Assembly: GCA_001189345.1 (NCBI GenBank)
Contig: LFKV01000015.1
Location: forward strand, 62,001 to 126,000
Reading direction: 5' to 3'
Source of the DNA: Candidatus Paraburkholderia kirkii
GTDB lineage: Bacteria > Pseudomonadota > Gammaproteobacteria > Burkholderiales > Burkholderiaceae
Length of the DNA stretch: 64,000 bases
A program made the translations under genes and the position numbers. Below, one piece after another: positions 1-64,000 of this stretch. Each line of letters starts with the position of its first letter. Position 1 is the stretch's first letter. The notes under the pieces are model-generated. The model made no database searches, was not told where the DNA came from, and saw only the letters and a list, made by a program, of their open reading frames with translations.

Positions 1-908
1 CGCCGGGCAGCGCGAAAGTGGTCCATGCCGATGTACACGTAGCCCGCCTCGCTCATGCGCGTGATCACGCGCTCGAGAATGGCGAGGCGCACGGTGGATG
101 AGGGCAGCGCGCTTTCGTCGATCTGCCGCTGCATCTTGAAGAGCGTGGGCATGTGCGCATAGCCGAACACGGAGACGCGGTCCGGCGCGAGGTCGATGAT
201 CGCGTCGAGCGTGCGCGTGAAGCTCTCGACGCTCTGATGCGGCAGGCCGTAAGATCAGATCGACGCTCACCGACTTGAATTGAAGCCGTGCCTGCACGCG
301 GCGTCGAGCACGGTCTTGGTCATCGCGCGCGGCTGGATGGCGGTTGACCGCGCGCTGCACGCGCTCGTCGAAGTCCTGCACGCCGAGGCTCAGACGGTTG
401 AAGCCGAGCTCGCGCAGCAAGGCGATGGTTTCCGCCGATGCCTCGCGCGGATCGACTTCGATCGAGTCGAGTATTCCGCGCGCTCGTCGGGAACGAGCTC
501 GAAGTGCTCGCGGGTCGCGGACATCAGCTCGCTCATCTCGGCGTGCGAGAGGAAGGTCGGCGTGCCGCCGCCCCAGTGCAGTTGCGTGACGGGACGCGCC
601 GTGTCGAAGAGCGCGGCCTGCATCGCCAGTTCGCGCTTCATGCAGTCGAGGTACGGACGCGCGTGCGCGCGATTCTTCGTCGCGACCTTGTTGCAGCCGC
701 AGTAGAAGCAGACGGTGTCGCAGAACGGGATGTGGAAGTAGAGCGAGAGATCGGCCGTGGCGCCGCCGTTGCGCGCCGCCGCGCGATAATGCGCGGGGTC
801 GAACGAATCGGTGAACTGGACGGCGGTCGGATAGGACGTGTAGCGCGGGCCGTGCGCATCGTAGCGCGCGAGCAGGTCGGGACGGAAGAGCGGGGCGGCG
901 GGTGTCAT
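1..908 (-). pseudogene. hemN: Oxygen-independent coproporphyrinogen III oxidase, frameshifted and cut by the window edge
   Basis: HemN is a radical-SAM enzyme that decarboxylates coproporphyrinogen III in anaerobic haem synthesis. The ATG at 906-908 opens a protein with the CX3CX2C iron-sulfur motif (CDTVCFYC, Cys63/67/70) and HWGGGTP, both typical of the family. The reading frame is then broken several times: a perfect 5-bp tandem duplication at 462-471, one extra base near 341-343, a second 5-bp duplication at 275-284, one extra base near 251 and another near 17. Between lesions the protein is clearly HemN (RLSLGVQDFDERVQRAVNR, then SVESFTRTLDAIIDLAPDRV). The insertions at 251-471 sum to 12 bases, so the frame recovers but the protein is scrambled. 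The 3' end lies outside the window. Identity is certain. Whether the lesions are biological or technical is an inference. Confidence 0.88.
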
Positions 909-1063
909 GGCGGGCCTCTGGGGATCAGCCGAGTCTAGTGCGACATGGCGCGCCCGCGTTGCGCGATAAGGTCGCAGCCCGCCCGCTGCGATTTGACGAA
1001 GCGCAAAGGCGAGGCGTGGGACAATGCGAATTTGGTCTGTTGCTTCCGCCATTCAGTACCGTC

Positions 1064-1357
1064 ATGCCGATCGATTCTTCGCCTCATGCCTGCCGCGAGG
1101 GCTGTGGCGCGTGCTGCATCGCGCCTTCCATCTCGAGCCCGATTCCCGGGATGCCGGATGGAAAGCGCGCGGGCGAGCGCTGCGTGCAGCTGGGCGACGA
1201 TTGGCGCTGCAGGATTTTTGGCGATCCGCGGCGGCCTGCCTGTTGCAGCGGCCTGCAGCCCTCCGACGAGATGTGCGGCGAGACGCGCGAGCATGCGCTG
1301 GTGTGGATCGAGCGGCTGGAGGTCGAGACGCAGCCGCGCGCGGCGCAACTGTCATGA
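1064..1357 (+). CDS. YkgJ-family cysteine-cluster protein
   Basis: This small protein of 97 residues begins [18 protein letters not shown] and carries eight cysteines, including the paired motif GCGACC near the N-terminus. That is the signature of the YkgJ/UPF0153 putative zinc- or iron-chelating family, whose biochemical role is not established. The ATG at 1064 was chosen because homology begins there; the same frame is open upstream, but that part has no family character. It lies divergently from hemN and 72 bp before the DUF1439 gene. The frame is intact. Function beyond metal binding cannot be inferred. Confidence 0.75.
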
Positions 1358-1429
1358 CGATCGACGGTCCAACTCCCGAATCGCGTCGCCCGGCACCGAC
1401 CTGAAGAAAAAAGCACTGGAGGATCACGC

Positions 1430-2023
1430 ATGACGGAACCCGTCGCGCCGCTGTGGCGCCGGTTCGTGCTAGCAGGGCTGATGGCGCTGCCAGCACTCGC
1501 ACTCCCTTCGACCGGCCACGCCGCGTCGAACTCGATATTCCCCTTCATTCCGGACCACTACACATTCTCGACGCAGCAGGTGCAGGCCGCGGTCGCCAGC
1601 AAGTTCCCGCTGCAACGCACGGCCTCGCAGATCTTCGAGGTCGTCCTGAGCAACCCGGTCGTCGGGATGGCGGCGGAGCGCAATCGCGTGACGGTGCGCG
1701 TCGATGCGCGCCTCGCGACGCCCTTCATGCCGAATCCCGTGAGCGGCGCGTTCACGCTCTCCACGCAACTCGGCTACGACGTGCCGAGCCGCTCGGTCAT
1801 CCTCGTTTCGCCGAGCGTCGACGACGCGCAGTTCGCCAGCGACGCCGCGCCTTACAACCAGCAGATCGCGTCGGTCGGCGCCCAACTCGCGGCGCAACTG
1901 CTCGATCGCTATCCGATCCACACCTTCAAGCCCGAGGAACTCCAGTTCGCCGGCGTGTCTTACGAACCTGGTACAATCACAGTCGTTACAAACGGCATAC
2001 GCGTGCAGATCGTCGAAAAGTAA
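1430..2023 (+). CDS. DUF1439 family periplasmic protein (YceB-like)
   Basis: The 197-residue product has an N-terminal signal segment (VLAGLMALPALALPSTGHA, residues about 13-31). A YceB-like domain follows, starting FPFIPDHYTFSTQQVQAAVASKFP and ending GTITVVTNGIRVQIVEK. Proteins of this family are envelope proteins of the lipid-binding tubular (SMP/BPI-like) type; a specific function is not known to me. No lipobox cysteine is visible, so it is probably a soluble periplasmic protein rather than a lipoprotein. A good ribosome site (GGAGG, seven bases before the ATG) fixes the start at 1430. It precedes uppP by 68 bp on the same strand. Confidence 0.78.
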   Translation: MTEPVAPLWRRFVLAGLMALPALALPSTGHAASNSIFPFIPDHYTFSTQQVQAAVASKFPLQRTASQIFEVVLSNPVVGMAAERNRVTVRVDARLATPFMPNPVSGAFTLSTQLGYDVPSRSVILVSPSVDDAQFASDAAPYNQQIASVGAQLAAQLLDRYPIHTFKPEELQFAGVSYEPGTITVVTNGIRVQIVEK

Positions 2024-2091
2024 CTCGAAATCTTCGCGGGCGTTGCTCCATAACCAACGGCTTACAGCGTCGAACAAGGGAAGGGCTGCGG

Positions 2092-2915
2092 ATGGACTGG
2101 ATATTGATGTTTAAGGCGCTCATTCTGGGCCATCGTCGAGGGGTTGACCGAATTTCTGCCGGTCTCGAGCACGGGGCATCTGATCGTCGCAGGCAGCCTT
2201 TTGAACTTCACCGACGCGCAATCGAAAACATTCGACGTCGTCATTCAGTTCGGCGCGATTCTCGCCATCTGCTGGGAATACCGCGCCAGGATCGGCTCGG
2301 TGGTCGCCGGACTGCCGGCGCGCGCCGATGCGCGGCGCTTCACGCTGAACGTGATTATCGCGACGATTCCGGCCATCGTGCTCGGCCTGCTGTTCGAAAA
2401 AAACATCAATGGCGTGCTGTTCTCGCCGGTGCCGGTGGCGCTGATCGTCGGCGGCATCGTGATTCTCTGGGCGGAGTCGCGCCAGCGCGATCGCGGCGCG
2501 GCGCGTGCAATCCGTCGACGACCTGTCCTACTCGGATGCCTTCAAGGTCGGACTCGCGCAATGCTTCGCCCTGGTTCCCGGCACGTCGCGTTCCGGCGCG
2601 ACCATCATCGGCGGAATGATCTTCGGGCTCGAGCGGCGCGTCGCCACGGAGTTCTCCTTCTTCCTCGCCATTCTGATCATCTTCGGCGCGACGCTCTACG
2701 AAATGGCGAAGTACTGGCGCACGCTCACCGTACACGATCTGGGCCTCTTCGCGGTCGGGCTGGTGGCGGCGTTCGTGAGCGCCTTCGTCTGCGTGCGCTG
2801 GCTGCTGCGCTACGTCGCCTCGCACGATTTCACTGCGTTCTCGTGGTATCGCATCGGCTTCGGCTTGCTGATCCTGATCGTCGGATATAGCGGCGGGCTG
2901 AGCTGGACCGACTGA
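2092..2915 (+). pseudogene. uppP: Undecaprenyl-diphosphatase, two frameshifts
   Basis: UppP (BacA) is the integral-membrane phosphatase that recycles undecaprenyl diphosphate during cell-wall synthesis. The start [13 protein letters not shown] at 2092, the motif [12 protein letters not shown], and [13 protein letters not shown] near the C-terminal half are diagnostic of the family. The frame is lost twice: one extra C in a CC run near 2131 and one extra base in the GC-rich run near 2485-2510. Both are +1 changes, and the full length is otherwise preserved to the stop at 2915. The gene would need two corrections to make protein. Redundant phosphatases of the PAP2 type exist in related genomes, so loss need not be lethal. 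Frameshifted identity is clear; whether it is expressed is unknown. Confidence 0.9.
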
Positions 2916-2945
2916 TTCGCGGCTCGAAACGCGTCGCGCGCAACG

Positions 2946-2977
2946 AAAAACGCCACGGCTTGCCATGGCGTTTTTTT
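2946..2977. terminator. Bidirectional intrinsic terminator between uppP and trmB
   Basis: A ten-base stem AAAAACGCCA pairs with TGGCGTTTTT around a ten-base loop and runs into further T residues. The A-rich 5' arm means it works for both strands. It sits between the convergent uppP and trmB genes. Confidence 0.8.
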
Positions 2978-2992
2978 CGTTTCTTCCCGCGC

Positions 2993-3739
2993 TCAGCGGC
3001 GGCGGAACATCAGGTCCCACACGCCGTGTCCGAGCCGCAATCCGCGGCGCTCGAACTTCGTGACCGGACGGAAATCCGGGCGCGGCGCGTAGCCGTCGGC
3101 GGTGTTTTCCAGCGCGGGCTTCGCCGAGAGCACGTCGAGCATCTGTTCCGCGTAGTTCTGCCAGTCGGTCGCCAGATGGATGTAGCCGCCGGGTCTCATG
3201 CGCGAAACGAGCAGTGCGACGAACTTCGGCTGGATCAGGCGGCGCTTGTGATGCCGCGACTTGTGCCACGGATCGGGGAAGTAGATATGCACGCCCTCGA
3301 GGCTCTCGGGCGCGATCATGTGCTCGAGCACTTCCACGGCGTCATGCTGAAGGATGCGGATGTTGCCGAGCCCTTGCTCGCCGATCAGCTTCAGGAGTGC
3401 GCCGACTCCCGGCTCATGCACTTCCACGCCGATGAAGTCGTCGCCCGGCCGCGTGGCGGCGATTTCCGCCGTGGTCGCGCCCATGCCGAAGCCGATTTCT
3501 AGCACGCGCGGCGCCCGGCGTCCGAACAGCGCGTCCCAGTCGGCGAGTCGCGGCGCATAAGGCACGACATAGCGCGGACCGAGCTCGTCGATGGCGCGCT
3601 GCTGGCCGACCGGGACGCGGCCCGCGCGCGTGACGAAGCTGCGGATACGGCGATGATGCTGCGTGGGCGCTTCGTTTTCGGCGGACTGGCTGACGGGAGC
3701 GTTGGCGTCGGCGGCTTCGTCCTGGGGATCGTGGTTCAT
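2993..3739 (-). CDS. trmB: tRNA (guanine-N7)-methyltransferase
   Basis: TrmB methylates G46 in the variable loop of tRNA using S-adenosylmethionine. The 248-residue product shows the SAM-binding loop [16 protein letters not shown], the motif [13 protein letters not shown], and the characteristic [17 protein letters not shown] near residue 160. The first ~50 residues are acidic and low-complexity ([19 protein letters not shown]), as in Burkholderia homologues. The ATG at 3739 was chosen because further upstream the frame runs into the tRNA gene. It lies directly downstream of tRNA-Gly on the same strand, separated by a terminator hairpin. The frame is intact. Confidence 0.95.
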
Positions 3740-3760
3740 GGCGAGGCGATGCGGAAAACT

Positions 3761-3801
3761 AAAAAGCCACCCAAGCGCCCAAGCATGACTCAGGGCGGCT
3801 T
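3761..3801 (-). terminator. Terminator downstream of tRNA-Gly
   Basis: Read on the reverse strand, AAGCCGCCC pairs with GGGTGGCTT (one G-U pair) and is followed by five T residues. It ends the tRNA-Gly transcript just before trmB. Confidence 0.65.
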
Positions 3802-3813
3802 TCGGGATGATTC

Positions 3814-3888
3814 TGGAGCGGGCGATGGGAATCGAACCCACGTCAGTAGCTTGGGAAGCTACGGTAATAGCCATTATACGACGCCCGC
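3814..3888 (-). tRNA. tRNA-Gly (anticodon CCC)
   Basis: On the reverse strand a seven-pair acceptor stem (GCGGGCG/CGCCCGC) closes a cloverleaf with T-arm GTGGGTTCGATTCCCAT and anticodon arm GTAGC-TTCCCAA-GCTAC. The seven-base loop puts CCC at positions 34-36, reading GGG glycine codons. The discriminator is T, as expected for glycine, and CCA is encoded at 3814-3816. It lies between yggT and trmB. Confidence 0.93.
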
Positions 3889-3915
3889 GTTAGTCGACTA
3901 TTGTAAGCGCAACGC

Positions 3916-3945
3916 GCCCGGGGGCGCAATTGTGCGCCCCCGGGC
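3916..3945 (-). terminator. Strong GC hairpin after yggT
   Basis: A perfect 13-bp stem (GCCCGGGGGCGCA with TGCGCCCCCGGGC) and a four-base loop lies just past the yggT stop and before tRNA-Gly. There is no clear T tract, so it may be a factor-dependent terminator or an mRNA 3' stabiliser rather than a classical intrinsic terminator. Confidence 0.5.
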
Positions 3946-3957
3946 CGTACCTGGCCT

Positions 3958-4518
3958 TCAGATCCCGAACAGGGTCATCGACACCGCGACGCGCGTCACC
4001 ACCATCAACAGCACCTGCACGATCACGAAGAGCAGGATCGGCGAGAGATCGATGCCGTCGAGGCGCGGCAGAATGCGCCGCAGCGGATCGAGGAACGGCG
4101 TGGTGATCTGATAGAGCAGCGGCATCGCCGGCGATTGCGGATTGAGCCACGAGAGCAGCGCCGTCAGGATCGTCATCCAGATGACGAGGTTGAGCGCCCA
4201 TTTGACGACGGTCAGCACCGCGACGAGCGCGAGCATCGGCAGCATGAGCGTCGGATCGACGCCTGCGAGCACGACCATCAGCGTGACATAGACCGCCGCG
4301 GCGATGAGCGCGGCGAGGATGCTCGCCCAGTCGATCTTCCCTCCGGGCAGGATCTTGCGCAGCGGCAGCACGATCCAGTTGGTCGCCTGCATCACGGCGT
4401 TGGAAACGGGGTTGTACGGCGGCATGCGCACGACCTGGATCCATGCGCGCAGCAGGAGCGCCGCGCCGAACAAAGTGAAAACGGTGCTGAGCAGAAAACG
4501 GGCGATATCGCCGAACAT
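3958..4518 (-). CDS. yggT: YggT family membrane protein
   Basis: The 186-residue product is strongly hydrophobic with two copies of the YGGT repeat. In each, a membrane span is followed by a proline-rich N(P)LSNAVMQATNWIVLPLRKILPG-like segment (second copy: LYQITTPFLDPLRRILP). Family members are inner-membrane proteins associated with envelope and osmotic functions; the precise activity is not defined. The start at 4518 gives MFGDIARFLLSTVFTLFG, the usual N-terminus. The frame is intact. It is transcribed toward tRNA-Gly. Confidence 0.88.
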   Translation of the reverse strand: MFGDIARFLLSTVFTLFGAALLLRAWIQVVRMPPYNPVSNAVMQATNWIVLPLRKILPGGKIDWASILAALIAAAVYVTLMVVLAGVDPTLMLPMLALVAVLTVVKWALNLVIWMTILTALLSWLNPQSPAMPLLYQITTPFLDPLRRILPRLDGIDLSPILLFVIVQVLLMVVTRVAVSMTLFGI

Positions 4519-5212
4519 CTCGGGGCCTCTAGAATGCGTGCGCAGCGTCGCGGCTGCGCCGGGTCGAATGACGGAAGATTGAAACGGATGGCACAGGGCT
4601 AGCCGCCGAAGCGTCGCGCTCGTTCGGGACGGGCGTCACGGGCGATGTCGAGGCGCTCGCCCGCGCGGCGCGAATCATGAATGCTGACCTTGATCATTGT
4701 TCGTTCTCTGGACTGGAGTACCTTGCCGAAGACATCGCGGCGCGCGGTGAACCGGATTGATTCGCCCGACTGCATTCGCGCCGATCGATGGGCTTCGCGT
4801 TTCCTGTTTTTTGCGGCGACCTTGATTCCCCGACCACAGGGACTGCTCGGTGGGGCGCCGGTCGTTACCATAACACGGCTTTAAGCCGGCTTGGGGACGC
4901 TGTCGCACGCCGCGCGAGTGTTCGACGCGTTCGCGGTTCGGAAGGGGTATGAAAGTCGCGCGTAAGGAATGTTCGGTGAGACGCGCCAGCGTCGGAAAAC
5001 CCTAGTGTTGTCATTTTGAGACGGCTTCGAAAAGCGCAATTCCCGCAAAACTGGCAGGATATAAATACGGAAAGCGAAAGAGCGAGGCCCCGTGAATTGC
5101 CTCATCCGGCTGTGCGCGGGAGGTTCGAAGTCGCCCGGCACGATGGCGCGAGCGATCTCTGAAGCAAGTTTTTTCGATCCGAAATGGCACGGTTTATGCT
5201 AAATGTGGTTAA

Positions 5213-5236
5213 ACACACACGGATACACACACGGAT
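5213..5236. repeat. 12-bp perfect tandem duplication
   Basis: The unit ACACACACGGAT occurs twice in direct succession in the leader region upstream of the small gene at 5377. It resembles the short tandem duplications found inside several pseudogenes in this window. Confidence 0.85.
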
Positions 5237-5317
5237 GCCGAAACTTGGTTTCTTTGTTTGCGTACAAAGATGAGCGAACAGGACGCGAAATACTAAAGAG
5301 AAGACGGATTCAGCGGA

Positions 5318-5342
5318 AAAGGCCGACCCTGCGGCGGCCTTT
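5318..5342 (+). terminator. Leader hairpin upstream of the small basic protein gene
   Basis: AAAGGCCG pairs with CGGCCTTT around a nine-base loop, and the 3' arm ends in three T residues. It lies 35 bases before the start codon at 5377, so it could be a weak attenuator or simply a leader structure. Confidence 0.4.
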
Positions 5343-5376
5343 CATGAGGTTTCATTCGCTACGTTCGGAGGTCGAC

Positions 5377-5539
5377 ATGAGCATTTTCTCTCATCGAAAG
5401 CATTTGCGATTCTTGAGTCAGGCCCAGCGCCGTCGCTGGGGGGGACCAGAAAAAGCGCCTCACGCCACGAGTCGTGATCGGCGCCGCTTATGTGCCGCCG
5501 AATGTCACGCGCGAATTTGCCTACGTGAAAGTGGGCTGA
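5377..5539 (+). pseudogene. Small basic hypothetical protein, frameshift in a G7 run
   Basis: A strong ribosome site (GGAGG, six bases before the ATG) introduces MSIFSHRKHLRFLSQAQRRRWG. At the G7 homopolymer near 5438-5445 the original frame becomes arginine-rich nonsense, while the +1 frame continues as KKRLTPRVVIGAAYVPPNVT and ends REFAYVKVG-stop. The region is 163 bases, one more than a multiple of three, so one extra G in the run explains everything. Corrected, it would be a basic protein of about 53 residues. I do not recognise the family. A clear terminator follows at 5573. It is the only credible coding unit between yggT and the PXPV-like gene. Confidence 0.6.
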
Positions 5540-5572
5540 GCGCGAAACCTCGATAATCTCCCGCAAAACATG

Positions 5573-5609
5573 AAAAGCCCCGCCGCGCAGCCCGCCCGAC
5601 GGGGCTTTT
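5573..5609 (+). terminator. Intrinsic terminator
   Basis: AAAAGCCCCG pairs perfectly with CGGGGCTTTT over ten bases, 33 bases after the stop of the small gene at 5377-5539. The symmetric A and T ends would allow it to function on both strands. Confidence 0.85.
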
Positions 5610-5877
5610 CAGTTCAATTGTAAATAGACGTTACGCGCCGCCTGCGATCGCTCGACCTCGTCAAAACGTTACTTTCTCTCAGGGCCGCCGAATGGTCGTT
5701 CGGAGCATGTCGGCAAGCGCGGCTTTGCTTTCACATTCGAAGGCACGTTAAGGAACTTGCAATTTGCAACAAATGGCCTCTGCGACCGGCGCGATTTTTC
5801 GTTAAATTGATCCCATACTGTCGCGCATGGGGTGCCGTGTGGACCGGCATCAGTGCCAAGCGGCGAGGAGAACGAAA

Positions 5878-6134
5878 GTGAAAAGCTCGGTGGTTTGTTG
5901 GTTGCTGGTGCGCTCGGCGTCGGCCTGATCGGCGCGGCGCAAGCGCATGTTTCCGTCGGCGTGGGTATCGGGGTGCCGGCTTATCCGGTGTATGCCGCGC
6001 CGCCTCCGCCTGTCGTCTACTCGCCGCCGCCCGCGGTGGTGGTCAGCGGGTATGGCGGGTACGGCTACTATGGCCGTCCGTACTGGCGGCATCACGGCTA
6101 TTACCGTCACGGCCCGGGCTACTGGCGTCACTGA
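5878..6134 (+). CDS. Small secreted proline/tyrosine/glycine-rich protein, start region probably damaged
   Basis: The product has a signal-like N-terminus (LGGLLVAGALGVGLIGAAQA) and a mature part with PVYAAPPPPVVYSPPP followed by a GYGYYGRPYWRHHGYYRHGPG tail. Such short exported PXPV-type proteins are common in Burkholderia; their function is unknown. The best start is GTG at 5878, seven bases after AGGAG, which would read M-K-K-L-G-G if one A were restored in the A run. As written, that GTG is one base out of frame. The only in-frame alternative is GTG at 5832, which adds an unlikely hydrophilic leader. I therefore suspect a one-base deletion. The region 5610-5877 holds only promoter-like AT-rich sequence. 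Confidence 0.55.
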
Positions 6135-6156
6135 GCGGCGCTGCCGATAGATCCAG

Positions 6157-6187
6157 AAGGCGATTCGGACATGCATCGCCTTTTTTC
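6157..6187 (+). terminator. Intrinsic terminator
   Basis: AAGGCGAT pairs with ATCGCCTT around a ten-base loop and is followed by TTTT, 23 bases after the stop of the small secreted protein. Confidence 0.82.
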
Positions 6188-6275
6188 ATTCTGGCGTTTG
6201 CAGTCGCGATACTTTTGAATTCCGCTCCGGAACTTGGGAGAATGGTGATCCACTCCACCTCACGCTCCGATTCCG

Positions 6276-7245
6276 ATGTCTTCACTGCCCGCCCCGACCT
6301 TCGATGACGTCGCCGATGCCGCCCGGCGCATCAAAGGCGTTGCACACTGCACGCCCGTCCTCACGTCCCGCACCGCCGACGAAATCGCCGGCGCGTCGCT
6401 CTTCTTCAAGTGCGAGAACTTTCAGCGCATGGGCGCGTGCATGGGCGCGTTCAAGTTCCGCGGCGCCTACAACGCGATTTCCCACTTCGACGATCGCCAG
6501 CGCGCGGCGGGCGTCATCACGTACTCGTCGGGCAATCACGCGCAGGCGATCGCGCTGTCCGCGAAGCTCGCCGGCATCCGCGCGACCATCATGCCCGAGG
6601 ACGCGCTCGCCGCGAAGGTGCCGCGACGCGAGGCTATGGCGGCGAAGTGATCACCTACGACCGCTACACGCAGAACCGCGAGGAAATCGGCCGCGCGCTC
6701 GCCGAGGAGCGCTGCATGACGCTGATTCCGCCTTACGACCATCCGCATGTGATCGCGGGGCAGGGGACGGCGGCGAAGGAACTGATCGAGGAAACCGGCC
6801 CGCTCGATTATCTCTTCGTGTGCCTGGGCGGCGGGCTCATCGGCGACTGCGCGCTCGCGGCGGCCGCGCTGTCGCCGGACTGCAAGGTGGTCGGCGTCGA
6901 GCCGGAAGCGGGCAACGACGCGCAGCAGTCGCTCGCGCGCGGCGAGATCGTGCATATCGAGGTGCCGCGCACCATCGCCGACGGCGCGGCGTCCACGCAT
7001 GTCGGCGAATACAACTTCCCAATCACCAGCGTCACGTGGACCGGATCGTCGCCGTGAGCGATGCGCAGCTCATCGAGACGCTGCGCTTTTTCGCGCAGCG
7101 CATGAAAATGGTGGTCGAGCCGACCGGCTGCCTCGCGGCGGCGGCGGTGCTGCAGAAAGTCGTGCCGGTCGAGGGCAAGCGCGTCGGCGTGATCGTGTCC
7201 GGCGGCAACGTCGATCTGGCGAAGCTGGCTCAGTTCGTCGCGTGA
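6276..7245 (+). pseudogene. Threonine/serine dehydratase (fold-type II PLP enzyme), frameshifted
   Basis: The start MSSLPAPTFDDVADAARRIKG, SGNHAQAIALSAKLAG, and the C-terminal KMVVEPTGCLAAAAVLQ identify a PLP-dependent threonine/serine or hydroxyaspartate ammonia-lyase. Damage is heavy. A perfect 12-bp tandem duplication (6427-6450) inserts four residues directly before the PLP lysine motif AFKFRGA. One base is missing near 6630 and another near 7035, each moving the frame. The glycine-rich phosphate loop reads CLGGGLIGD, where the family usually has four glycines, so three bases also seem lost there. The enzyme would normally deaminate hydroxy-amino acids to keto acids. It converges on lysE. 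No functional product is expected. Confidence 0.85.
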
Positions 7246-7255
7246 AATCGGGTCG

Positions 7256-7921
7256 TCACGACGCCGCGTGGACGATCAGGTCGCGGTAGCCGTCGACGAT
7301 CACGCTGTAGGAGAAGAAGTACGCGAACAGCACCGCGGACATCACATGGCAGGCGCGCAGGAGTGTCGTTCCGGCGCGCTTCCTGCCGTGGCTCGCGAGC
7401 GTGCAGATGAAGATCGTCCAGCCCAGCCCGCCGCAGAAGAAGCCGATGAGAAACACGGAAGCGCTGACGGGGCTCGTCGCGCCGGCCTTCGCGATCAGCG
7501 CGCCGCCCACCGCGGCGAACCACAGGATCGCGCTCGGCGACTACACCGCGAGCAGGCCACCGCGCAGGAAGCTCTTCCAGTGATCCGGGCGCGGCGCGCC
7601 GACATCCGCCTCGCCTTTGACGGGCGGCGCGGACGCCGGATAGAGCGCCTCGCGTGCCATTTTCCAGGTGAGCAGGAGCAGGACGATCGCGCCGCCGATC
7701 CACACGACCCAGCGCACGGCGGAAAACTGCAGCAGCGCCGACATGCCCGCGAGCGCCGCATAGAATAGATCACCGAAGCAGGTGCCCAGGCCGAGCACGA
7801 GCCCGGGCTTGAAGCCGTGCGACAGCGCGAGCGAGATGATCGCGACGTTGGCGATCCCGATATCGAGACACAGCGACAGCGACAGAAAAAAACCGTCCGA
7901 CAGCAACGACCACGAATGCAT
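7256..7921 (-). pseudogene. LysE family amino-acid exporter, internal stop
   Basis: The start MHSWSLLSDGFFLSLSLCLDIG and six predicted membrane spans (e.g. PGLVLGLGTCFGDLFYAALAG and WVVWIGGAIVLLLLTW) fit the LysE/RhtB translocator family, which exports amino acids from the cytoplasm. A TAG at 7541-7543 interrupts the conserved segment GLLAV-stop-SPSAILWF in the fourth span. The frame is otherwise unbroken to the stop at 7256, so a single transition (TGG or CAG to TAG) explains the loss. It is downstream of the ubiD/asparaginase fusion on the same strand, four bases away. Confidence 0.85.
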
Positions 7922-7924
7922 TGT

Positions 7925-8146
7925 TTATTGTTGATGAGGGTGGAGGGTGAAGCGCACGTCGAGGCGGCCGGTCGGCACGCCCATCGTGTTGCGTACGACC
8001 GGGTGACGGAAGGCCGCGAGCGCGTCGCGCTGCTCTTGCGTGCCGACCCCGAGCAGATCGAGCACATGAACGACCACCGCGTTGAGCACCGACGTGTTGC
8101 CGTCCTCGATCTTCACCGCGATGCCGAGCGCGCCTTGCTCGCGCCG
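7925..8146 (-). pseudogene. Remnant: C-terminal end of L-asparaginase II
   Basis: About 73 codons in frame with the 3' part of ubiD read [17 protein letters not shown] and end [19 protein letters not shown]. This is not UbiD. The G-LGIAVKIxDG motif and the closing PVVRNTMG segment resemble the C-terminus of asparaginase II proteins (Pfam PF06089 type). The rest of that gene is gone. Assignment is from remembered family features, so moderately sure. Confidence 0.55.
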
Positions 8147-9418
8147 CACGCCGAACATCACGCGCTTCGCGTGGCCCGGGTAGCTCTTCTTCATCTGCAC
8201 GATCGCCATGCGATAGCTGCAGGCTTCGGGCGGCAGATAGAAGTCGGTGATCTCGGTGAACTGCTTCTGCAGAAGCGGCACGAATACCTCGTTCAGCGCG
8301 ACGCCCAGCACGGCGGGTTCGTCGGGCGGTTTGCCCGTGTAGGTGGAATGGAAGAGGGCGTCGCGGCGCATCGTGATCTTCTCGACCGTGAAGACCGGAA
8401 GCCACTCCTGCTCGTTGTAATAGCCGGTGTGATCGCCGTACGGCCCTTCGAGCGCGTGCTCGTATTTCGCGGCGGCGGAGTTCGACGGGCGCGGCGGCGC
8501 GCCTTCGGGCGCGGGCGGCACGCTGCCCTCCTGCGGATGAATAAAGCCCTCGAGCACGATCTCCGCGCGCGCCGGCACCTGCAGCGTATCGACGCCCGGC
8601 ATCAGGCATCGGGCGAGCTCGGTGCGCGGGCCGCGTAGCAGTCCGGCGAACTGGTATTCCGAGAGCGAATCCGGCACCGGCATCACCGCGCCGAGGATGG
8701 TCGCGGGATCCGCGCCGAGCACGACCGCCACCGGATACGGCTTGCCCGGATTGGCGAGCGCGAACTCGCGGAAATCGAGCGCGCCGCTGCGATGCACGAG
8801 CCAGCGCATGATGAGCTTGTTGCGCCCGATGAGCTGCGCCGGTAGATGCCGAGATTCTGGCGCGGCTTGTTCGGTCCGCGCGTGACTGTGAGACCCCAGG
8901 TGAGGAGCGGTCCGGCGTCGCCCGGCCAGCACGTCTGGATCGGCAGCCGATGGAGATCGACGTCCTCGCCTTCCCAGACGACTTCCTGGCAAGACGGCGC
9001 GCTCACCGACTTCGGCGCCATGTCCCAACATCGCCTTGGCGAGCGAGAGCAGCTTGCCCGCGTCCTTCAGGCCTTTGGGCGGCTCGGGCTCCTTGAGGGC
9101 GGACAGCAAGCCGGCCGACGTCGCGCAGCGAACCCAGCGCGGCGACGTCGCTGCCGAGACTGACATCGGCGCCGCTCTGCGCCTCCGTTTCGATGCCCAT
9201 GCCGAGCGCGACGCGCCGCGTCGTGCCGAACAGGTTCGCGAGCACGGGCATCGTGTGGCCGGTGGGCGCCTCGAAGAGCAGCGCCGGTCCGCCCGCGCGC
9301 AAGACGCGATCGGAGACTTCGGTGATTTCGAGAACGGGGGAGACGGGCTGTCGATGCGGCGCAATTCACCGAGCGCTTCGAGGCGGGCGGTGAAGTCGCG
9401 CAGGTCTTTGTATTTCAT
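7925..9418 (-). pseudogene. ubiD: UbiD decarboxylase with four frameshifts, fused by deletion to the C-terminus of an asparaginase
   Basis: UbiD removes the carboxyl group from 3-polyprenyl-4-hydroxybenzoate in ubiquinone synthesis, using prenylated FMN. The start [23 protein letters not shown] at 9418 and the segments [33 protein letters not shown] and [19 protein letters not shown] are plainly UbiD. Four frameshifts occur: one base missing near 9345, one extra near 9105, one extra near 9025, one missing near 8845. After HAKRVMFGV (about 8146) the normal UbiD sequence WSFLRQFMYTKF is absent. Instead the frame continues into [13 protein letters not shown] and [18 protein letters not shown], which resembles the end of L-asparaginase II. 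A deletion of the last third of ubiD and most of the next gene is the simplest cause. Confidence 0.85.
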
Positions 9419-9625
9419 CGATGGTCGGGTTTGGACTCGAAGGCGCCCGAAGCGCACGGTGCGAGGGGCGGGACAGCTGCGCGCCACGCGATTGTCGATT
9501 TTACCTGCGTCCGCGTCCGTGCGTTCGGTGACATTCAGCAAAATCCGCTGGGAATCGCCCGTGAGACTTTCCGGGCGCTGAACACTGTTCAATATAACTG
9601 TAAGTAATTGAAAAAATCTATAGCA
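9419..9625. other. Divergent intergenic region
   Basis: The sequence between ubiD and the transglycosylase leader becomes AT-richer toward 9580-9660 and contains no credible gene. It must hold the ubiD promoter on the reverse strand, which I cannot place with confidence. Confidence 0.5.
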
Positions 9626-9653
9626 TTGAAACCTCATTAAACCCTGTTAGAAT
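9626..9653 (+). promoter_or_regulatory. Sigma-70-like promoter of the transglycosylase leader
   Basis: TTGAAA and TAGAAT are separated by 16 bases in an AT-rich island, the strongest promoter-like pair upstream of the transglycosylase gene. Transcription would begin near 9660, about 340 bases before the start codon. Confidence 0.55.
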
Positions 9654-9659
9654 CCGTTG

Positions 9660-9794
9660 GCATCAATTGCAGGTTTTGAAACTTTTTACCTCTGCCTCAG
9701 GTCTTTCAAGACGCACATGCGTCGCCTGCGCCGTTCCTGCCCGGCGACTCATGGCTGTTGGTTGTCACTGCCGGCGTATCTCACGCCGGTTTTT
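9660..9794 (+). ncRNA. Candidate small RNA or terminated leader
   Basis: A transcript starting at the promoter 9626-9653 would meet a hairpin CCGGCG/CGCCGG followed by five T residues at 9771-9794. That gives an RNA of about 135 bases that ends 200 bases before the next gene. It contains a palindrome GACGCACATGCGTC. It may be a free small RNA or an attenuator of the downstream gene. I do not recognise any named riboswitch in it. The stretch 9795-10000 shows a second stem (CCGGC/GCCGG at about 9845-9862) but no gene. Confidence 0.35.
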
Positions 9795-10000
9795 CGCGTG
9801 GAAAGCCATCTGCGCACATAGGGCATGCGGTTCGTGCCGCGCAACCGGCGGTTTTTTTGCCGGATCGGCTTTCCAGACGGCGCATGCCGTATCCTCGATG
9901 CCGCTTACGCTTGCCGAGAGCGGGCGGTGTCTGATTTGCGTTCCGAATATGGGTTTTATTCGTATTCATCTGCGCAAATCATGCAACATTGGGAGCATCG

Positions 10001-11116
10001 ATGAACGCTTCGGTTTGGTGGGGTTCCGACACCCGCGCCGCGCAGATCGTGCGCAAGGCGCTGCGTCGCGGACGCCGTTTGAGTCACCATCTTTTCAGCC
10101 TGGTTGGCGGCGTGGCCGTCGTTACGGCCCTCGCCCTCTGGTTGCTGCCTTCGTGGCGCACCACCTTCGCGGCAAGGATCATGCCGTTCGTGTCGGCCGC
10201 GGTTCAGGCCGGACCGGCCCGTCTCCTCGCGGGCCAGCCGTTGCCGCCGTTCTCGGCGGTGCATCGCCCGTCCAGCGACTCCGCGCTGCCCGCGAGCCTC
10301 GCGGCGAATTTGACCGATGCGGCTGCGTCGGCCAAGTCCACGGCACCTGGCGCGAGCGTGCCGTCGCTCGGCGCGGCCGCAAGCGACGACAACAGCACCC
10401 GTCAGCTCACCGACGGCATCAGTCTCGCCGTGTCGCCCAACGGGCTCGATCCGCGCACGATGCCCTCCGTCGGCATGCTGGCGAGCATGATTCCCGCGCA
10501 GCGCGTCGTCGCCGACGCCCGTGACGACCGCGTGCTCGTCTCCACGCGCGAGCAGAAGCTCGTCGCGAACTTCATTGCGCGACGTTATCGCGTGGCAGAA
10601 GAGCCGGTCAGCGAACTCGTGCGCGCCGCGTTCGACACGGGTCGCGAGGTCGGCCTCGACCCGCTGCTGCTGCTCTCCGTGATGGCCATCGAATCGGGCT
10701 TCAATCCGTATGCGGAAAGCGGCGTCGGCGCGCAAGGCCTGATGCAGGTGATGTCCAAGGTTCATTCCGACAAGTTCCAGTACTTCGGCGGCTCGCACGC
10801 AGCGCTCGATCCGCTCGCGAACATCAAGGTCGGCGCGCTCGTGCTGAAGGATTGCATCGCGCGCGGCGGCTCGGTGGCGGGCGGCCTGCGCTACTACGTC
10901 GGCTCCACGACACAGGACGACGGCGGCTACGGCGCGAAGGTGCTGGCCGAGCGTTCGCGCCTGCGCGATGTCGCGCGCGGCCGCAACGTGCCGATCAACG
11001 CCCCGCAGGCGCCGGTCCAGGCCGCGCCGAAGCAGGTGCTGGCGTCGACCTCGGTGGACAAGCGCGTGCACGTGACGATCGATTCGTCGAAGAAGGAAGG
11101 CGTCATCGCAGGATGA
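10001..11116 (+). CDS. Membrane-anchored lytic transglycosylase (SLT domain)
   Basis: The 371-residue product has an N-terminal membrane anchor (LVGGVAVVTALALWLLPSW, about residues 33-51), a long low-complexity linker, and a C-terminal SLT domain from about residue 215. The motif LLLLSVMAIESGFNPYAESG contains the catalytic glutamate and AQGLMQVM follows. It would cleave the glycan strands of peptidoglycan in the periplasm. The ATG at 10001 follows GGGAG by five bases and was preferred to a TTG four codons upstream. The frame is intact. The long leader upstream may regulate it. Confidence 0.88.
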   Translation: MNASVWWGSDTRAAQIVRKALRRGRRLSHHLFSLVGGVAVVTALALWLLPSWRTTFAARIMPFVSAAVQAGPARLLAGQPLPPFSAVHRPSSDSALPASLAANLTDAAASAKSTAPGASVPSLGAAASDDNSTRQLTDGISLAVSPNGLDPRTMPSVGMLASMIPAQRVVADARDDRVLVSTREQKLVANFIARRYRVAEEPVSELVRAAFDTGREVGLDPLLLLSVMAIESGFNPYAESGVGAQGLMQVMSKVHSDKFQYFGGSHAALDPLANIKVGALVLKDCIARGGSVAGGLRYYVGSTTQDDGGYGAKVLAERSRLRDVARGRNVPINAPQAPVQAAPKQVLASTSVDKRVHVTIDSSKKEGVIAG

Positions 11117-11190
11117 CGGCGACAACGAAACGAAGCACGTCGCCTCGGCGGAGTTCGGCGCGTAAGCTTGGCGCCACCGTCAGATATGAG

Positions 11191-11216
11191 AAAGGGCACC
11201 CGCGGGTGCCCTTTTT
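11191..11216. terminator. Bidirectional terminator
   Basis: AAAGGGCACCCG pairs with CGGGTGCCCTTT over twelve bases with almost no loop and is followed by TT. It separates the convergent transglycosylase and aminotransferase genes. Confidence 0.85.
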
Positions 11217-11234
11217 GTTTGCCTGACAATCGGG

Positions 11235-12425
11235 TCATCTGCTGAACAATGTGCCGAGCCGCCGAACCGCTTTCTCCAGTTTCGAGTGGGCCGTCGCGTA
11301 GGACAGGCGGATATACCGCTCCGGTGCATGAAATCCGAAATCCGCGCCCGGCACGAGCACGACACCTGCGTCGTGGAGCATCGAATGCGTGAGCGCGTCG
11401 CTGTTGCCGGCCGCGGGATGATGAACCGAGGCTGTATCGGCGTAGACGTAGAACGCGCCGTCCGGCACCACCGGCGCGCCGAAGCCGAGCGAGCGCAGCG
11501 CCGGCACGATGTAATCGCGCCGCTGCTTGAATTCGAGCCGGCGCGCTTCGTAGATCGCGAGCGTTTCGGGCTCGAAGCAGGCGAGCGCGGCGTGCTGCGC
11601 GAGCGCCGACGCGCAGATGAACAGATTCTGCGAGAGCTTCTCGACTGCGCTCACCATCGCGTGCGGCACCACGAGCCAACCGAGCCGCCAGCCGGTCATG
11701 TTGAAGTATTTCGAGAAGCTGTTCACCGTGACGACGTCGTCGCCGTAGGAGAGGGCGGAGACAGGCTGCGCGTCGTAGCTCAAGCCCTGATAGGTTTCGT
11801 CGACGATCGTGGAGCCGCCGCGCGCGCGAACCGTCTCGACGATGCGCCGCAACTCGTCCGGCTCGATCGACGTGCCCGTCGGATTCGACGGCGACGCGAG
11901 CAGCACGCCGCGCGTCTTACCGGTCTAGTTTTCCTCGACGTGCCCGACGGTCAGCTGAAAGCGCTCGGCGGGGCCGCTCGCGATCAGCACCTGCTTGCCG
12001 TCCGCCGACACGAAATGCCGGTTGCACGGATAGCACGGATCGGGCATCAGGACTTCGTCGCCGTTGTCGACGAGCGCCATGCAGGCGAGCAGCAGCGCCG
12101 CCGATGCGCCCGCCGTCACGACGATGCGCTCCGGATCGACCGCAAGGCCGAACACATCGCGATAGTGCCGTGCGATCGCCTCGCGCAGCGCGTGGATGCC
12201 GAGCGCGTTGGTGTACTGCGTGACGCCGCGCTTCAATGCATCGGCGGCGGCGCGGGTCACCGGCTCCGGCGCGGTGAAGTCCGGCTCGCCGATGCTCATG
12301 TGAATGATGTCGCGGCCCGCGCGTTCCAGCGCCTGCGCCTGCTTCATCAGTTCCATCACGTAGAAGGGCTCGATCGCATCGACCCGCGAGGCGAGCCGGA
12401 CGAGCGGTTCCGCAGCGCGGTTCAT
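11235..12425 (-). pseudogene. Class I/II PLP aminotransferase, single internal stop
   Basis: The product has MSIGEPDFTAPEPV, YTNALGIHALREAIARHY, SPSNPTGTSIEPDEL and the PLP-lysine motif NSFSKYFNMTGWRLGW, so it belongs to the AspC/AlaT-like fold-type I aminotransferases. One codon, TAG at 11925-11927 (HVEEN-stop-TGKTRGVLLASPSNP), interrupts an otherwise clean 396-codon frame. The family usually has tryptophan there, so TGG to TAG is the likely change. The N-terminal 166 residues alone lack the PLP lysine and would be inactive. It follows nusB closely, the usual gene order in this group. Substrate cannot be told from sequence. Confidence 0.9.
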
Positions 12426-12863
12426 TTACGCTCCGCGCCCGCGCGCCTGCGCCTCGGCGGGACGCATCACGACGGCGAGCTTGTCGAGCACGCCGTTCAC
12501 GTATTTGTAGCCGTCCGAGCCGCCGAAGGTTTTCGTCAGTTCGACCGCTTCGTTGATGACCACGCGATACGGCACGTCGATGTGATGCTTGAACTCGAAC
12601 GCGGCGACCAGCAGCACCGCCCGCTCGACCGGCGACAACCGCTCGATCGGGCGGTCGAGGCACGGCTGCAACTGCGCGGACAGCGCATCGGATTCCTTGA
12701 TCACGCCGTGCAGGATTGCATCGAGGTGCGCCTGATTGGCCTTGTCGAAGCCTTGCGCAGAACGCAATTGCGCGTCGATCTCGCCAGCGGGCGCGCCTGA
12801 CAGCAGCCATTGATACAGCCCTTGCGTCGCGAGTTCGCGCGAACGGCGTCGTGCGCTCTTCAT
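12426..12863 (-). CDS. nusB: Transcription antitermination protein NusB
   Basis: NusB joins NusE (ribosomal S10) on boxA RNA and promotes antitermination of rRNA operons. The 145-residue product begins [23 protein letters not shown] and contains [22 protein letters not shown] and [32 protein letters not shown], all hallmark segments. It is the usual length for the family. Its start overlaps the ribH stop by four bases, so the two are translationally coupled. The frame is intact. Confidence 0.97.
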
Positions 12864-13354
12864 GCGCGGTCCTCGTCTTCTTCATCGCCGTCAAGCTGCT
12901 CAAGCGCGACGGACAGATTCGCCATCTCGACCGCCACGCGCGCGGCGTCGCGGCCCTTCTCGGTCATGCGGGCAACGGCCTGCTCGTCGTTTTCGGTCGT
13001 CAGCACGGCGTTGGCTACCGGAATGCCGAAGTCGAGCGCGATGCGCGAGATGCCCGAGCCGCTTTCGTTCGAAACCAGCTCGAAGTGGTACGTCTCGCCG
13101 CGCACGACCGCGCCGAGCGCGATCAGAGCGTCGAACTGGCCGGATTCCGCGAGTTTGTGCAGCGCGAGCGGGATTTCGAGCGCGCCCGGCACGGTGACGA
13201 GCAGCACGTCCTGGCCGATCACGCCGAGGCGCTCCAGCTTCTCGATGCAGGCGTCGGCGAGGCCGTTGCACACCGGTTCGTTGAAGCGCGACTGCACGAT
13301 GCCGATGCGCAAGCCGTCACCGTCGAGGTTTGGCTGGTATTGTCCGATTTCCAT
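12860..13354 (-). CDS. ribH: 6,7-dimethyl-8-ribityllumazine synthase
   Basis: RibH condenses the RibA/RibD-derived pyrimidine with 3,4-dihydroxy-2-butanone 4-phosphate to give lumazine, the direct riboflavin precursor. The 164-residue product shows [59 protein letters not shown] and [13 protein letters not shown], the substrate-binding segments. It has the acidic C-terminal tail ([11 protein letters not shown]) common in this genus. It lies 54 bases downstream of ribBA and overlaps nusB. Intact. Confidence 0.97.
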
Positions 13355-13408
13355 GAATGAGGTCCTTGGATTGGAATTGTCCGGAATTGGGTTGAGCGGC
13401 CGGCGGTC

Positions 13409-14572
13409 TCAGGCCGAGCGCAACTGGGTAATGGCGGGCTCGACCGGCGCGGCCGTCGCGGGGCAGCCGGGCATCGGCACGAAGCCCGTCACTTCCAGCC
13501 CGTAGCCCGACATGCTGCCGAGCTTGCGCGGGTTCGCGAGCACCTGCATCTTGCCGACGCCCAGGTCACGCAGAATCTGCGCGCCGATGCCGTACGTCTT
13601 GAAGTCGATCGGGCGGCGCTGCAGCTCGACCGCCTTTTCCTTCTGATCGAAGGCGCGGAACACGTCGACGAGATGCTCCTTCGTGTCGCCGCAGTTGAGC
13701 ATGACGATCGCGCCGAGATCGCGCGCGGCGATTTCCTTCATCGCGGCGTCGATGGTCCAGGAGTGCGTGGACGAATCGATTTCGAGCAGATCGAGCACCG
13801 ACAGCGGCTCGTGCACGCGCACCGGCGTCTCGCGTTCGGGGCGTGGCGTGCCGCGCACGAGCGCGATGTGCGGCGAATGGGTCGGTTCGTCGCGATACAG
13901 CACCGCGCGGAACGGGCCGTGCGCGGTCTGCATCGTGCGCTCGCAAACCTTTTCAATGATCGACTCGGTGCGGCTGCGGTAGTGGATCAGGTCGGCGATC
14001 GTGCCGATCTTGATGCCATGCTGCTGGCTGAATTCGATGAGATCGGGCAGGCGCGCCATTTCGCCGTCGTCCTTGATGATCTCGCAGATCACCGCGGCGG
14101 GCGTCAGGCCCGCGAGCGCCGTGAAATCGCAGCCTGCTTCGGTGTGGCCCGCGCGCACCAGCACGCCGCCCGGCTGCGCCATGATCGGGAACACGTGGCC
14201 CGGCTGCACGATGTGCTCGGCGCGCGCGTCGTGCGCGACCGCCGTGGCGATCGTTTTGGCGCGGTCGGCGGCCGAGATGCCGGTCGTCACGCCTTCGGCC
14301 GCCTCGATGCTCACGGTGAAGGCCGTGCCGTACTGCGTGCCGTTGCGATGCGTCATGAGCGGCAGATTCAACTGCCTGCAGCGCTCCTGCGTGAGCGTGA
14401 GGCAGATGAGGCCACGGCCGTACTTCGCCATGAAGTTGATGGCTTCCGGCGTGACAAACTCGGCGGCGATGACGAGATCGCCTTCATTTTCGCGGTCTTC
14501 TTCGTCGACGAGGATCACCATCCGGCCGGCTTTCAGTTCAGCGATGATCTCAGGAGTGGAGGTGAGCGACAT
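13409..14572 (-). CDS. ribBA: 3,4-dihydroxy-2-butanone 4-phosphate synthase with degenerate GTP cyclohydrolase II domain
   Basis: Residues 1 to about 205 form a complete DHBP synthase: DEEDRENEGDLVIAAEFV, THRNGTQYGTAFTVSIEAAEG, HTEAGCDFTALAGL. This half turns ribulose 5-phosphate into the four-carbon unit for RibH. The C-terminal half has the RibA fold (ELQRRPIDFKTYGIGAQILRDLGV) but lacks the three clustered zinc cysteines of active GTP cyclohydrolase II. That matches the RibBX type known in proteobacteria, in which only the RibB half is active. The cyclohydrolase must then be encoded elsewhere. The start at 14572 gives MSLTSTPEIIAELKAG. Intact, 387 residues. Confidence 0.93.
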   Translation of the reverse strand: MSLTSTPEIIAELKAGRMVILVDEEDRENEGDLVIAAEFVTPEAINFMAKYGRGLICLTLTQERCRQLNLPLMTHRNGTQYGTAFTVSIEAAEGVTTGISAADRAKTIATAVAHDARAEHIVQPGHVFPIMAQPGGVLVRAGHTEAGCDFTALAGLTPAAVICEIIKDDGEMARLPDLIEFSQQHGIKIGTIADLIHYRSRTESIIEKVCERTMQTAHGPFRAVLYRDEPTHSPHIALVRGTPRPERETPVRVHEPLSVLDLLEIDSSTHSWTIDAAMKEIAARDLGAIVMLNCGDTKEHLVDVFRAFDQKEKAVELQRRPIDFKTYGIGAQILRDLGVGKMQVLANPRKLGSMSGYGLEVTGFVPMPGCPATAAPVEPAITQLRSA

Positions 14573-14792
14573 GATGACGTCCCGTTCGGGGCCCGGTTTG
14601 GGGAAAGCGCGTATTTTACGCCACGGTCGATGGACAGTCGCTGAAATCGCCGCGCTTTGCTCCGTGGCGTTTTCCTAAGCCATTCGGACGAATGGCGGAC
14701 GAGCCGCGCGCCTAAGAGACTACGGTCATCTCAACTTTCAGTGGCGCGAATTCTGTACAATGTTCAGTACGTTAAATCGTATGGGACCGGCC
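14573..14792. other. Divergent spacer between ribBA and the toxin-antitoxin remnant
   Basis: No gene and no FMN riboswitch is visible here. Just before the antitoxin start, GTAC half-sites flank ATGTTCA-like sequence (about 14755-14771), which may be a toxin-antitoxin autoregulatory operator, but the symmetry is poor. Confidence 0.4.
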
Positions 14793-15151
14793 ATGGCTTA
14801 CACCTCGAAGGACATCGTTCCGCTGTCGCAGGCGCGCGCCAATCTTTCCGAACTCGTCGACGAAGTGCGAGGCGGAACCGAGAAGATCATCACGAAGAAT
14901 GGCGAGAGCTGCGCCATGGCGAGAGCTGCGCCGCGCTCATCAGCACAGAGAAACTCGAGATGTACTACCGGATGGAAAAAGCGCGCGTTCATCTCGTGTT
15001 GCTGCGCGATGCGCTTTCGGCACTGAAGAATCTCGAAAAGCACGGTTCGGAAGACGCGGACGGTTACTTTGCGCGTATCGAGCAGCGACTCGATTCGGAG
15101 CAAGCGAAAACAGGGAGGCGAGGGTCGTGGATGACGAGCGCAGGCGCGTGA
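14793..15151 (+). pseudogene. Phd/YefM-type antitoxin, split by a 17-bp tandem duplication
   Basis: MAYTSKDIVPLSQARANLSELVDEVRGG is the N-terminal dimerisation and DNA-binding half of a Phd/YefM antitoxin. A perfect 17-bp tandem duplication at 14899-14932 then shifts the frame. After it, the +2 frame continues as the C-terminal, toxin-binding half (ALISTEKLEMYYRMEKARVH, LRDALSALKNLEKHG) to the stop at 15151. Removing one copy restores a single protein of about 113 residues. The antitoxin would neutralise the RelE-like toxin that follows and repress the operon. As it stands only a truncated DNA-binding half can be made. Confidence 0.8.
14899..14932 (+). repeat. 17-bp perfect tandem duplication inside the antitoxin gene
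   Basis: The 17-base unit ATGGCGAGAGCTGCGCC occurs twice back to back with no mismatch. One copy belongs to the antitoxin coding sequence; the other is the inactivating insertion. Confidence 0.95.
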
Positions 15152-15548
15152 GCATCCGAATCTCGAGCGATTTTGACGCTCGACTCACGGACATCGAGCG
15201 CTATTGGAATCGAGTGGAGCATCCACAGCAGTTCAGACGGCTCCTCACGTCGATCAGGGAGAACGTGATTCCGTTACTCCAACGCTTTCCGGCGATCGGG
15301 CGACGCGTCTTCAATTCGAAGCCGGACACAATCGACACGTTACTGGTACTGGAGGAACTTGTTGAAATATGACGCGGGCGGGCTGGGGCGAACTCCACGA
15401 GTACATATTCGACGACTACGTACTGCTCTTGTTGTTGAATAATTCGGTCATGTTCCTGTCGCTCAGGCACACGAAGGAAGTGTCGTTCGAATTCCACGAC
15501 CTGTGGGCGGCGAGCCGTAACCTGTGCCCAACCGCACGGCGAAGCTGA
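15148..15548 (+). pseudogene. RelE/ParE-type toxin, frameshifted
   Basis: The frame opening at GTG 15148 (overlapping the antitoxin stop as GTGA) reads MSIRISSDFDARLTDIERYW and PLLQRFPAIGRRVFNSKPDT, a plasmid-stabilisation type RelE/ParE toxin. Near 15365-15372 it hits a stop (LVEI-stop). The next frame carries the conserved end: ELHEYIFDDYVLLLLLNNSV and FLSLRHTKEVSFEFHDLW, to the stop at 15546-15548. The break is one indel. An alternative GTG start is at 15127. With the antitoxin also broken, the whole module is dead. It ends six bases before the converging ribE gene. Confidence 0.75.
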
Positions 15549-15553
15549 ACGCG

Positions 15554-16168
15554 TCACGTCGCGCTCATCATCCGCTCCACATACCGCGCAATCAGATCGA
15601 TCTCCAGATTGACCTTCGACCCGGCCTCGAGCGCCTTGAGCGTGGTCACTTCGACCGTATGCGGAATGAGGTTGATGGAGAATTCGCAGCCGTCGGGGCG
15701 GTTGCTGACGGCGTTCACGGTGAGACTGACGCCGTTCACCGTCACCGAGCCCTTGTAGGCCAGATACTTGCCGATCTCCTTCGGCGCGACGATGCGCAGT
15801 TCATGCGATTCGCCCACGGGCTCGAACTTCGAGACGACGCCCAGTCCGTCGACGTGACCCGAGACGAGATGGCCGCCCAGCCGGTCGTGCGCGCGCAGCG
15901 CTTTTTCCAGATTCACCGCCGCGCCAGCGTCGCCTAGGCCGACCGTCCTGTTCAGGCTTTCGCGCGAAACGTCGACGTCGAAGGCATCGGCGGACTTCCG
16001 GACCACCGTCATGCACGCGCCCTGAATGGCGATGCTGTCGCCGAGCTCGATGTCGGCGAGATCGAGCCCGCCCGCGGCGACCGTCAGACGAACGCCGGCT
16101 TCCGGGTTCGATCCGAGCGGCGTGACTTTTTCGATGCGGACCACCGCCGCGACAATGCCGGTAAACAT
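15554..16168 (-). CDS. ribE: Riboflavin synthase, alpha subunit
   Basis: Riboflavin synthase dismutates two lumazine molecules into riboflavin and a pyrimidine. The 204-residue product starts MFTGIVAAVVRIEKV and has two lumazine-binding repeats: GDSIAIQGACMTVV and DVSRESLNRT in the first, KGSVTVNGVSLTVNAVSN and EFSINLIPHTVEVTTL in the second, plus GGHLVSGHVDG between. The ATG at 16168 is the family start. It is 29 bases downstream of ribD. Naming differs between species (ribC or ribE). Intact. Confidence 0.96.
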   Translation of the reverse strand: MFTGIVAAVVRIEKVTPLGSNPEAGVRLTVAAGGLDLADIELGDSIAIQGACMTVVRKSADAFDVDVSRESLNRTVGLGDAGAAVNLEKALRAHDRLGGHLVSGHVDGLGVVSKFEPVGESHELRIVAPKEIGKYLAYKGSVTVNGVSLTVNAVSNRPDGCEFSINLIPHTVEVTTLKALEAGSKVNLEIDLIARYVERMMSAT

Positions 16169-16197
16169 CTCGTGCCTTTCTCCAGGTCCAGGGGCAG

Positions 16198-17319
16198 TCA
16201 GTGCAATGCGCCGGCGACGGTCGTCTCGGCGAAGCGCGCGAGAATGCGCAGATCGTCGCCGAGCCGGTCGATGCGATGAAACTTCAGATGCGGCCGCGCG
16301 TCGAGCGTCGTGGGTGGCGCGAAGTCGAACATGCCGGGCGCGCTGCCGAGCAGGCTCGGCGCGAGATACACCAGCAGCTCGTCGACGCAACCTTCGCGCA
16401 GGAGCGAGCCGTTCAGCTTGTGCCCCGCCTCCACGTGTAACTCGTTGATGCCGCGATCGGCGAGCGCCATGAGCATTGCGGGAAGATCGACCTTGCCGCT
16501 TTCGTTCGAGCGTTCGAGCAGATCCGCCCCTTTCTCGCGCAATGCGTCGATGCGCGCCGGATCGGCGTCGGCGGCGTGGAAAATCCAGGGCGGCGCGCCG
16601 TCGAGAATCCGCGCGTCCAGGGGCACCTCGAGCCGGCTGTCGATCAGCACGCACTGCGGCTGACGCGGCGTATCGACCGCGCGCACGGTCAGTTGCGGAT
16701 CGTCCTCGCTGACCGTGCCGACGCCCGTCAGGATCGCGCAGGCGCGGGCGCGCCACGCATGGCCGTCGGCGCGCGCGTCCTCGCCCGTGATCCACTGGCT
16801 TTCGCCGGTCGGCAGGCCCGTGCGTCCGTCGAGCGTCGCGGCGACCTTCATGCGCACCCACGGACGGCGGCGCGTCATGCGTGACACGAAGCCGATGTTC
16901 ATCTCGTGCGCCTCGTTCGTGAGCAGGCCGCAGCGCACGTCGATGCCCGCGTCCCGCAGCATCGCGAGACCGCGTCCCGACACGGCCGGATTCGGATCTT
17001 CCATCGCGGCGATCACCTTCTCGACGCGCGCGTCGATGAGCGCATGCACGCACGGCGGCGTGCGCCCGAAATGGCTGCACGGTTCGAGCGTCACATAAGC
17101 GGTGGCCCCGCGCGGGTCCTTGCCGCGCGAGCGCGCGTCCTTCAGCGCGCGCACTTCGGCGTGGTCCTGACCGGCGGGCTGCGTGAAGCCCGTGCCGATC
17201 ACCTCGCCGTTCTTGACCAGCGCGCAGCCGACGCGCGGATTCGGCGTCGTCGTGTACATGCCGCGCGAGGCCAGCGCCAGCGCGCGTTCCATATGAGTGA
17301 AGTCGATTTGCGAGAACAT
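16198..17319 (-). CDS. ribD: Bifunctional riboflavin deaminase/reductase
   Basis: RibD first deaminates the pyrimidine made from GTP and then reduces its ribosyl side chain. The N-terminal CMP/dCMP-deaminase domain (about 1-150) shows DHAEVRAL and TLEPCSHFGRTPPC, the zinc ligands and catalytic glutamate. The C-terminal reductase domain begins RPWVRMKVAATLDGRTGLPTG and contains LPAMLMALADRGINELHVEAG. Length 373 residues is normal. It starts 17 bases after hemL and precedes ribE, so hemL-ribD-ribE are probably one transcript. Intact. Confidence 0.96.
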   Translation of the reverse strand: MFSQIDFTHMERALALASRGMYTTTPNPRVGCALVKNGEVIGTGFTQPAGQDHAEVRALKDARSRGKDPRGATAYVTLEPCSHFGRTPPCVHALIDARVEKVIAAMEDPNPAVSGRGLAMLRDAGIDVRCGLLTNEAHEMNIGFVSRMTRRRPWVRMKVAATLDGRTGLPTGESQWITGEDARADGHAWRARACAILTGVGTVSEDDPQLTVRAVDTPRQPQCVLIDSRLEVPLDARILDGAPPWIFHAADADPARIDALREKGADLLERSNESGKVDLPAMLMALADRGINELHVEAGHKLNGSLLREGCVDELLVYLAPSLLGSAPGMFDFAPPTTLDARPHLKFHRIDRLGDDLRILARFAETTVAGALH

Positions 17320-17336
17320 CGCCGCGGCCCGAAGCG

Positions 17337-18611
17337 TCAGGCGGCCAGCGACGCGAACGCGCCGTGCGCGGCATCGAGCGTCGCGTCGAGCACGGCGTCG
17401 TCGTGCGCGCTCGACACGAAGCCCGCTTCGAACGCGGACGGCGCGAAGTACACGCCTGCGTCGAGCATCGCGTGGAAGAACGCGTTGAAGCGCTTCGTGT
17501 CGCCCTGCTGGATCTGCGCGAAGCTGCCCGGCACCTGATCCATGAAATACAGACCGAACATGCCGCCGAGCGAATCGGCGGAGAAGGGCACCTTCGCATC
17601 GCGGGCGGCAGCGGTGAGGCCGTCGACGAGCTTGCGCGTCTGCTTCGCGAGGTCATCGTGGAAACCGGGGCGTTGAATCAGCTGCAGCGTCTTCAGCCCG
17701 GCGGCCACCGCGATCGGATTGCCCGAGAGCGTGCCCGCCTGATAGACGCCGCCCAGCGGCGCGAGATGCGCCATGATGTCCCGCCGGCCGCCGAACGCCG
17801 CCGCCGGCATGCCGCCGCCGATGACCTTGCCGAGACACGTGAGATCCGGTTTGATGCCGTAGACCGCTTGCGCGCCGCCGAGCGCGACACGGAAGCCGCA
17901 CATCACTTCGTCGAAGATCAGCACCGCGCCGTACTCGGTGCAGCGATCGCGCAGCGCCTGCAGGAACTCGGGCGTCGCGCGCACGAGATTCATGTTGCCC
18001 GCGACAGGCTCGACGATCACCGACGCGATCTCCGCGCCGAACGCCTCGTTCAGTTGCGCGACGTTGTTGTACTCGAGCACCGTGGTGTGCTTTGCGATGT
18101 CAGCCGGCACGCCCGCCGAAGTCGGGTTGCCGAAGGTGAGCAGGCCGGAACCCGCCTTCACGAGCAGGCTGTCCGCGTGGCCGTGATAGCAGCCCTCGAA
18201 CTTGACGATGCGGCTGCGGTTCGTGAAGCCGCGTGCGAGGCGCAGCGCGCTCATCGTCGCCTCGGTGCCGGAGGACACCATGCGGACCTGCTCGATCGAC
18301 GGCACGAGCTTGCAGATTTCCTCGGCGATCTCGATCTCGGCTTCCGTCGGCGCGCCGAACGAGAAGCCGTGCGCGAGCACGCGCTGCACGGCCTCGAGCA
18401 CCTCGGGATGGACGTGGCCGAGGATCATCGGACCCCATGAGCCGATGTAGTCGATGTAGCGCTTGCCTTCGGCGTCCCAGAAATACGGGCCTTCCGCGCG
18501 CTCGATGAAGCGCGGCGTGCCGCCGACCGAGCGGAACGCCCGCACGGGCGAGTTCACGCCGCCGGGAATGGTTCGCTGTGCGCGTTCGAAGAGAGCTTGA
18601 TTCTTGGACAT
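17337..18611 (-). CDS. hemL: Glutamate-1-semialdehyde 2,1-aminomutase
   Basis: HemL is the PLP enzyme that makes 5-aminolevulinate from glutamate-1-semialdehyde in the C5 haem pathway. The 424-residue product begins [26 protein letters not shown]. It has [33 protein letters not shown] and the PLP lysine in [19 protein letters not shown]. The ATG at 18611 is the family start. It heads the rib transcription unit, an arrangement seen in other Burkholderia. Intact; note that hemN, a late haem enzyme for anaerobic growth, is broken elsewhere in the window. Confidence 0.97.
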
Positions 18612-18766
18612 GGATCGGAGCCTGCGCTGAAAGTGGATGCGAGAGTCGCGAGGGACGGGCCGGCCGCCTGAGCGGCGGCGAGCGCGGCGCGCAAAACGCA
18701 CGGTCCGACGCGAAAAAAACGTTGCTGAAATTGTACCGGAATCGTTGCGAACGGGCCGTGTCGCGC

Positions 18767-19242
18767 CTAGGTCGAGCGCGTGCGCCTGGCGGCTTTACGC
18801 GCAGCGTGCGCGCTCGCCTTGCCCGGCGCGGCGTCGCCGGAAAGCGCAGCCGGGGGGGGCGCGAGCGCCGTCCGGTGCGCTCGGTCCAGAGCTTTTCCAG
18901 CGCACCCTCGGCGATCGGCTTGATGAGCGTGCCCGACATCTGCGCGTCCCAAGTCTGCACCGAAAACGGATGCGTCCGCAGTTCGATGCACAGCCGATAG
19001 CCGCGTTTGCTGCCGGCGTCGGGCACCTCGTACGGGCGCGTCACCCAGCCCGACGCGAACACGCCCCTGGGCTCCTGCGACACGCGATGCACGAACACGC
19101 GGTCGCCCGGCATGAGCCCGCGCGCGGTGCCGCATCCCCACACGTCGGCGACGGCTTCCCCCGCGGCGACGCGCCGCGCGAAATCGGGCAGTTCGGGCCA
19201 GGGCCACTTCCTGGGGCTCCAGATCAGCAGAAATGCGGTCAT
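18767..19242 (-). CDS. EVE/PUA-like domain protein, C-terminal frameshift at a C8 run likely
   Basis: The first ~125 codons read [45 protein letters not shown] and [22 protein letters not shown]. This resembles EVE-domain proteins, a PUA-related fold that binds modified bases in RNA or DNA; that assignment is from remembered resemblance. After ERTGRRSR the sequence meets an eight-C homopolymer (8 G on the plus strand, about 18851-18858). As written, the frame runs on into hemL without family character. The neighbouring frame ends sensibly at 18767 with a basic tail ([14 protein letters not shown]). One indel in the C8 run is therefore likely. The domain itself is intact. Confidence 0.6.
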
Positions 19243-19394
19243 CGGATCGGCGAAAACAGGATGTGAAAGAGGGATGAGCTTAGCGCAGCGCGGCGATCAG
19301 GGCCGGATCGCCGCGAGACTTCGCGTACAATGGTCGCTCGCTTACGCCGCCGAAAGGTCGCGCGGCGCCCACCCATCCCCGTCTTGCGAACTCC

Positions 19395-20606
19395 ATGCCC
19401 GACTCCACCCGGCGCCGGCCCGATGGCCGGCTGATCCTGTTGCTCGGCGCGCTCGCCGCGTGCGGCCCGCTGTCGATCGACATGTATCTGCCGAGCCTTC
19501 CCTCGCTCGCGGCTTCGTTCGGCACGAGCCCGGCCGCCGCGCAAAGCACGCTCACGAGCTTCATGTTCGGCTTCTCGTTCGGCATGCTGCTCTACGGCCC
19601 GCTCTCCGATGCCTATGGCCGCCGGCCGGTCCTGCTCGGCGGCATCGCGTTGTACGCGCTCGCGAGCATCGGCTGCGCGGTAGCGTTCTCCATCGATGCG
19701 CTCGTCTTCGTGCGCTTCCTGCAGGCGCTCGGCGCGGGCGCGGCGTCGGTGCTGGCGCGCGCCATCGCCCGCGACGCCCACGAGCCGGCCGACGCCGCCC
19801 GGGTGCTGTCGATGCTGTCCATCGTCACGTCGATCGGCCCGCTGCTCGCGCCGCTGATCGGCGGGCAATTGCTCCTGCTGGGCGGCTGGCGCGTGGTGTT
19901 CGTCGCGCTGACGCTCTTCGGCCTGACGTGGGCGGTGACCGCCTTCCTGCGCGTGCCGGAGACCTGGCCGAAGGAAAGGCGCGCGAGCGCGGCGGTCGGC
20001 AAATCGTTCGCCGCGTATGGCCATCTGCTGACCGACCCCGTCGCCTGGGGCCACATGATGTGCGGCGGCATGGCCTTCGCCTCGATGTTCGCCTACATCA
20101 CGGCGACGCCGTTCGTCTACATCGACTACTTCCATGTAAAGCCGCAGTACTACGGGCTGCTGTTCGGGCTCAACATCATCGGCATCATCGCGGGCAACGT
20201 GCTGAACACGAAGTTCGTCGGACATCTCAGCGCGATGAAGATGATTTCGGCCGCGTCCTTCGTGAGCGTCGCGGCGGCGCTGGCGGTCGCGCTCGTGTCG
20301 CTCACGGACTGGGGCGGACTGTGGTCGATCGTCGTGTGCCTGTTCTTCGTGGTCGGCGTGGTCGGTTTGCTGTCGGCTAATTGCACGACGGAGCTGATGC
20401 ACCGCTATCCGCACAACGCGGGCGCGGCCGCCGCCGTGTTCGGCGCGATGCAGCTAGGACTCGGCGCGCTGTCGAGCCTCGCGGTGGGCCTTTTCCACGA
20501 CGTCTCGCCGCACGGCATGGGCATCGTGATCGGCGTCTGCGGCGTGCTGACCTTCGCCGGGCGCACGCTGGTGCTGCGCTCGCATGCGGTGCCCGTGAAA
20601 GTCTGA
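19395..20606 (+). CDS. Bcr/CflA-family multidrug efflux MFS transporter
   Basis: The 403-residue protein has about twelve membrane spans. The N-terminal signature LSIDMYLPSLPSLAASFGTS and the loop YGPLSDAYGRRPVLLGG (MFS motif A) are characteristic of the Bcr/CflA drug:proton antiporters. FVRFLQALGAGAASVLARAIARD is motif B/C-like. It would export drugs such as bicyclomycin or chloramphenicol-type compounds; the exact substrate cannot be told. Its stop is one base before the stop of the converging prolyl oligopeptidase gene. Intact. Confidence 0.88.
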   Translation: MPDSTRRRPDGRLILLLGALAACGPLSIDMYLPSLPSLAASFGTSPAAAQSTLTSFMFGFSFGMLLYGPLSDAYGRRPVLLGGIALYALASIGCAVAFSIDALVFVRFLQALGAGAASVLARAIARDAHEPADAARVLSMLSIVTSIGPLLAPLIGGQLLLLGGWRVVFVALTLFGLTWAVTAFLRVPETWPKERRASAAVGKSFAAYGHLLTDPVAWGHMMCGGMAFASMFAYITATPFVYIDYFHVKPQYYGLLFGLNIIGIIAGNVLNTKFVGHLSAMKMISAASFVSVAAALAVALVSLTDWGGLWSIVVCLFFVVGVVGLLSANCTTELMHRYPHNAGAAAAVFGAMQLGLGALSSLAVGLFHDVSPHGMGIVIGVCGVLTFAGRTLVLRSHAVPVKV

Positions 20607-20607
20607 A

Positions 20608-22719
20608 TCAGGCGAGCGGCCCGATCGTTCTTGCGAGAAAGGTGAACGCCGCCGCTTCCGCCTGCGCGACCGCCTCCGGCTCGGCGCCCGCGCCGTGTCC
20701 GCCCTCGCCGGTTTCCTGATACCACACGTTGTCATGACCTTGCGCCTGCATCTTTGCGGCCATCTTGCGCGCGTGACCGGGATGCACGCGGTCGTCGCTC
20801 GCCGATGACGTGAACAGCGCCGGCGGATACGCGACATCCGCCTTCACGTTCTGATACGGCGACCAGGCCATGAGGTGGCGCAGGTCGTCGGCGTCGTCGG
20901 GGTCGCCGTATTCGTCGATCCACGATGCGCCCTGCAGCAGCAGGTGAAAACGCGCCATGTCGAGCAGCGGCACCTCCGACAGCACCGCGCCGAACAGCGC
21001 CGGCCGCTGCACCATGCACACGCCCGCGAGCAGGCCGCCGTTGCTGCCGCCGCGAATCGCGAGCTGCTTCGGTGTCGTGACGCCCGTGTCGACGAGCGCC
21101 TCGGCGACCGCGATGAAATCGTCGAAGGAAACCTGGCGGTTTTCGCGCAGCGCCGCCTGATGCCACGCCGGCCCGAACTCGCCACCGCCGCGGATGTTCG
21201 CGATCGCGTAGCGCCCGTCGCGTTCGAGCCAAGCGATGCCGGTGGTCGCGTCGTAGGCGGGGTCGAGCGCGACTTCGAAGCCGCCGTAGCCGTAGAGCAG
21301 GCAAGGGCGCGCATCCGTGCTCGCTTCGACGCCGCGTCCGATCAGCCAGTAGCGAATGCGCTCGCCGTCCGGCGCGACCGCGTGGCGGCGCACGGCCGAA
21401 AGTCCGCTGGCATCGAACTGCGCGGGCAGGCGCGCCAGCAGCTTCCAGGGTGCGTCGCCGGCGAGATCGGCGTGATAGAGCGACGGCGGCATCAGAAAAT
21501 GCTCGACGTGGACGAGCACGGTATCGTCGCGCCCGCTGTCGATCGAATCGACATACGGCTGGCTCGCCTCGGGCAGCGCGAATTCGCGCGCCTCCCACGC
21601 GGCGTGCCGGGTCGCGGGCGGAAGCAGCAGCGTGACGCGCGGCACGCCGTCGTCCATCTGCGAGACGATCAGCCAGTGCTTCGTGAAGTCGATGCCGGCG
21701 AGCACGAGCCGCTCCGACGGCGTGAAGAGCGCGGTGAAATCGCGCGAGCCTTCGAGAAACGCGTCTCGCCGGATGACGGTCAGCGTGCCGGGCGCGTGGT
21801 GGCGCCCGCCCGCGTTCCAGTGCTTGCGGGGCGTGACGAAGAGCCAGCCGTTCCAGTGCTCGACTTCCGCATGCGAGGGCAGATCGTACTGGCGCCATTC
21901 GTCGGCGGATTCGTCGAGCCAGTAGTTGAGCGTGTCGTAGAACGTCACCGCGCGCGAGGCGAGATGCAGCTTCTCGATCGGATCGTAGTCCGCGCCCGCC
22001 GACACGTCGCACCGATTGCCCTCGAACACGACGGGCGCGCGCTCGAGCGGCGTACCGCGCTTCCAGCGCCGCGCCTGGCGCGGAAAGCCGGAGGTCGTGA
22101 GCGCCGCGCTCGGGTTCGTCCTGCTGTCGTCCCAGCCGACGTAGACGGTATCCTGGTCGATCCACGAGATGTCGTGCTTGCCGACCTCGGGCAGCACGAA
22201 GCCGTCGACGACGAAGCTTTTCGACGCGATATCGAACTCGCGCACGATGCACGCGTCCGACCCGCCCGGCGACAGGCTTACCAGCGCACGGTCGTAATCA
22301 GGGTAGAGCATGTCGAAGTCGGCGAGCGCCCAGCGCGTGTCATCGTCCTCACGCGTGTTGAGATCGAGCGCGTCGACGTCGAGGATCGTTTCCCATTCGG
22401 GCGCGCCCGCCAGCCAGGCGCTCCACGGCGCGCGGCGCACGATGCCGAGCGGATGCGCGTCGTCCTGCCAGGTGTTGTAGGCCCAGTCGCCATAACGCGA
22501 GCAAGTGACGATGCGGTCCTTCGACGTATAAGCCGCCTCCAGCCGCGCGGCGAGCGCACGCGCGTCGGGCGTCTCGCCGAACGCGGCTTCGGTGCGGCGG
22601 TTCTGGGCATCGACCCAGGCTTGCGCGCGCGGGTCGCCGAGCGCTTCGAGACCGATGAAGGGATCGGGACCGTCCGACGGGGTCCAGGCGAGTTCGGGAT
22701 GCGAGGAGAGAAGAGTCAT
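20608..22719 (-). CDS. Prolyl oligopeptidase family serine peptidase (S9A)
   Basis: The 703-residue product has an N-terminal beta-propeller part and a C-terminal alpha/beta-hydrolase domain. The nucleophile elbow RGGSNGG places the catalytic serine at residue 559. YGGFEVALDPAYDATTGIAWLERDG and ANIRGGGEFGPAWHQAALRENR are typical of the family, DDRV supplies the aspartate and GEGGHGAG the histidine. It cleaves short proline-containing peptides, probably in the cytoplasm, since no signal peptide is seen. The frame is intact over its full length. Confidence 0.92.
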   Translation of the reverse strand: MTLLSSHPELAWTPSDGPDPFIGLEALGDPRAQAWVDAQNRRTEAAFGETPDARALAARLEAAYTSKDRIVTCSRYGDWAYNTWQDDAHPLGIVRRAPWSAWLAGAPEWETILDVDALDLNTREDDDTRWALADFDMLYPDYDRALVSLSPGGSDACIVREFDIASKSFVVDGFVLPEVGKHDISWIDQDTVYVGWDDSRTNPSAALTTSGFPRQARRWKRGTPLERAPVVFEGNRCDVSAGADYDPIEKLHLASRAVTFYDTLNYWLDESADEWRQYDLPSHAEVEHWNGWLFVTPRKHWNAGGRHHAPGTLTVIRRDAFLEGSRDFTALFTPSERLVLAGIDFTKHWLIVSQMDDGVPRVTLLLPPATRHAAWEAREFALPEASQPYVDSIDSGRDDTVLVHVEHFLMPPSLYHADLAGDAPWKLLARLPAQFDASGLSAVRRHAVAPDGERIRYWLIGRGVEASTDARPCLLYGYGGFEVALDPAYDATTGIAWLERDGRYAIANIRGGGEFGPAWHQAALRENRQVSFDDFIAVAEALVDTGVTTPKQLAIRGGSNGGLLAGVCMVQRPALFGAVLSEVPLLDMARFHLLLQGASWIDEYGDPDDADDLRHLMAWSPYQNVKADVAYPPALFTSSASDDRVHPGHARKMAAKMQAQGHDNVWYQETGEGGHGAGAEPEAVAQAEAAAFTFLARTIGPLA

Positions 22720-22833
22720 GCGGTGTCAGGCGAGTCGGAATGCAAAACCAAAACGCCGATTGTGCCTGTAACGGAGCCGCAATGAAAAAGCCGCGCATCG
22801 AGTGCGGTTTTCGAGGTCATCCGGACGGCAGCC

Positions 22834-23952
<1,119 letters not shown>

Positions 23953-23997
23953 GTGAATCCTCTATGTTGTCTTTTCCGGAAGGGAGTCGTGCAGCGA

Positions 23998-24855
23998 TCA
24001 ACCCTTCACCGCGCCGGCCGTCAGCCCGCGCACGAAATAGCGCCCCGCGATCATGTAGACGAGAATGGTCGGCAAGGCGGCGATGATCGCGCCCGCCATG
24101 TCGACGTTATATTCCTTCACGCCCGTCGACGTGTTCACGAGGTTGTTCAGCGCCACCGTGATCGGCATGGAATCCACGCCCGAGAACACGATGCCGAACA
24201 GGAAGTCGTTCCAGATCTGCGTGAACTGCCAGATTAGGCACACCATGAAGATCGGCAGCGACACGGGCAGCAGGATCTTCGTGAAGATCGTGAAGAAACC
24301 CGCGCCGTCGATGTGCGCCGCTTTCACGAGCTCCGCCGGAATGCTCACGTAGAAGTTGCGGAAGAACATCGTCGTGAACGCGATGCCGTAGATCACGTGC
24401 ACGAGCACGAGGCCGGTCGTCGTGTTCGAGAGGCCGAGGAAGCCCTGGAGGCGCGCCATCGGCAGCAGGATTGCCTGGAAGGGGATGAAGCAGCCGACCA
24501 GCAGCATGGTGAAGAGCGCATCCGCGCCGCGGAAGCGCCAGTGCGTGAGCACGTAGCCGTTGAACGCGCCGATGAACGAGGAAATCAGCACGGCCGGAAT
24601 CACCATGCGCACCGAGTTCATGAAGAACGGCTGCATGCCGTCGCAGCGCACGCCGGTACATGCTTCCTGCCATGCCTTCACCCACGGCGCGAAAGTCCAG
24701 TGCGACGGCGGCGTCAGGAGGTTGCCCGTGCGCAGCTGGTCGAGGTCCTTGAACGACGTCGACAGCATCACGTAAATTGGGAACAGGAAGTAGAGGGCGA
24801 AAAGAATCAGCACCGCGTATATGACGGCGCGGCTGATCGTCATGTTAGGCTGCAT
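23998..24855 (-). CDS. Sugar ABC transporter permease (MalG type)
   Basis: Six membrane spans start with IYAVLILFALYFLFPIYVM. The inner-membrane loop EAA motif reads ELVKAAHIDGAGFFTIFTKILLPVS, which docks on the ATPase. It is the second permease of a binding-protein-dependent sugar importer, probably for glucose or mannose given the neighbouring glycolytic genes. Its start overlaps the end of the first permease by eleven bases, implying coupled translation. 285 residues, intact. Confidence 0.9.
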   Translation of the reverse strand: MQPNMTISRAVIYAVLILFALYFLFPIYVMLSTSFKDLDQLRTGNLLTPPSHWTFAPWVKAWQEACTGVRCDGMQPFFMNSVRMVIPAVLISSFIGAFNGYVLTHWRFRGADALFTMLLVGCFIPFQAILLPMARLQGFLGLSNTTTGLVLVHVIYGIAFTTMFFRNFYVSIPAELVKAAHIDGAGFFTIFTKILLPVSLPIFMVCLIWQFTQIWNDFLFGIVFSGVDSMPITVALNNLVNTSTGVKEYNVDMAGAIIAALPTILVYMIAGRYFVRGLTAGAVKG

Positions 24856-25783
24856 TGCGGGTGCTCCTCGATTCCAGATACATGAGCGGCACGAGCACCG
24901 CGATGACCGTGGCGAGCATCATCATCGACGACGCGGCGCCCACGCCCAGCTGGCCCCGGTTGAACGAGAACGTGTACATGAAGATCGCCGGCAGCGAGGA
25001 CGAGGTGCCCGGGCCGCCCGCCGTCAGCGCGACGACGAGATCGAAGGTCTTGATCGTGATGTGGCAGAGGATCAGCAGCACGGAGAATAATACCGGGCGC
25101 ATGCTCGGAATCACGATCTTGCGGTAGATGGTCGGCAGGGTTGCACCGTCCACCTGCGCGGCCTTGAAGATTTCGCCGTCCACGCCGCGCAGGCCCGCGA
25201 GGAACAGCGCCATCACGAAGCCGGTCGATTGCCACACCGCCGCGATCACGACGCAGAAGATCGCCTTGTTCGGGTCGCCCAGCCAGTTGAACGAAAAGCT
25301 CGTCCAGTCCCAGTCGTGGAACACTTTCTCGAGACCGAGGCCCGGGTTCAGGATCCACTGCCAGGCGGTGCCGGTCACGATGAAGGACAGCGCCATCGGG
25401 TAGAGGAAGATCGCGCGCAATGCGCCTTCGCTGAGAATCTTCTGGTCGAAAAGGATCGCAAGGAACAGCCCGAGGATCACACAGATTCCGATGAACGGAA
25501 TGCCGAACCAGCCGAGGTTGGCGGCGGAAGTCCACCAGACGTCGTTGGCGAAGAGTTGCCGGTAACGGTCGAAGCCGGCGAAGTCGTAGCGCGGCATCAG
25601 CCGCGACTCGGAGAGCGACAGATAGCCGGTAATGGCGATGAAGCCGTACACGAAGACGAGCGCGATCACGATGCTGGGCGCGAGCACCAGCTTCGAAATC
25701 CAGCGATCGGCGAGCGCCAACGTCGGCGAGGCGCGACGGGGCGGATTTTGCGGTTTCTTGTCCGCGGTGACGGAGGCAGTCAC
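24845..25783 (-). CDS. Sugar ABC transporter permease (MalF type)
   Basis: The protein shows six spans and the EAA loop EIFKAAQVDGATLPTIYRKIVIPS. GTG at 25783 is the best start: it is seven bases after AGGAG and gives MTASVTADKKPQNPPRRAS before the first span (LVLAPSIVIALVFVYGFIAI). The frame is open 20 codons further upstream but with arginine/serine-rich noise. Together with the MalG-type partner it forms the membrane channel. Intact, about 312 residues. Confidence 0.88.
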   Translation of the reverse strand: MTASVTADKKPQNPPRRASPTLALADRWISKLVLAPSIVIALVFVYGFIAITGYLSLSESRLMPRYDFAGFDRYRQLFANDVWWTSAANLGWFGIPFIGICVILGLFLAILFDQKILSEGALRAIFLYPMALSFIVTGTAWQWILNPGLGLEKVFHDWDWTSFSFNWLGDPNKAIFCVVIAAVWQSTGFVMALFLAGLRGVDGEIFKAAQVDGATLPTIYRKIVIPSMRPVLFSVLLILCHITIKTFDLVVALTAGGPGTSSSLPAIFMYTFSFNRGQLGVGAASSMMMLATVIAVLVPLMYLESRSTRNAA

Positions 25784-25936
25784 GACTCGACTCCTGGAAG
25801 ATGCGCTGGCGCTTCTCGTGCGTTCATGGGTACTTGCTCGCACTTGTCTGGGCGCGCCTTGTGGCGGAATGGCTGTGCTCCCTCAGAAGCAAATGGTGCT
25901 TTGCAATGCGGCTGATGCTCTTGCCTGCTTTCCAGG

Positions 25937-25970
25937 CGGACGGCGCGCGCCACGCGGCACGCGCCGTCCG
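25937..25970 (-). promoter_or_regulatory. Intercistronic hairpin after the binding-protein gene
   Basis: An 11-bp perfect GC stem (CGGACGGCGCG with CGCGCCGTCCG) lies in the 196-base gap between the binding-protein gene and the first permease. No T tract follows. Such hairpins often stabilise the upstream mRNA, so that binding protein exceeds permease. The rest of the gap (25784-25936) has no gene. Confidence 0.6.
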
Positions 25971-25979
25971 CTCATTGCC

Positions 25980-27233
25980 TTACTTCGTCTTGGCGGCGTT
26001 CGCGAGCGCCTGCACCGCGCTCTTCGAATCTTGCGACGAATTCATGAACTTCGTCACGACGTCGGTCATGGCGCCGGCGACCGCGTCGCCCTGAGCCATG
26101 CCGTGCGCGAGCGACGGAACGTAGCCGCCCGATTTGATCGCCGTCTGTTCATCAGAGTAGGACTTCTTCGCGCAGTCGTCGAACTTGTCCATCGAGACGC
26201 CGAGACGGACCGGAATCGAGCCCTTGTACAGGCTGAACTGCTCCTGGAATTCCGGCGACATGATGGTTTTCGCGAGCGCGAGCTGGTCCGGCGTCGCGGC
26301 CTTCTGGCCCTTCCGCTGGAAGAACACGAACGAGTCGACGTTGAACGTGTAGGCCTTTTCCATGCCCGGCACCGGCGCGCAGATGTAGTCCGTGCCCGCC
26401 TTCTTGTTCGCACCGGCGAATTCGCCCTTCGCCCAGTCGCCCATGAACTGCATGCCGGCCTTGCCGTTGATGACCATGGCGGTGGCGAGGTTCCAGTCAC
26501 GGCCCGTGCGGCCGCTGTCGAAGTAGCCCTGGATCTTGCGCACCGTGTCGAACACCTGAACCATCTTGTCCGAGGTCAGGGTCTTCTGATCGAGATCGAC
26601 GATCGCCTTCTTGTAGAAGTCCGCGCCCTGCGAGAGCACGACGTCTTCCCACAGCGTCAGGTCCTGCCACGGCTGACCGCCCATCGCGATCGGCATGATA
26701 CCCGCGGCCTTCATCTTGTCGGCGACCTGGAAGAATTCGTTCCAGTTGGTCGGCACCTTGCCGCCCGCCTTGTCCAGCGCGGCCTTGTTGATGTACAGCC
26801 AGTTCACGCGGTGCACCGAGAAGGGCGCCGCGACGTAGTAGCCGTCCGCGTGGATGATCTTGTCGATTTCCGGCGGCAGGTTCTTTTTCCAGTCGCCGGC
26901 GACGGAATCGATCGGCACGAGCACGCCTTGCTCCGCCCATTCCTGGATCAGCGGGCCCTTGATCTGCGCCGCCGACGGCGCATTGCCAGAGATCACCTGG
27001 GTCTTGAGCGCGGTCATCGCGGCCGCGCCCGCGCCGCCCGCGACGGCGAAGTCCTTCCAAGTATAGCCCTGCTTGGTCATGTCGTCCTTGAGCACGCCGA
27101 CCGCTTTCGATTCGCCGCCGGACGTCCACCAGTGCAACACGGAAACCGCTTCGGCAGCCTGCACCGCCGACGCCGTCGCGCCGCACAGAAGACCTGCGGC
27201 GCACAGCGCGCCCATGAGCTTACGGACTTTCAT
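25980..27233 (-). CDS. Sugar ABC transporter substrate-binding protein
   Basis: The 417-residue precursor has a Sec signal peptide (MKVRKLMGALCAAGLLCGATASAVQA) and a mature part beginning AEAVSVLHWWTSGGE, typical of cluster-B sugar-binding proteins of the GtsA/glucose type. Later segments MQFMGDWAKGEFAGANKKAG and YTFNVDSFVFFQ support this. It captures sugar in the periplasm and delivers it to the two permeases. The ATG follows a GGAGAT ribosome site. It is first in the operon and transcribed away from zwf. Location next to zwf-pgl-glk argues for glucose, but that is inference. Confidence 0.9.
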   Translation of the reverse strand: MKVRKLMGALCAAGLLCGATASAVQAAEAVSVLHWWTSGGESKAVGVLKDDMTKQGYTWKDFAVAGGAGAAAMTALKTQVISGNAPSAAQIKGPLIQEWAEQGVLVPIDSVAGDWKKNLPPEIDKIIHADGYYVAAPFSVHRVNWLYINKAALDKAGGKVPTNWNEFFQVADKMKAAGIMPIAMGGQPWQDLTLWEDVVLSQGADFYKKAIVDLDQKTLTSDKMVQVFDTVRKIQGYFDSGRTGRDWNLATAMVINGKAGMQFMGDWAKGEFAGANKKAGTDYICAPVPGMEKAYTFNVDSFVFFQRKGQKAATPDQLALAKTIMSPEFQEQFSLYKGSIPVRLGVSMDKFDDCAKKSYSDEQTAIKSGGYVPSLAHGMAQGDAVAGAMTDVVTKFMNSSQDSKSAVQALANAAKTK

Positions 27234-27734
27234 TGTTTATCTCCTTCAGACACCTGAACAAGAAACGATTGGCTCCCGATGCCGCCAGAAGCATTGTTAA
27301 GAAGCGGTGGTCAAAAAACGGCAAATCTGGATGGCCGGAGATCGGCGGTGTCGGCGGGAAGCGGCAGGCGTGGGACGCGTTGAACGCGGCGCGCGTGCGC
27401 AGCCGTCAGACCGAAATACGGCCGCACGGCGCTCAAGAGATGAGTGGGTTGAATCGCAACTGCTGCCTCCTCTTTTGATTTTTGCCCGGTCCGGCGCGCC
27501 TTGCCTCGAAGGCGAGGCGCATCCGGCGGCGAGCGCGAGGCTGTGCGCACTGGACCGCAAGACACGCGCGCAGCAAAAAGCGGCGAACTTCGGGCTCCGT
27601 TAACATGCGTTCAGCAGGTCACGTCGGGAAACCGCCGCGTGCCGTCCGATCGGTCCCGGCCGATTCCGGGTCGTTCCGATTCGTCCGATCGACGGCGCTA
27701 TTTTTCCTTCGATGACATTTCTTCCTCTTGATTT
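27234..27734. other. Non-coding region between the sugar transporter and zwf
   Basis: Some 500 bases with only arginine-rich accidental frames. It must carry the transporter promoter on the reverse strand. No gene is recognised. Confidence 0.55.
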
Positions 27735-27757
27735 GAATTGTAGTTAAACTACAATTC
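27735..27757. promoter_or_regulatory. HexR operator upstream of zwf
   Basis: Eleven-base arms GAATTGTAGTT and AACTACAATTC are exact reverse complements around a single central A. The core matches the known HexR consensus TGTARTWWWACTACA. HexR (RpiR family) represses zwf-pgl-type operons and is released by 2-keto-3-deoxy-6-phosphogluconate. A HexR domain is encoded nearby in glk (30083-31999), so this is very probably its binding site. Confidence 0.88.
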
Positions 27758-27872
27758 AGTGTCAAAAAAAATTTATTGGACTATGGCCGACCTCTCCCGG
27801 CGGTTTCGTGGTCCGATGCGCGGTACGGCCCGATTCGACTCATCTTCAGCTCTGGAACCCACGTTCAGACTC

Positions 27873-29250
27873 ATGCAAAGCGACTCGAACTTCATCTTCG
27901 TACTCTTCGGCGGCACCGGCGACCTCTCCATGCGCAAGATTCTTCCGGCGCTGTTCGAGGCCCATCGCGCGGGCATGATCGATCCGGCGGGCAGGATCGT
28001 CTGCGTCGCGCGCGAGGCACTGGACCAAAACGCATACCGCGCATGGGTCGAGGAGCACGTGAAGCCGCACGTGTCGAAGAACGGCGTCGACGAGCCCGCG
28101 TGGCGCAGCTTTCTGGAGCGCATCCAGTACGTCGGGCTCGACCTCGGCCACGCGGAAGACTTCGTCGTGCTGCGTGACGCGCTCGCGCCATACGGCGGAA
28201 CGCGTGTCTTCTATGTGGCGACGGGACCGTCGCTGTTCGTGCCGATCTGCCGCGCGCTCTCGGACGTCGGCCTGAACCAGCACGCGCGCATCGTGCTGGA
28301 GAAGCTGCTCGGCTACGACTTCGAGTCGTCGAACGCGATCAACGACGCGGTCGGCGAGATCTTCCAGGAAGACCAGATCTACCGGATCGATCACTATCTC
28401 GGGAAGGAGCCGGTGCAGAACCTGCTCGCGCTGCGCTTTTCCAACGTGCTGTTCGAGCCGCTGTGGCGGCGCGAATGGGTCGAGAGCATCCAGATCACAA
28501 TCGCGGAGGAACTGGGCGTGGAAGCGCGCGGCGACGCGCGCTGCGCGACATGGTCCAGAACCACTTGCTGCAACTGCTTTCACTGCTTTCCATCGTGACG
28601 ATGGAGTCGCCGCACTCGATGGATTCCGACTCCGTGCGCGACGAGAAACTGCGCGTGCTGCGGGCGCTGAAGCCGGTCGACGAGCGCGACCGCCGCGTCG
28701 CGGTGCGCGGGCAATACCACGCGGGAGTGATCCGCGGTGCGTCGGTGCCGACGTACGTCACCGAGCCGGGCGTGCCGTTCTTCCTGCGCACGGGCAAGCG
28801 GTTCGCGGACCGCGTCGCCGAGATCGTCGTGAACTTCCGCGCGGTGCCGCATTCGGCGCTCGGCCCGAGCGCGCTGCGCGCGGGCGCGAATCGTCTGGTG
28901 ATCCGGCTGCAGCCGAACGAGTTCATTCGTCTGTATTGCCTGGCGAAGCAGCTCGGCAAGGGCATGAATCTCGTGAGCGTGCATCTGGATCTCGCGTTCG
29001 ACCAGTTTTCAAGAAAGGACAGATGGAGGCGTATCAGCGGCTCCTGCTGGACGTGATTCACGGCAGGCTCGCGCTTTTCGTGCGGCGCGACGAGCAGGAA
29101 GCGGCGTGGCGCTGGGTCGAGCCGATCCTGAACGCATTGGCGGCCTCGACCAGCAAGCCGAAGCCGTACGCGGCGGGCACGTGGGGACCGGCGGCGTCCA
29201 GCGCGATGCTGGCGCAACACGGCACGTGCTGGCTCGAAGAGGAGAATTGA
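27873..29250 (+). pseudogene. zwf: Glucose-6-phosphate dehydrogenase, multiple lesions
   Basis: Zwf oxidises glucose 6-phosphate to 6-phosphogluconolactone, entering the Entner-Doudoroff route. The start MQSDSNFIFVLFGGTGDLSMRK holds the NADP loop, and [20 protein letters not shown] is the signature. The conserved EKPLG reads EKLLG (Pro to Leu). After EARGD about 16 bases are missing, shifting the frame. A perfect 9-bp tandem duplication follows (28573-28590). About 25 codons are lost between TEPGV and PFFLRTGKR, apparently between short direct repeats. One base is missing near 29010. The C-terminus (PKPYAAGTWGPAASSAML) is still recognisable to 29250. The enzyme cannot be made. Confidence 0.92.
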
Positions 29251-29382
29251 GCGCGCGTCGCCGTAGCCGCCCGCGGGTGGGCGCGGCGTGCATGAGAATA
29301 CGAGAGACCGCTTCGTGCGTCGTTTTGCGATGTCGTGACAAGAAAGCGGGTCATAAACCAGGACAAAGAGGATGGAGGAGCA

Positions 29383-30102
29383 GTGATCGAGCTTCGCACT
29401 TTCGACGACCCGCGCGCCCACTCGGATGCGCTGGCGAAAGCCGCGAGAGACGCGCTGAAGGCGTCGCTCGTGGCGAGGGGCGCGGCCTCGACCGACGCCG
29501 CGGGACAAACCGCTCACGCCACGCTCGCGGTATCGGGCGGCACGAGCCCGAAGCCGTTCTTGCAGACGCTTTCTCGCGCGCCGCTCGATTGGGCGCATAT
29601 CGACGTGACGCTCGTCGACGACCGCTGGGTGCCCGAAACCGATCCGGCAAGCAATGCGCAACTCGTGCGCGACACGCTGCTGCAGAATGCGGGAGCGGCA
29701 GCGTATTTCCTGCCGCTCGTCGATACCGGCAAGCGGCTGGAGGCGCATATCGCCGAACTCAACGTCGACGCGCGCCGCGGTCTGCCGGACGTCGCCGTGC
29801 TCGGCATGGGCGAGGACGGCCACACGGCCTCGATCTTCGCCGATGCGCCCGAGTGGAACTTCGCGATCTCGACGCAGGACCGCTTCATCACCGTGCATCC
29901 CGGCGCGGCGCCGCACGCGCGCGTGAGCCTGTCGATGTCGGCGCTGAAGCGCATCGGGCGGGAGGGGCAGCTCTATCTCTTCATCGCCGGCCAGAAGAAA
30001 CTCGACGTATTGAACGCAGCGCTCGCCGCGCCGCAGAAGAACGCCATCTCGACGCTGGCCCACGCTGAAGGAGTGAAGCTTGATGTCTACTGGTGTGCAT
30101 AG
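29383..30102 (+). CDS. pgl: 6-phosphogluconolactonase
   Basis: Pgl hydrolyses 6-phosphogluconolactone to 6-phosphogluconate. The 239-residue product has [38 protein letters not shown] and [12 protein letters not shown], the motifs of the DevB/SOL family. GTG at 29383 is the start, with GGAGGA eight bases upstream; the frame extends farther without family character. It lies 132 bases after zwf, and its last 20 bases overlap glk. Intact, although its substrate-producing partner zwf is broken. Confidence 0.93.
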
Positions 30103-31999
30103 CAAGGCCGCAGCCAATCAGCACGCCAACGGGCCGCGGCTTCTCGCCGACATCGGCGGCACGAACGCACGCTTCGCGCTGGAGACGGCGCCCGGCGAGA
30201 TCGGGCAGATCCGCGTCTATCCGGGGGCCGATTATCCCGGCATCGCGGAGGTGATGCAGCAATATCTGAAGGACACCAAGGTCGGCCGCGTGAATCATGC
30301 GGCCATCGCCATCGCCAATCCGGTCGACGGCGACCACGTGAAAATGACCAATCACGACTGGAGCTTTTCGATCGAGGCGACGCGTCGCGCGCTCGACTTC
30401 GACACTCTGCTGGTCGTCAACGACTTCACCGCGTTGGCGATGGCGCTGCCCGGTCTCACCGACGCGCAGCGCGTGCAGGTCGGCGGCGGCGCGCGGCAGC
30501 AGAACAGCGTGATCGGCCTGCTCGGGCCGGGCACGGGCCTGGGCGTCTCGGGCCTGATTCCGGCGGACGACCGCTGGATCGCGCTCGGCAGCGAAGGCGG
30601 CCACGCGACCTTCTCGCCTTTCGACGAGCGCGAAGACCTCGTGATGCGCTATGCGCGCCGCAAGTTTCCGCACGTGTCGTTCGAGCGCGTGTGCGCCGGC
30701 CCGGGGCTCGAACTGATCTACCGCGCGTTCGCGGAGCGCGACGGCGTGACGGTCGCCGAGCACTTCAGCAGCGCCGAGGTGACCAACCGCGCGCACGAAG
30801 GCGAAGCGCTCGCGCTCGAAGCGGTGAACTGCTTCTGCGCGATCCTCGGCACGTTCTCGGGCAACATCGCGGTGACGCTCGGCGCGCTCGGCGGCATCTA
30901 TATCGGCGGCGGCGTCGTGCTGAAGCTGGGCGAGCTGTTCCACAAGTCGCCGTTTCGCGAGCGGTTCGAGGCGAAAGGGCGCTTTCAGCAATATCTGGAC
31001 GGCATTCCGACCTACATCATCACGGCGGAATATCCCGCGTTCCTCGGCGTGTCGGCGATTCTCTCCGAGCAGTTGTCGAACCGCGCGAACAGCGGCTCGT
31101 CGGCGGTGTTCGAGCGCATCCGCCAGATGCGCGATGCGCTCACGCCCGCCGAGCGGCGCGTGGCCGATCTCGCGCTGAATCACCCGCGCTCGATCATCAA
31201 CGACCCGATCATCGACATCGCGCGCAAGGCCGACGTGAGCCAGCCGACCGTGATCCGCTTCTGCCGCTCGCTCGGCTGCCAGGGCCTGTCCGACTTCAAG
31301 CTGAAGCTCGCGACGGGCCTGACCGGCACGATTCCGGTGAGCCACAGCCAGGTGCATCTTGGCGACACGGCCACGGACTTCGGCGCGAAGGTGCTCGACA
31401 ACACCGTGTCCGCGATTCTGCAATTGCGCGAGCATCTGAACTTCGAGAACGTCGAGCGCGCGATCGATATTCTGAACGGTGCGCGGCGCATCGAGTTCTA
31501 CGGGCTCGGCAACTCGAACATCGTCGCGCAGGACGCGCATTACAAGTTCTTCCGCTTCGGCATTCCGACCATCGCGTATGGCGACCTGTACATGCAGACG
31601 GCCTCCGCTGCCTTGCTCGGCAAGGGCGACGTGATCGTGGCCGTGTCGAAGTCGGGCAGGGCGCCGGAGCTTCTGCGCGTGCTCGAAGTGGCGATGCAGC
31701 AGGGCGCGACGGTCATCGCGATCACGTCGAGCAACACGCCGCTCGCCAGGCGCGCGACGGTGGCGCTGGAGACGGATCACATCGAGATCCGCGAGTCGCA
31801 GCTGTCGATGATCTCGCGGATCCTGCATCTGTCGATCATCGACATTCTCGCGGTGGGCGTGGCGATCCGCCGGGCCGCGCCGACGCCCGGCGCGAAGATC
31901 AGCGAGACGATGACGAAGGCGCGCGAATCGGCCGACGAGGACGCCGCCGCCGTGCTCGACTGGTTGAGCCACGGCGCATCGGGCATCGCGGGAGACTGA
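30083..31999 (+). CDS. glk: Bifunctional glucokinase / HexR-type transcriptional regulator
   Basis: The 638-residue protein is a known Burkholderia-type fusion. Residues 1 to about 340 are a Glk-family glucokinase: [16 protein letters not shown] (phosphate loop), [26 protein letters not shown] and [16 protein letters not shown]. From about 350 an RpiR helix-turn-helix ([35 protein letters not shown]) and then a SIS sugar-phosphate domain ([35 protein letters not shown]) form HexR. It phosphorylates glucose and controls the locus through the operator at 27735-27757. ATG 30083, with GGAG upstream, is preferred to TTG 30080. Intact. Confidence 0.95.
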
Positions 32000-32011
32000 C
32001 GGGCAAGGGAG

Positions 32012-32045
32012 AAGAGGATCGAGAGCGATCGCCGGTCCTCTTTTC
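32012..32045 (+). terminator. Terminator after glk
   Basis: AAGAGGA pairs with TCCTCTT, with internal pairing in the loop, and runs into TTC. It ends the zwf-pgl-glk unit twelve bases after the stop. Confidence 0.7.
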
Positions 32046-32595
32046 AAGTGTGGCGCTTCGCCGCGCCGCTACCGGACACTCGCCGCGCAAGGCGGCAACA
32101 CGGCCCCGGCGCGCTTGCCGGCCGTCGCCTCGAGATTGCGTCGCGCAAGCTCGCGCACTTCACCGTCCGGCGTCGGCAGCTCTTATTTGGCTCTTTCGCG
32201 TGCGATCCGCACGCAGGCGCGTACCGAACGCGACACATCAGCGAAACTTTTTGTCATCCTCGTCGTTTCGCCGGGGCGAGGTCCCTAAAATCGGCACGGC
32301 ACCCGCTTTTTTTGCTTTTTGCCGCGGCGACATCAGGTTCACCGATTTCATGCGCGCGCTGAGCGACAGAGTCTTGCTCTACCCGGTATCGCCTGAACAG
32401 TACGGGGCTTATCACGCGGCCCTGGCGCAGGGCGGCGAGGTCGGGATCGACTTCGCGATGCTCCTCTCGCATCCGGATGAAATTCGCATCGGCGCGAATT
32501 TCAGATTCGCGGCCGCCTATAAAGGCGGTGCGATACGGAATGGCCGTATCGCACCGCGCGCGCCGTTCGCAGCGGCGCAAGATGACTGACAACCC
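32046..32595. other. Gene-poor stretch between glk and the porins
   Basis: No family is recognised. A frame from ATG 32350 to 32589 (80 codons, containing LLYPVSPEQYGAYHAALAQG) looks more protein-like than its surroundings but lacks a ribosome site and any known relative. I list it only as a possibility. The right end holds the porin hairpin. Confidence 0.4.
32525..32557. terminator. 14-bp perfect hairpin after porin 1
   Basis: GCGGTGCGATACGG pairs with CCGTATCGCACCGC around a five-base loop, 39 bases past the porin 1 stop on the reverse strand. It shares the core GGTGCGATAC with the terminator after porin 2, so the two are duplicated along with the genes. The T tract has been lost here. Confidence 0.6.
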
Positions 32596-33711
32596 TCAGA
32601 ACGAGTGCTGGATGCCGGCGTATACGCCCGTCTGGCTGTGACCGGGGAACGGGTTGTCCGTCGCCGCGCCCGTGCCGACGTTATTGGTGTTCAGGCCGTA
32701 TGCGGATTTGCTGTTCTGAACCGTGGCGACCTGCAGATCGAGCAGCGTGCGCTTTGACAGGTTGTACGAGCCGCCGAGCGAGTACAGCGTCGCGTTGCCC
32801 GCGCCGTTGTTGCCGTTCACGTGATAGACCGCCGCGATCAGCGCGGCCGCCGGCGTGGCCTGCCACGTCAGGCCGCCCCACTCGTGGTCGAGCGTGCTCG
32901 GCTGGCCGGGCAGCCGACCCGTCATACTCGACGTGCGGATGGCCTGATAGCCGCCCTGTAGCTTGAACTGGCCGAGGAACACGTTGAGCATCGCGGTGTA
33001 TTCGCGCGAGTACGCGTAGGCGCCGTTGCCGCCATCGCCGTACGTGCCGCCGAGCGTGCCGTTTGCCGGATTGCGAATCTCGTCGTAGATGCCGCGGATC
33101 TAGAACAGCGGCGCCGTATAGGTGACCTGCGCGCCAGCCTGACGGCCTTGCGGTGTCGTGCCGTTGCCGTTCCAGTTCGTCGCGTTCGAGAACGCGTACT
33201 GACCGTAGAAGTCGAAGCCCGCGAACTTCGGCGACTGATACGAGATGTTGTTGCTCGACTGCGGCCAGTTGCGTCCGCGCACCAGCGATGCCGACGACCA
33301 GCTCGACTGGCCGAATGGATCGAAATCCCACACGCCGTTCGAGATGCAGAGTTCGCGGCCCAACAGCAGCGTGCCGAACTGGTTGTTCGACATGCCGACC
33401 GTCGCTCAGCGATTGAAGAGACCGCCGCCGCCCGGGCCCTGGCCCGTCATGGTGTTGAAGCTGCCTTCCAGCTGGAACATGGCGCGATAGCCGCCGCCCA
33501 GGTCTTCGACGCCCTTCATGCCCCACAGGCTCGTGCCCCAGTCGCCGCTTTCGGCGCGGAAGCGGTGCGTGCTGCCATTGGCGCCGGCGGGCACGCCGTT
33601 CATATATTCGAGGCCCGCGTCCAGGCGGCCATACAGCGTCACGCTGCTCTGAGCCTGTGCCGCCGCGCTGAATGTCAGCAGCGCTGCCGCCGCAAGCAAA
33701 GCTCTTTTCAT
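32596..33711 (-). pseudogene. Gram-negative porin (OmpC-type), two internal stops
   Basis: The precursor begins MKRALLAAAALLTFSAAAQA (signal peptide) followed by QSSVTLYGRLDAGLEYMNGV, the standard start of betaproteobacterial trimeric porins, and ends with the C-terminal phenylalanine (YAGIQHSF) used by the BAM machinery. A TGA at 33406-33408 replaces the tryptophan in LFNR-W-ATVG. A TAG at 33100-33102 replaces the glutamine in LF-Q-IRG. Both residues are seen intact in the neighbouring paralogue. The frame is otherwise open throughout. Only a short unusable fragment can be made. Confidence 0.93.
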
Positions 33712-33963
33712 CATCTCCACCAACCCCGTCAAAGGATTCAAGTTCGACATGCGGATGCATCGGTCGATGCGTCCGCCCCGGGCGATCGTCAGGAAGAAAC
33801 GCGCGCGCGCGCAGGCGCTACCGCGATCCGTTTCGGATCGGTCGGTCATTTCTTCTTGGGATTCCTATTGAATTGTGGAGGAGAACCGTTGGTCCTGGAG
33901 GCAATGTTTCGTCTATTTGCTTGGCAATCGGCCATATTTGGTGTCAGCGGCCGGATATCCAAT
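33712..33963. other. Leader region of porin 1
   Basis: This stretch between porin 1 and the terminator of porin 2 has no gene. It must contain the porin 1 promoter on the reverse strand. Confidence 0.45.
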
Positions 33964-34001
33964 AAAAAAAACGGTGCGATACCCTTTCGGGCACCGCACC
34001 G
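33964..34001 (-). terminator. Intrinsic terminator after porin 2
   Basis: On the reverse strand CGGTGCGGTGCCC pairs with GGGTATCGCACCG (two non-canonical positions) around a tetraloop GAAA and is followed by eight T residues. It lies 62 bases after the porin 2 stop. Confidence 0.88.
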
Positions 34002-34063
34002 ATACGCGCCTCTCGCAGCAGCGTGAAAACTCTATGACGCTATTTTCTGTTCAGCCTCGCCGA

Positions 34064-35218
34064 TTAGAACGTGTGCTGGATACCTGCGTACACGCCCGTC
34101 TGGCTGTGGCCGGGGATCGGGTTGTCCGTCGAAGCAGCCGTGCCATAGTTGTTGGCGTTCAGACCGTAGTTCGCGGTCTTGCTGTTCTGCACCGTCGCGA
34201 CCTGCAGGTCGAGCAGGGTGCGCTTGGACAGGTTGTACGAGCCGCCGACCGTGTAGATGGTCGTGTTACCCGCGCCGTTGTTGCCGTTCACGTGGTAGAC
34301 CGCCGCGATCAGCGCCGCCGCCGGCGTGGCTTGCCACGTCACGCCGCCCCACTCGTGGTCGAGCGTGGTCGGCTGGCCGGGCAGCTGGCCCGTCATGCCG
34401 GAGCTGCGGATCGCCTGATACGCGCCCTGGATCTTGAACTGGCCGAGGAACAGGTTGAACATCGCCGAGTATTCGCGCGAGTACCCGTAGATACCGTTGA
34501 CCGTACCGGCGTTGGCCGCGTTGATGGGATCGTAGGCGCCGCCGAGCGTACCGTTCGCCGGGTTGCGGATTTCATCGTACATGCCGCGGATCTGGAAGAG
34601 CGACGACGTATAGGTGATGGCTGCGCCGCCTTCGCGACCTTGCGAGGTCGTGCCGTTACCGTTCCAGTTCGTCGCATTCGAGAGTGCGTACTGGCCGTAG
34701 AAGTCGAAGCCCGCGATCTTCGGCGACTGGTACGAAACGTTGTTGCTCGATTGCGGCCAGTTGCGTCCGCGCACCAGCGATGCCGACGACCAGTTCGACT
34801 GGCCGAACGGATCGAAGTCCCACACCTGGTTGGCGATGAAGAGTTCGCGGCCCAACAGCAGCGTGCCGAACTGGTTGTTCGCCACCCCGACCGTCGCCCA
34901 GCGATTGAAGAGACCGCCGCCCGGGCCCTGGCCCGTCATGGTGTTGAAGCTGCCTTCCAGCTGGAACACGGCGCGATAGCCGCCGCCCAGGTCTTCGACG
35001 CCCTTCATACCCCACAAGCTCGTGCCCCAGTCGCCGCTTTCTGCCTTGAAGCGGTGCGAGGAACCTGTGGCTGCGCCGTTAGGGCCAGCACCTGTCGGCA
35101 CGCCGTTCATGTATTCGAGCCCCGCGTCCAGGCGGCCATACAGCGTCACGCTGCTTTGAGCGTGCGCTACCGCGCTGAACGCCAGCAGTGCTGCCGACGC
35201 GAGCAAAGCTTTCTTCAT
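34064..35218 (-). CDS. Gram-negative porin (OmpC-type), intact copy
   Basis: The 384-residue precursor starts MKKALLASAALLAFSAVAHA, then QSSVTLYGRLDAGLEYMNG, and ends GVYAGIQHTF. It forms a trimeric outer-membrane beta-barrel for small hydrophilic solutes. GGAGGAG lies just before two adjacent ATG codons, and I take the second. Identity to porin 1 is very high through most of the length; the loop around TYDPINAANAGTVNG-like sequence (34490-34560) is longer here. It is the only working copy of the pair. A HexR-like site lies about 210 bases upstream. Confidence 0.95.
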   Translation of the reverse strand: MKKALLASAALLAFSAVAHAQSSVTLYGRLDAGLEYMNGVPTGAGPNGAATGSSHRFKAESGDWGTSLWGMKGVEDLGGGYRAVFQLEGSFNTMTGQGPGGGLFNRWATVGVANNQFGTLLLGRELFIANQVWDFDPFGQSNWSSASLVRGRNWPQSSNNVSYQSPKIAGFDFYGQYALSNATNWNGNGTTSQGREGGAAITYTSSLFQIRGMYDEIRNPANGTLGGAYDPINAANAGTVNGIYGYSREYSAMFNLFLGQFKIQGAYQAIRSSGMTGQLPGQPTTLDHEWGGVTWQATPAAALIAAVYHVNGNNGAGNTTIYTVGGSYNLSKRTLLDLQVATVQNSKTANYGLNANNYGTAASTDNPIPGHSQTGVYAGIQHTF

Positions 35219-35624
35219 CATCTCCTCCAACCCTGTCAAGAAATAGAACCCAAGTAATAGAACCCAAGTGCTGCCGTGTGGTTTGATGCGAGCGCACCCA
35301 ACCGAAAGTCGTTTTCAGAGAAAGGACACGCGCGGGCTGTAGTGCTTGTGGCGATCCGTGCGTCGTGGGCGCGAACCCGACGCCGACCCGTCGATCAGTG
35401 TCGTTCCTCATTTTTCTTTTGGAATTTTGAAGTAAAACTACTTTTTGTGAAATTCGGTTTTGGTACTTTGGTTACCAATCTAACAAATTACGTTATAGCC
35501 GCCAAAGGAAATTGAAGATCGGCGTTCATCTGTGTCAAAAATGCAATGCCCATGTGGTAAGCACGCTACCCACAGCATGGGAAACACCCCGCAAAGCCTT
35601 ATGGCATCTGGCTTTTAGCGCAAT
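35219..35624. other. AT-rich upstream region of the porin pair
   Basis: No gene. The segment 35405-35520 is much lower in GC than its neighbourhood and probably contains the porin 2 promoter and regulatory sites, including the HexR-like sequence at 35427-35443. Confidence 0.55.
35427..35443. promoter_or_regulatory. HexR-like site upstream of the porin pair
   Basis: Read on the reverse strand, AGTAGTTTTACTTCA matches the HexR consensus (TGTAGTTTTACTACA) at 13 of 15 positions. The match is imperfect, and the spacing to the porin start (about 210 bases) is long, so this is a candidate only. Confidence 0.4.
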
Positions 35625-35652
35625 GTAAGTTACGGGTCAGGTTTGTCGCCTA

Positions 35653-36531
35653 TTGACGCGGGCGTGTCATGGCGCTAAGCTAAAAGTGGGTGGAGGAACA
35701 GGCTTAAAAGTGGGTGGAGGAACAGGCTGGTACGACGGCGTCCGGGCGCAAAAAAAAGCACTTCGCGGGCGCCTTTTCTGGAGAGGAAGGTTGCTGCGGG
35801 CGGCAGCGATGCGGCTACTTGAGGCTGCCCGACAGGAATTGCTTCAATCGCTCGCCGAAGAACGTTGCCCCGGCTGCGGTGGCACGCTCAAGCCACTGGG
35901 CGAAGACATATCCGAGCAGCTCGAATCCAAACTCGCCTGTTCGTGCTGTGACTGCATCGTGCAGGCTGCCGCGCCGAGTCGTCCAATTGACCGGGGCCTT
36001 CCTGGGCCTGCATTGCTCGCACATATCGCGACATCGAAGTTTGCCTATCACATCCCGCTCTATCGGCAATCTGTCATGTACGCGCGCGATGGCGTCGAGA
36101 TTGAGTCGGGCACCATGTGCCACTGGCTGGGCAGCCAGACATGGCTGCTCGATCCGCTGGTGGACGCAGTGCGCCGCTATGCGCTCGGTGGCACCAAGGT
36201 TCACGCCGACGACACGCCGTTGCCAGTGCTCGCGCCGGGCAATGGCAAGACGAAGACGGGGCGGCTCTGGGTATATGTGCGCGATGATTGGCCCAGTGGT
36301 TCGACTGAGGCTCCAGCAGTCTGGTTCGCTGATACACCGGATCGTCGCGGCGAACATCCGCAGCGACACCTTGCCAGCTTCAAGGGCGTACTGCAGGCTG
36401 ACGCGTTTGCCGGCTACGCGGAACTCTACGCCGGTGGTCAGATCCGGGAAGCTGCGTGCCTGGCACATGCACGATTCCATTCGCTAGCAGCGCCGCCTTC
36501 AAAGGTCAATGTCGACCCTCGACAGTACTGA
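35653..36531 (+). pseudogene. tnpC: IS66 transposase TnpC fragment
   Basis: An open frame carries the IS66 TnpC core: CPGCGGTLKPLGEDISEQLE (zinc-finger type), CDCIVQAAAPSRPIDRGLPG, LLAHIATSKFAYHIPLYRQS, GTKVHADDTPLPVLAPGNGK and LQADAFAGYAELY. The segment between EQLE and KLAC is shortened by about 15 residues compared with the family. The protein stops soon after EAACLAHAR, before the catalytic glutamate region and C-terminus. It cannot be an active transposase. The N-terminus is replaced by sequence from the 24-bp tandem repeat. Confidence 0.85.
35681..35728 (+). repeat. 24-bp perfect tandem duplication in the IS remnant
   Basis: A 24-base unit beginning TAAAAGTGGGTGG and ending AACAGGCT is present twice with no mismatch. 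It keeps the frame open (KVGGGTGLKVGGGTG). Confidence 0.93.
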
Positions 36532-36543
36532 TCGAGCGCTTAC

Positions 36544-37417
36544 GCCCGCCTCTTCCGGCTGATTGCAGATCAGCACCATGTCGCAGCCCGCCATGAGCGC
36601 GGCCGTCGCCGCTTCGGCGAGCGTGCCGCCGGCGCGAGCCGCTTCCATCGAAAGATCGTCGCTGAAGATCGCGCCGTTGAAGCCGAGCTTGCTGCGCAGG
36701 ATGTCCTGCAGCCAGATACGCGAGAAACCCGCGGGCTTGTCGTCCACCTGCGTATAGGATGACGTGCGCCGGAATCACCGACGCGAGCGACATGCCGAGT
36801 CAGTCGTACGGACGCGCGTCCGCGGCGAGGATTTCGTCGAGCGGGCGATCGTCGGTCGGCAGCGCGACGTGCGAATCGGCCTGTGCGAAGCCGTGACCCG
36901 GAAAGTGCTTGCCGCAGTTCGCCATGCCCGCGAGCGCGAGACCGTGATTCAGGCTCTTCGCGAGCATCGTCACGACGCGCGGATCGCCGTGCAGCGCGCG
37001 ATCGCCGATGACTTTCGACTGCCCGTAGTTCAGATCGAGCACCGGCGTGAAGCTCATGTCGATGCCGCACGCGCGCAGTTCGGCCGCGAGCACGTGGCCG
37101 AACGCGGTTGCGGTCTTGGTCGCGGCGAGCACGTCGCGGTCCCACAGCTCGCCGAGCCTGGCCGGCGCGGGCAGCACCGTGAAGCCGTCGGTGCGGAAGC
37201 GCTGCACGCGGCCGCCTTCGTGATCGACGGCGATCAGGATGTCCTCGCGCACCGCGCGGATCGCATCGGTCAGCGCGACGAGCTGCGCGCGGTCCTGAAA
37301 ATGCCGCGCGAAAAGAATGACGCCGCCCGTCATCGGATGCGTGAGGCGTTCGATGTCCGCGTCGGACAGCGTCGTGCCGGCGACGTCGAGCATGACGGGG
37401 CCGGGAGTGCGTTTCAT
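36544..37417 (-). pseudogene. nagZ: Beta-N-acetylhexosaminidase, nonsense, frameshift and truncated by the IS66 remnant
   Basis: NagZ removes N-acetylglucosamine from anhydromuropeptides in cell-wall recycling. The gene has GPVMLDVAGTTLSDADIERL, AVDHEGGRVQRFR (glycoside hydrolase family 3 motif), KHFPGHGFAQADSHVALP (catalytic histidine loop) and [10 protein letters not shown] (nucleophile aspartate). Three lesions are visible. TGA at 36797-36799 stands where the family has tryptophan (ARPYD-W-LGMS). One extra base near 36764 shifts the frame in [17 protein letters not shown]. After CNQPEEAG the gene runs into the right end of the IS66 remnant, losing its last part. It sits just downstream of acpS, as in relatives. 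Confidence 0.92.
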
Positions 37418-37454
37418 CGGATTCAATTGGCTTGTTGTCTTGGTTGGATTGAAC

Positions 37455-37859
37455 TCAAGCGTGATCGGGCACTTCCGCGATCACGAACGACACCGCGTAA
37501 TCGCGCTCGTCGCTGACCGTGACTTTCGCGGTGATGCGGCGTTGCGCGAGCCATTCGGCCAGTTCGCCGGACGCCGCGATCACCGGCTTGCCGCTTGGCT
37601 CGTTGAGCGTCTGCAACGCGCACCAGGTCATCGGCCAGCGCATGCCGAGGCCGATCGCCTTCGAGAAGGCTTCCTTCGCGGAAAAGCGCGTCGCGAGGAA
37701 CGCGAGGCCGCGCACTTCGGAGCGCGCGCGCCGCGCGTGATAGACGCGCAGCTCGTCCGGCCCGAGCACTTTTTCGGCGAAGCGGCCCCGGGTGCGCTCC
37801 ATCACCGCCGCGACGCGACTCACCTGCACGACGTCCGTGCCAATTTCGTAGATCGCCAT
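37455..37859 (-). CDS. acpS: Holo-[acyl-carrier-protein] synthase
   Basis: AcpS attaches the 4'-phosphopantetheine arm of CoA to the serine of AcpP (50779-51018 in this window). The 134-residue product has [17 protein letters not shown] and [20 protein letters not shown], which hold the magnesium and substrate residues, and ends with [18 protein letters not shown]. It lies 11 bases after pdxJ. The overlapping upstream frame is ignored, because [10 protein letters not shown] is the family start. Intact. Confidence 0.96.
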
Positions 37860-37870
37860 GACCTGAGCGC

Positions 37871-38644
37871 TCAGCGGGCGTTGTTCGCGGCGAAACGCGA
37901 AGCGGCCATGATCGCCTTCATCTCGCGCACCGCGTTGTCCCAGCCCGCGAAGATCGAATGGACGACGATCGCGTGCCCGATGTTCAATTCGACGATGCCG
38001 GGCAAAGCGGCGATCACCTGCACGTTCGTGTAGTGGAGACCGTGGCCCGCGTTGACCTTCAGGCCGAGCGAATTGCCGAAATCGACGCTCGCCGCGACGC
38101 GCTCGAACTCGCGCCGCTGTTCGGCTTCGTCGTGCGCTTCGGCATAACGGCCCGTATGCAGCTCGACGACGGGCGCGCCCGCTCCCAGCGCCGCGCGGAT
38201 CTGCGTCTCGTCCGGGTCGATGAAGAGCGACACGCGCACGCCCGCATCGGCGAGCTGCCCGCACGCGGCCTTCACCGCTTCGAACCGGCCGGCCACGTCG
38301 AGCCCGCCTTCGGTCGTCAGTTCCTGGCGCTTCTCCGGCACGAGGCAGACATCGTGCGGCCGAATCTCGCACGCGATGTCGAGCATCTCGCGCGTCACCG
38401 CGCATTCGAGGTTCATGCGCGTCTTCAGGAGCGGACGCAGCGTGCGCACGTCAGCATCGACGATATGACGGCGATCCTCGCGCAGATGCAGCGTGATGGC
38501 GTCGGCGCCCGCGTCCTCGGCGGCGAGCGCCGCGCGGATCGGATCGGGATAGGACGTGCCGCGCGCATTGCGGAGCGTGGCGACGTGATCGATGTTCACG
38601 CCAAGATCGATCACGTTCGCAGGCGATGAGAGGAAGAAGCTCAT
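37871..38644 (-). CDS. pdxJ: Pyridoxine 5'-phosphate synthase
   Basis: PdxJ condenses 1-deoxyxylulose 5-phosphate with 3-amino-2-oxopropyl phosphate to make pyridoxine 5'-phosphate, the last step of de novo vitamin B6 synthesis. The 257-residue protein has [53 protein letters not shown] and [12 protein letters not shown]. Its start overlaps the recO stop in an ATGA arrangement. Intact. Confidence 0.97.
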
Positions 38645-39498
38645 AGTTTTTGCAGGTCGATCAGTATCTGACGGGTGGCGAGCGGCGTGCCGCCCAGGTA
38701 GTGGTTCAGCAAGAAGCGCATCAGCGTCTTGCTCTGCGCGGCCGTCTGTGGGCTGCCGTAGTCGTCGCGCTCCATGTCGATGAGCGTCTGTCCCGAGATC
38801 ACCGTCCATTGCGCGGGGAGGTGGTCGGACGCTTCGCGCACCCCTCGGTCCGGGTCGAAGACATAGCGGCCCTCGGGCACGACCGGCTGGCGCGTGACGG
38901 TGCGCATGAGGTTCATCGCGTAGCCGGTTTCGCGCAGGAGCACGCGCTCGAACGAGCGCAGCACCTGCACGGCGGGCTCGTCGTGCGCGAGGCGCGAGAA
39001 CGTCAGGACATAGTGATTGAAGAGCGCCGGATGCGCGTCCTCGCGCGCGCAGAACTTCACGAGCAGCTCGTTGACATAGAAGCCGCACAGCAAGGCGTCG
39101 CCCGCAAGCGGAAGCATGCCGCCGACCCATTCGGCGGTCGTCAGCGTGCGGACCTCGCCCTTGCCGGACCACGACAGCCCGAGCGGCTGAAACGTCTGCA
39201 GCACGCCGCGCAACGCGGAATGCGGACGCTTCGCGCCCTTCGCGACGAGCGCGACGCGTCCGTAGTCGCGCGAGAAGACGTCGATGACGAGGCTCGTCTC
39301 GCGATACGGATAGCTGTGCAGCACGAAGCCCGGCTGCTCGGCGATCCAAAAGTCGGAGCGCGGCGCGGCGCGCGGCCGCTTCTCCGCGCCATCAGCGGCG
39401 GACGACGGTGCCCGCGCGCGCTTGCTCGCGTCGAAGTCGTCGTCGGGACGATTGGCGGCGGGAGGCATCATCCACGCGTCGTTCGTGCCGTCGTCCAT
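38641..39498 (-). CDS. recO: DNA repair protein RecO
   Basis: RecO works with RecR to load RecA at gaps. The 285-residue product has an N-terminal hydrophilic extension, then the OB-fold ([39 protein letters not shown]) and the helical domain ([24 protein letters not shown]). The extension of about 50 residues is common in this genus. The zinc-binding cysteines found in some RecO proteins are absent here. It is 28 bases downstream of era. Intact. Confidence 0.94.
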
Positions 39499-39526
39499 GA
39501 GTGCGGTCCCCGCGTCGATTGCAGCG

Positions 39527-40426
39527 TCATTCGTAGCCGTACGCGCGCAGGCCCGCTTCGTTGTCGGCCCAGCCGCTCTTCACCTTGACGAACACTTCGA
39601 GATACACGGGACCGTCGAACAGCTTCTCCATGTCGAGGCGCGCCTCCGTGCTGATCTGCTTCAGCTTCGCGCCCTTCTGGCCGATGATCATCGCCTTGTG
39701 GCCGTCGCGGTCGACGAGGATCGTCGCGAAGATGCGGCGCAGGCGCCCCTCGGTCTCGAACTTGTCGATCAGCACCGTGCTGGTGTATGGCAGCTCGTCG
39801 CCAGTCCAGCGGAATACCTTTTCGCGCAGGATCTCGGCGGCCAGAAAGCGCTCGCTGCGGTCGGTCAGGTCGTCCTCGCCGTAGATCAGCTCGCCTTCCG
39901 GCAGATACGACTTCAGGACCGACAGCAGACGCTTGATGTCGTCCGGGTTCTTGGCCGACAGCGGCACGATCTCGCGGAAATCGCGCAGCGCGGCCATCTG
40001 CTGCATGAACGGGAAAAGCGAGTCTTTGTCGCCGACGCGGTCGAGCTTGTTGGCGATGAGCAGCGTCGGCGTGCCGGTCGGGATCAAATCGAGCACTTTC
40101 TGATCGTCGGGGCCGAAGCGGCCGGCTTCGATCACGAAGAGAATCGCATCGACGGAAGTCAGCGTCGAGGTCACCGCGCGGTTCAGCGAGCGGTTGAGCG
40201 CGCCGCTGTGGCGCGTCTGGAAGCCCGGGGTATCGACGAAGACGCACTGCGCGTCGTCGGTCGTGTTGATGCCGGTGATGCGGTGGCGCGTCGTCTGCGC
40301 CTTGCGCGACGTGATGCTCACCTTCTGGCCGACGAGCGCGTTCATCAGCGTCGACTTGCCGACGTTCGGGCGGCCTACGATCGCGACCATGCCGCAGCGG
40401 AAACCGGAAGAAGTGGGAGCGTTCAT
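39527..40426 (-). CDS. era: GTPase Era
   Basis: Era binds the 3' end of 16S rRNA and checks 30S assembly. The 299-residue product has the G1 loop GRPNVGKST (about residues 18-26), G3 [10 protein letters not shown]4 NKLD in [10 protein letters not shown], and the C-terminal KH domain [20 protein letters not shown]. Intact, normal length, in the standard order rnc-era-recO. Confidence 0.98.
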
Positions 40427-40484
40427 AAATGTGTGCGGCGAGGTTTCGTTGGGCGCGATTGCGCGAGGTGCGCGGCGGCGCGCG

Positions 40485-41612
40485 TCAGTGACCGGCGTCG
40501 GCGGCTCGCACGGCGCGGCCCGCGGGCTCGTCCGGGCTCGCGGCGCCGCGCGTTTCCGAGCCGGGTGCGAGATCGTCGTCGTGATCGCCGGAAGTCGGAG
40601 GCGTTTCCGCGGCGACGGCGTTTGCGCGTTCCGCAGCCTGCGCCGATTCGGTTTTCGCCGCCTTCTCGGGCTTGTGAATCACATGACGCTCCGGCTTTTC
40701 GGCCGCCGCGTACGCCCCCGCCGACGGCTCGACGTGTGTCGCGCGAATCACGGCAAGCGGCGTGGCCGGGCGCTCTTCGGCGCCGTGCTGCGCGCTTTGC
40801 GACCCATGATGACGTTCGCGCCGCTCGGGCGAACGCAGGTCCAGCGCCGCCTGAATGCCGGTCACGCCGGGCACGACTTCGAGCTCGGCGTGCTTCGCGA
40901 CGCGCGCGCCCTTGCGCCTGGACTTCACGCCGAGCGTGGGCACCGCGGCCATGACCTCGTCGAGCGCCTTCTTCGCCGCGGCCTGTTCGGCGGCGCGGCG
41001 GCTTGCGCCGGAACCGGATACCTTCACGTCGAGCTTGGGCACCGTGCACTCGACTTCGAACTGCTGATTGTGCGCGGCGCCGTGCGTGGCGACGACAGTG
41101 TAGGTCGGCAGCGCGATCTTGTGGCCTTGCAGATATTCCTGAAGCAGCGTCTTGGCGTCCTTGCCGATGGTGCGTGGATCGATGTGATCCAGCACCGGCG
41201 TGTAGAGCCTCTTGATGACGGTGAACGCGGCGTCGAAACCGCCGTCGAGGAAGATGGCGCCGAAAATGGCTTCGAGCGTGTCCGCGAGAATCGACGGACG
41301 GCGCAAGCCGCCGCTGCGCAGCTCGCCTTCCCCGAGGCGCAGGCCTTCGGACACGTTGAGCGCCTGCGCGATCTCGTAAAGCGACTGCTGCTTGACCAGA
41401 TTCGCGCGCACGCGCGACAGGTCGCCTTCATCGAGTTTGCCGAATCGTTGGAACAAAAGCGCCGCCACCACGCAATTTAGAACGGAATCGCCGAGAAATT
41501 CGAGCCGTTCATTGTGCGTGGCGCTGTGGCTGCGGTGGGTCATCGCCTGGCGCAGCAATTCCGCATTGCGAAATTCGTACCGCAGCCGGCTTTCCAGCGG
41601 AGAAGATGGCAT
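40485..41612 (-). CDS. rnc: Ribonuclease III with long C-terminal extension
   Basis: RNase III cuts double-stranded RNA in rRNA and mRNA processing. The catalytic signature [12 protein letters not shown] is at about residues 34-45, and the double-stranded RNA-binding domain ends [21 protein letters not shown] (about 200-220). Beyond residue 225 the protein carries some 150 residues of charged, low-complexity tail not present in the E. coli enzyme. Such tails are typical of Burkholderia. Intact, 375 residues. Confidence 0.96.
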
Positions 41613-41744
41613 GGAGAGAGTATAACGCGGGCGCGCGGGCGGACGATTCCGCCTGGCGTCGCCGGAAAGCGCGTGGCGAGACGGTGTTAGCGCCGCGCTT
41701 CTTCACGCCGTTTCGAAGTAAGACGGGCTGGCGTTTCGGGCCCG

Positions 41745-42638
41745 TCACTCGAACGAGCCGATGCGCTTCAGATTGCTGAAGTTCATCCAGATGAAGAACG
41801 CGCGGCCGACGATGTTCTTGTCCGGCACGAAACCCCAGTAGCGGCTGTCGGCGCTGTTGTCGCGGTTGTCGCCCATCATGAAGTAGTTGCCCGGCGGCAC
41901 CTTGCAGGTGACGCCCTGCGCGTTGTAGTTGCAGTTGTCGCGGAACGGGAAATCGTCCGCGCCGACGACGAACGGCGGCACCTGCGGATTGTTGAGGATG
42001 TTGTTCTTGCAGCCGTCGAGGTTTTCGGTGAACTGCTTCGCGTAACCGATGCGCTCGTCGTCGAAGTAGCCGGGCAGCGGCGATTCGGGCACCGGCTTGC
42101 CGTTGATCGTGAGCTTCTTGTCCTCGTATGCGACGGTGTCGCCCGGCAGGCCGATCACGCGCTTGATGTAATCGACCGGTTCGTCCTTCGGATAGCGGAA
42201 CACCACCACGTCGCCGCGCTGCAAGGGACGGCCCTGCGTGAGCTTGGTGTTGGTGATCGGCAGGCGCAGGCCGTAGTCGTACTTGTTCACGAGGATGAAG
42301 TCGCCGACGAGCAGCGTCGGGACCATCGAGCCGGACGGAATCTTGAACGGCTCGATGATGAACGAGCGCACCACGAACACCGCGAGAATCACCGGAAAGA
42401 AGCTCGCCGTGTACTCGAGCCACCACGGCTGGCGCAGCTTGTCATCGCGCAGGCGGGCGCGCGTCTGCGCGGCGTTCTCGTCGGCGAAACGCTCGCCCAC
42501 GCGCTCCTGCTGGCGGTCGAACTCGGCCACCGCGGCTTCGGCGGCGCGGCGCCGTTGCGGCAGAAACACCAGCTTGTCGAGCACCCATGCAATACCCGTC
42601 AGAACGACGAGGATCAAAAGAACCAGTGCGAAATTCAT
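41745..42638 (-). CDS. lepB: Signal peptidase I
   Basis: LepB cleaves signal peptides at the outer face of the inner membrane. The 297-residue protein begins MNFALVLLILVVLTGIAWVL (first span), with a second span near 80-92 and the catalytic serine in IPSGSMVPTLL (Ser104). The lysine lies in VDYIKRVIGLPGD (Lys159), and GDNRDNSADSRYWGFV is the C-terminal signature. ATG 42638 is the family start. It is 66 bases after lepA and intact. Confidence 0.97.
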   Translation of the reverse strand: MNFALVLLILVVLTGIAWVLDKLVFLPQRRRAAEAAVAEFDRQQERVGERFADENAAQTRARLRDDKLRQPWWLEYTASFFPVILAVFVVRSFIIEPFKIPSGSMVPTLLVGDFILVNKYDYGLRLPITNTKLTQGRPLQRGDVVVFRYPKDEPVDYIKRVIGLPGDTVAYEDKKLTINGKPVPESPLPGYFDDERIGYAKQFTENLDGCKNNILNNPQVPPFVVGADDFPFRDNCNYNAQGVTCKVPPGNYFMMGDNRDNSADSRYWGFVPDKNIVGRAFFIWMNFSNLKRIGSFE

Positions 42639-42704
42639 CAATCGCTTCCGGTTGTTATCGTTGTTTGCCTTGCGGCGCGCCCGACGTATGGAACGACGCA
42701 AGCG

Positions 42705-44495
<1,791 letters not shown>

Positions 44496-44632
44496 TCAGT
44501 GCCGATCAAGCGAAAAAGGCGCGCCCTCACCAACGCGGAGCACGCCTTGAAAATTTGGGGAAAACTTCTGCATTTTAGCCGAAAACGAATTCGCCCCGGC
44601 GGTTTTGCCTCGCGGCGAGCTGGAGCGGCGGA

Positions 44633-44883
44633 TCACGGCCGACGCGCCGTCAGAACAGTGTACACATCGAGCCGGTAGCGGCATAACTCGATGCCGTCTA
44701 GCGTCAGCACCGGCACGAGTTCATCGTAACGCGCTTCCAGCAGCGGATCTTCGTCGATGTCGATCCACTCGATCGCCACGCCGTGCCGTGCGGCATCGGT
44801 TCCAGCTCGGCCCGCATGTCCTCGCACAGATGGCACCAGGCGCGCCCGTACAGGATGAACGCCGCGCCCGCTGCCAAGGTCAT
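44633..44883 (-). pseudogene. Glutaredoxin-like thiol protein, one-base deletion
   Basis: From ATG 44883 (overlapping the mucD stop as ATGA) the frame reads MTLAAGAAFILYGRAWCHLC with the CxxC redox pair in WCHLCEDM. It then shifts after ELEPM near 44797. The next frame carries the rest, ARHGVAIEWIDIDEDPLLEARYDELVPVLTLDG, to the stop at 44633. One missing base explains it. Corrected, it is a short glutaredoxin family protein (about 83 residues) of the type usually encoded between mucD and lepA. Confidence 0.8.
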
Positions 44884-46427
44884 CGCTGCGCCGGCACGCG
44901 CGGACGCAGCGGCACGAACTGGGTGTTGTCGCCGCGACGCACGAGAATCGCGACCATCTTGCTGGCGTCGAGATTCTGCGCGACCGCTTCGAACTGCTTC
45001 GCGCTCGTGATGTCGGTGTCGCCGACGCGCAGGATGATGTCGCCCTTCTGGAAGCCCGCGCGCGCCGCCGGACCTTCGACCGCGTCCACCTGCACGCCGC
45101 CCGTGAGCTTCAGGGCCTTCCTCTGATCCGCCGGGATGTCGCTCACCGCGAGGCCGAGCGAATTGCTCGCGCGCTCCTTCGGCTGCGGCGCCTTGCGCTG
45201 CTCCGTCTTCGCGACCTTGTCCGGCTGCATCTCGGCGACGGTGATCGGCGGCAGATCGCGCGTCTGGCCCTTGCGCCAGATCGTGATCGCGACCTTCGTG
45301 CCGGGCTTCGTGTCGCCGACCATGCGCGGCAGGTCGGTCGCCGTCTCGACGTTCTGGCCGTTGAACTTCAGGATGATGTCGCCCGGCTGCACGCCAGCCT
45401 TGTCCGCCGGACCGCCCGACTCGACGCTCGAGACCAGCGCGCCTTGCGCCTTCGAAAGCCCGAGCGAATCCGCGACGTCCTTCGTCACTTCGCCGATCGC
45501 CACCGCGATGCGCCCGCGCACCACCTTGCCCGAAGTCTTCAGTTGATCGGCCACGCGCATCGCCTCGTCGATCGGAATCGCGAACGAAATGCCCATGAAG
45601 CCGCCCGTGCGGCTGTAGATCTGCGAGTTGATGCCGATAACCTCGCCCGCCATGTTGATGAGCGGGCCGCCCGAGTTGCCCGGATTCACGGCGACATCGG
45701 TCTGGATGAACGGCAGGTAGTCGCCCGTATCACGTCCCTTCGCGCTGACGATGCCCGCGGTCACGGTGTTGTCGAGGCCGAACGGCGAGCCGATCGCGAG
45801 CACCCACTCGCCCACGCGCACCTTGTTCGAATCACCGATGGTGATCGCCGGGAGATTCGTCGCGCTGATCTTCACCACCGCGACGTCCGTGCGCTCGTCG
45901 ACGCCGACGAGCCGCGCCTTGAATTCGCGCTTGTCGGTGAGCGTGACATAGATGGTGTCCGCGTCGTCGACGACGTGGGCGTTGGTCATCACGTAGCCGT
46001 CGGTCGACAGGATGAAGCCCGAACCGACGCCGCTGCTCTGCTCCGAATTGTCCTGGTTGTCGTCGGGCGCGTTGCGGCTGCCGCCCTTGCCCTGATCGCC
46101 CCCGCCGCCGTTATTGCCGCCGCCGCCACTGCTACCACCTCCGCCACCCTGCGGCGGCTGACCAGGCATCGGAATGCCGAAAAAGCGACGGAAGAACTTG
46201 GACATGTCGCCGTCGTCGAGACCGGGCGGCAGGCCGCGCAGTTCGTTGCCGGAGCCGACTCGCGAGGTCGTGCGAATGTTCACGACCGAGGGCCCCACCT
46301 TGTCGACGAGCGTCGTGAAATCCGGCAGGTTCACCGTGGGCACCGCCGCCGCAGTGTGCGAGACGAACGGCAGGCACACGGCGAGCGCCGCGGCCGCGAT
46401 GAACTTGCGCAGCGAGAAGTTGCTCAT
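44880..46427 (-). CDS. mucD: Periplasmic serine protease MucD (DegP/HtrA family)
   Basis: This DegP-type protease degrades misfolded envelope proteins. The 515-residue precursor has a signal peptide (about residues 1-28), a glycine/serine-rich insert (GGGGGSSGGGGNNGGGG), the triad His151 (TNAHVVDD), Asp181 (RTDVAVV) and Ser252 (GNSGGP), and two PDZ domains (from about 290 and 415). It is in the RpoE stress cluster, 22 bases after rseB. Intact. Confidence 0.96.
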   Translation of the reverse strand: MSNFSLRKFIAAAALAVCLPFVSHTAAAVPTVNLPDFTTLVDKVGPSVVNIRTTSRVGSGNELRGLPPGLDDGDMSKFFRRFFGIPMPGQPPQGGGGGSSGGGGNNGGGGDQGKGGSRNAPDDNQDNSEQSSGVGSGFILSTDGYVMTNAHVVDDADTIYVTLTDKREFKARLVGVDERTDVAVVKISATNLPAITIGDSNKVRVGEWVLAIGSPFGLDNTVTAGIVSAKGRDTGDYLPFIQTDVAVNPGNSGGPLINMAGEVIGINSQIYSRTGGFMGISFAIPIDEAMRVADQLKTSGKVVRGRIAVAIGEVTKDVADSLGLSKAQGALVSSVESGGPADKAGVQPGDIILKFNGQNVETATDLPRMVGDTKPGTKVAITIWRKGQTRDLPPITVAEMQPDKVAKTEQRKAPQPKERASNSLGLAVSDIPADQRKALKLTGGVQVDAVEGPAARAGFQKGDIILRVGDTDITSAKQFEAVAQNLDASKMVAILVRRGDNTQFVPLRPRVPAQR

Positions 46428-46449
46428 ATGTTGGAGGCCGGGAACGGGA

Positions 46450-47496
46450 TTACTTGGAAGGCTTGTATTCTATGGTAGAAGCAAATTGCTGCAATGTGGC
46501 TTGCGGCACTTCGCCAAGCAAGGTAATCCAGAAGTCCCCGCGCCGTTTCACCAGTACATGCATGGCGCCGCTGTTTCCCGCGCCTTCCTTGCGCGTGTTC
46601 TTTTCCACCGGCTCGACGAACACCGAAATTGTCGCCAGACCGTCCGAAAACACCGCCTGATCGACCGGAATCGGCGGCTGACCTTGCTGGCTCGACGCCA
46701 TCGGACGGCGCAGCTCGCGAATCTTGCGGAAGCCCGCGATATTCGGCGTCAGTAGCCAGCCCTGCGCTTCCATGTCCACGGGCTGCACGGGCGGGCGCAC
46801 GACGGTCCAACCCGACGTGCTGCGGATGCCGTTCGCGATCGGCGCCTTGTCGATCGGCCCGCCGATGCGCACCTGGAAGAACGAAAGCTGTTCAAGCACC
46901 TGGCCGTCGGGGTCGAGCGTCTGCGCGCGCAGCAACAGGCCGGTTTTCGCTTCGGCCCACAGCTTGTAGGCGAATCGATAGGAATCTTTCGGATCGAGCT
47001 CCAGCACCTGGCTGTCCAGGCCCGCGACGCGATCGCTGCCCAGAAGCTTGGGCTCGTAGACGGAAAGCACTTGATCGCCGCTCGTCGAAAGGAGCGCGGG
47101 AAACGAGTCCCAGTTCTGCCGATGCTCGACCACCAGCAGATGCCGCTCGGGGACGAACGTGAACATGTCGTCGTCGTGGCGCAGCATTCTGCGCGGCGCG
47201 CCGTCGAGGCTTTCCAGGGATTCGTACTCGCCGTCGCCGCGCGTGGCGACATGCGTGGTGCGCGAGGATTGAACCATCGCGCCGCGCTGATAGACGAAGG
47301 TGCCTTCGTAATTCTGCTGCTGGGCCGCTTCGTGGATGCGATCGAGCAGCATAGCGGCTGTCTTGCGGGCAGCGGCGGGATCCTCTCCCTGAGCGAATAC
47401 GCCCGACGCCGCCGTCAACAACGCGGCTGCACAGAGCATCAACGCCGGCAGCCGCCCCCAATGGTTCGTTTTATTCAACCGCACACTCAGTATCAA
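46450..47496 (-). CDS. rseB: Sigma-E factor regulatory protein RseB/MucB
   Basis: RseB binds the periplasmic domain of RseA and shields it from proteolysis until envelope stress. The 348-residue product has a signal segment (LPALMLCAAALLTAASGVFA) and the LolA-like core: NYEGTFVYQRGAMVQSSRTTH, LESLDGAPRRMLRHDDDM and PKDSYRFAYKLWAEAKTGL. ATPNIAGF-like and C-terminal domains follow. It starts one base after the rseA stop. Intact. Confidence 0.93.
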   Translation of the reverse strand: MILSVRLNKTNHWGRLPALMLCAAALLTAASGVFAQGEDPAAARKTAAMLLDRIHEAAQQQNYEGTFVYQRGAMVQSSRTTHVATRGDGEYESLESLDGAPRRMLRHDDDMFTFVPERHLLVVEHRQNWDSFPALLSTSGDQVLSVYEPKLLGSDRVAGLDSQVLELDPKDSYRFAYKLWAEAKTGLLLRAQTLDPDGQVLEQLSFFQVRIGGPIDKAPIANGIRSTSGWTVVRPPVQPVDMEAQGWLLTPNIAGFRKIRELRRPMASSQQGQPPIPVDQAVFSDGLATISVFVEPVEKNTRKEGAGNSGAMHVLVKRRGDFWITLLGEVPQATLQQFASTIEYKPSK

Positions 47497-47497
47497 A

Positions 47498-48112
47498 TTA
47501 TTGACCCTGCGATGTAACCGCCGCCCGGATCAAAGGCATGGAACCGGGCATCGCAGGCTGTTGCGAGAATTGCTGATGCGCTTCAAGATACTGGTCGAGA
47601 TCGGCGTCGCGGATGATGTTCGCCTCGACGATCGGCACCCGGGTGCTCGCGGCCGGCACCGACGCCAGCGCCACGCGCTGCATCGAATCGGCCGGCGCGA
47701 CGCTCGCCACCTGCGCGCCGCTGCGGCTGTCCACGCCTTGCAGCTGCGGCACGACGATCCAGGTCAGCGTCGCGGCCACCGCGAAAGCCGGCACGACCCG
47801 ACGGCGCAGCATCCCGCCGCGCGCCTTCGCCGCCGTTGCGGGCACGAGCACGTGCGCCTCGGCCTCGAAACGCTCGGAGAATGCGGCCATGAACGCGCTG
47901 CTGCGCGCCGGGCTGACCGCGAGATCGTCGGAGCGCAGAGCGTCTCCGATCAGGTGATAGTCCGACCACGCCGCGCGTTCGTGGCTGTTCAGTTCCGCGA
48001 GAAACTGGCTGATGCTGCCAATCTCGCCGAGCGACTCACCGTCGACGAAAGCCGACATGAACTCGCCGCGCGACCCCGCTTGTGTCTGATTCTGCATCGA
48101 GACCGACCCCAT
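47498..48112 (-). CDS. rseA: Anti-sigma-E factor RseA/MucA
   Basis: RseA is an inner-membrane protein whose cytoplasmic domain holds RpoE inactive. The 204-residue product has the RseA N-domain (GEFMSAFVDGESLGEIGSIS, WSDYHLIGDALRSDDL) and a single membrane span (VVPAFAVAATLTWIVVPQL, about 107-125). ATG 48112 follows GGGGGAG by four bases. A second ATG five codons on is possible. It lies 85 bases downstream of rpoE. Intact. Confidence 0.92.
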   Translation of the reverse strand: MGSVSMQNQTQAGSRGEFMSAFVDGESLGEIGSISQFLAELNSHERAAWSDYHLIGDALRSDDLAVSPARSSAFMAAFSERFEAEAHVLVPATAAKARGGMLRRRVVPAFAVAATLTWIVVPQLQGVDSRSGAQVASVAPADSMQRVALASVPAASTRVPIVEANIIRDADLDQYLEAHQQFSQQPAMPGSMPLIRAAVTSQGQ

Positions 48113-48197
48113 GATGCTCCCCCATCTCTTTGACCACACCCCGTAGTGACACCACCTAACCCAGATATCGCGCCCTTGTCCCGTGGATAATCGCCGC

Positions 48198-48797
48198 CTA
48201 CCAGCGCTTGCCTTCGGGAGTGTCCAACAACGGACGCAATTTTGCCGCAATGGCTTCGCGAGCACGGAAAATTCTCGATCTGACGGTGCCGATGGGGCAA
48301 TCCATCATTTCGGCGATTTCTTCGTAACTCAGTCCTTCAATTTCCCGGAGCGTGATGGCGGTGCGCAGTTCCTCCGGCAGCAGCGCCATCGCAGCATTGA
48401 CCGTCTGAGCGATCTGCTTGCTCATCAACATCGACTCGGGCGTGTTGATATCCTTTAGTTGCTCCGCATCGGAGAAAGTTTCCGCTTCTTCCGCATCCGC
48501 CTCGGTAGAAGTGGGAGCGCGGCGGCCCTGCGTCGCAAGGTAATTCTTTGCGGTGTTGACGGCAATCCGGTAGAGCCAGGTATAGAACGCCGATTCGCCC
48601 CGGAATTGCGGCAGCGCACGGTAAGCTTTGATGAAGGCGTCCTGGGCGACGTCCTCGACCTCGGCGGGGTCGCGCACGAGGCGCGAAATCAGTCGAATGA
48701 TCTTGCGGTGGTATTTGGCGACCAGCAGTTCGAACGCGGCCTTGTCACCCTTCTTGACACGTTCGACCAGCAATTGGTCGATTTCTTTTTCGCTCAC
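48198..48797 (-). CDS. rpoE: RNA polymerase sigma factor RpoE (AlgU)
   Basis: This ECF sigma factor directs envelope-stress genes and is controlled by RseA and RseB encoded just downstream. The 199-residue product has region 2 (FELLVAKYHRKIIRLISRLV, DVAQDAFIKAYRALPQFRGES) and region 4 (LPEELRTAITLREIEGLSYE, MDCPIGTVRSRIFRAREAI). The start is GTG at 48797 (MSEKEIDQLLV), as is usual. A TACAAT hexamer about 45 bases upstream may be its -10. Intact. Confidence 0.97.
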   Translation of the reverse strand: MSEKEIDQLLVERVKKGDKAAFELLVAKYHRKIIRLISRLVRDPAEVEDVAQDAFIKAYRALPQFRGESAFYTWLYRIAVNTAKNYLATQGRRAPTSTEADAEEAETFSDAEQLKDINTPESMLMSKQIAQTVNAAMALLPEELRTAITLREIEGLSYEEIAEMMDCPIGTVRSRIFRAREAIAAKLRPLLDTPEGKRW

Positions 48798-48892
48798 CTG
48801 GGAAATCCGTTTAGCTTGGGGTGTTGCGCGGAGGGCTATTGTAGCGTTACCGCCTGTAAGCCAACTGGAGCGCTCATGAGCCGTTACAGTCG

Positions 48893-49363
48893 TTACAGGT
48901 GGGAAGCGGCCGAGCGGCGGGCCAGGACGGCGAGCTGGCGGAAGGTGCCAGCGTCGACGGAATCGGCCGGGACGAGCAGCGTTTCACGCCGCCCGCGCGC
49001 GCAGACGAGCGTCAGCGCGAGCAGCCGGCCGCTCCATTGCGCGCATCCCGCGATGCGCGTGCGCCGCACGTCGCCGCTGCGGCTCCAGAGCGTAAGGCCG
49101 TCCGACTTGCAGGCCGATGGCCGCCGGCTGGGCCCGCAGCCACCCCGATACGACGCAAGCCCGAACGCAGCCATGGTCGCCGCGCACGCCACCGCCGCGT
49201 GCCCGACCTGTTCCGTGTGCGCGTAGGCGCACTGGAACACCGAGGCGCCGGCCACGCTCGCGAATCCGAGCATCGCGCCCCGCAAGAAACGCGACGGCCG
49301 CATCGCAACACCCGGCGTCGAGCCGGTTTCCCGATGCGGCCGATCCACGCACACGCCCGCCAT
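48893..49363 (-). CDS. YgfX-like hypothetical protein with a probable compensated frameshift
   Basis: The frame ends DGLTLWSRSGDVRRTRIAG, then LLALTLVCARGRRETLLVPADSVDAGTFRQLAVL, which resembles the soluble half of YgfX/CptA-type inner-membrane proteins. Upstream are two hydrophobic stretches around ASVAGASVFQCAYAHTEQVGHAAVACAATM. Between them, GCGPSRRPSACK looks out of place, while the adjacent frame reads RAQPAAIGLQVG. Two opposite indels near 49140 and 49100 would explain this, altering only about twelve residues. The start may be 49363 or 49303 (MRPSRFLRG). Located between rpoE and fabF as in relatives. Function unclear. Confidence 0.6.
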   Translation of the reverse strand: MAGVCVDRPHRETGSTPGVAMRPSRFLRGAMLGFASVAGASVFQCAYAHTEQVGHAAVACAATMAAFGLASYRGGCGPSRRPSACKSDGLTLWSRSGDVRRTRIAGCAQWSGRLLALTLVCARGRRETLLVPADSVDAGTFRQLAVLARRSAASHL

Positions 49364-49393
49364 GTCGATTCCGTACTGACGAGCGCGCCGTGC

Positions 49394-50632
49394 TCAGTGG
49401 CGCTTGAAAACGAGCGAGCCGTTCGTGCCGCCGAAGCCGAACGAGTTCTTCACCGCCACGTCGATCTTCATTTCCCGCGCCGTGTTCGCGCAGTAATCCA
49501 GGTCGCACTGCGGGTCCTGGTTGAAGACGTTGATGGTCGGCGGCGAGATCTGGTGGTGAATCGCCAGCACCATGAACACCGACTCCAGGCCGCCCGCGCC
49601 GCCCAGCAGGTGGCCGGTCATCGACTTGGTGGAGTTCACGACAACGTTCTTCGCCTGATCGCCGAGCGCGCGCTTGATGCCGATCGTCTCCGCGATGTCG
49701 CCGAGCGGCGTGGACGTGCCGTGCGCGTTCACGTAATTTACCTGGTCGGCGTTGATCTGCGCGTTCTTCATGGCATTGACCATCGCGCGGCGGCCGCCAT
49801 CGCCGTCTTCGGGCGGTGCCGTCATGTGGAAGGCGTCACCGCTCATGCCGTAGCCGAGCACTTCCGCGTAGATCTTCGCGCCGCGCTTCTTCGCGTGCTC
49901 GTACTCCTCGAGCACCATCACGCCCGCGCCTTCGCCGAGCACGAAGCCGTCACGGTCGGTGTCCCACGGACGGCTCGCCGTGGCAGGATCGTCGTTGCGC
50001 TGCGACAGCGCGTGCGCCGCCGCGAAGCCGCCGATGCCGAGCGGAGAAACCGTCGCTTCCGCGCCGCCCGCGACCATCACGTCCGCGTCGCCGTATTCGA
50101 TCAGGCGCGACGCCTCGCCGATGCAGTGCAGGCCGGTCGTGCAGGCCGTGACCATCGACAGATTCGGCCCCTTGAGACCGAAGCGGATCGACAGATGGCC
50201 GGAGATCATGTTGATGATCGACGCCGGCACGAAGAACGGAGAGATGCGGCGCGGACCGCGGTTCAGCAGTTCGGTCTGGGTGATTTCGATCATCGGCAGG
50301 CCGCCGATGCCCGAACCGACCACAACGCCCACGCGCTCCGCGTTGTCCTCGGTGATCTCGAGGCCGCTGTCCTTCATGGCCTGGACGCCCGCGGCGAAGC
50401 CGTAATGGATGAAGGTATCCATATGGCGCGCTTCCTTGGCGGGCATGTACTCCTCGATGTTGAAGCCCTTCACTTCGCCCGCGAAACGCGTGGAGAAGTT
50501 CGTGGCGTCGAACTTCGTGATATTCGCGATGCCCGATTTGCCCGCGATCAGATTGGCCCAGCCGTCGGCAACGGTATTGCCGACAGGCGAAACGAGTCCC
50601 AGGCCTGTAACAACAACTCGACGACGGCTCAC
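49394..50632 (-). CDS. fabF: 3-oxoacyl-[acyl-carrier-protein] synthase II
   Basis: FabF elongates acyl-ACP by condensation with malonyl-ACP. The 412-residue product has the active-site cysteine ([14 protein letters not shown], Cys164), the first histidine in [11 protein letters not shown], the second in [13 protein letters not shown], and [14 protein letters not shown] at the C-terminus. It starts [19 protein letters not shown] at 50632. It is last in the plsX-fab cluster and separated from acpP by a terminator-like hairpin. Intact. Confidence 0.97.
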
Positions 50633-50655
50633 GGTAACCCCTTATCCATAGAATG

Positions 50656-50710
50656 ACGAAAAACAAAAGCCACAGCGGCCACAGGAAACCGCCCTGTGTG
50701 CCCTGTGGCT
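50656..50710 (-). terminator. Attenuating terminator between acpP and fabF
   Basis: On the reverse strand AGCCACAG and CTGTGGCT form the base of a long stem with an inner CACAGG/CCTGTG helix, followed by TTTTGTTTTTCG. It would end much of the acpP transcript before fabF, allowing acyl carrier protein to be made in excess. Confidence 0.78.
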
Positions 50711-50778
50711 CTCAAACTGGTCTTTGCAGCGACGATGCATCAAGCTGGTTGAGCGATGAGTCGCCGGCGCGCCCGGCC

Positions 50779-51018
50779 TCAGGCCTTGACGTTTGCGCGA
50801 GCGTAGTCGATCGCTTGCTGAACCGTGGTGATCTTTTCGGCCTCTTCATCGGGAATTTCCATGCCGAATTCGTCTTCGAGCGCCATCACGAGTTCGACGG
50901 TATCGAGCGAGTCAGCGCCCAGATCGTTCAAGAACGAAGCTTCGTTCTTGATTTCGGCTTCCGCCACGCCCAGTTGTTCGGTGACGATCTTCTTCACGCG
51001 CTGTTCGATGTTGTCCAT
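50779..51018 (-). CDS. acpP: Acyl carrier protein
   Basis: AcpP carries growing acyl chains on a phosphopantetheine arm attached by AcpS. The 79-residue product begins [18 protein letters not shown] and has the attachment motif [18 protein letters not shown] with the modified serine at position 37. It is acidic and helical, as expected. ATG 51018 is the family start. Intact. Confidence 0.98.
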
Positions 51019-51256
51019 ACAGCCCTCCGAGGGAAAAAAGTTCAAATATGCGAGTGCGCGCATTTTATCAGGTTTGGACCCGCAAAATACGGCGCGTTGG
51101 TTCCATGCTCCGCCGTCCGGCGCGCTCCATCAAGAGGGCGCCGGCGCTTCGCGATGATTCCTCGCCGCCGCGCGGAATCGGTGCGCACGATGCCGTATCG
51201 AGCATTTTGCGCGCCCGTCCGGCGCGGATATTAAGCGAAAATCGGCGAAATGCCTA

Positions 51257-51997
51257 TTACATGTACATGCCGCCGTTCACGTGCAGCGTCGTGCCGGTGA
51301 TGTAGCCGGCGAATGGCGATGCCAGGAACGCCACAGCATGCGCGATATCTTCGGGACTGCCCAGTCGGCCAAGTGGGATAGACGCGGTAAGCGCGGTGCG
51401 CTGCTCTTCGGGCAGCACCTTGGTCATGTCCGTGTCGATGAAACCCGGCGCGATGCAGTTCACCGTGATGCCGCGGCTGCCGATCTCGCGCGCGAGCGCG
51501 CGCGTCATGCCCGCGACGCCCGCCTTCGCCGCCGCGTAGTTCGCCTGTCCGGGATTGCCCGAAGAGCCGACCACCGAGGTGATGTTGATGATGCGCCCAC
51601 CGCGCGCCTTCATCATCGGCCGCAGGACGGCGCGCGACAGGCGGAATACCGCGCGCAGGTTGGTGTCGATGACGGCGTCGAACTCGTCGTCCTTCATGCG
51701 CATCGCGAGCTGGTCCTTCGTGATGCCCGCGTTGTTCACGAGAATGTTCAGGCTGCCGAACTCCTTGACGGTGGCATCGATGAACGCGTCGGCCGCGGCC
51801 GCGTCGTTCACGTTCAGGACCGCGCCACGGCCCTTGCCGCCTGCCTGCTCCAGCGCTTCCGTGATGCCGGCCGCGCCGCTTTCGCTGGTCGCCGTGCCGA
51901 TGACGGTCGCGTCTTGCTTCGCGAGTTCGAGCGCGATCGCCCTGCCGATGCCGCGCGACGCACCCGTGACGATTGCTACTTGGTTGTCCAGATTCAT
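51257..51997 (-). CDS. fabG: 3-oxoacyl-[acyl-carrier-protein] reductase
   Basis: FabG reduces 3-oxoacyl-ACP with NADPH. The 246-residue short-chain dehydrogenase has the dinucleotide loop TGASRGIGRA, NNAGITKD, and the triad Ser141, Tyr154 and Lys158 (YAAAK). It ends with the characteristic TLHVNGGMYM. It lies ten bases after fabD. The 238-base gap to acpP (51019-51256) holds no gene and probably the acpP promoter. Intact. Confidence 0.98.
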   Translation of the reverse strand: MNLDNQVAIVTGASRGIGRAIALELAKQDATVIGTATSESGAAGITEALEQAGGKGRGAVLNVNDAAAADAFIDATVKEFGSLNILVNNAGITKDQLAMRMKDDEFDAVIDTNLRAVFRLSRAVLRPMMKARGGRIINITSVVGSSGNPGQANYAAAKAGVAGMTRALAREIGSRGITVNCIAPGFIDTDMTKVLPEEQRTALTASIPLGRLGSPEDIAHAVAFLASPFAGYITGTTLHVNGGMYM

Positions 51998-52007
51998 TTT
52001 GTTTTCC

Positions 52008-52940
52008 TCAGCCTGCGATCATTTTGCGCGTTTCCTCGAGCGACGCCGGATCGAAGATCGCGCCGCCGACGAGATTGCCGTCGATGCGCTTCGTGAAGCC
52101 CGCGAGCACCTTGCCCGAACCGCACTCGATGACGTGCGTGACGCCGTCGTTCGCCATCGCCCGCACGCACTCGACCCAGCGCACCGGACCCGCCGCCTGA
52201 CGCACCAGTGCGTCCTTGATCGCGGCCGGATCGGAGACGATCGCGACGTCGATGTTATTAATCAGGGGAATTCGCGGCGCCTCGATCTCGACACGGCCGA
52301 GATAGTCGCGCAGCTGATCCGACGCCGGCCTGAGCAGCGACGAATGGAACGGCGCGGAAACCGGCAGCGGCAGCGCGCGCTTCGCGCCCTTCACCTTCGC
52401 CACTTCGCACGCCTTCTCGACGGCCGCCCTGGCGCCGGCAATCACCGCTTGCGCGGGCGCATTGAAGTTGACCGCTTCGACGACGCCCGCCGACGACGCT
52501 TCGGCGCAAACCGCGCGCACCGTGTCGTCGTCGAGGCCGAGGATCGCGGCCATGCCGCCTTCGCCCACCGGCACGGCGCTTTGCATCGCCTGCGCGCGGA
52601 AGCGCACGAGCGGCACAGCGTCCGAAAAGGCGAGCGCGCCCGCCGCGACGAGCGCAGTGTATTCGCCGAGGCTGTGACCGGCGACGATGGCGGGCGCGAG
52701 GCCGGTTTCCTTTTCCCACACGCGGTAGATCGCGTACGCCGCCATCAGCATGACGGGCTGCGTGTTCGTCGTCAGGTTCAGGTCTTCGGCCGGACCTTCG
52801 GCGATCAGCTTGCCGAGATCCTGGCCGAGCGCCTCGGAAGCCTGCTGAACGGTTTCGCGCACGATGGCGTGATCGGCGAATGCGTTGAGCATGCCGATCG
52901 ACTGCGAGCCCTGTCCGGGGAAAACGAACGCAAATTTCAT
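52008..52940 (-). CDS. fabD: Malonyl-CoA:ACP transacylase
   Basis: FabD loads malonyl groups from CoA onto AcpP. The 310-residue product starts MKFAFVFPGQGSQSIGML and has the nucleophile elbow VAGHSLGEYTALVAAG (Ser90) and the active-site histidine in VSAPFHSSLLRPA. The start 52940 is set by homology; the frame extends upstream without meaning. Intact. Confidence 0.97.
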   Translation of the reverse strand: MKFAFVFPGQGSQSIGMLNAFADHAIVRETVQQASEALGQDLGKLIAEGPAEDLNLTTNTQPVMLMAAYAIYRVWEKETGLAPAIVAGHSLGEYTALVAAGALAFSDAVPLVRFRAQAMQSAVPVGEGGMAAILGLDDDTVRAVCAEASSAGVVEAVNFNAPAQAVIAGARAAVEKACEVAKVKGAKRALPLPVSAPFHSSLLRPASDQLRDYLGRVEIEAPRIPLINNIDVAIVSDPAAIKDALVRQAAGPVRWVECVRAMANDGVTHVIECGSGKVLAGFTKRIDGNLVGGAIFDPASLEETRKMIAG

Positions 52941-53070
52941 ATCGTCCTCGATGATTGGAATGATCCGCGACGTCGTCGGTGACTGCGCGCGCATCGCGCG
53001 CTCATGCGGCGCGCGGCGAATATCGTGACGACGGGATCAGTTGCGAATGGATAGAGGGATCGATTGGCGA

Positions 53071-54060
53071 TTAATAGCGGATGACCGACGCGCCCCACGT
53101 GAAGCCACCGCCGACACCTTCGATCAGCACGTTGTCGCCGCGCTTGACGCGCCCGTCGCGGACCGCGACGTCGAGCGCGAGCGGAATCGACGCCGCCGAC
53201 GTGTTGCCGTGCTCGCCGACCGTCACGACCATGCGCTCGGGCGGCAGATGCAGCTTGCGGCACGTGCTCTGCATGATGCGGATGTTGGCCTGATGGGGGA
53301 TCAGCCAGTCGATGTCTTCCGGCGCGAGCTTCGCCTTGTCGAGCGCTTCGACCGCGACCTTTTCCAGCACGTTGACCGCGAGCTTGAACACGGCCTGACC
53401 GTCCATGTACAGGAACGCGCTGCCTTCGACCACGCCGCCGTTCACGTTGCCCGGCGTGCAGAGGATGCCCGAATGGCTGCCGTCCGCGTGCAGCGCGCTC
53501 GAAAGCACGCCCGGCTCATCGGACGCCTGCAGGACGACCGCGCCCGCGCCGTCGCCGAACAGCACGCAGGTGGTGCGGTCTTTGAAATCGAGGATGCGCG
53601 AGAACGTTTCCGCGCCGACGACGAGCGCCGTACGGTTCAAGCCGCTGCGGATGAAACTGTCCACCGTGGCGACGCCGTAGGCGAAGCCGGAGCATACCGC
53701 TTGCAGGTCGAACGCCGCGCCACCGTTCCGGATGCCGAGCTTGTTCTGCAGCAGGCACGCGGTGCTGGGGAAAACGAAGTCCGGCGTGGAGGTCGCGACG
53801 ATGATCAGATCGATCGATTGAGGATCGACGCCCGCCGCCTCGATCGCCTTCTGCGATGCGATGAGGGCGAGGTCGCTCGTGGTTTGACCGGGAGCCGCAA
53901 AGTGGCGCGCGTGAATGCCGGTGCGCGCGACGATCCATTCGTCGCTCGTCTCGACGCCCTGCTTCGCGAGACGGTCTGCCAATTCCTGATTCGTGACGCG
54001 CTCGGCCGGCAGATAGCTGCCGGTGCCCAGCACGCGAGAGTAAAGATTGGTTTGAGCCAT
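53071..54060 (-). CDS. fabH: 3-oxoacyl-[acyl-carrier-protein] synthase III
   Basis: FabH starts each fatty acid by condensing acetyl-CoA with malonyl-ACP. The 329-residue product has the cysteine in [15 protein letters not shown] (Cys123), the histidine in [10 protein letters not shown] and the asparagine in [15 protein letters not shown]. Its ATG overlaps the plsX TAA by one base, so the two are translated together. Intact. Confidence 0.97.
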
Positions 54061-55241
54061 TATGCCTTCGAATGTAGCGCAGTCCCGGACTCGTCCGGCG
54101 GGTTCGGCTGCGAGTTTGGCTGAGAATCAGGCTGCGGGTTCGATTGACCGGCTGCAGCGGCGCCAGGCGTGCTTTTGCCATTGGCTGCAACCGATGCATC
54201 GGACGCCGGAGCATGCGCATCGGCCTCGCGCGCGGAGGGCGCATTTTCTTCCATCGCGCGCACCAGGCGTTCCAGCACGCCATTTTTGACGGCATCATAC
54301 CCGCGTTTAATAGCCCACTCAAACCCGAAGGCCTCGGCCGAGCCGTGGCTCTTGATGACGAGTCCGCGCAGCCCCAGCAACGCCGCGCCGTTATATTGCG
54401 CGGGATCGACGCGCTTCTTGAAACGCTTGAGCACGGGCAGCGCGATGAGCGCCATCAGCTTGGAGGCGAACGAGCGGCTGAACTCTTCCTTGATCATGTC
54501 GGCGAGCATCTTGGCGAGACCTTCGGAGGTCTTCAGCGCGACATTGCCGACGAAGCCATCGCACACGACGACGTCCGTCGTGCCCTTGTAGATGTCGTTG
54601 CCTTCCACGTTGCCGTAGAAGTTGAGCGTGCTCGCGCGCAAGAGCTCACCCGCGCGCTTGATCGTTTCGTTGCCCTTGATGACTTCTTCGCCGATGTTGA
54701 GCAGGCCGATCGAGGGCCGCGAGCGGCCCTCGATCGCCGACACCAGCGCGTGGCCCATCTCGGCGAACTGCAGCAGATGCTCGGGCTCGCAATCGACATT
54801 GGCGCCGAGATCGAGCACGGTGGTGTAGCTCTTCTGGCTCGGCATAGCGAAGGCGATGGCCGGACGCTCGATGCCGGAAAGTGTCTTCAGCACATAGCGC
54901 GACACCGCCATGAGCGCGCCGGTGTTGCCGGCGGAAATGCAGGTCTGCGCCTCGCCGTCCTTCACGAGGTTGAGCGCGACGCGCATCGACGAGTCTTTCT
55001 TCTTGCGCAGCGCGACCTCGACCGGGTCGTCCATCGCGACGACTTCGCTCGCCGGAACGACGGTGAGGCGAGGCTCGTCGAGGGCCTTCGACTTCTTGAG
55101 CTGGGCGCGGATAGGCTGCTCAAGACCGACGAGCATCAGGTGTGCGTCGGGATGCGAGCGCACGAAATTGACGGCAGCGGGAACGGTCACGACCGGACCG
55201 TGGTCGCCTCCCATGCAGTCGATGGTGATCTTTACAGTCAT
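54060..55241 (-). CDS. plsX: Phosphate acyltransferase PlsX
   Basis: PlsX converts acyl-ACP to acyl-phosphate for phospholipid synthesis. The 393-residue product begins [20 protein letters not shown] and has [42 protein letters not shown] and [21 protein letters not shown]. The C-terminal ~45 residues (serine/asparagine/proline repeats such as [17 protein letters not shown]) are a low-complexity extension. It lies between rpmF and fabH. Intact. Confidence 0.97.
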
Positions 55242-55379
55242 GGAACGCGACGAATTTCGGGCACAAAAAAGCGGCAGTGAAATGCCGCCTTCTCGTCGTA
55301 CCGGGAAAGTGTCAAGAGCGGGTTGCGCCCACGTGCCCGCGGAACGGTTTCAGCGGGCGCATCGGGCGTCGAGGAACGC

Positions 55380-55559
55380 TTAGTCGTTCTTCGTCTTGAC
55401 GACTTTCTTGCCACGATAGTAGCCGTTCGGGCTCACGTGGTAGCGCAGATGCACTTCACCCGTGTTCGGCTCGACAGCCAGCGGAGCCGTCGTGAGGAAG
55501 TCGTGGGAACGGTGCATGCCGCGCTTCGACGACGACTTCTTGTTTTGCTGAACTGCCAT
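55380..55559 (-). CDS. rpmF: 50S ribosomal protein L32
   Basis: This 59-residue protein reads [20 protein letters not shown] and later [21 protein letters not shown], the standard L32. As in E. coli, it lies between yceD and plsX. The zinc cysteines of some L32 proteins are absent, as is normal in this group. Start ATG at 55557-55559, stop TAA at 55380-55382. Intact. Confidence 0.98.
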
Positions 55560-55678
55560 GACTACTCCAGAAAAATTTTGCGAATCCTAACACAGCCCGA
55601 TCCGCCGACAGCCCTCGGCCGTTCGGCCATCGGGTGCGCACATCGCGCTACCAGTTTGTTGCGTGCTACGAAACCATT

Positions 55679-56295
55679 TCAGTGCTTCTTGCCATCGGAG
55701 CCGCCCTGCTTGAGCTTCTCCAGCACGGCAAACGGGTTCGGCTTTTCTTCCTCCTCCCGCGCACCGCCTTCATCCGACTCGTCGTCCGCACTGCCTGGAA
55801 GCAGGCTTTCGTGCACCTCGGGGCACACGTTGTGCTTGGGCACGAGCGGCAAGGACAACAGCAATTCCTCTTCGATCAAGTCGACGAGATCGAACTGGCG
55901 CGAGCCCACGATCACTTCGACTTCATCGTCGTCGAGCGGATATTCGTCCGCCTCTTCCTCCGTCACCACGATCCGATACGTCGCATCGACATCGAGATGC
56001 TGCGAATACGGCGAAAGACAGCGCTGACACATGAGCCACACCAAACCGTGCACCGCCAGGCGCAGATACGGCTGTGGCGCCTCGGTGCCCTCGTCCTGCA
56101 GTTCCGGCTGGGTCGAGCCCTCGGCCTGCCAGGTGAACACGGTGCGGTCTGGCGCATCCGCCGGCACTTCGGCTAACATGCGCGGCATCTGCGACACGCG
56201 CAGCGCGCCGGCTGCCTGCCGCTCTTGGCGAATTCGTAAATGTCGAGCGCGCGCAGATCGGCGGGGCTCGCAAGTTTGCCAGGATTCTGAGTCAT
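55679..56295 (-). pseudogene. yceD: YceD/DUF177 family protein, one-base deletion near the N-terminus
   Basis: From ATG 56295 the protein reads MTQNPGKLASPADLRALDIYEFAKSGRQ and then shifts near 56213. The following frame continues MLAEVPADAPDRTVFTWQAEG, LVWLMCQRCLSPYSQHLDVD and ends GGSDGKKH at 55679. One missing base accounts for it. YceD proteins are linked to 23S rRNA maturation and are usually cotranscribed with rpmF. A shorter product from ATG 56197 would lack the first 33 residues and could retain some activity. Confidence 0.82.
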
Positions 56296-56607
56296 GTGCG
56301 CTCCTGCTTGGCAGCCTTGCGCGGTTAGTGCTTCCGGTGAGCGCTCAGTATGCACCGCGATGGCGTCTCCAGGCAGCATGGCTTGCCCGAATTTGCATCG
56401 AGCCGGCATTCGTGCTTCCTGACCCTTTCTGCTCTTGTTGCGCGAAAGGCGCTTGCACCGGGTTCATCGGCTCGAGGCGGACAAGACAGCCACACACTTG
56501 CCGATGAAGACCCTAAAATCATATCGGCTTTATTCTTTCGAGTCAAATACTTAAGGGTACGGCAGAAGGCCGTCGTTTTTTTCATTCATTTTTGCTGATT
56601 TCGCTTT
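56296..56607. other. Divergent region between yceD and maf
   Basis: No gene. It contains the promoters of both flanking genes. A small hairpin (ACGGC/GCCGT followed by seven T-rich bases, about 56559-56582) lies 26 bases before maf and may attenuate it. Confidence 0.45.
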
Positions 56608-57222
56608 ATGTCCGAGGCTCCAAACACGCGACCACCCGCGCGACCACTCGCGCCACCCCGCACGCCGCGCCTGATCCTGGCGTCCAGTTCACCGTATCGG
56701 CGCGAGTTGCTCAAACGCCTGCGCGTACCTTTCGACGTCGTCAAGCCCGACGTCGACGAGGCGCCGCTCGCCGGCGAGGCACCCGAGTCGACGGCCGTGC
56801 GCGTCGCGGACCGCGCGGATGTGCTCGTGATCGGATCCGACCAGGTCGCGACTTTCGACGGCCGGCAGATCGGCAAGCCAGGCACGCACGAGAACGCCGT
56901 CGCGCAGCTTCGGGCGATGCGCGGCCGCAGCGTCGAATTTCACAGCGCGCTGTGCCTGTTCGACAGCCGCACGGAGAACGTGCAATCCGCCGATATCGTC
57001 ACCCGGGTGCGGTTTCGCCACTATTCGGACGCGCAGATCGAGGCCTATCTGCACGCCGAAACGCCCTACGACTGCGCGGGCAACGCGAAATCCGAAGGTC
57101 TGGGCATCGCGCTGCTGGAGGCGATCGAATCCGACGATCCCACGGCACTCATCGGGCTGCCGCTCATCGCGCTGAGCGGCATGCTCGAGACGGTCGGATT
57201 CCCGGTCCTGGGGGCGGCATGA
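56608..57222 (+). CDS. Maf/YceF-family nucleotide pyrophosphatase with an internal deletion
   Basis: Maf proteins hydrolyse non-canonical nucleoside triphosphates; the YceF type prefers 7-methyl-GTP. The product has [56 protein letters not shown] and [14 protein letters not shown], all as in YceF. Between ESTAVRVA and DRADVL about eleven residues including the usual R-L-x-x-x-K-A segment are missing, with the frame preserved. That lysine contributes to the active site, so activity is doubtful. It begins with a 17-residue proline-rich leader. Its stop overlaps the next ATG. Confidence 0.78.
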
Positions 57223-57937
57223 GCGGCGTGCTCTATCTGTCCCGAACACGCTGGGCGATGGCGACGCAGCCGCGCTCGCCGGCGTCCTGCCCGAACCGGT
57301 ACGCGCGCAGGCGGCCGCGCTCGCCTACTACATCGGCGAAAACGCGAAAACCACGCGCGCCTTTCTGAAAAAAGTGGGTACGGAACGGCCGATTCAGGAA
57401 ATCGAGGTGCGCGAGCTGAACGTCAACACGCCCCCGGGCGAGATCGACAAGCTGCTCGCGCCGATTCTGGCGGGCACGGACGCCGGTCTCGTGTCCGAGG
57501 CAGGCTGCCCCGCCGTCGCCGATCCGGGCGCGCTGCTGATGCGGCGCGCGCATCAGCGCGGAGTGAAAGTGGTGCCGTTCGTCGGCCCGAGCTCGATCCT
57601 GCTGGCGCTGATGGCCTCGGGCATGAACGGCCAGAGCTTTGCGTTCAACGGCTATCTGCCCGTCGATGCCGCCGAGCGCGGCAAGCGCCTGCGCGAACTG
57701 GAACAACTGTCGCGCAAGGCCAATCAAACGCAGATTTTCATCGAGACGCCCTATCGCAACAAGGCGATGCTCGACACGCTCGTCGCGACGTGCGCGCTGT
57801 CCACACTGATCTGCGTCGCGGTCGATCTGACGCTGCCGGGCGAAACCATCGTCACGCGCACGACGGCGGACTGGAAGAAGCAGCCCGCGCCGGACCTGCA
57901 CAAGCGCCCGGCGATCTTCCTGCTGCTGGCGTCGTGA
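57219..57937 (+). pseudogene. RsmI-like SAM-dependent methyltransferase, one-base deletion near the start
   Basis: The ATG at 57219 overlaps the maf stop (ATGA). After MSGVLYL one A is missing near 57239, so the frame turns into arginine-rich noise. The correct frame is open from about 57240 and reads NTLGDGDAAALAGVLPEPVR, FLKKVGTERPIQEIEVREL, SEAGCPAVADPGALLMRRA, VPFVGPSSILLALMASG and FIETPYRNKAMLDTL. This is a tetrapyrrole-methylase fold enzyme of the RsmI/YraL superfamily, here probably the shorter paralogue found beside maf in Burkholderia. No alternative start would restore the N-terminal SAM site. Confidence 0.82.
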
Positions 57938-57940
57938 GAG

Positions 57941-58938
57941 TCAGCGCAACTGGAGCCTGCCACCGAGCGTGAGCGCGCGCACGGCGGCGTCTCTGACCGA
58001 CGCGCCGAAGCGCCGCACCACGCGCTCGCTGATGCTTTCCTTCTACGTGTAATCGACGATGTCCGGCTGCTTGATGATTTCGCGCGCGACATAATTGGCG
58101 TCGCCGAAATCGTCGGCGAGACCGAGCTCCACGCTCTTCTCGCCGGTCCAGAACATGCCGGAGAACAGGTCCGGATCATCCTTCAGACGTTTGCCTCGCC
58201 CCTGCTTCACCGCGTCGATGAACTGCGTGTGGATCTGGTCGAGCATGGCCTGCGCGTGCGCGACCATCTGAGGCATTTCGGGCGAGAACGGATCGAACGC
58301 GCCCTTGTTCGCCCCCGACGTATGCATGCGGCGCTGCGCACGCCCAGCTTGTCCATCAGGCCGGTGAAGCCGAAGCCGTCCATCAGCACGCCGATCGAGC
58401 CGACGATGCTCGCCTTGTTGAGTAGATCTTGTCCGCCGCCGCCGCCGCCGCGACATAATAGCCGCCCGACGCGCACATGTCGTCGACGACGACATAGAGC
58501 GGCGGCGTCGGATATTTCGTGCGCAGTCGCCGGATTTCGCCATTGATGATGCCCGCCTGCACCGAACTGCCGCCCGGGCTGTTGATGCGCAGGATCACGC
58601 CCACGGTATTCTCGTCCTCGAAGGCGCTCTGCAGCGCGTCGTCGATGTTGTCGGCGCTCGCATCGCTGTTCGCGACGATCTCGCCTTGCAGGTCGATGAG
58701 CGCCGTTGTGCTTGCCCGCCTTCGCGACGCGATCGCCGGTGAAATCGAACACGCCCCAGGCAATCAGCGCGATCACCGCGAGGAACAGGAAACGGAAGAA
58801 AATGCGCCAGCGCCGGGCGGCGCGTTGCTCGCGGATCGCGGCCAGCGCGATGCGTTCGAGCGCCTCGCGCTCCCAGTTTTCGCCGCCGCGCGCGGGCGGA
58901 CGGGACTCGGCCCGATCGGGCGGAAGATTGTCGGACAT
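57941..58938 (-). pseudogene. sppA: Signal peptide peptidase SppA-type S49 protease, frameshifts and a stop
   Basis: S49 proteases degrade cleaved signal peptides at the inner membrane. The start MSDNLPPDRAESRPP, the span IFFRFLFLAVIALIAWGVF, then GVILRINSPGGSSVQAGIIN, DMCASGGYYVAAAA (nucleophile serine) and NKASIVGSIGVLMDGFGFTG identify it. One extra base lies near 58711, one is missing near 58427, and one more indel lies near 58340. A TAG at 58043-58045 replaces a probable glutamine in DYT-Q-KESISERV. The natural stop is at 57941. It cannot be expressed whole. Confidence 0.88.
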
Positions 58939-58963
58939 GCGTCGTCTTGTTGTCGAGAAAGTA

Positions 58964-59355
58964 TCAGGCGGGGCGCAGCGCGTCGTCCGGCATCCAGAAG
59001 ACCACTCGGCCTTCCGGCGTATCGCGCTCCTCGACCGTTATGGGTCGCAGGCGCGCGCCACGGCACGGACCGCCCACGCATTTGCCGGTGTCGGGCTCGT
59101 AGATCGCCCCGTGCATCGCGCACATCAAGTCAAGTATAGGCCCGAGCTCTCGAAGAACTGGCCCTCGACCTAGTCGAGCTCCATCGGCACGTGCGCGCAG
59201 CGGTTCAGATAGCCATAGGGCTTGCCGTCGTAGCGCACGAAGAACACGACCGCGTCGCCGCTCGCCTCGGTCGCGGGAATTCGCAAGCCCGCGCCGCCGT
59301 CGACCAGCTCGTCCGACGCGCATACGCGCACCGCGTCCTGCCGTTGCTCGGTCAT
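58964..59355 (-). pseudogene. Rieske [2Fe-2S] domain protein, stop and 5-bp duplication
   Basis: The ATG at 59355 overlaps the gph stop (ATGA) and gives MTEQRQDAVRVCASDEL. The first cluster motif NRCAHVPMELD is followed at once by TAG (59170-59172) in place of tryptophan. A perfect 5-bp tandem duplication at 59126-59135 then shifts the frame just before the second motif, LMCAMHGAIYEPDTGKC. The rest (PCRGARLRPITVEERD) continues to 58964. Intact relatives are small ferredoxin-like Rieske proteins of unknown partner, encoded between gph and sppA. Confidence 0.88.
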
Positions 59356-60011
59356 GCGTGCTCCCGCAGCCAGCCGGAGAGCGACGCGACGCTGTCCGCG
59401 CAGAACTGCGGCTTGAGCGCCGCGAGCGAATCCGCCGGATGCGCGCCGTACGCGACGCCCACGCCCGCCGCGCCGGCGTTGATCGCCATCTGCAGATCGT
59501 GCGTCGTGTCGCCGATCATCACCGTGCGCGACAGATCCTGGCCGAGCTCGCGGGTGAGCTCCTGAAGCATCGCGGGATGCGGCTTTGAGAAAGTCTCGTC
59601 GGCGCAGCGCGTGCCGTCGAATGCGCTCGTGAGGCGCGACTGATCCAGCGCCCGATTCAGCCCGACGCGGCTCTTTCCCGTCGCCACCGCGAGGAAATAG
59701 CCCTGGTCGCGCAATTCCTGCAGCAGCTCGCGCACGCCGTCGAACAGCTCGGTTTGCTGGCCCATCGTCAGGAAATGGAAGCGGTAGCGCTCGGCAAGGC
59801 GCGGGTAATCGGACGGATCGAGCGCCGGCGCGCAGATTTGCAGCGCGTCCTTGAGGCCCAGGCCGATCACGTAGCTCGCGGATTCGTCGGCCGGAACCGG
59901 CAGCCCGAGATCGCGGCACGCGGCCTGGATGCTGCGCGCGATGTGCACGGTCGAATCCATCAACGTGCCGTCCCAGTCGAAAACGATCAGATCAAATTGC
60001 TTCTGCGCCAT
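59352..60011 (-). CDS. gph: HAD-superfamily hydrolase, phosphoglycolate phosphatase type
   Basis: The 219-residue product shows the HAD motifs in order: DLIVFDWDGTLMDS (nucleophile aspartate), AVATGKSR (motif II), a lysine in TFSKPHPAML, and VMIGDTTHDLQMAINAGAAG (motif IV). It belongs to the Gph/PGP-like phosphatases, which detoxify 2-phosphoglycolate; exact substrate not provable here. It lies 30 bases after rluC. Intact. Confidence 0.88.
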   Translation of the reverse strand: MAQKQFDLIVFDWDGTLMDSTVHIARSIQAACRDLGLPVPADESASYVIGLGLKDALQICAPALDPSDYPRLAERYRFHFLTMGQQTELFDGVRELLQELRDQGYFLAVATGKSRVGLNRALDQSRLTSAFDGTRCADETFSKPHPAMLQELTRELGQDLSRTVMIGDTTHDLQMAINAGAAGVGVAYGAHPADSLAALKPQFCADSVASLSGWLREHA

Positions 60012-60041
60012 TTAACGGGTCTCGCTCGGGTCTTGGTTCGA

Positions 60042-61025
60042 TTACTTGAGCTGCTCGATGAAACGCCGGCATTCGGCGGGCAGCGGCGCTTCCAGCTGCA
60101 GCGGCTCGCCCGTCGCCGGATGCGTGATTTTCAGTCGATATGCGTGCAAAAACATGCGTTTGAGCGACGGTTTCGCGCTCGGACTCGCCAGTTCCTTGTT
60201 CAGCGCGAAGTCGCCGTACTTGGCGTCGCCCGCGATCGGCAGGCCGAGGCTCGCCATGTGCACGCGGATCTGGTGCGTGCGGCCGGTTTTCAGCTCTGCC
60301 TCGACCCACGCGTAGTCGCGCCAGCGCTCGATCAGATTGAAGACCGTATGCGACGGCAGCCCGTTTTCCTGGATGCGCACGCGCCGTTCGCCGTCTGCCG
60401 CGACGTATTTGTGCAGCGGCGCCTTCACGACGCGCCGGCGTCCCCAGTCGGCATGCCAGCCGCCGTAGCCGAGCGCGTAGTAGCGCTTGTCGACGCGATT
60501 CCCGCGAATCTGCTCGTGCAGATCGACGAGTGCGGCGCGCTTCTTCGCGAGCATCAGCACGCCGGAGGTTTCGCGATCCAGCCGATGCACCAGCTCGAGA
60601 AACTTGGCGTGCGACCGCGCATTGCGCAATTGCTCGATCACGCCGAACGCGACGCTGCTGCCGCCGTGTACCGCGATGCCCGAAGGCTTGTCGATGACGA
60701 TCAGATGGTCGTCCTCGAAGAGAATCGGGAATTCGGCGGCCGGCGCGTTCGACGAAACCGGCGCCTCGTCCGGTTGCGCCACGCGAATCGGCGGTACGCG
60801 CACGAGATCGCCCTGCTCCAGGCGATAGGCCGCGTCGATCCGACCCTTGTTCACGCGCACTTCGCCGCTGCTGAGAATACGGTAAATATGGCTTTTGGGA
60901 ACACCCTTGCAAACGCACAGCAAAAAATTGTCGATTCGCTGACCAGCGGCAGTTTCATCGATTTCGATCATCGACACCTGTTCGCTCACGACCTGTTTAT
61001 GGGATGTTTTGCCTAACTCATTCAT
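60042..61025 (-). CDS. rluC: 23S rRNA pseudouridine synthase RluC
   Basis: RluC makes pseudouridines 955, 2504 and 2580 in 23S rRNA. The 327-residue product has an N-terminal S4 domain (GQRIDNFLLCVCKGVPKSHI), the catalytic aspartate in ELVHRLDRETSGVLML (Asp150), and TGRTHQIRVHMASLGLPIAGD. As is usual it lies divergently beside rne. Intact. Confidence 0.95.
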   Translation of the reverse strand: MNELGKTSHKQVVSEQVSMIEIDETAAGQRIDNFLLCVCKGVPKSHIYRILSSGEVRVNKGRIDAAYRLEQGDLVRVPPIRVAQPDEAPVSSNAPAAEFPILFEDDHLIVIDKPSGIAVHGGSSVAFGVIEQLRNARSHAKFLELVHRLDRETSGVLMLAKKRAALVDLHEQIRGNRVDKRYYALGYGGWHADWGRRRVVKAPLHKYVAADGERRVRIQENGLPSHTVFNLIERWRDYAWVEAELKTGRTHQIRVHMASLGLPIAGDAKYGDFALNKELASPSAKPSLKRMFLHAYRLKITHPATGEPLQLEAPLPAECRRFIEQLK

Positions 61026-61037
61026 TCTGAATATAAT
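61009..61037 (+). promoter_or_regulatory. Promoter of rne
   Basis: TTGCCT and a perfect TATAAT are separated by 17 bases. Transcription would start near 61044, giving a leader of almost 800 bases before rne. It overlaps the first codons of the divergent rluC gene. Confidence 0.7.
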
Positions 61038-61826
61038 TTGCCAGCAGTCTGAAAAGACCGAAGCTTTGGATCAAGCAATGGCCGTGATTTGTCAGACTGT
61101 ACAGGTGCAAGCTATAAACCATCATTTTACTTGCGCCCAGGGTCGGTTGCTCACCCGGAAAATCGAGCGACGAGTTGCACGCACGGCGATATCACCGACA
61201 GGGACGGAGCCCACAGGCGCGTTCGGTCGAGTCGATCGCCGGTCGGTAACGGATTTTTGGTCAAAAAGAATTTTATCGGCGAGAAGCGACGGCGCCCGGC
61301 GAAAAGGCCGGCTGCCAGCCTGAATCGGTCCTGCCATCGAGCGGGAGAAAAAGGCAATCGACGCTCGCCGGTTTTGCGAACAACTCACGGCGAACATCGC
61401 GGCGGCGCCGGCGCGGCATGGCAGCAAGGAGGATGGGTCGAAGCATCGCGCCGGTTTGCGCGAGACCGCTCTTCCCCGCCGCCACCGTTGGGAGGAATCA
61501 GGCTCTGTTGCAAAGAGCGTGGATCGGTTCGGCGCGTCCATTCTGAGACGTGGAACCGTCGCGCCGCCGTTCATCCTCGCCACGCGCCGCGAGGCTCCCC
61601 GGCGTTTCGCCGTTGCTTCGCATGCGCCCCACGGCAAGACCGCCCCATCGGCGGCCGAAGCCTGCTTTCGGCAATTCTCCCGCCAGAAGTCCCGCTCCAG
61701 CGTGCTTTGTGACAACATACAAAAAGCGTGGCACGCTCACCTTCCCGCTTCGTGCGCGTGACGTTTTCCGTCACCGACGCCGATTCGCCTGACGAGGGAA
61801 AAGTGTAGCCGCTCTGGAGCCGTTTC
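61038..61826 (+). other. Long rne leader
   Basis: About 790 bases contain no recognisable protein. In E. coli the rne leader is structured and mediates autoregulation by RNase E; a similar role is plausible here. Several GC-rich stems can be drawn (for example around 61288-61316), but I could not define a conserved motif. A sequence GGCTCTGTTGCAAA at 61500-61513 resembles the end of IS6-family elements, without any matching partner. Confidence 0.5.
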
Positions 61827-64000
61827 ATGAAACGCATGCTGTTTAACGCGACGCAGCAAGAGGAATTGCGCGTCGCCATCGTCGATGGGCAGAAGCTCAT
61901 CAACATCGACATCGAAACCGCCGGGCGCGAACAGCGCAAAGGTAACATCTATAAGGGAGTCGTCACCCGCATCGAGCCCTCGCTCGAAGCCTGCTTCGTC
62001 AACTACGGCGAAGACCGCCACGGGTTTCTGCCGTTCAAGGAAGTCGCCCGCCAGTATTTCCGCGACGGCGTCGAGATGCGCTCCGCGCGCATTCAGGATG
62101 CACTCCGCGAGGGCCAGGAACTCATCGTCCAGGTCGAGAAGGAAGAGCGCGGCAACAAGGGCGCGGCCCTCACCACGTTCATCTCGCTCGCGGGACGCTA
62201 TCTCGTCCTGATGCCGAACAACCCGCGCGGCGGCGGCGTCTCACGCCGCATCGAGAGCGACGAGCGGCAGGAACTGCGCGAAACCATGGCGCAGCTCGAA
62301 CTGCCGGAAGGCATGAGCATCATCGCGCGCACGGCCGGCATCGGCCGCTCCGCCGAAGAGCTCCAGTGGGACCTGAACTACCTGATGCAGCTCTGGCGCG
62401 CGATCGAAGCCGCGTCGCAGAGCGGCGTCGCCGGCCAGCCGATGCTCATTTATCTCGAATCGAGCCTCGTCATCCGCGCGATCCGCGACTACTTCCAGCC
62501 GGACATCGGCGAAATCCTCATCGACACGACCGAAATCCATGATCAGGCGCGCGCCTTCATGGATATCGTGATGCCCGACAACCTCTCGAAGGTGAAGCGC
62601 TATCACGACGACGTGCCGCTCTTCTCGCGCTTCCAGATCGAGCACCAGATCGAAACCGCATACTCGCGCACGGTGCCGCTGCCCTCGGGCGGCGGGATCG
62701 TGATCGATCACACCGAGGCGCTCGTCGCCATCGACGTGAACTCGGCGCGCGCGACCAAGGGCGCGGACATCGAGGAAACCGCCACGCGCACCAATCTCGA
62801 AGCCGCAGACGAAGTCGCGCGCCAGCTTCGTCTGCGCGATCTGGGCGGCCTGATCGTGATCGACTTCATCGACATGGAGTCGGCCAAGAGCCAGCGCGAA
62901 GTCGAGCAGCGCCTGAAGGATGCGCTGAAGCACGACCGTGCGCGCGTACAAATGGGCAAGATTTCGCGCTTCGGCCTGATGGAATTGTCGCGCCAGCGTC
63001 TGCGTCCGGCGCTGTCGGAAGGCAGCCACGTGACCTGCCCGCGCTGCAACGGCACGGGCCATATCCGCGATACGGAATCGTCCGCGCTGCAAGTGCTGCG
63101 GATCATCCAGGAAGAAGCGATGAAGGAGAACACCGCGGCGATCCATTGCCAGGTGCCGGTCGAGGTGACCGCCTTCCTGCTGAACGAAAAGCGCTCGGAA
63201 ATCAACAAGATCGAGTCGCGCTTCAAGGTCAACGTCGTCCTGATTCCCAACAAGCATCTCGAGACGCCGCACTACAAGCTCGAGCGCCTGCGTCACGACG
63301 ATGCGCGCCTCGACGATCCGCGCGCCTCGTGGAAGATGGCCGTCGAAGCAGCGAGCGAGCTGGAGTCGGAGACCGGCTACAGCAAGCGCAGCGAGGAAGT
63401 AAAGCCGAAGCAGGAAGCGGCCGTGAAGGGCATCACGCCCGAGAAGCCGGCGCCCGTCGAGGCCGCGCCCGCGCCCGTGCCGGCGAGCGGTGGTCTCATC
63501 GCCTGGATCAAGAATCTGTTCGGCATTCAGCCGGAAGCCAAGCCCGCACCGGCCCCGGTCGAGACGCAACCGGCCGTGCGTCCGCAGCGTGAACGCAGCG
63601 AGCGCACCGGCGGCGGCGATCGCAACCGCAACCGCCGCGGTGCCGCCGCCGGACGCGAAGGCGCGGCAGCAGGTGCGGCGACGGGCGGCAACGGCGCAGG
63701 CCGACAAGGCGCGCGCCGCGAGGATCGCGAAGCGCGTGGCGGCCGTGAAGGACGTGAGCTGCGCGAAGTCCGTGAACCGCGCGAGGCCCGCGAGCCGCGT
63801 GAAGCCCGTGAGCCGCGCGAGCCCCGCGAACCGCGTGAAGCACGCGATCGCAACGCCGAGCGCGCCGCGCGTCCGGAAGCGGGCGAACGCCGCAAGCCGC
63901 AGCCGGAAGCGGCCGTCGAGGCGCTGACGCAGGGCGAAACGGTCGTATCGGAAGTCGTCGAAACGATGCAGGTCGGCACGGACGTCGCGCAGCAGCCGGG
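61827..64000 (+). CDS. rne: Ribonuclease E (5' part)
   Basis: RNase E initiates mRNA decay and matures rRNA and tRNA. The window holds the first 724 residues. MKRMLFNATQQEELRVAIVD opens the RNase H-like/S1 region (GNIYKGVVTRIEPSLEACFV). The catalytic aspartate lies in AIDVNSARATKG (Asp303), a second acidic motif is VIDFIDME, and the zinc-link cysteines in CPRCNGTGH are at 404 and 407, exactly as in E. coli. From about 510 the protein is the unstructured arm: a short hydrophobic segment GLIAWIKNLFGI (membrane anchor-like), then arginine/glutamate repeats (REPREAREPREAREP) that probably bind RNA. The frame is clean to the window edge. Confidence 0.97.
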   Translation, partial: MKRMLFNATQQEELRVAIVDGQKLINIDIETAGREQRKGNIYKGVVTRIEPSLEACFVNYGEDRHGFLPFKEVARQYFRDGVEMRSARIQDALREGQELIVQVEKEERGNKGAALTTFISLAGRYLVLMPNNPRGGGVSRRIESDERQELRETMAQLELPEGMSIIARTAGIGRSAEELQWDLNYLMQLWRAIEAASQSGVAGQPMLIYLESSLVIRAIRDYFQPDIGEILIDTTEIHDQARAFMDIVMPDNLSKVKRYHDDVPLFSRFQIEHQIETAYSRTVPLPSGGGIVIDHTEALVAIDVNSARATKGADIEETATRTNLEAADEVARQLRLRDLGGLIVIDFIDMESAKSQREVEQRLKDALKHDRARVQMGKISRFGLMELSRQRLRPALSEGSHVTCPRCNGTGHIRDTESSALQVLRIIQEEAMKENTAAIHCQVPVEVTAFLLNEKRSEINKIESRFKVNVVLIPNKHLETPHYKLERLRHDDARLDDPRASWKMAVEAASELESETGYSKRSEEVKPKQEAAVKGITPEKPAPVEAAPAPVPASGGLIAWIKNLFGIQPEAKPAPAPVETQPAVRPQRERSERTGGGDRNRNRRGAAAGREGAAAGAATGGNGAGRQGARREDREARGGREGRELREVREPREAREPREAREPREPREPREARDRNAERAARPEAGERRKPQPEAAVEALTQGETVVSEVVETMQVGTDVAQQP

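Follow-up and report, generated by a model that had tools for sequence, protein, structure and literature searches.

Genes of the Window and Their Condition

The window, the whole 64,000-nucleotide stretch analyzed here, comes from an assembly (G000, Candidatus Burkholderia kirkii) of 3,914,712 bp in 48 contigs, and it contains intact housekeeping genes together with genes interrupted by frameshifts, nonsense codons or deletions (Table 1). The condition of each gene was assessed against a larger-genomed genus mate, G001, in which 57 window genes have a one-to-one partner. We used the largest open in-frame fraction (LIF), and a gene was regarded as broken when less than 80% of its codons lay in one open frame (LIF below 0.8). 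This threshold was chosen because over-long upstream starts gave false early lesions, as in rseA and yceD; it overlooks lesions close to the 5' end, as in the rsmI-like gene.

Among the intact genes, ribH and ribBA are presumably named correctly from gene order and sequence, and we take lepB, lepA, fabF, acpP, fabG, fabD, fabH and plsX to be such from gene order; the name rne is likewise our assumption. As originally predicted, the long frames of lepA, plsX, fabF, hemL, era, rnc and ribD run uninterrupted. The same claim held for rne in that its frame is open in the window and has no stop over its whole length, which extends beyond the window, but its LIF is 0.92, the C-terminal part having lost 117 bases in frame and containing four gaps that compensate in pairs; rne of G012, G003 and G015 is similarly gapped there. 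A tRNA-Asp call at 37680-37772 was discarded, as it lies inside the acpS frame and is not reported by Rfam.

Table 1. Features of the window (64,000 nucleotides), with strand and condition.
Feature	Position	Strand	Condition
hemN (oxygen-independent coproporphyrinogen oxidase)	1..908	-	several indels, LIF 0.32; 3' end beyond window
uppP	2092..2915	+	two frameshifts, LIF 0.51
PLP-dependent threo-3-hydroxyaspartate ammonia-lyase-like gene	6276..7245	+	two frameshifts, LIF 0.42
LysE/RhtC-type exporter, putative	7256..7921	-	in-frame nonsense codon, LIF 0.57; family matches below cut-offs
ubiD remnant	7925..9637	-	open 570-codon frame, two out-of-frame segments
Aminotransferase	11235..12425	-	in-frame nonsense codon, LIF 0.57 (alignment)
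ribH, ribBA	12860..14572	-	intact; LIF 0.96 and 1.00, no frameshift or stop
Degraded Phd/YefM-type antitoxin and partner frame	14657..15550	.	fragments only; partner frame without Pfam match
ribE, ribD, hemL	15554..18611	-	intact; LIF 0.99-1.00, no frameshift or stop
zwf	27873..29250	+	three deletions, two of them frameshifts; LIF 0.46
Porin	32596..33723	-	two nonsense codons, LIF 0.44; weak family match
IS66-type transposase fragment (620 bases) and 72-base repeat	35854..36543	+	at rearrangement joint
nagZ (putative, label of the original prediction)	36388..37417	-	indels and nonsense codons, LIF 0.60-0.61; 3' end at IS joint
era, rnc, lepB, lepA	39527..44495	-	intact; LIF 0.97-1.00
Glutaredoxin-like gene	44624..44883	-	frameshifts, LIF 0.58-0.60
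rpoE, then fabF, acpP, fabG, fabD, fabH, plsX	48198..55241	-	intact; LIF 1.00 for named genes
Small gene of doubtful status	48893-49348	-	between rpoE and fabF
rsmI-like gene (putative, label of the original prediction)	57219..57937	+	frameshift near start (alignment)
sppA (peptidase S49)	57941..58914	-	three frameshifts and one nonsense codon, LIF 0.30
Rieske-domain gene	58964..59367	-	indels and nonsense codon, LIF 0.44
rne	61827..63998	+	open up to window end

Compared with G001, 12 of the 57 window genes are broken, and all had been predicted to be so: hemN, uppP, the PLP dehydratase, the LysE-type exporter, ubiD, the aminotransferase, zwf, the porin, nagZ, the glutaredoxin-like gene, sppA and the Rieske gene. 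Asparaginase II, mostly deleted, is a thirteenth loss (13/58), and the addition of the toxin-antitoxin (TA) pair and the rsmI-like gene gives about 16 damaged genes. The predicted decay is thus real, but its extent, given as about 20 of 58 genes, was too high. The TA genes survive as fragments only, as compared with an open pair in G017, and are not in the strict count; similar DNA occurs in G015, and no match was found in the G001, G012 and G003 stretches. The rsmI-like gene does carry a lesion, but falls outside the strict count because its LIF is 0.97. For yceD the prediction is doubtful: its 4-base deletion is common to G015 and lies upstream of the YceD domain (from residue 81 of 206), and the gene was left uncounted. 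The lesion of the aminotransferase is a nonsense codon rather than an indel.

Loss of ubiD

No stop cuts ubiD; it is a long open frame, scrambled, which a 1.1 kb deletion has joined to the C-terminus of asparaginase II (roughly its final 65 residues). A second UbiD was looked for in G000 and not found, and UbiA and UbiX are intact in kirkii. Within the genus, broken ubiD copies occur in 6 of the 11 symbiont-like genomes and in 0 of 47 others, the group of 11 having been fixed after the result was known. All of the 47 have a full-length ubiD match, which in five of them contains one stop; of these five, G017 had an LIF of 0.97 when checked, and G005, G007, G035 and G043 have ubiD open frames of 534-666 codons. 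A 1-base deletion occurs at the same site in G000 and G032. A shared ancestral origin was considered and rejected, since G034, the nearest to G032, is intact, and we read the deletion as having probably arisen independently in each.

One tentative hypothesis, which we regard as possible rather than probable, is that leaf-nodule symbionts of the genus repeatedly and independently drop UbiD (prenyl-hydroxybenzoate decarboxylase), and that they would either use a UbiD-independent, UbiN-like ubiquinone step or make do with little ubiquinone in the nodule. UbiN provides a UbiD-independent step of ubiquinone synthesis in Rhodobacter capsulatus (PMC10626278). The repeated loss of ubiD hints at a step of ubiquinone synthesis that may be bypassed or dispensable in nodules.

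Such recurrence, with differing lesion sets, would also be expected if the lesions were real but partly adaptive, the loss of particular genes such as ubiD being favored in the nodule. We consider this unlikely, as repeated loss is also expected of merely dispensable genes: among the symbiont-like genomes, 8 retain enough of the LysE-type gene for an assessment, and in 6 of these it is broken (in a ninth, G015, it is cut by a contig end). Moreover, an intact paralog was found for two of three broken genes checked, namely uppP (35% identical, at G000:C25) and zwf (53% identical, at G000:C12; a third copy, on C17, is in pieces), which fits redundancy.

Position and Character of the Lesions

Within the window alone, 33 lesion clusters were detected, and the 14 genes taken as essential, rne not being among them, contained none as compared with 7.0 expected under a uniform distribution (P = 0.0004). 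The survey was extended to sampled stretches of G000. Of 389 G001 genes, 206 were set aside beforehand, namely 3 duplicates and 203 for which these stretches gave no acceptable match, including some truncated where a stretch ended; gene deletions are therefore undercounted. In this sample, 55 core genes (41,931 bp), a class defined by background knowledge of E. coli and by operon order, had 0 lesion clusters as compared with 26.7 expected (P about 3e-12), whereas 128 non-core genes (132,525 bp) had 111. Broken genes numbered 0/55 in the core class and 47/128 in the other (Fisher P = 4e-9), or 47/183 overall. An equal lesion rate in essential genes elsewhere in the assembly, which would have contradicted the original prediction, is thus not seen in the sampled stretches. 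A block of 41 ribosomal and RNA-polymerase genes (30,204 bp) was lesion-free, and 14 genes nearby carried 25 frameshifts and 5 stops. The prediction that essential genes are spared stands in that lesions avoid the core genes, but E. coli does not require lepA or rnc, and 'essential' is therefore a loose label. The fab cluster is treated in the Burkholderia essential-gene literature (PMC9816413).

The position of the lesions bears on whether most of them are sequencing or assembly errors of a draft genome, which we consider very improbable. Single-base events make up 39 of the 83 isolated frameshifts, and pairwise dN/dS is not specially raised in the broken genes, both of which would be compatible with errors. 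However, the lesions that random errors would have placed in the core genes are missing, and homopolymer bias is absent: of the 39 isolated 1-base indels, 1 falls in a run of at least 4 (3% vs. 2% expected). The lesions also include 24 nonsense codons, the 1.1 kb deletion fusion and one 72-base deletion, and some of these genes carry different breaks in other assemblies. Judged by position, sequencing error is rejected for the bulk of the lesions, although single lesions could still be errors.

We then consider relaxed selection in a host-restricted lineage, as originally predicted, which is supported by the core-gene sparing and by an excess of amino-acid changes. Nonsynonymous/synonymous branch changes in the window lineage were 57/134 in broken and 141/557 in intact genes (P = 0.006), as compared with 30/185 and 86/557 for the same sets in G001 (window vs. 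G001, P = 2e-6). The kirkii lineage thus carries excess amino-acid changes, greatest in the broken genes, although one outgroup choice (G012 and G015) gave no significant difference between broken and intact genes (39/127 vs. 132/533, P = 0.33). Of the sister-genome and dN/dS comparisons proposed originally, the former and the branch changes agreed with decay, but with G017 as the control, pairwise dN/dS gave the broken genes a median ratio of 1.30, no higher than the 1.45 of the intact ones (P = 0.77). Most lesions therefore look young, and the decay looks recent relative to the split from larger-genomed relatives. No AT drift was seen, the window GC3 lying at 0.865 as compared with 0.832-0.860 in relatives. 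The overlap of broken genes was not significant with G003 (P = 0.13) or with G015 (P = 0.38).

Mobile Elements and Cyclitol Genes

The IS66-type remnant lies at the junction of two segments that are 1.2 Mb apart in G001. Its 620-base fragment has 29 matches in G000 and none in G001 and G003; G012, G015 and G017 have a single, distant one each. Repeats of 200 bases or more make up 10.7% of the G000 sample, in which the cyclitol contig and two contigs with rRNA were deliberately included, as compared with 2.8% of the G001 sample, rRNA operons and tuf being included. The insertion-sequence expansion of an eroded leaf-nodule symbiont genome is present.

Contig C43 of G000 encodes two divergent DHQ-synthase paralogs with open frames of 404 and 406 codons. 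One such paralog each was found in G003 and G015, and none in the other 13 of the 16 genus genomes searched. The best solved-structure match of both G000 paralogs is 4p53, entitled 'Cyclase', a valiolone synthase; the pair represents putative C7-cyclitol genes of the kind associated with leaf-nodule symbionts. C43 had no close match among plasmid records.

Genome Erosion in a Leaf-Nodule Symbiont

The same inventory was made in two larger genus mates, presumed free-living, and 0 of 51 assessed genes was broken in each of G017 and G012; 8 of 59 references were left out of these counts as short, spurious or edge genes. Several of the left-out references had LIF below 0.8: a frame that scores 0.51 in the window and 0.54 in G012; another, at 0.78, for which this holds in the window alone; an antisense frame that is low in the window and in both controls; a frame of 84 codons (0.62) that is low in the window and in G017; and rne, at the edges of the window and of contigs. 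Ordinary strain-level pseudogenes in a free-living Caballeronia of no special lifestyle can be dismissed almost entirely: some pseudogenes do occur in free-living bacteria and GC has not dropped, but the controls are clean, the genome is reduced to 3.9 Mb as compared with 5.5-10.1 Mb in 17 of 18 other genus genomes, and its size and contig number are those of a named obligate symbiont.

The original guess of a leaf-nodule Burkholderia/Caballeronia was right. A table in PMC4896955 gives 3,914,712 bases in 48 contigs for Candidatus Burkholderia kirkii UZHbot2, a Psychotria leaf-nodule symbiont, and a range of 2.4-6.2 Mb for published leaf-nodule symbiont genomes; it also lists an independent kirkii assembly, UZHbot1, in 305 contigs. 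The life of these symbionts in leaf nodules is described as obligate, uncultured and vertically transmitted. Taken together, we are highly confident that the window derives from Candidatus Burkholderia (Caballeronia) kirkii UZHbot2, which lives as an obligate symbiont in leaf nodules, and that its genome decay is real, with core genes spared. Nodule life and transmission bottlenecks would relax selection on genes for which the nodule offers no use or which are redundant; in these, nonsense changes, small indels, larger deletions and recombination between insertion sequences could become fixed, and lesions in core genes would be purged by purifying selection, leaving these clean. An early stage of decay is thereby quantified, with the lesions located outside core genes, and a reader of raw sequence alone had detected true genome erosion and guessed the lifestyle rightly.

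Comparison with Known Systems

An ancient symbiont genome, AT-rich and with few mobile elements, is not matched, as the window has a GC of 0.647 and a high GC3, and repeats are abundant. Recent insect symbionts, as newly host-restricted lineages, are reportedly rich in young pseudogenes and mobile elements. PMC3914690 treats such symbionts in early genome degeneration; kirkii resembles them in its young pseudogenes, mobile elements and recent host restriction, but differs in its plant host and in showing no GC fall in the window. Like the other leaf-nodule symbionts (schumannianae, verschuerenii, brachyanthoides, crenata, humilis, calva and pumila), kirkii has a reduced genome with broken genes, and it shares the divergent DHQ-synthase paralog with G003 and G015; the lesions of these symbionts are nevertheless different, and partly in different genes.

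Genome erosion in kirkii is a previously described phenomenon. The eroded genome of Candidatus Burkholderia kirkii is said to have been reported by Carlier and Eberl in 2012 and by Pinto-Carbo et al. in 2016. PMC8599487 describes massive genome erosion in this species and cyclitol genes on a plasmid. Since the species and, judged by size and contig number, the assembly (UZHbot2) are the same, our results do not differ in principle from the published erosion; added here are a test of core-gene sparing, the judgment that the decay is recent, and a survey of ubiD loss.

Core Genes Are Spared by Lesions

Reference genes were called in G001, a genus mate of 7.0 Mb, by codon-position bias and codon usage, and were aligned to the window; a gene was scored as broken when no single stop-free frame covered as much as 0.8 of its codons (largest in-frame fraction, LIF, below 0.8). 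By this measure 12 of 57 window genes were broken, and asparaginase II, mostly deleted, was a thirteenth loss. The TA pair, open in the congener G017, was degraded in the window, and the rsmI-like gene carried a frameshift near its start. The original prediction of about 20 broken genes was right as to the decay but too high by a few genes. With 51 references picked from 59, no gene was broken in G017 or G012 (0/51 each), and the same set gave 2/47 in G015, 10/46 in G003 and 11/50 in the window; the larger genus mates used for comparison are presumed to be free-living.

We examined where lesions fall in 183 one-to-one genes, drawn both from the window and from further stretches sampled in the kirkii assembly (G000). 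Of the 55 core genes, 41 make up the ribosomal/RNA-polymerase block, which was included in its entirety, and the other 14 are window genes which, apart from the fab cluster, we take to be essential from E. coli. The fab cluster was included on the basis of Burkholderia, where it is essential according to PMC9816413. Broken genes numbered 47/183 overall and 0/55 in the core; lesion clusters numbered 111 across the 132,525 bp of other genes and 0 across the 41,931 bp of the core, against 26.7 expected there. These data bear out the claim that lesions spare housekeeping genes. The rne gene, outside the core set, kept an open frame, the gaps in its C-terminal portion being compensated.

Features in the window and on contig C43
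Feature	Location	Remarks
ubiD remnant/asparaginase II fusion	window 7925-9637	open frame, two out-of-frame segments
Bp1_738, Burkholderia sRNA candidate	window 9595-9796	Rfam match, 124 bits; at 5' end of ubiD frame
IS66-type fragment and second repeat (72-base)	window 35854-36543	690 bases, exactly at joint
Two valiolone-synthase-like genes	L199, L200 = G000:C43:12001-52000	

A tRNA-Asp called by ARAGORN at window 37680-37772 was rejected, as it lies inside the acpS frame and has no Rfam support.

Nature and Age of the Decay

Only 1 of 39 isolated 1-base indels lay within a run of at least four, which is the chance level, and the sampled lesions included 24 nonsense codons. On the window branch, broken genes showed 57 nonsynonymous and 134 synonymous changes, and intact genes 141 and 557 (P = 0.006); on the G001 branch the same sets showed 30 and 185, and 86 and 557, and the branches differed (P = 2e-6). 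Some broken window genes were also broken in other symbiont-like genomes, with different lesions. The core-sparing position, the kind of lesion, selection on the branch and replication in other genomes argue that the window lesions are genuine.

A rise in dN/dS appeared as this branch excess but not in the pairwise ratio relative to the G017 control (median 1.30 in broken and 1.45 in intact genes; no excess, P = 0.77), and the branch difference was not significant with G012 and G015 as outgroups (P = 0.33). Since neither test shows a significant broken-gene excess, we read the decay as recent, the genes having probably been under selection during most of the branch. The overlap of broken genes between the window and G003 was not significant (P = 0.13).

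Redundancy and the Loss of ubiD

Second copies were sought for three broken genes, zwf, uppP and ubiD. Intact paralogs of zwf and uppP exist elsewhere in the kirkii assembly, and redundancy therefore accounts for part of the pattern. For uppP, the first copy is broken and the paralog on C25 is intact; G015 (C160) presents the reciprocal case, with the first copy intact and the paralog in pieces. The loss of ubiD does not fit, because no other UbiD was found in this assembly, in which UbiX and UbiA are intact. A 1.1 kb deletion has fused the remnant in frame to what is left of asparaginase II, roughly its 65 C-terminal residues.

The gene was broken in 6 of 58 genus genomes (G000, G003, G032, G038, G042 and G061), that is, in 6/11 symbiont-like genomes vs 0/47 others, all with full-length matches (P = 1e-5, under a grouping set after the result was seen). 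The 11 comprise eight that match published symbionts in size and contig number, five of them with broken ubiD, and G060, G061 and G066 (<4.3 Mb). Because the lesion sets differ and G032 and G038 have intact close relatives, several losses must have been independent. Of the 8 symbiont-like genomes in which the LysE-type gene of the window can be assessed, 6 have it broken, so recurrent loss alone is not special. In R. capsulatus, UbiN performs UbiD-independent decarboxylation (PMC10626278). Among the open literature listed, outside the main kirkii papers, nothing on ubiD in these symbionts was seen; the one paper there that names both kirkii and ubiquinone deals with NADH:ubiquinone oxidoreductase.

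Rearrangement and Cyclitol Genes

The first 35.7 kb of the window correspond to 0.84-0.87 Mb in G001, and the part from 36.5 to 64 kb corresponds to 2.05-2.08 Mb, so that segments 1.2 Mb apart in G001 meet at the IS66-type fragment. This fragment has 29 matches in the kirkii assembly, nearly all identical, none in G001 or G003, and a single distant one in each of G012, G015 and G017; the 72-base repeat is also present at the joint in C23. Many shortened copies elsewhere have common end points (419-620, 457-620), which would fit a spread of derivatives with internal deletions.

Of the 16 genus genomes searched, kirkii has two divergent DHQ-synthase paralogs, on C43, G003 and G015 have a single one, and the remaining 13 have none. 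Both kirkii paralogs best match, among solved structures, 4p53, a valiolone synthase. Their neighbours are glycosyltransferase-, aminotransferase- and HAD-like genes, and the stretch also contains several copies of mobile elements. A kirkii plasmid carries a valiolone-synthase-type enzyme (PMC8599487). A second aroB-like match (L201, G000:C41:24275-24613) has an open frame of just 189 codons, compared with 375 for the other aroB, on C5.

Comparison with Other Symbionts

The kirkii assembly, in which the window occupies C15:62001-126000, has 48 contigs and 3,914,712 bases and is 97.3% complete. The smallest genomes of the group belong to obligate leaf endosymbionts (PMC4896955), and the sister strain UZHbot1 is listed with 4.01 Mb and 2069 in what appears to be the gene-count column (PMC4271702). 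Relaxed selection in a host-restricted symbiont, as originally proposed, is the correct interpretation. Genome erosion in kirkii was reportedly described by Carlier and Eberl in 2012. It is already known for kirkii (PMC8599487); the point of interest is the ubiD question. GC3 of the window's coding genes exceeds that of each of the five relatives in the comparison, and its branch has relatively fewer changes from GC to AT than the sister branch; this is the reverse of the usual symbiont trend and unlike old symbionts.
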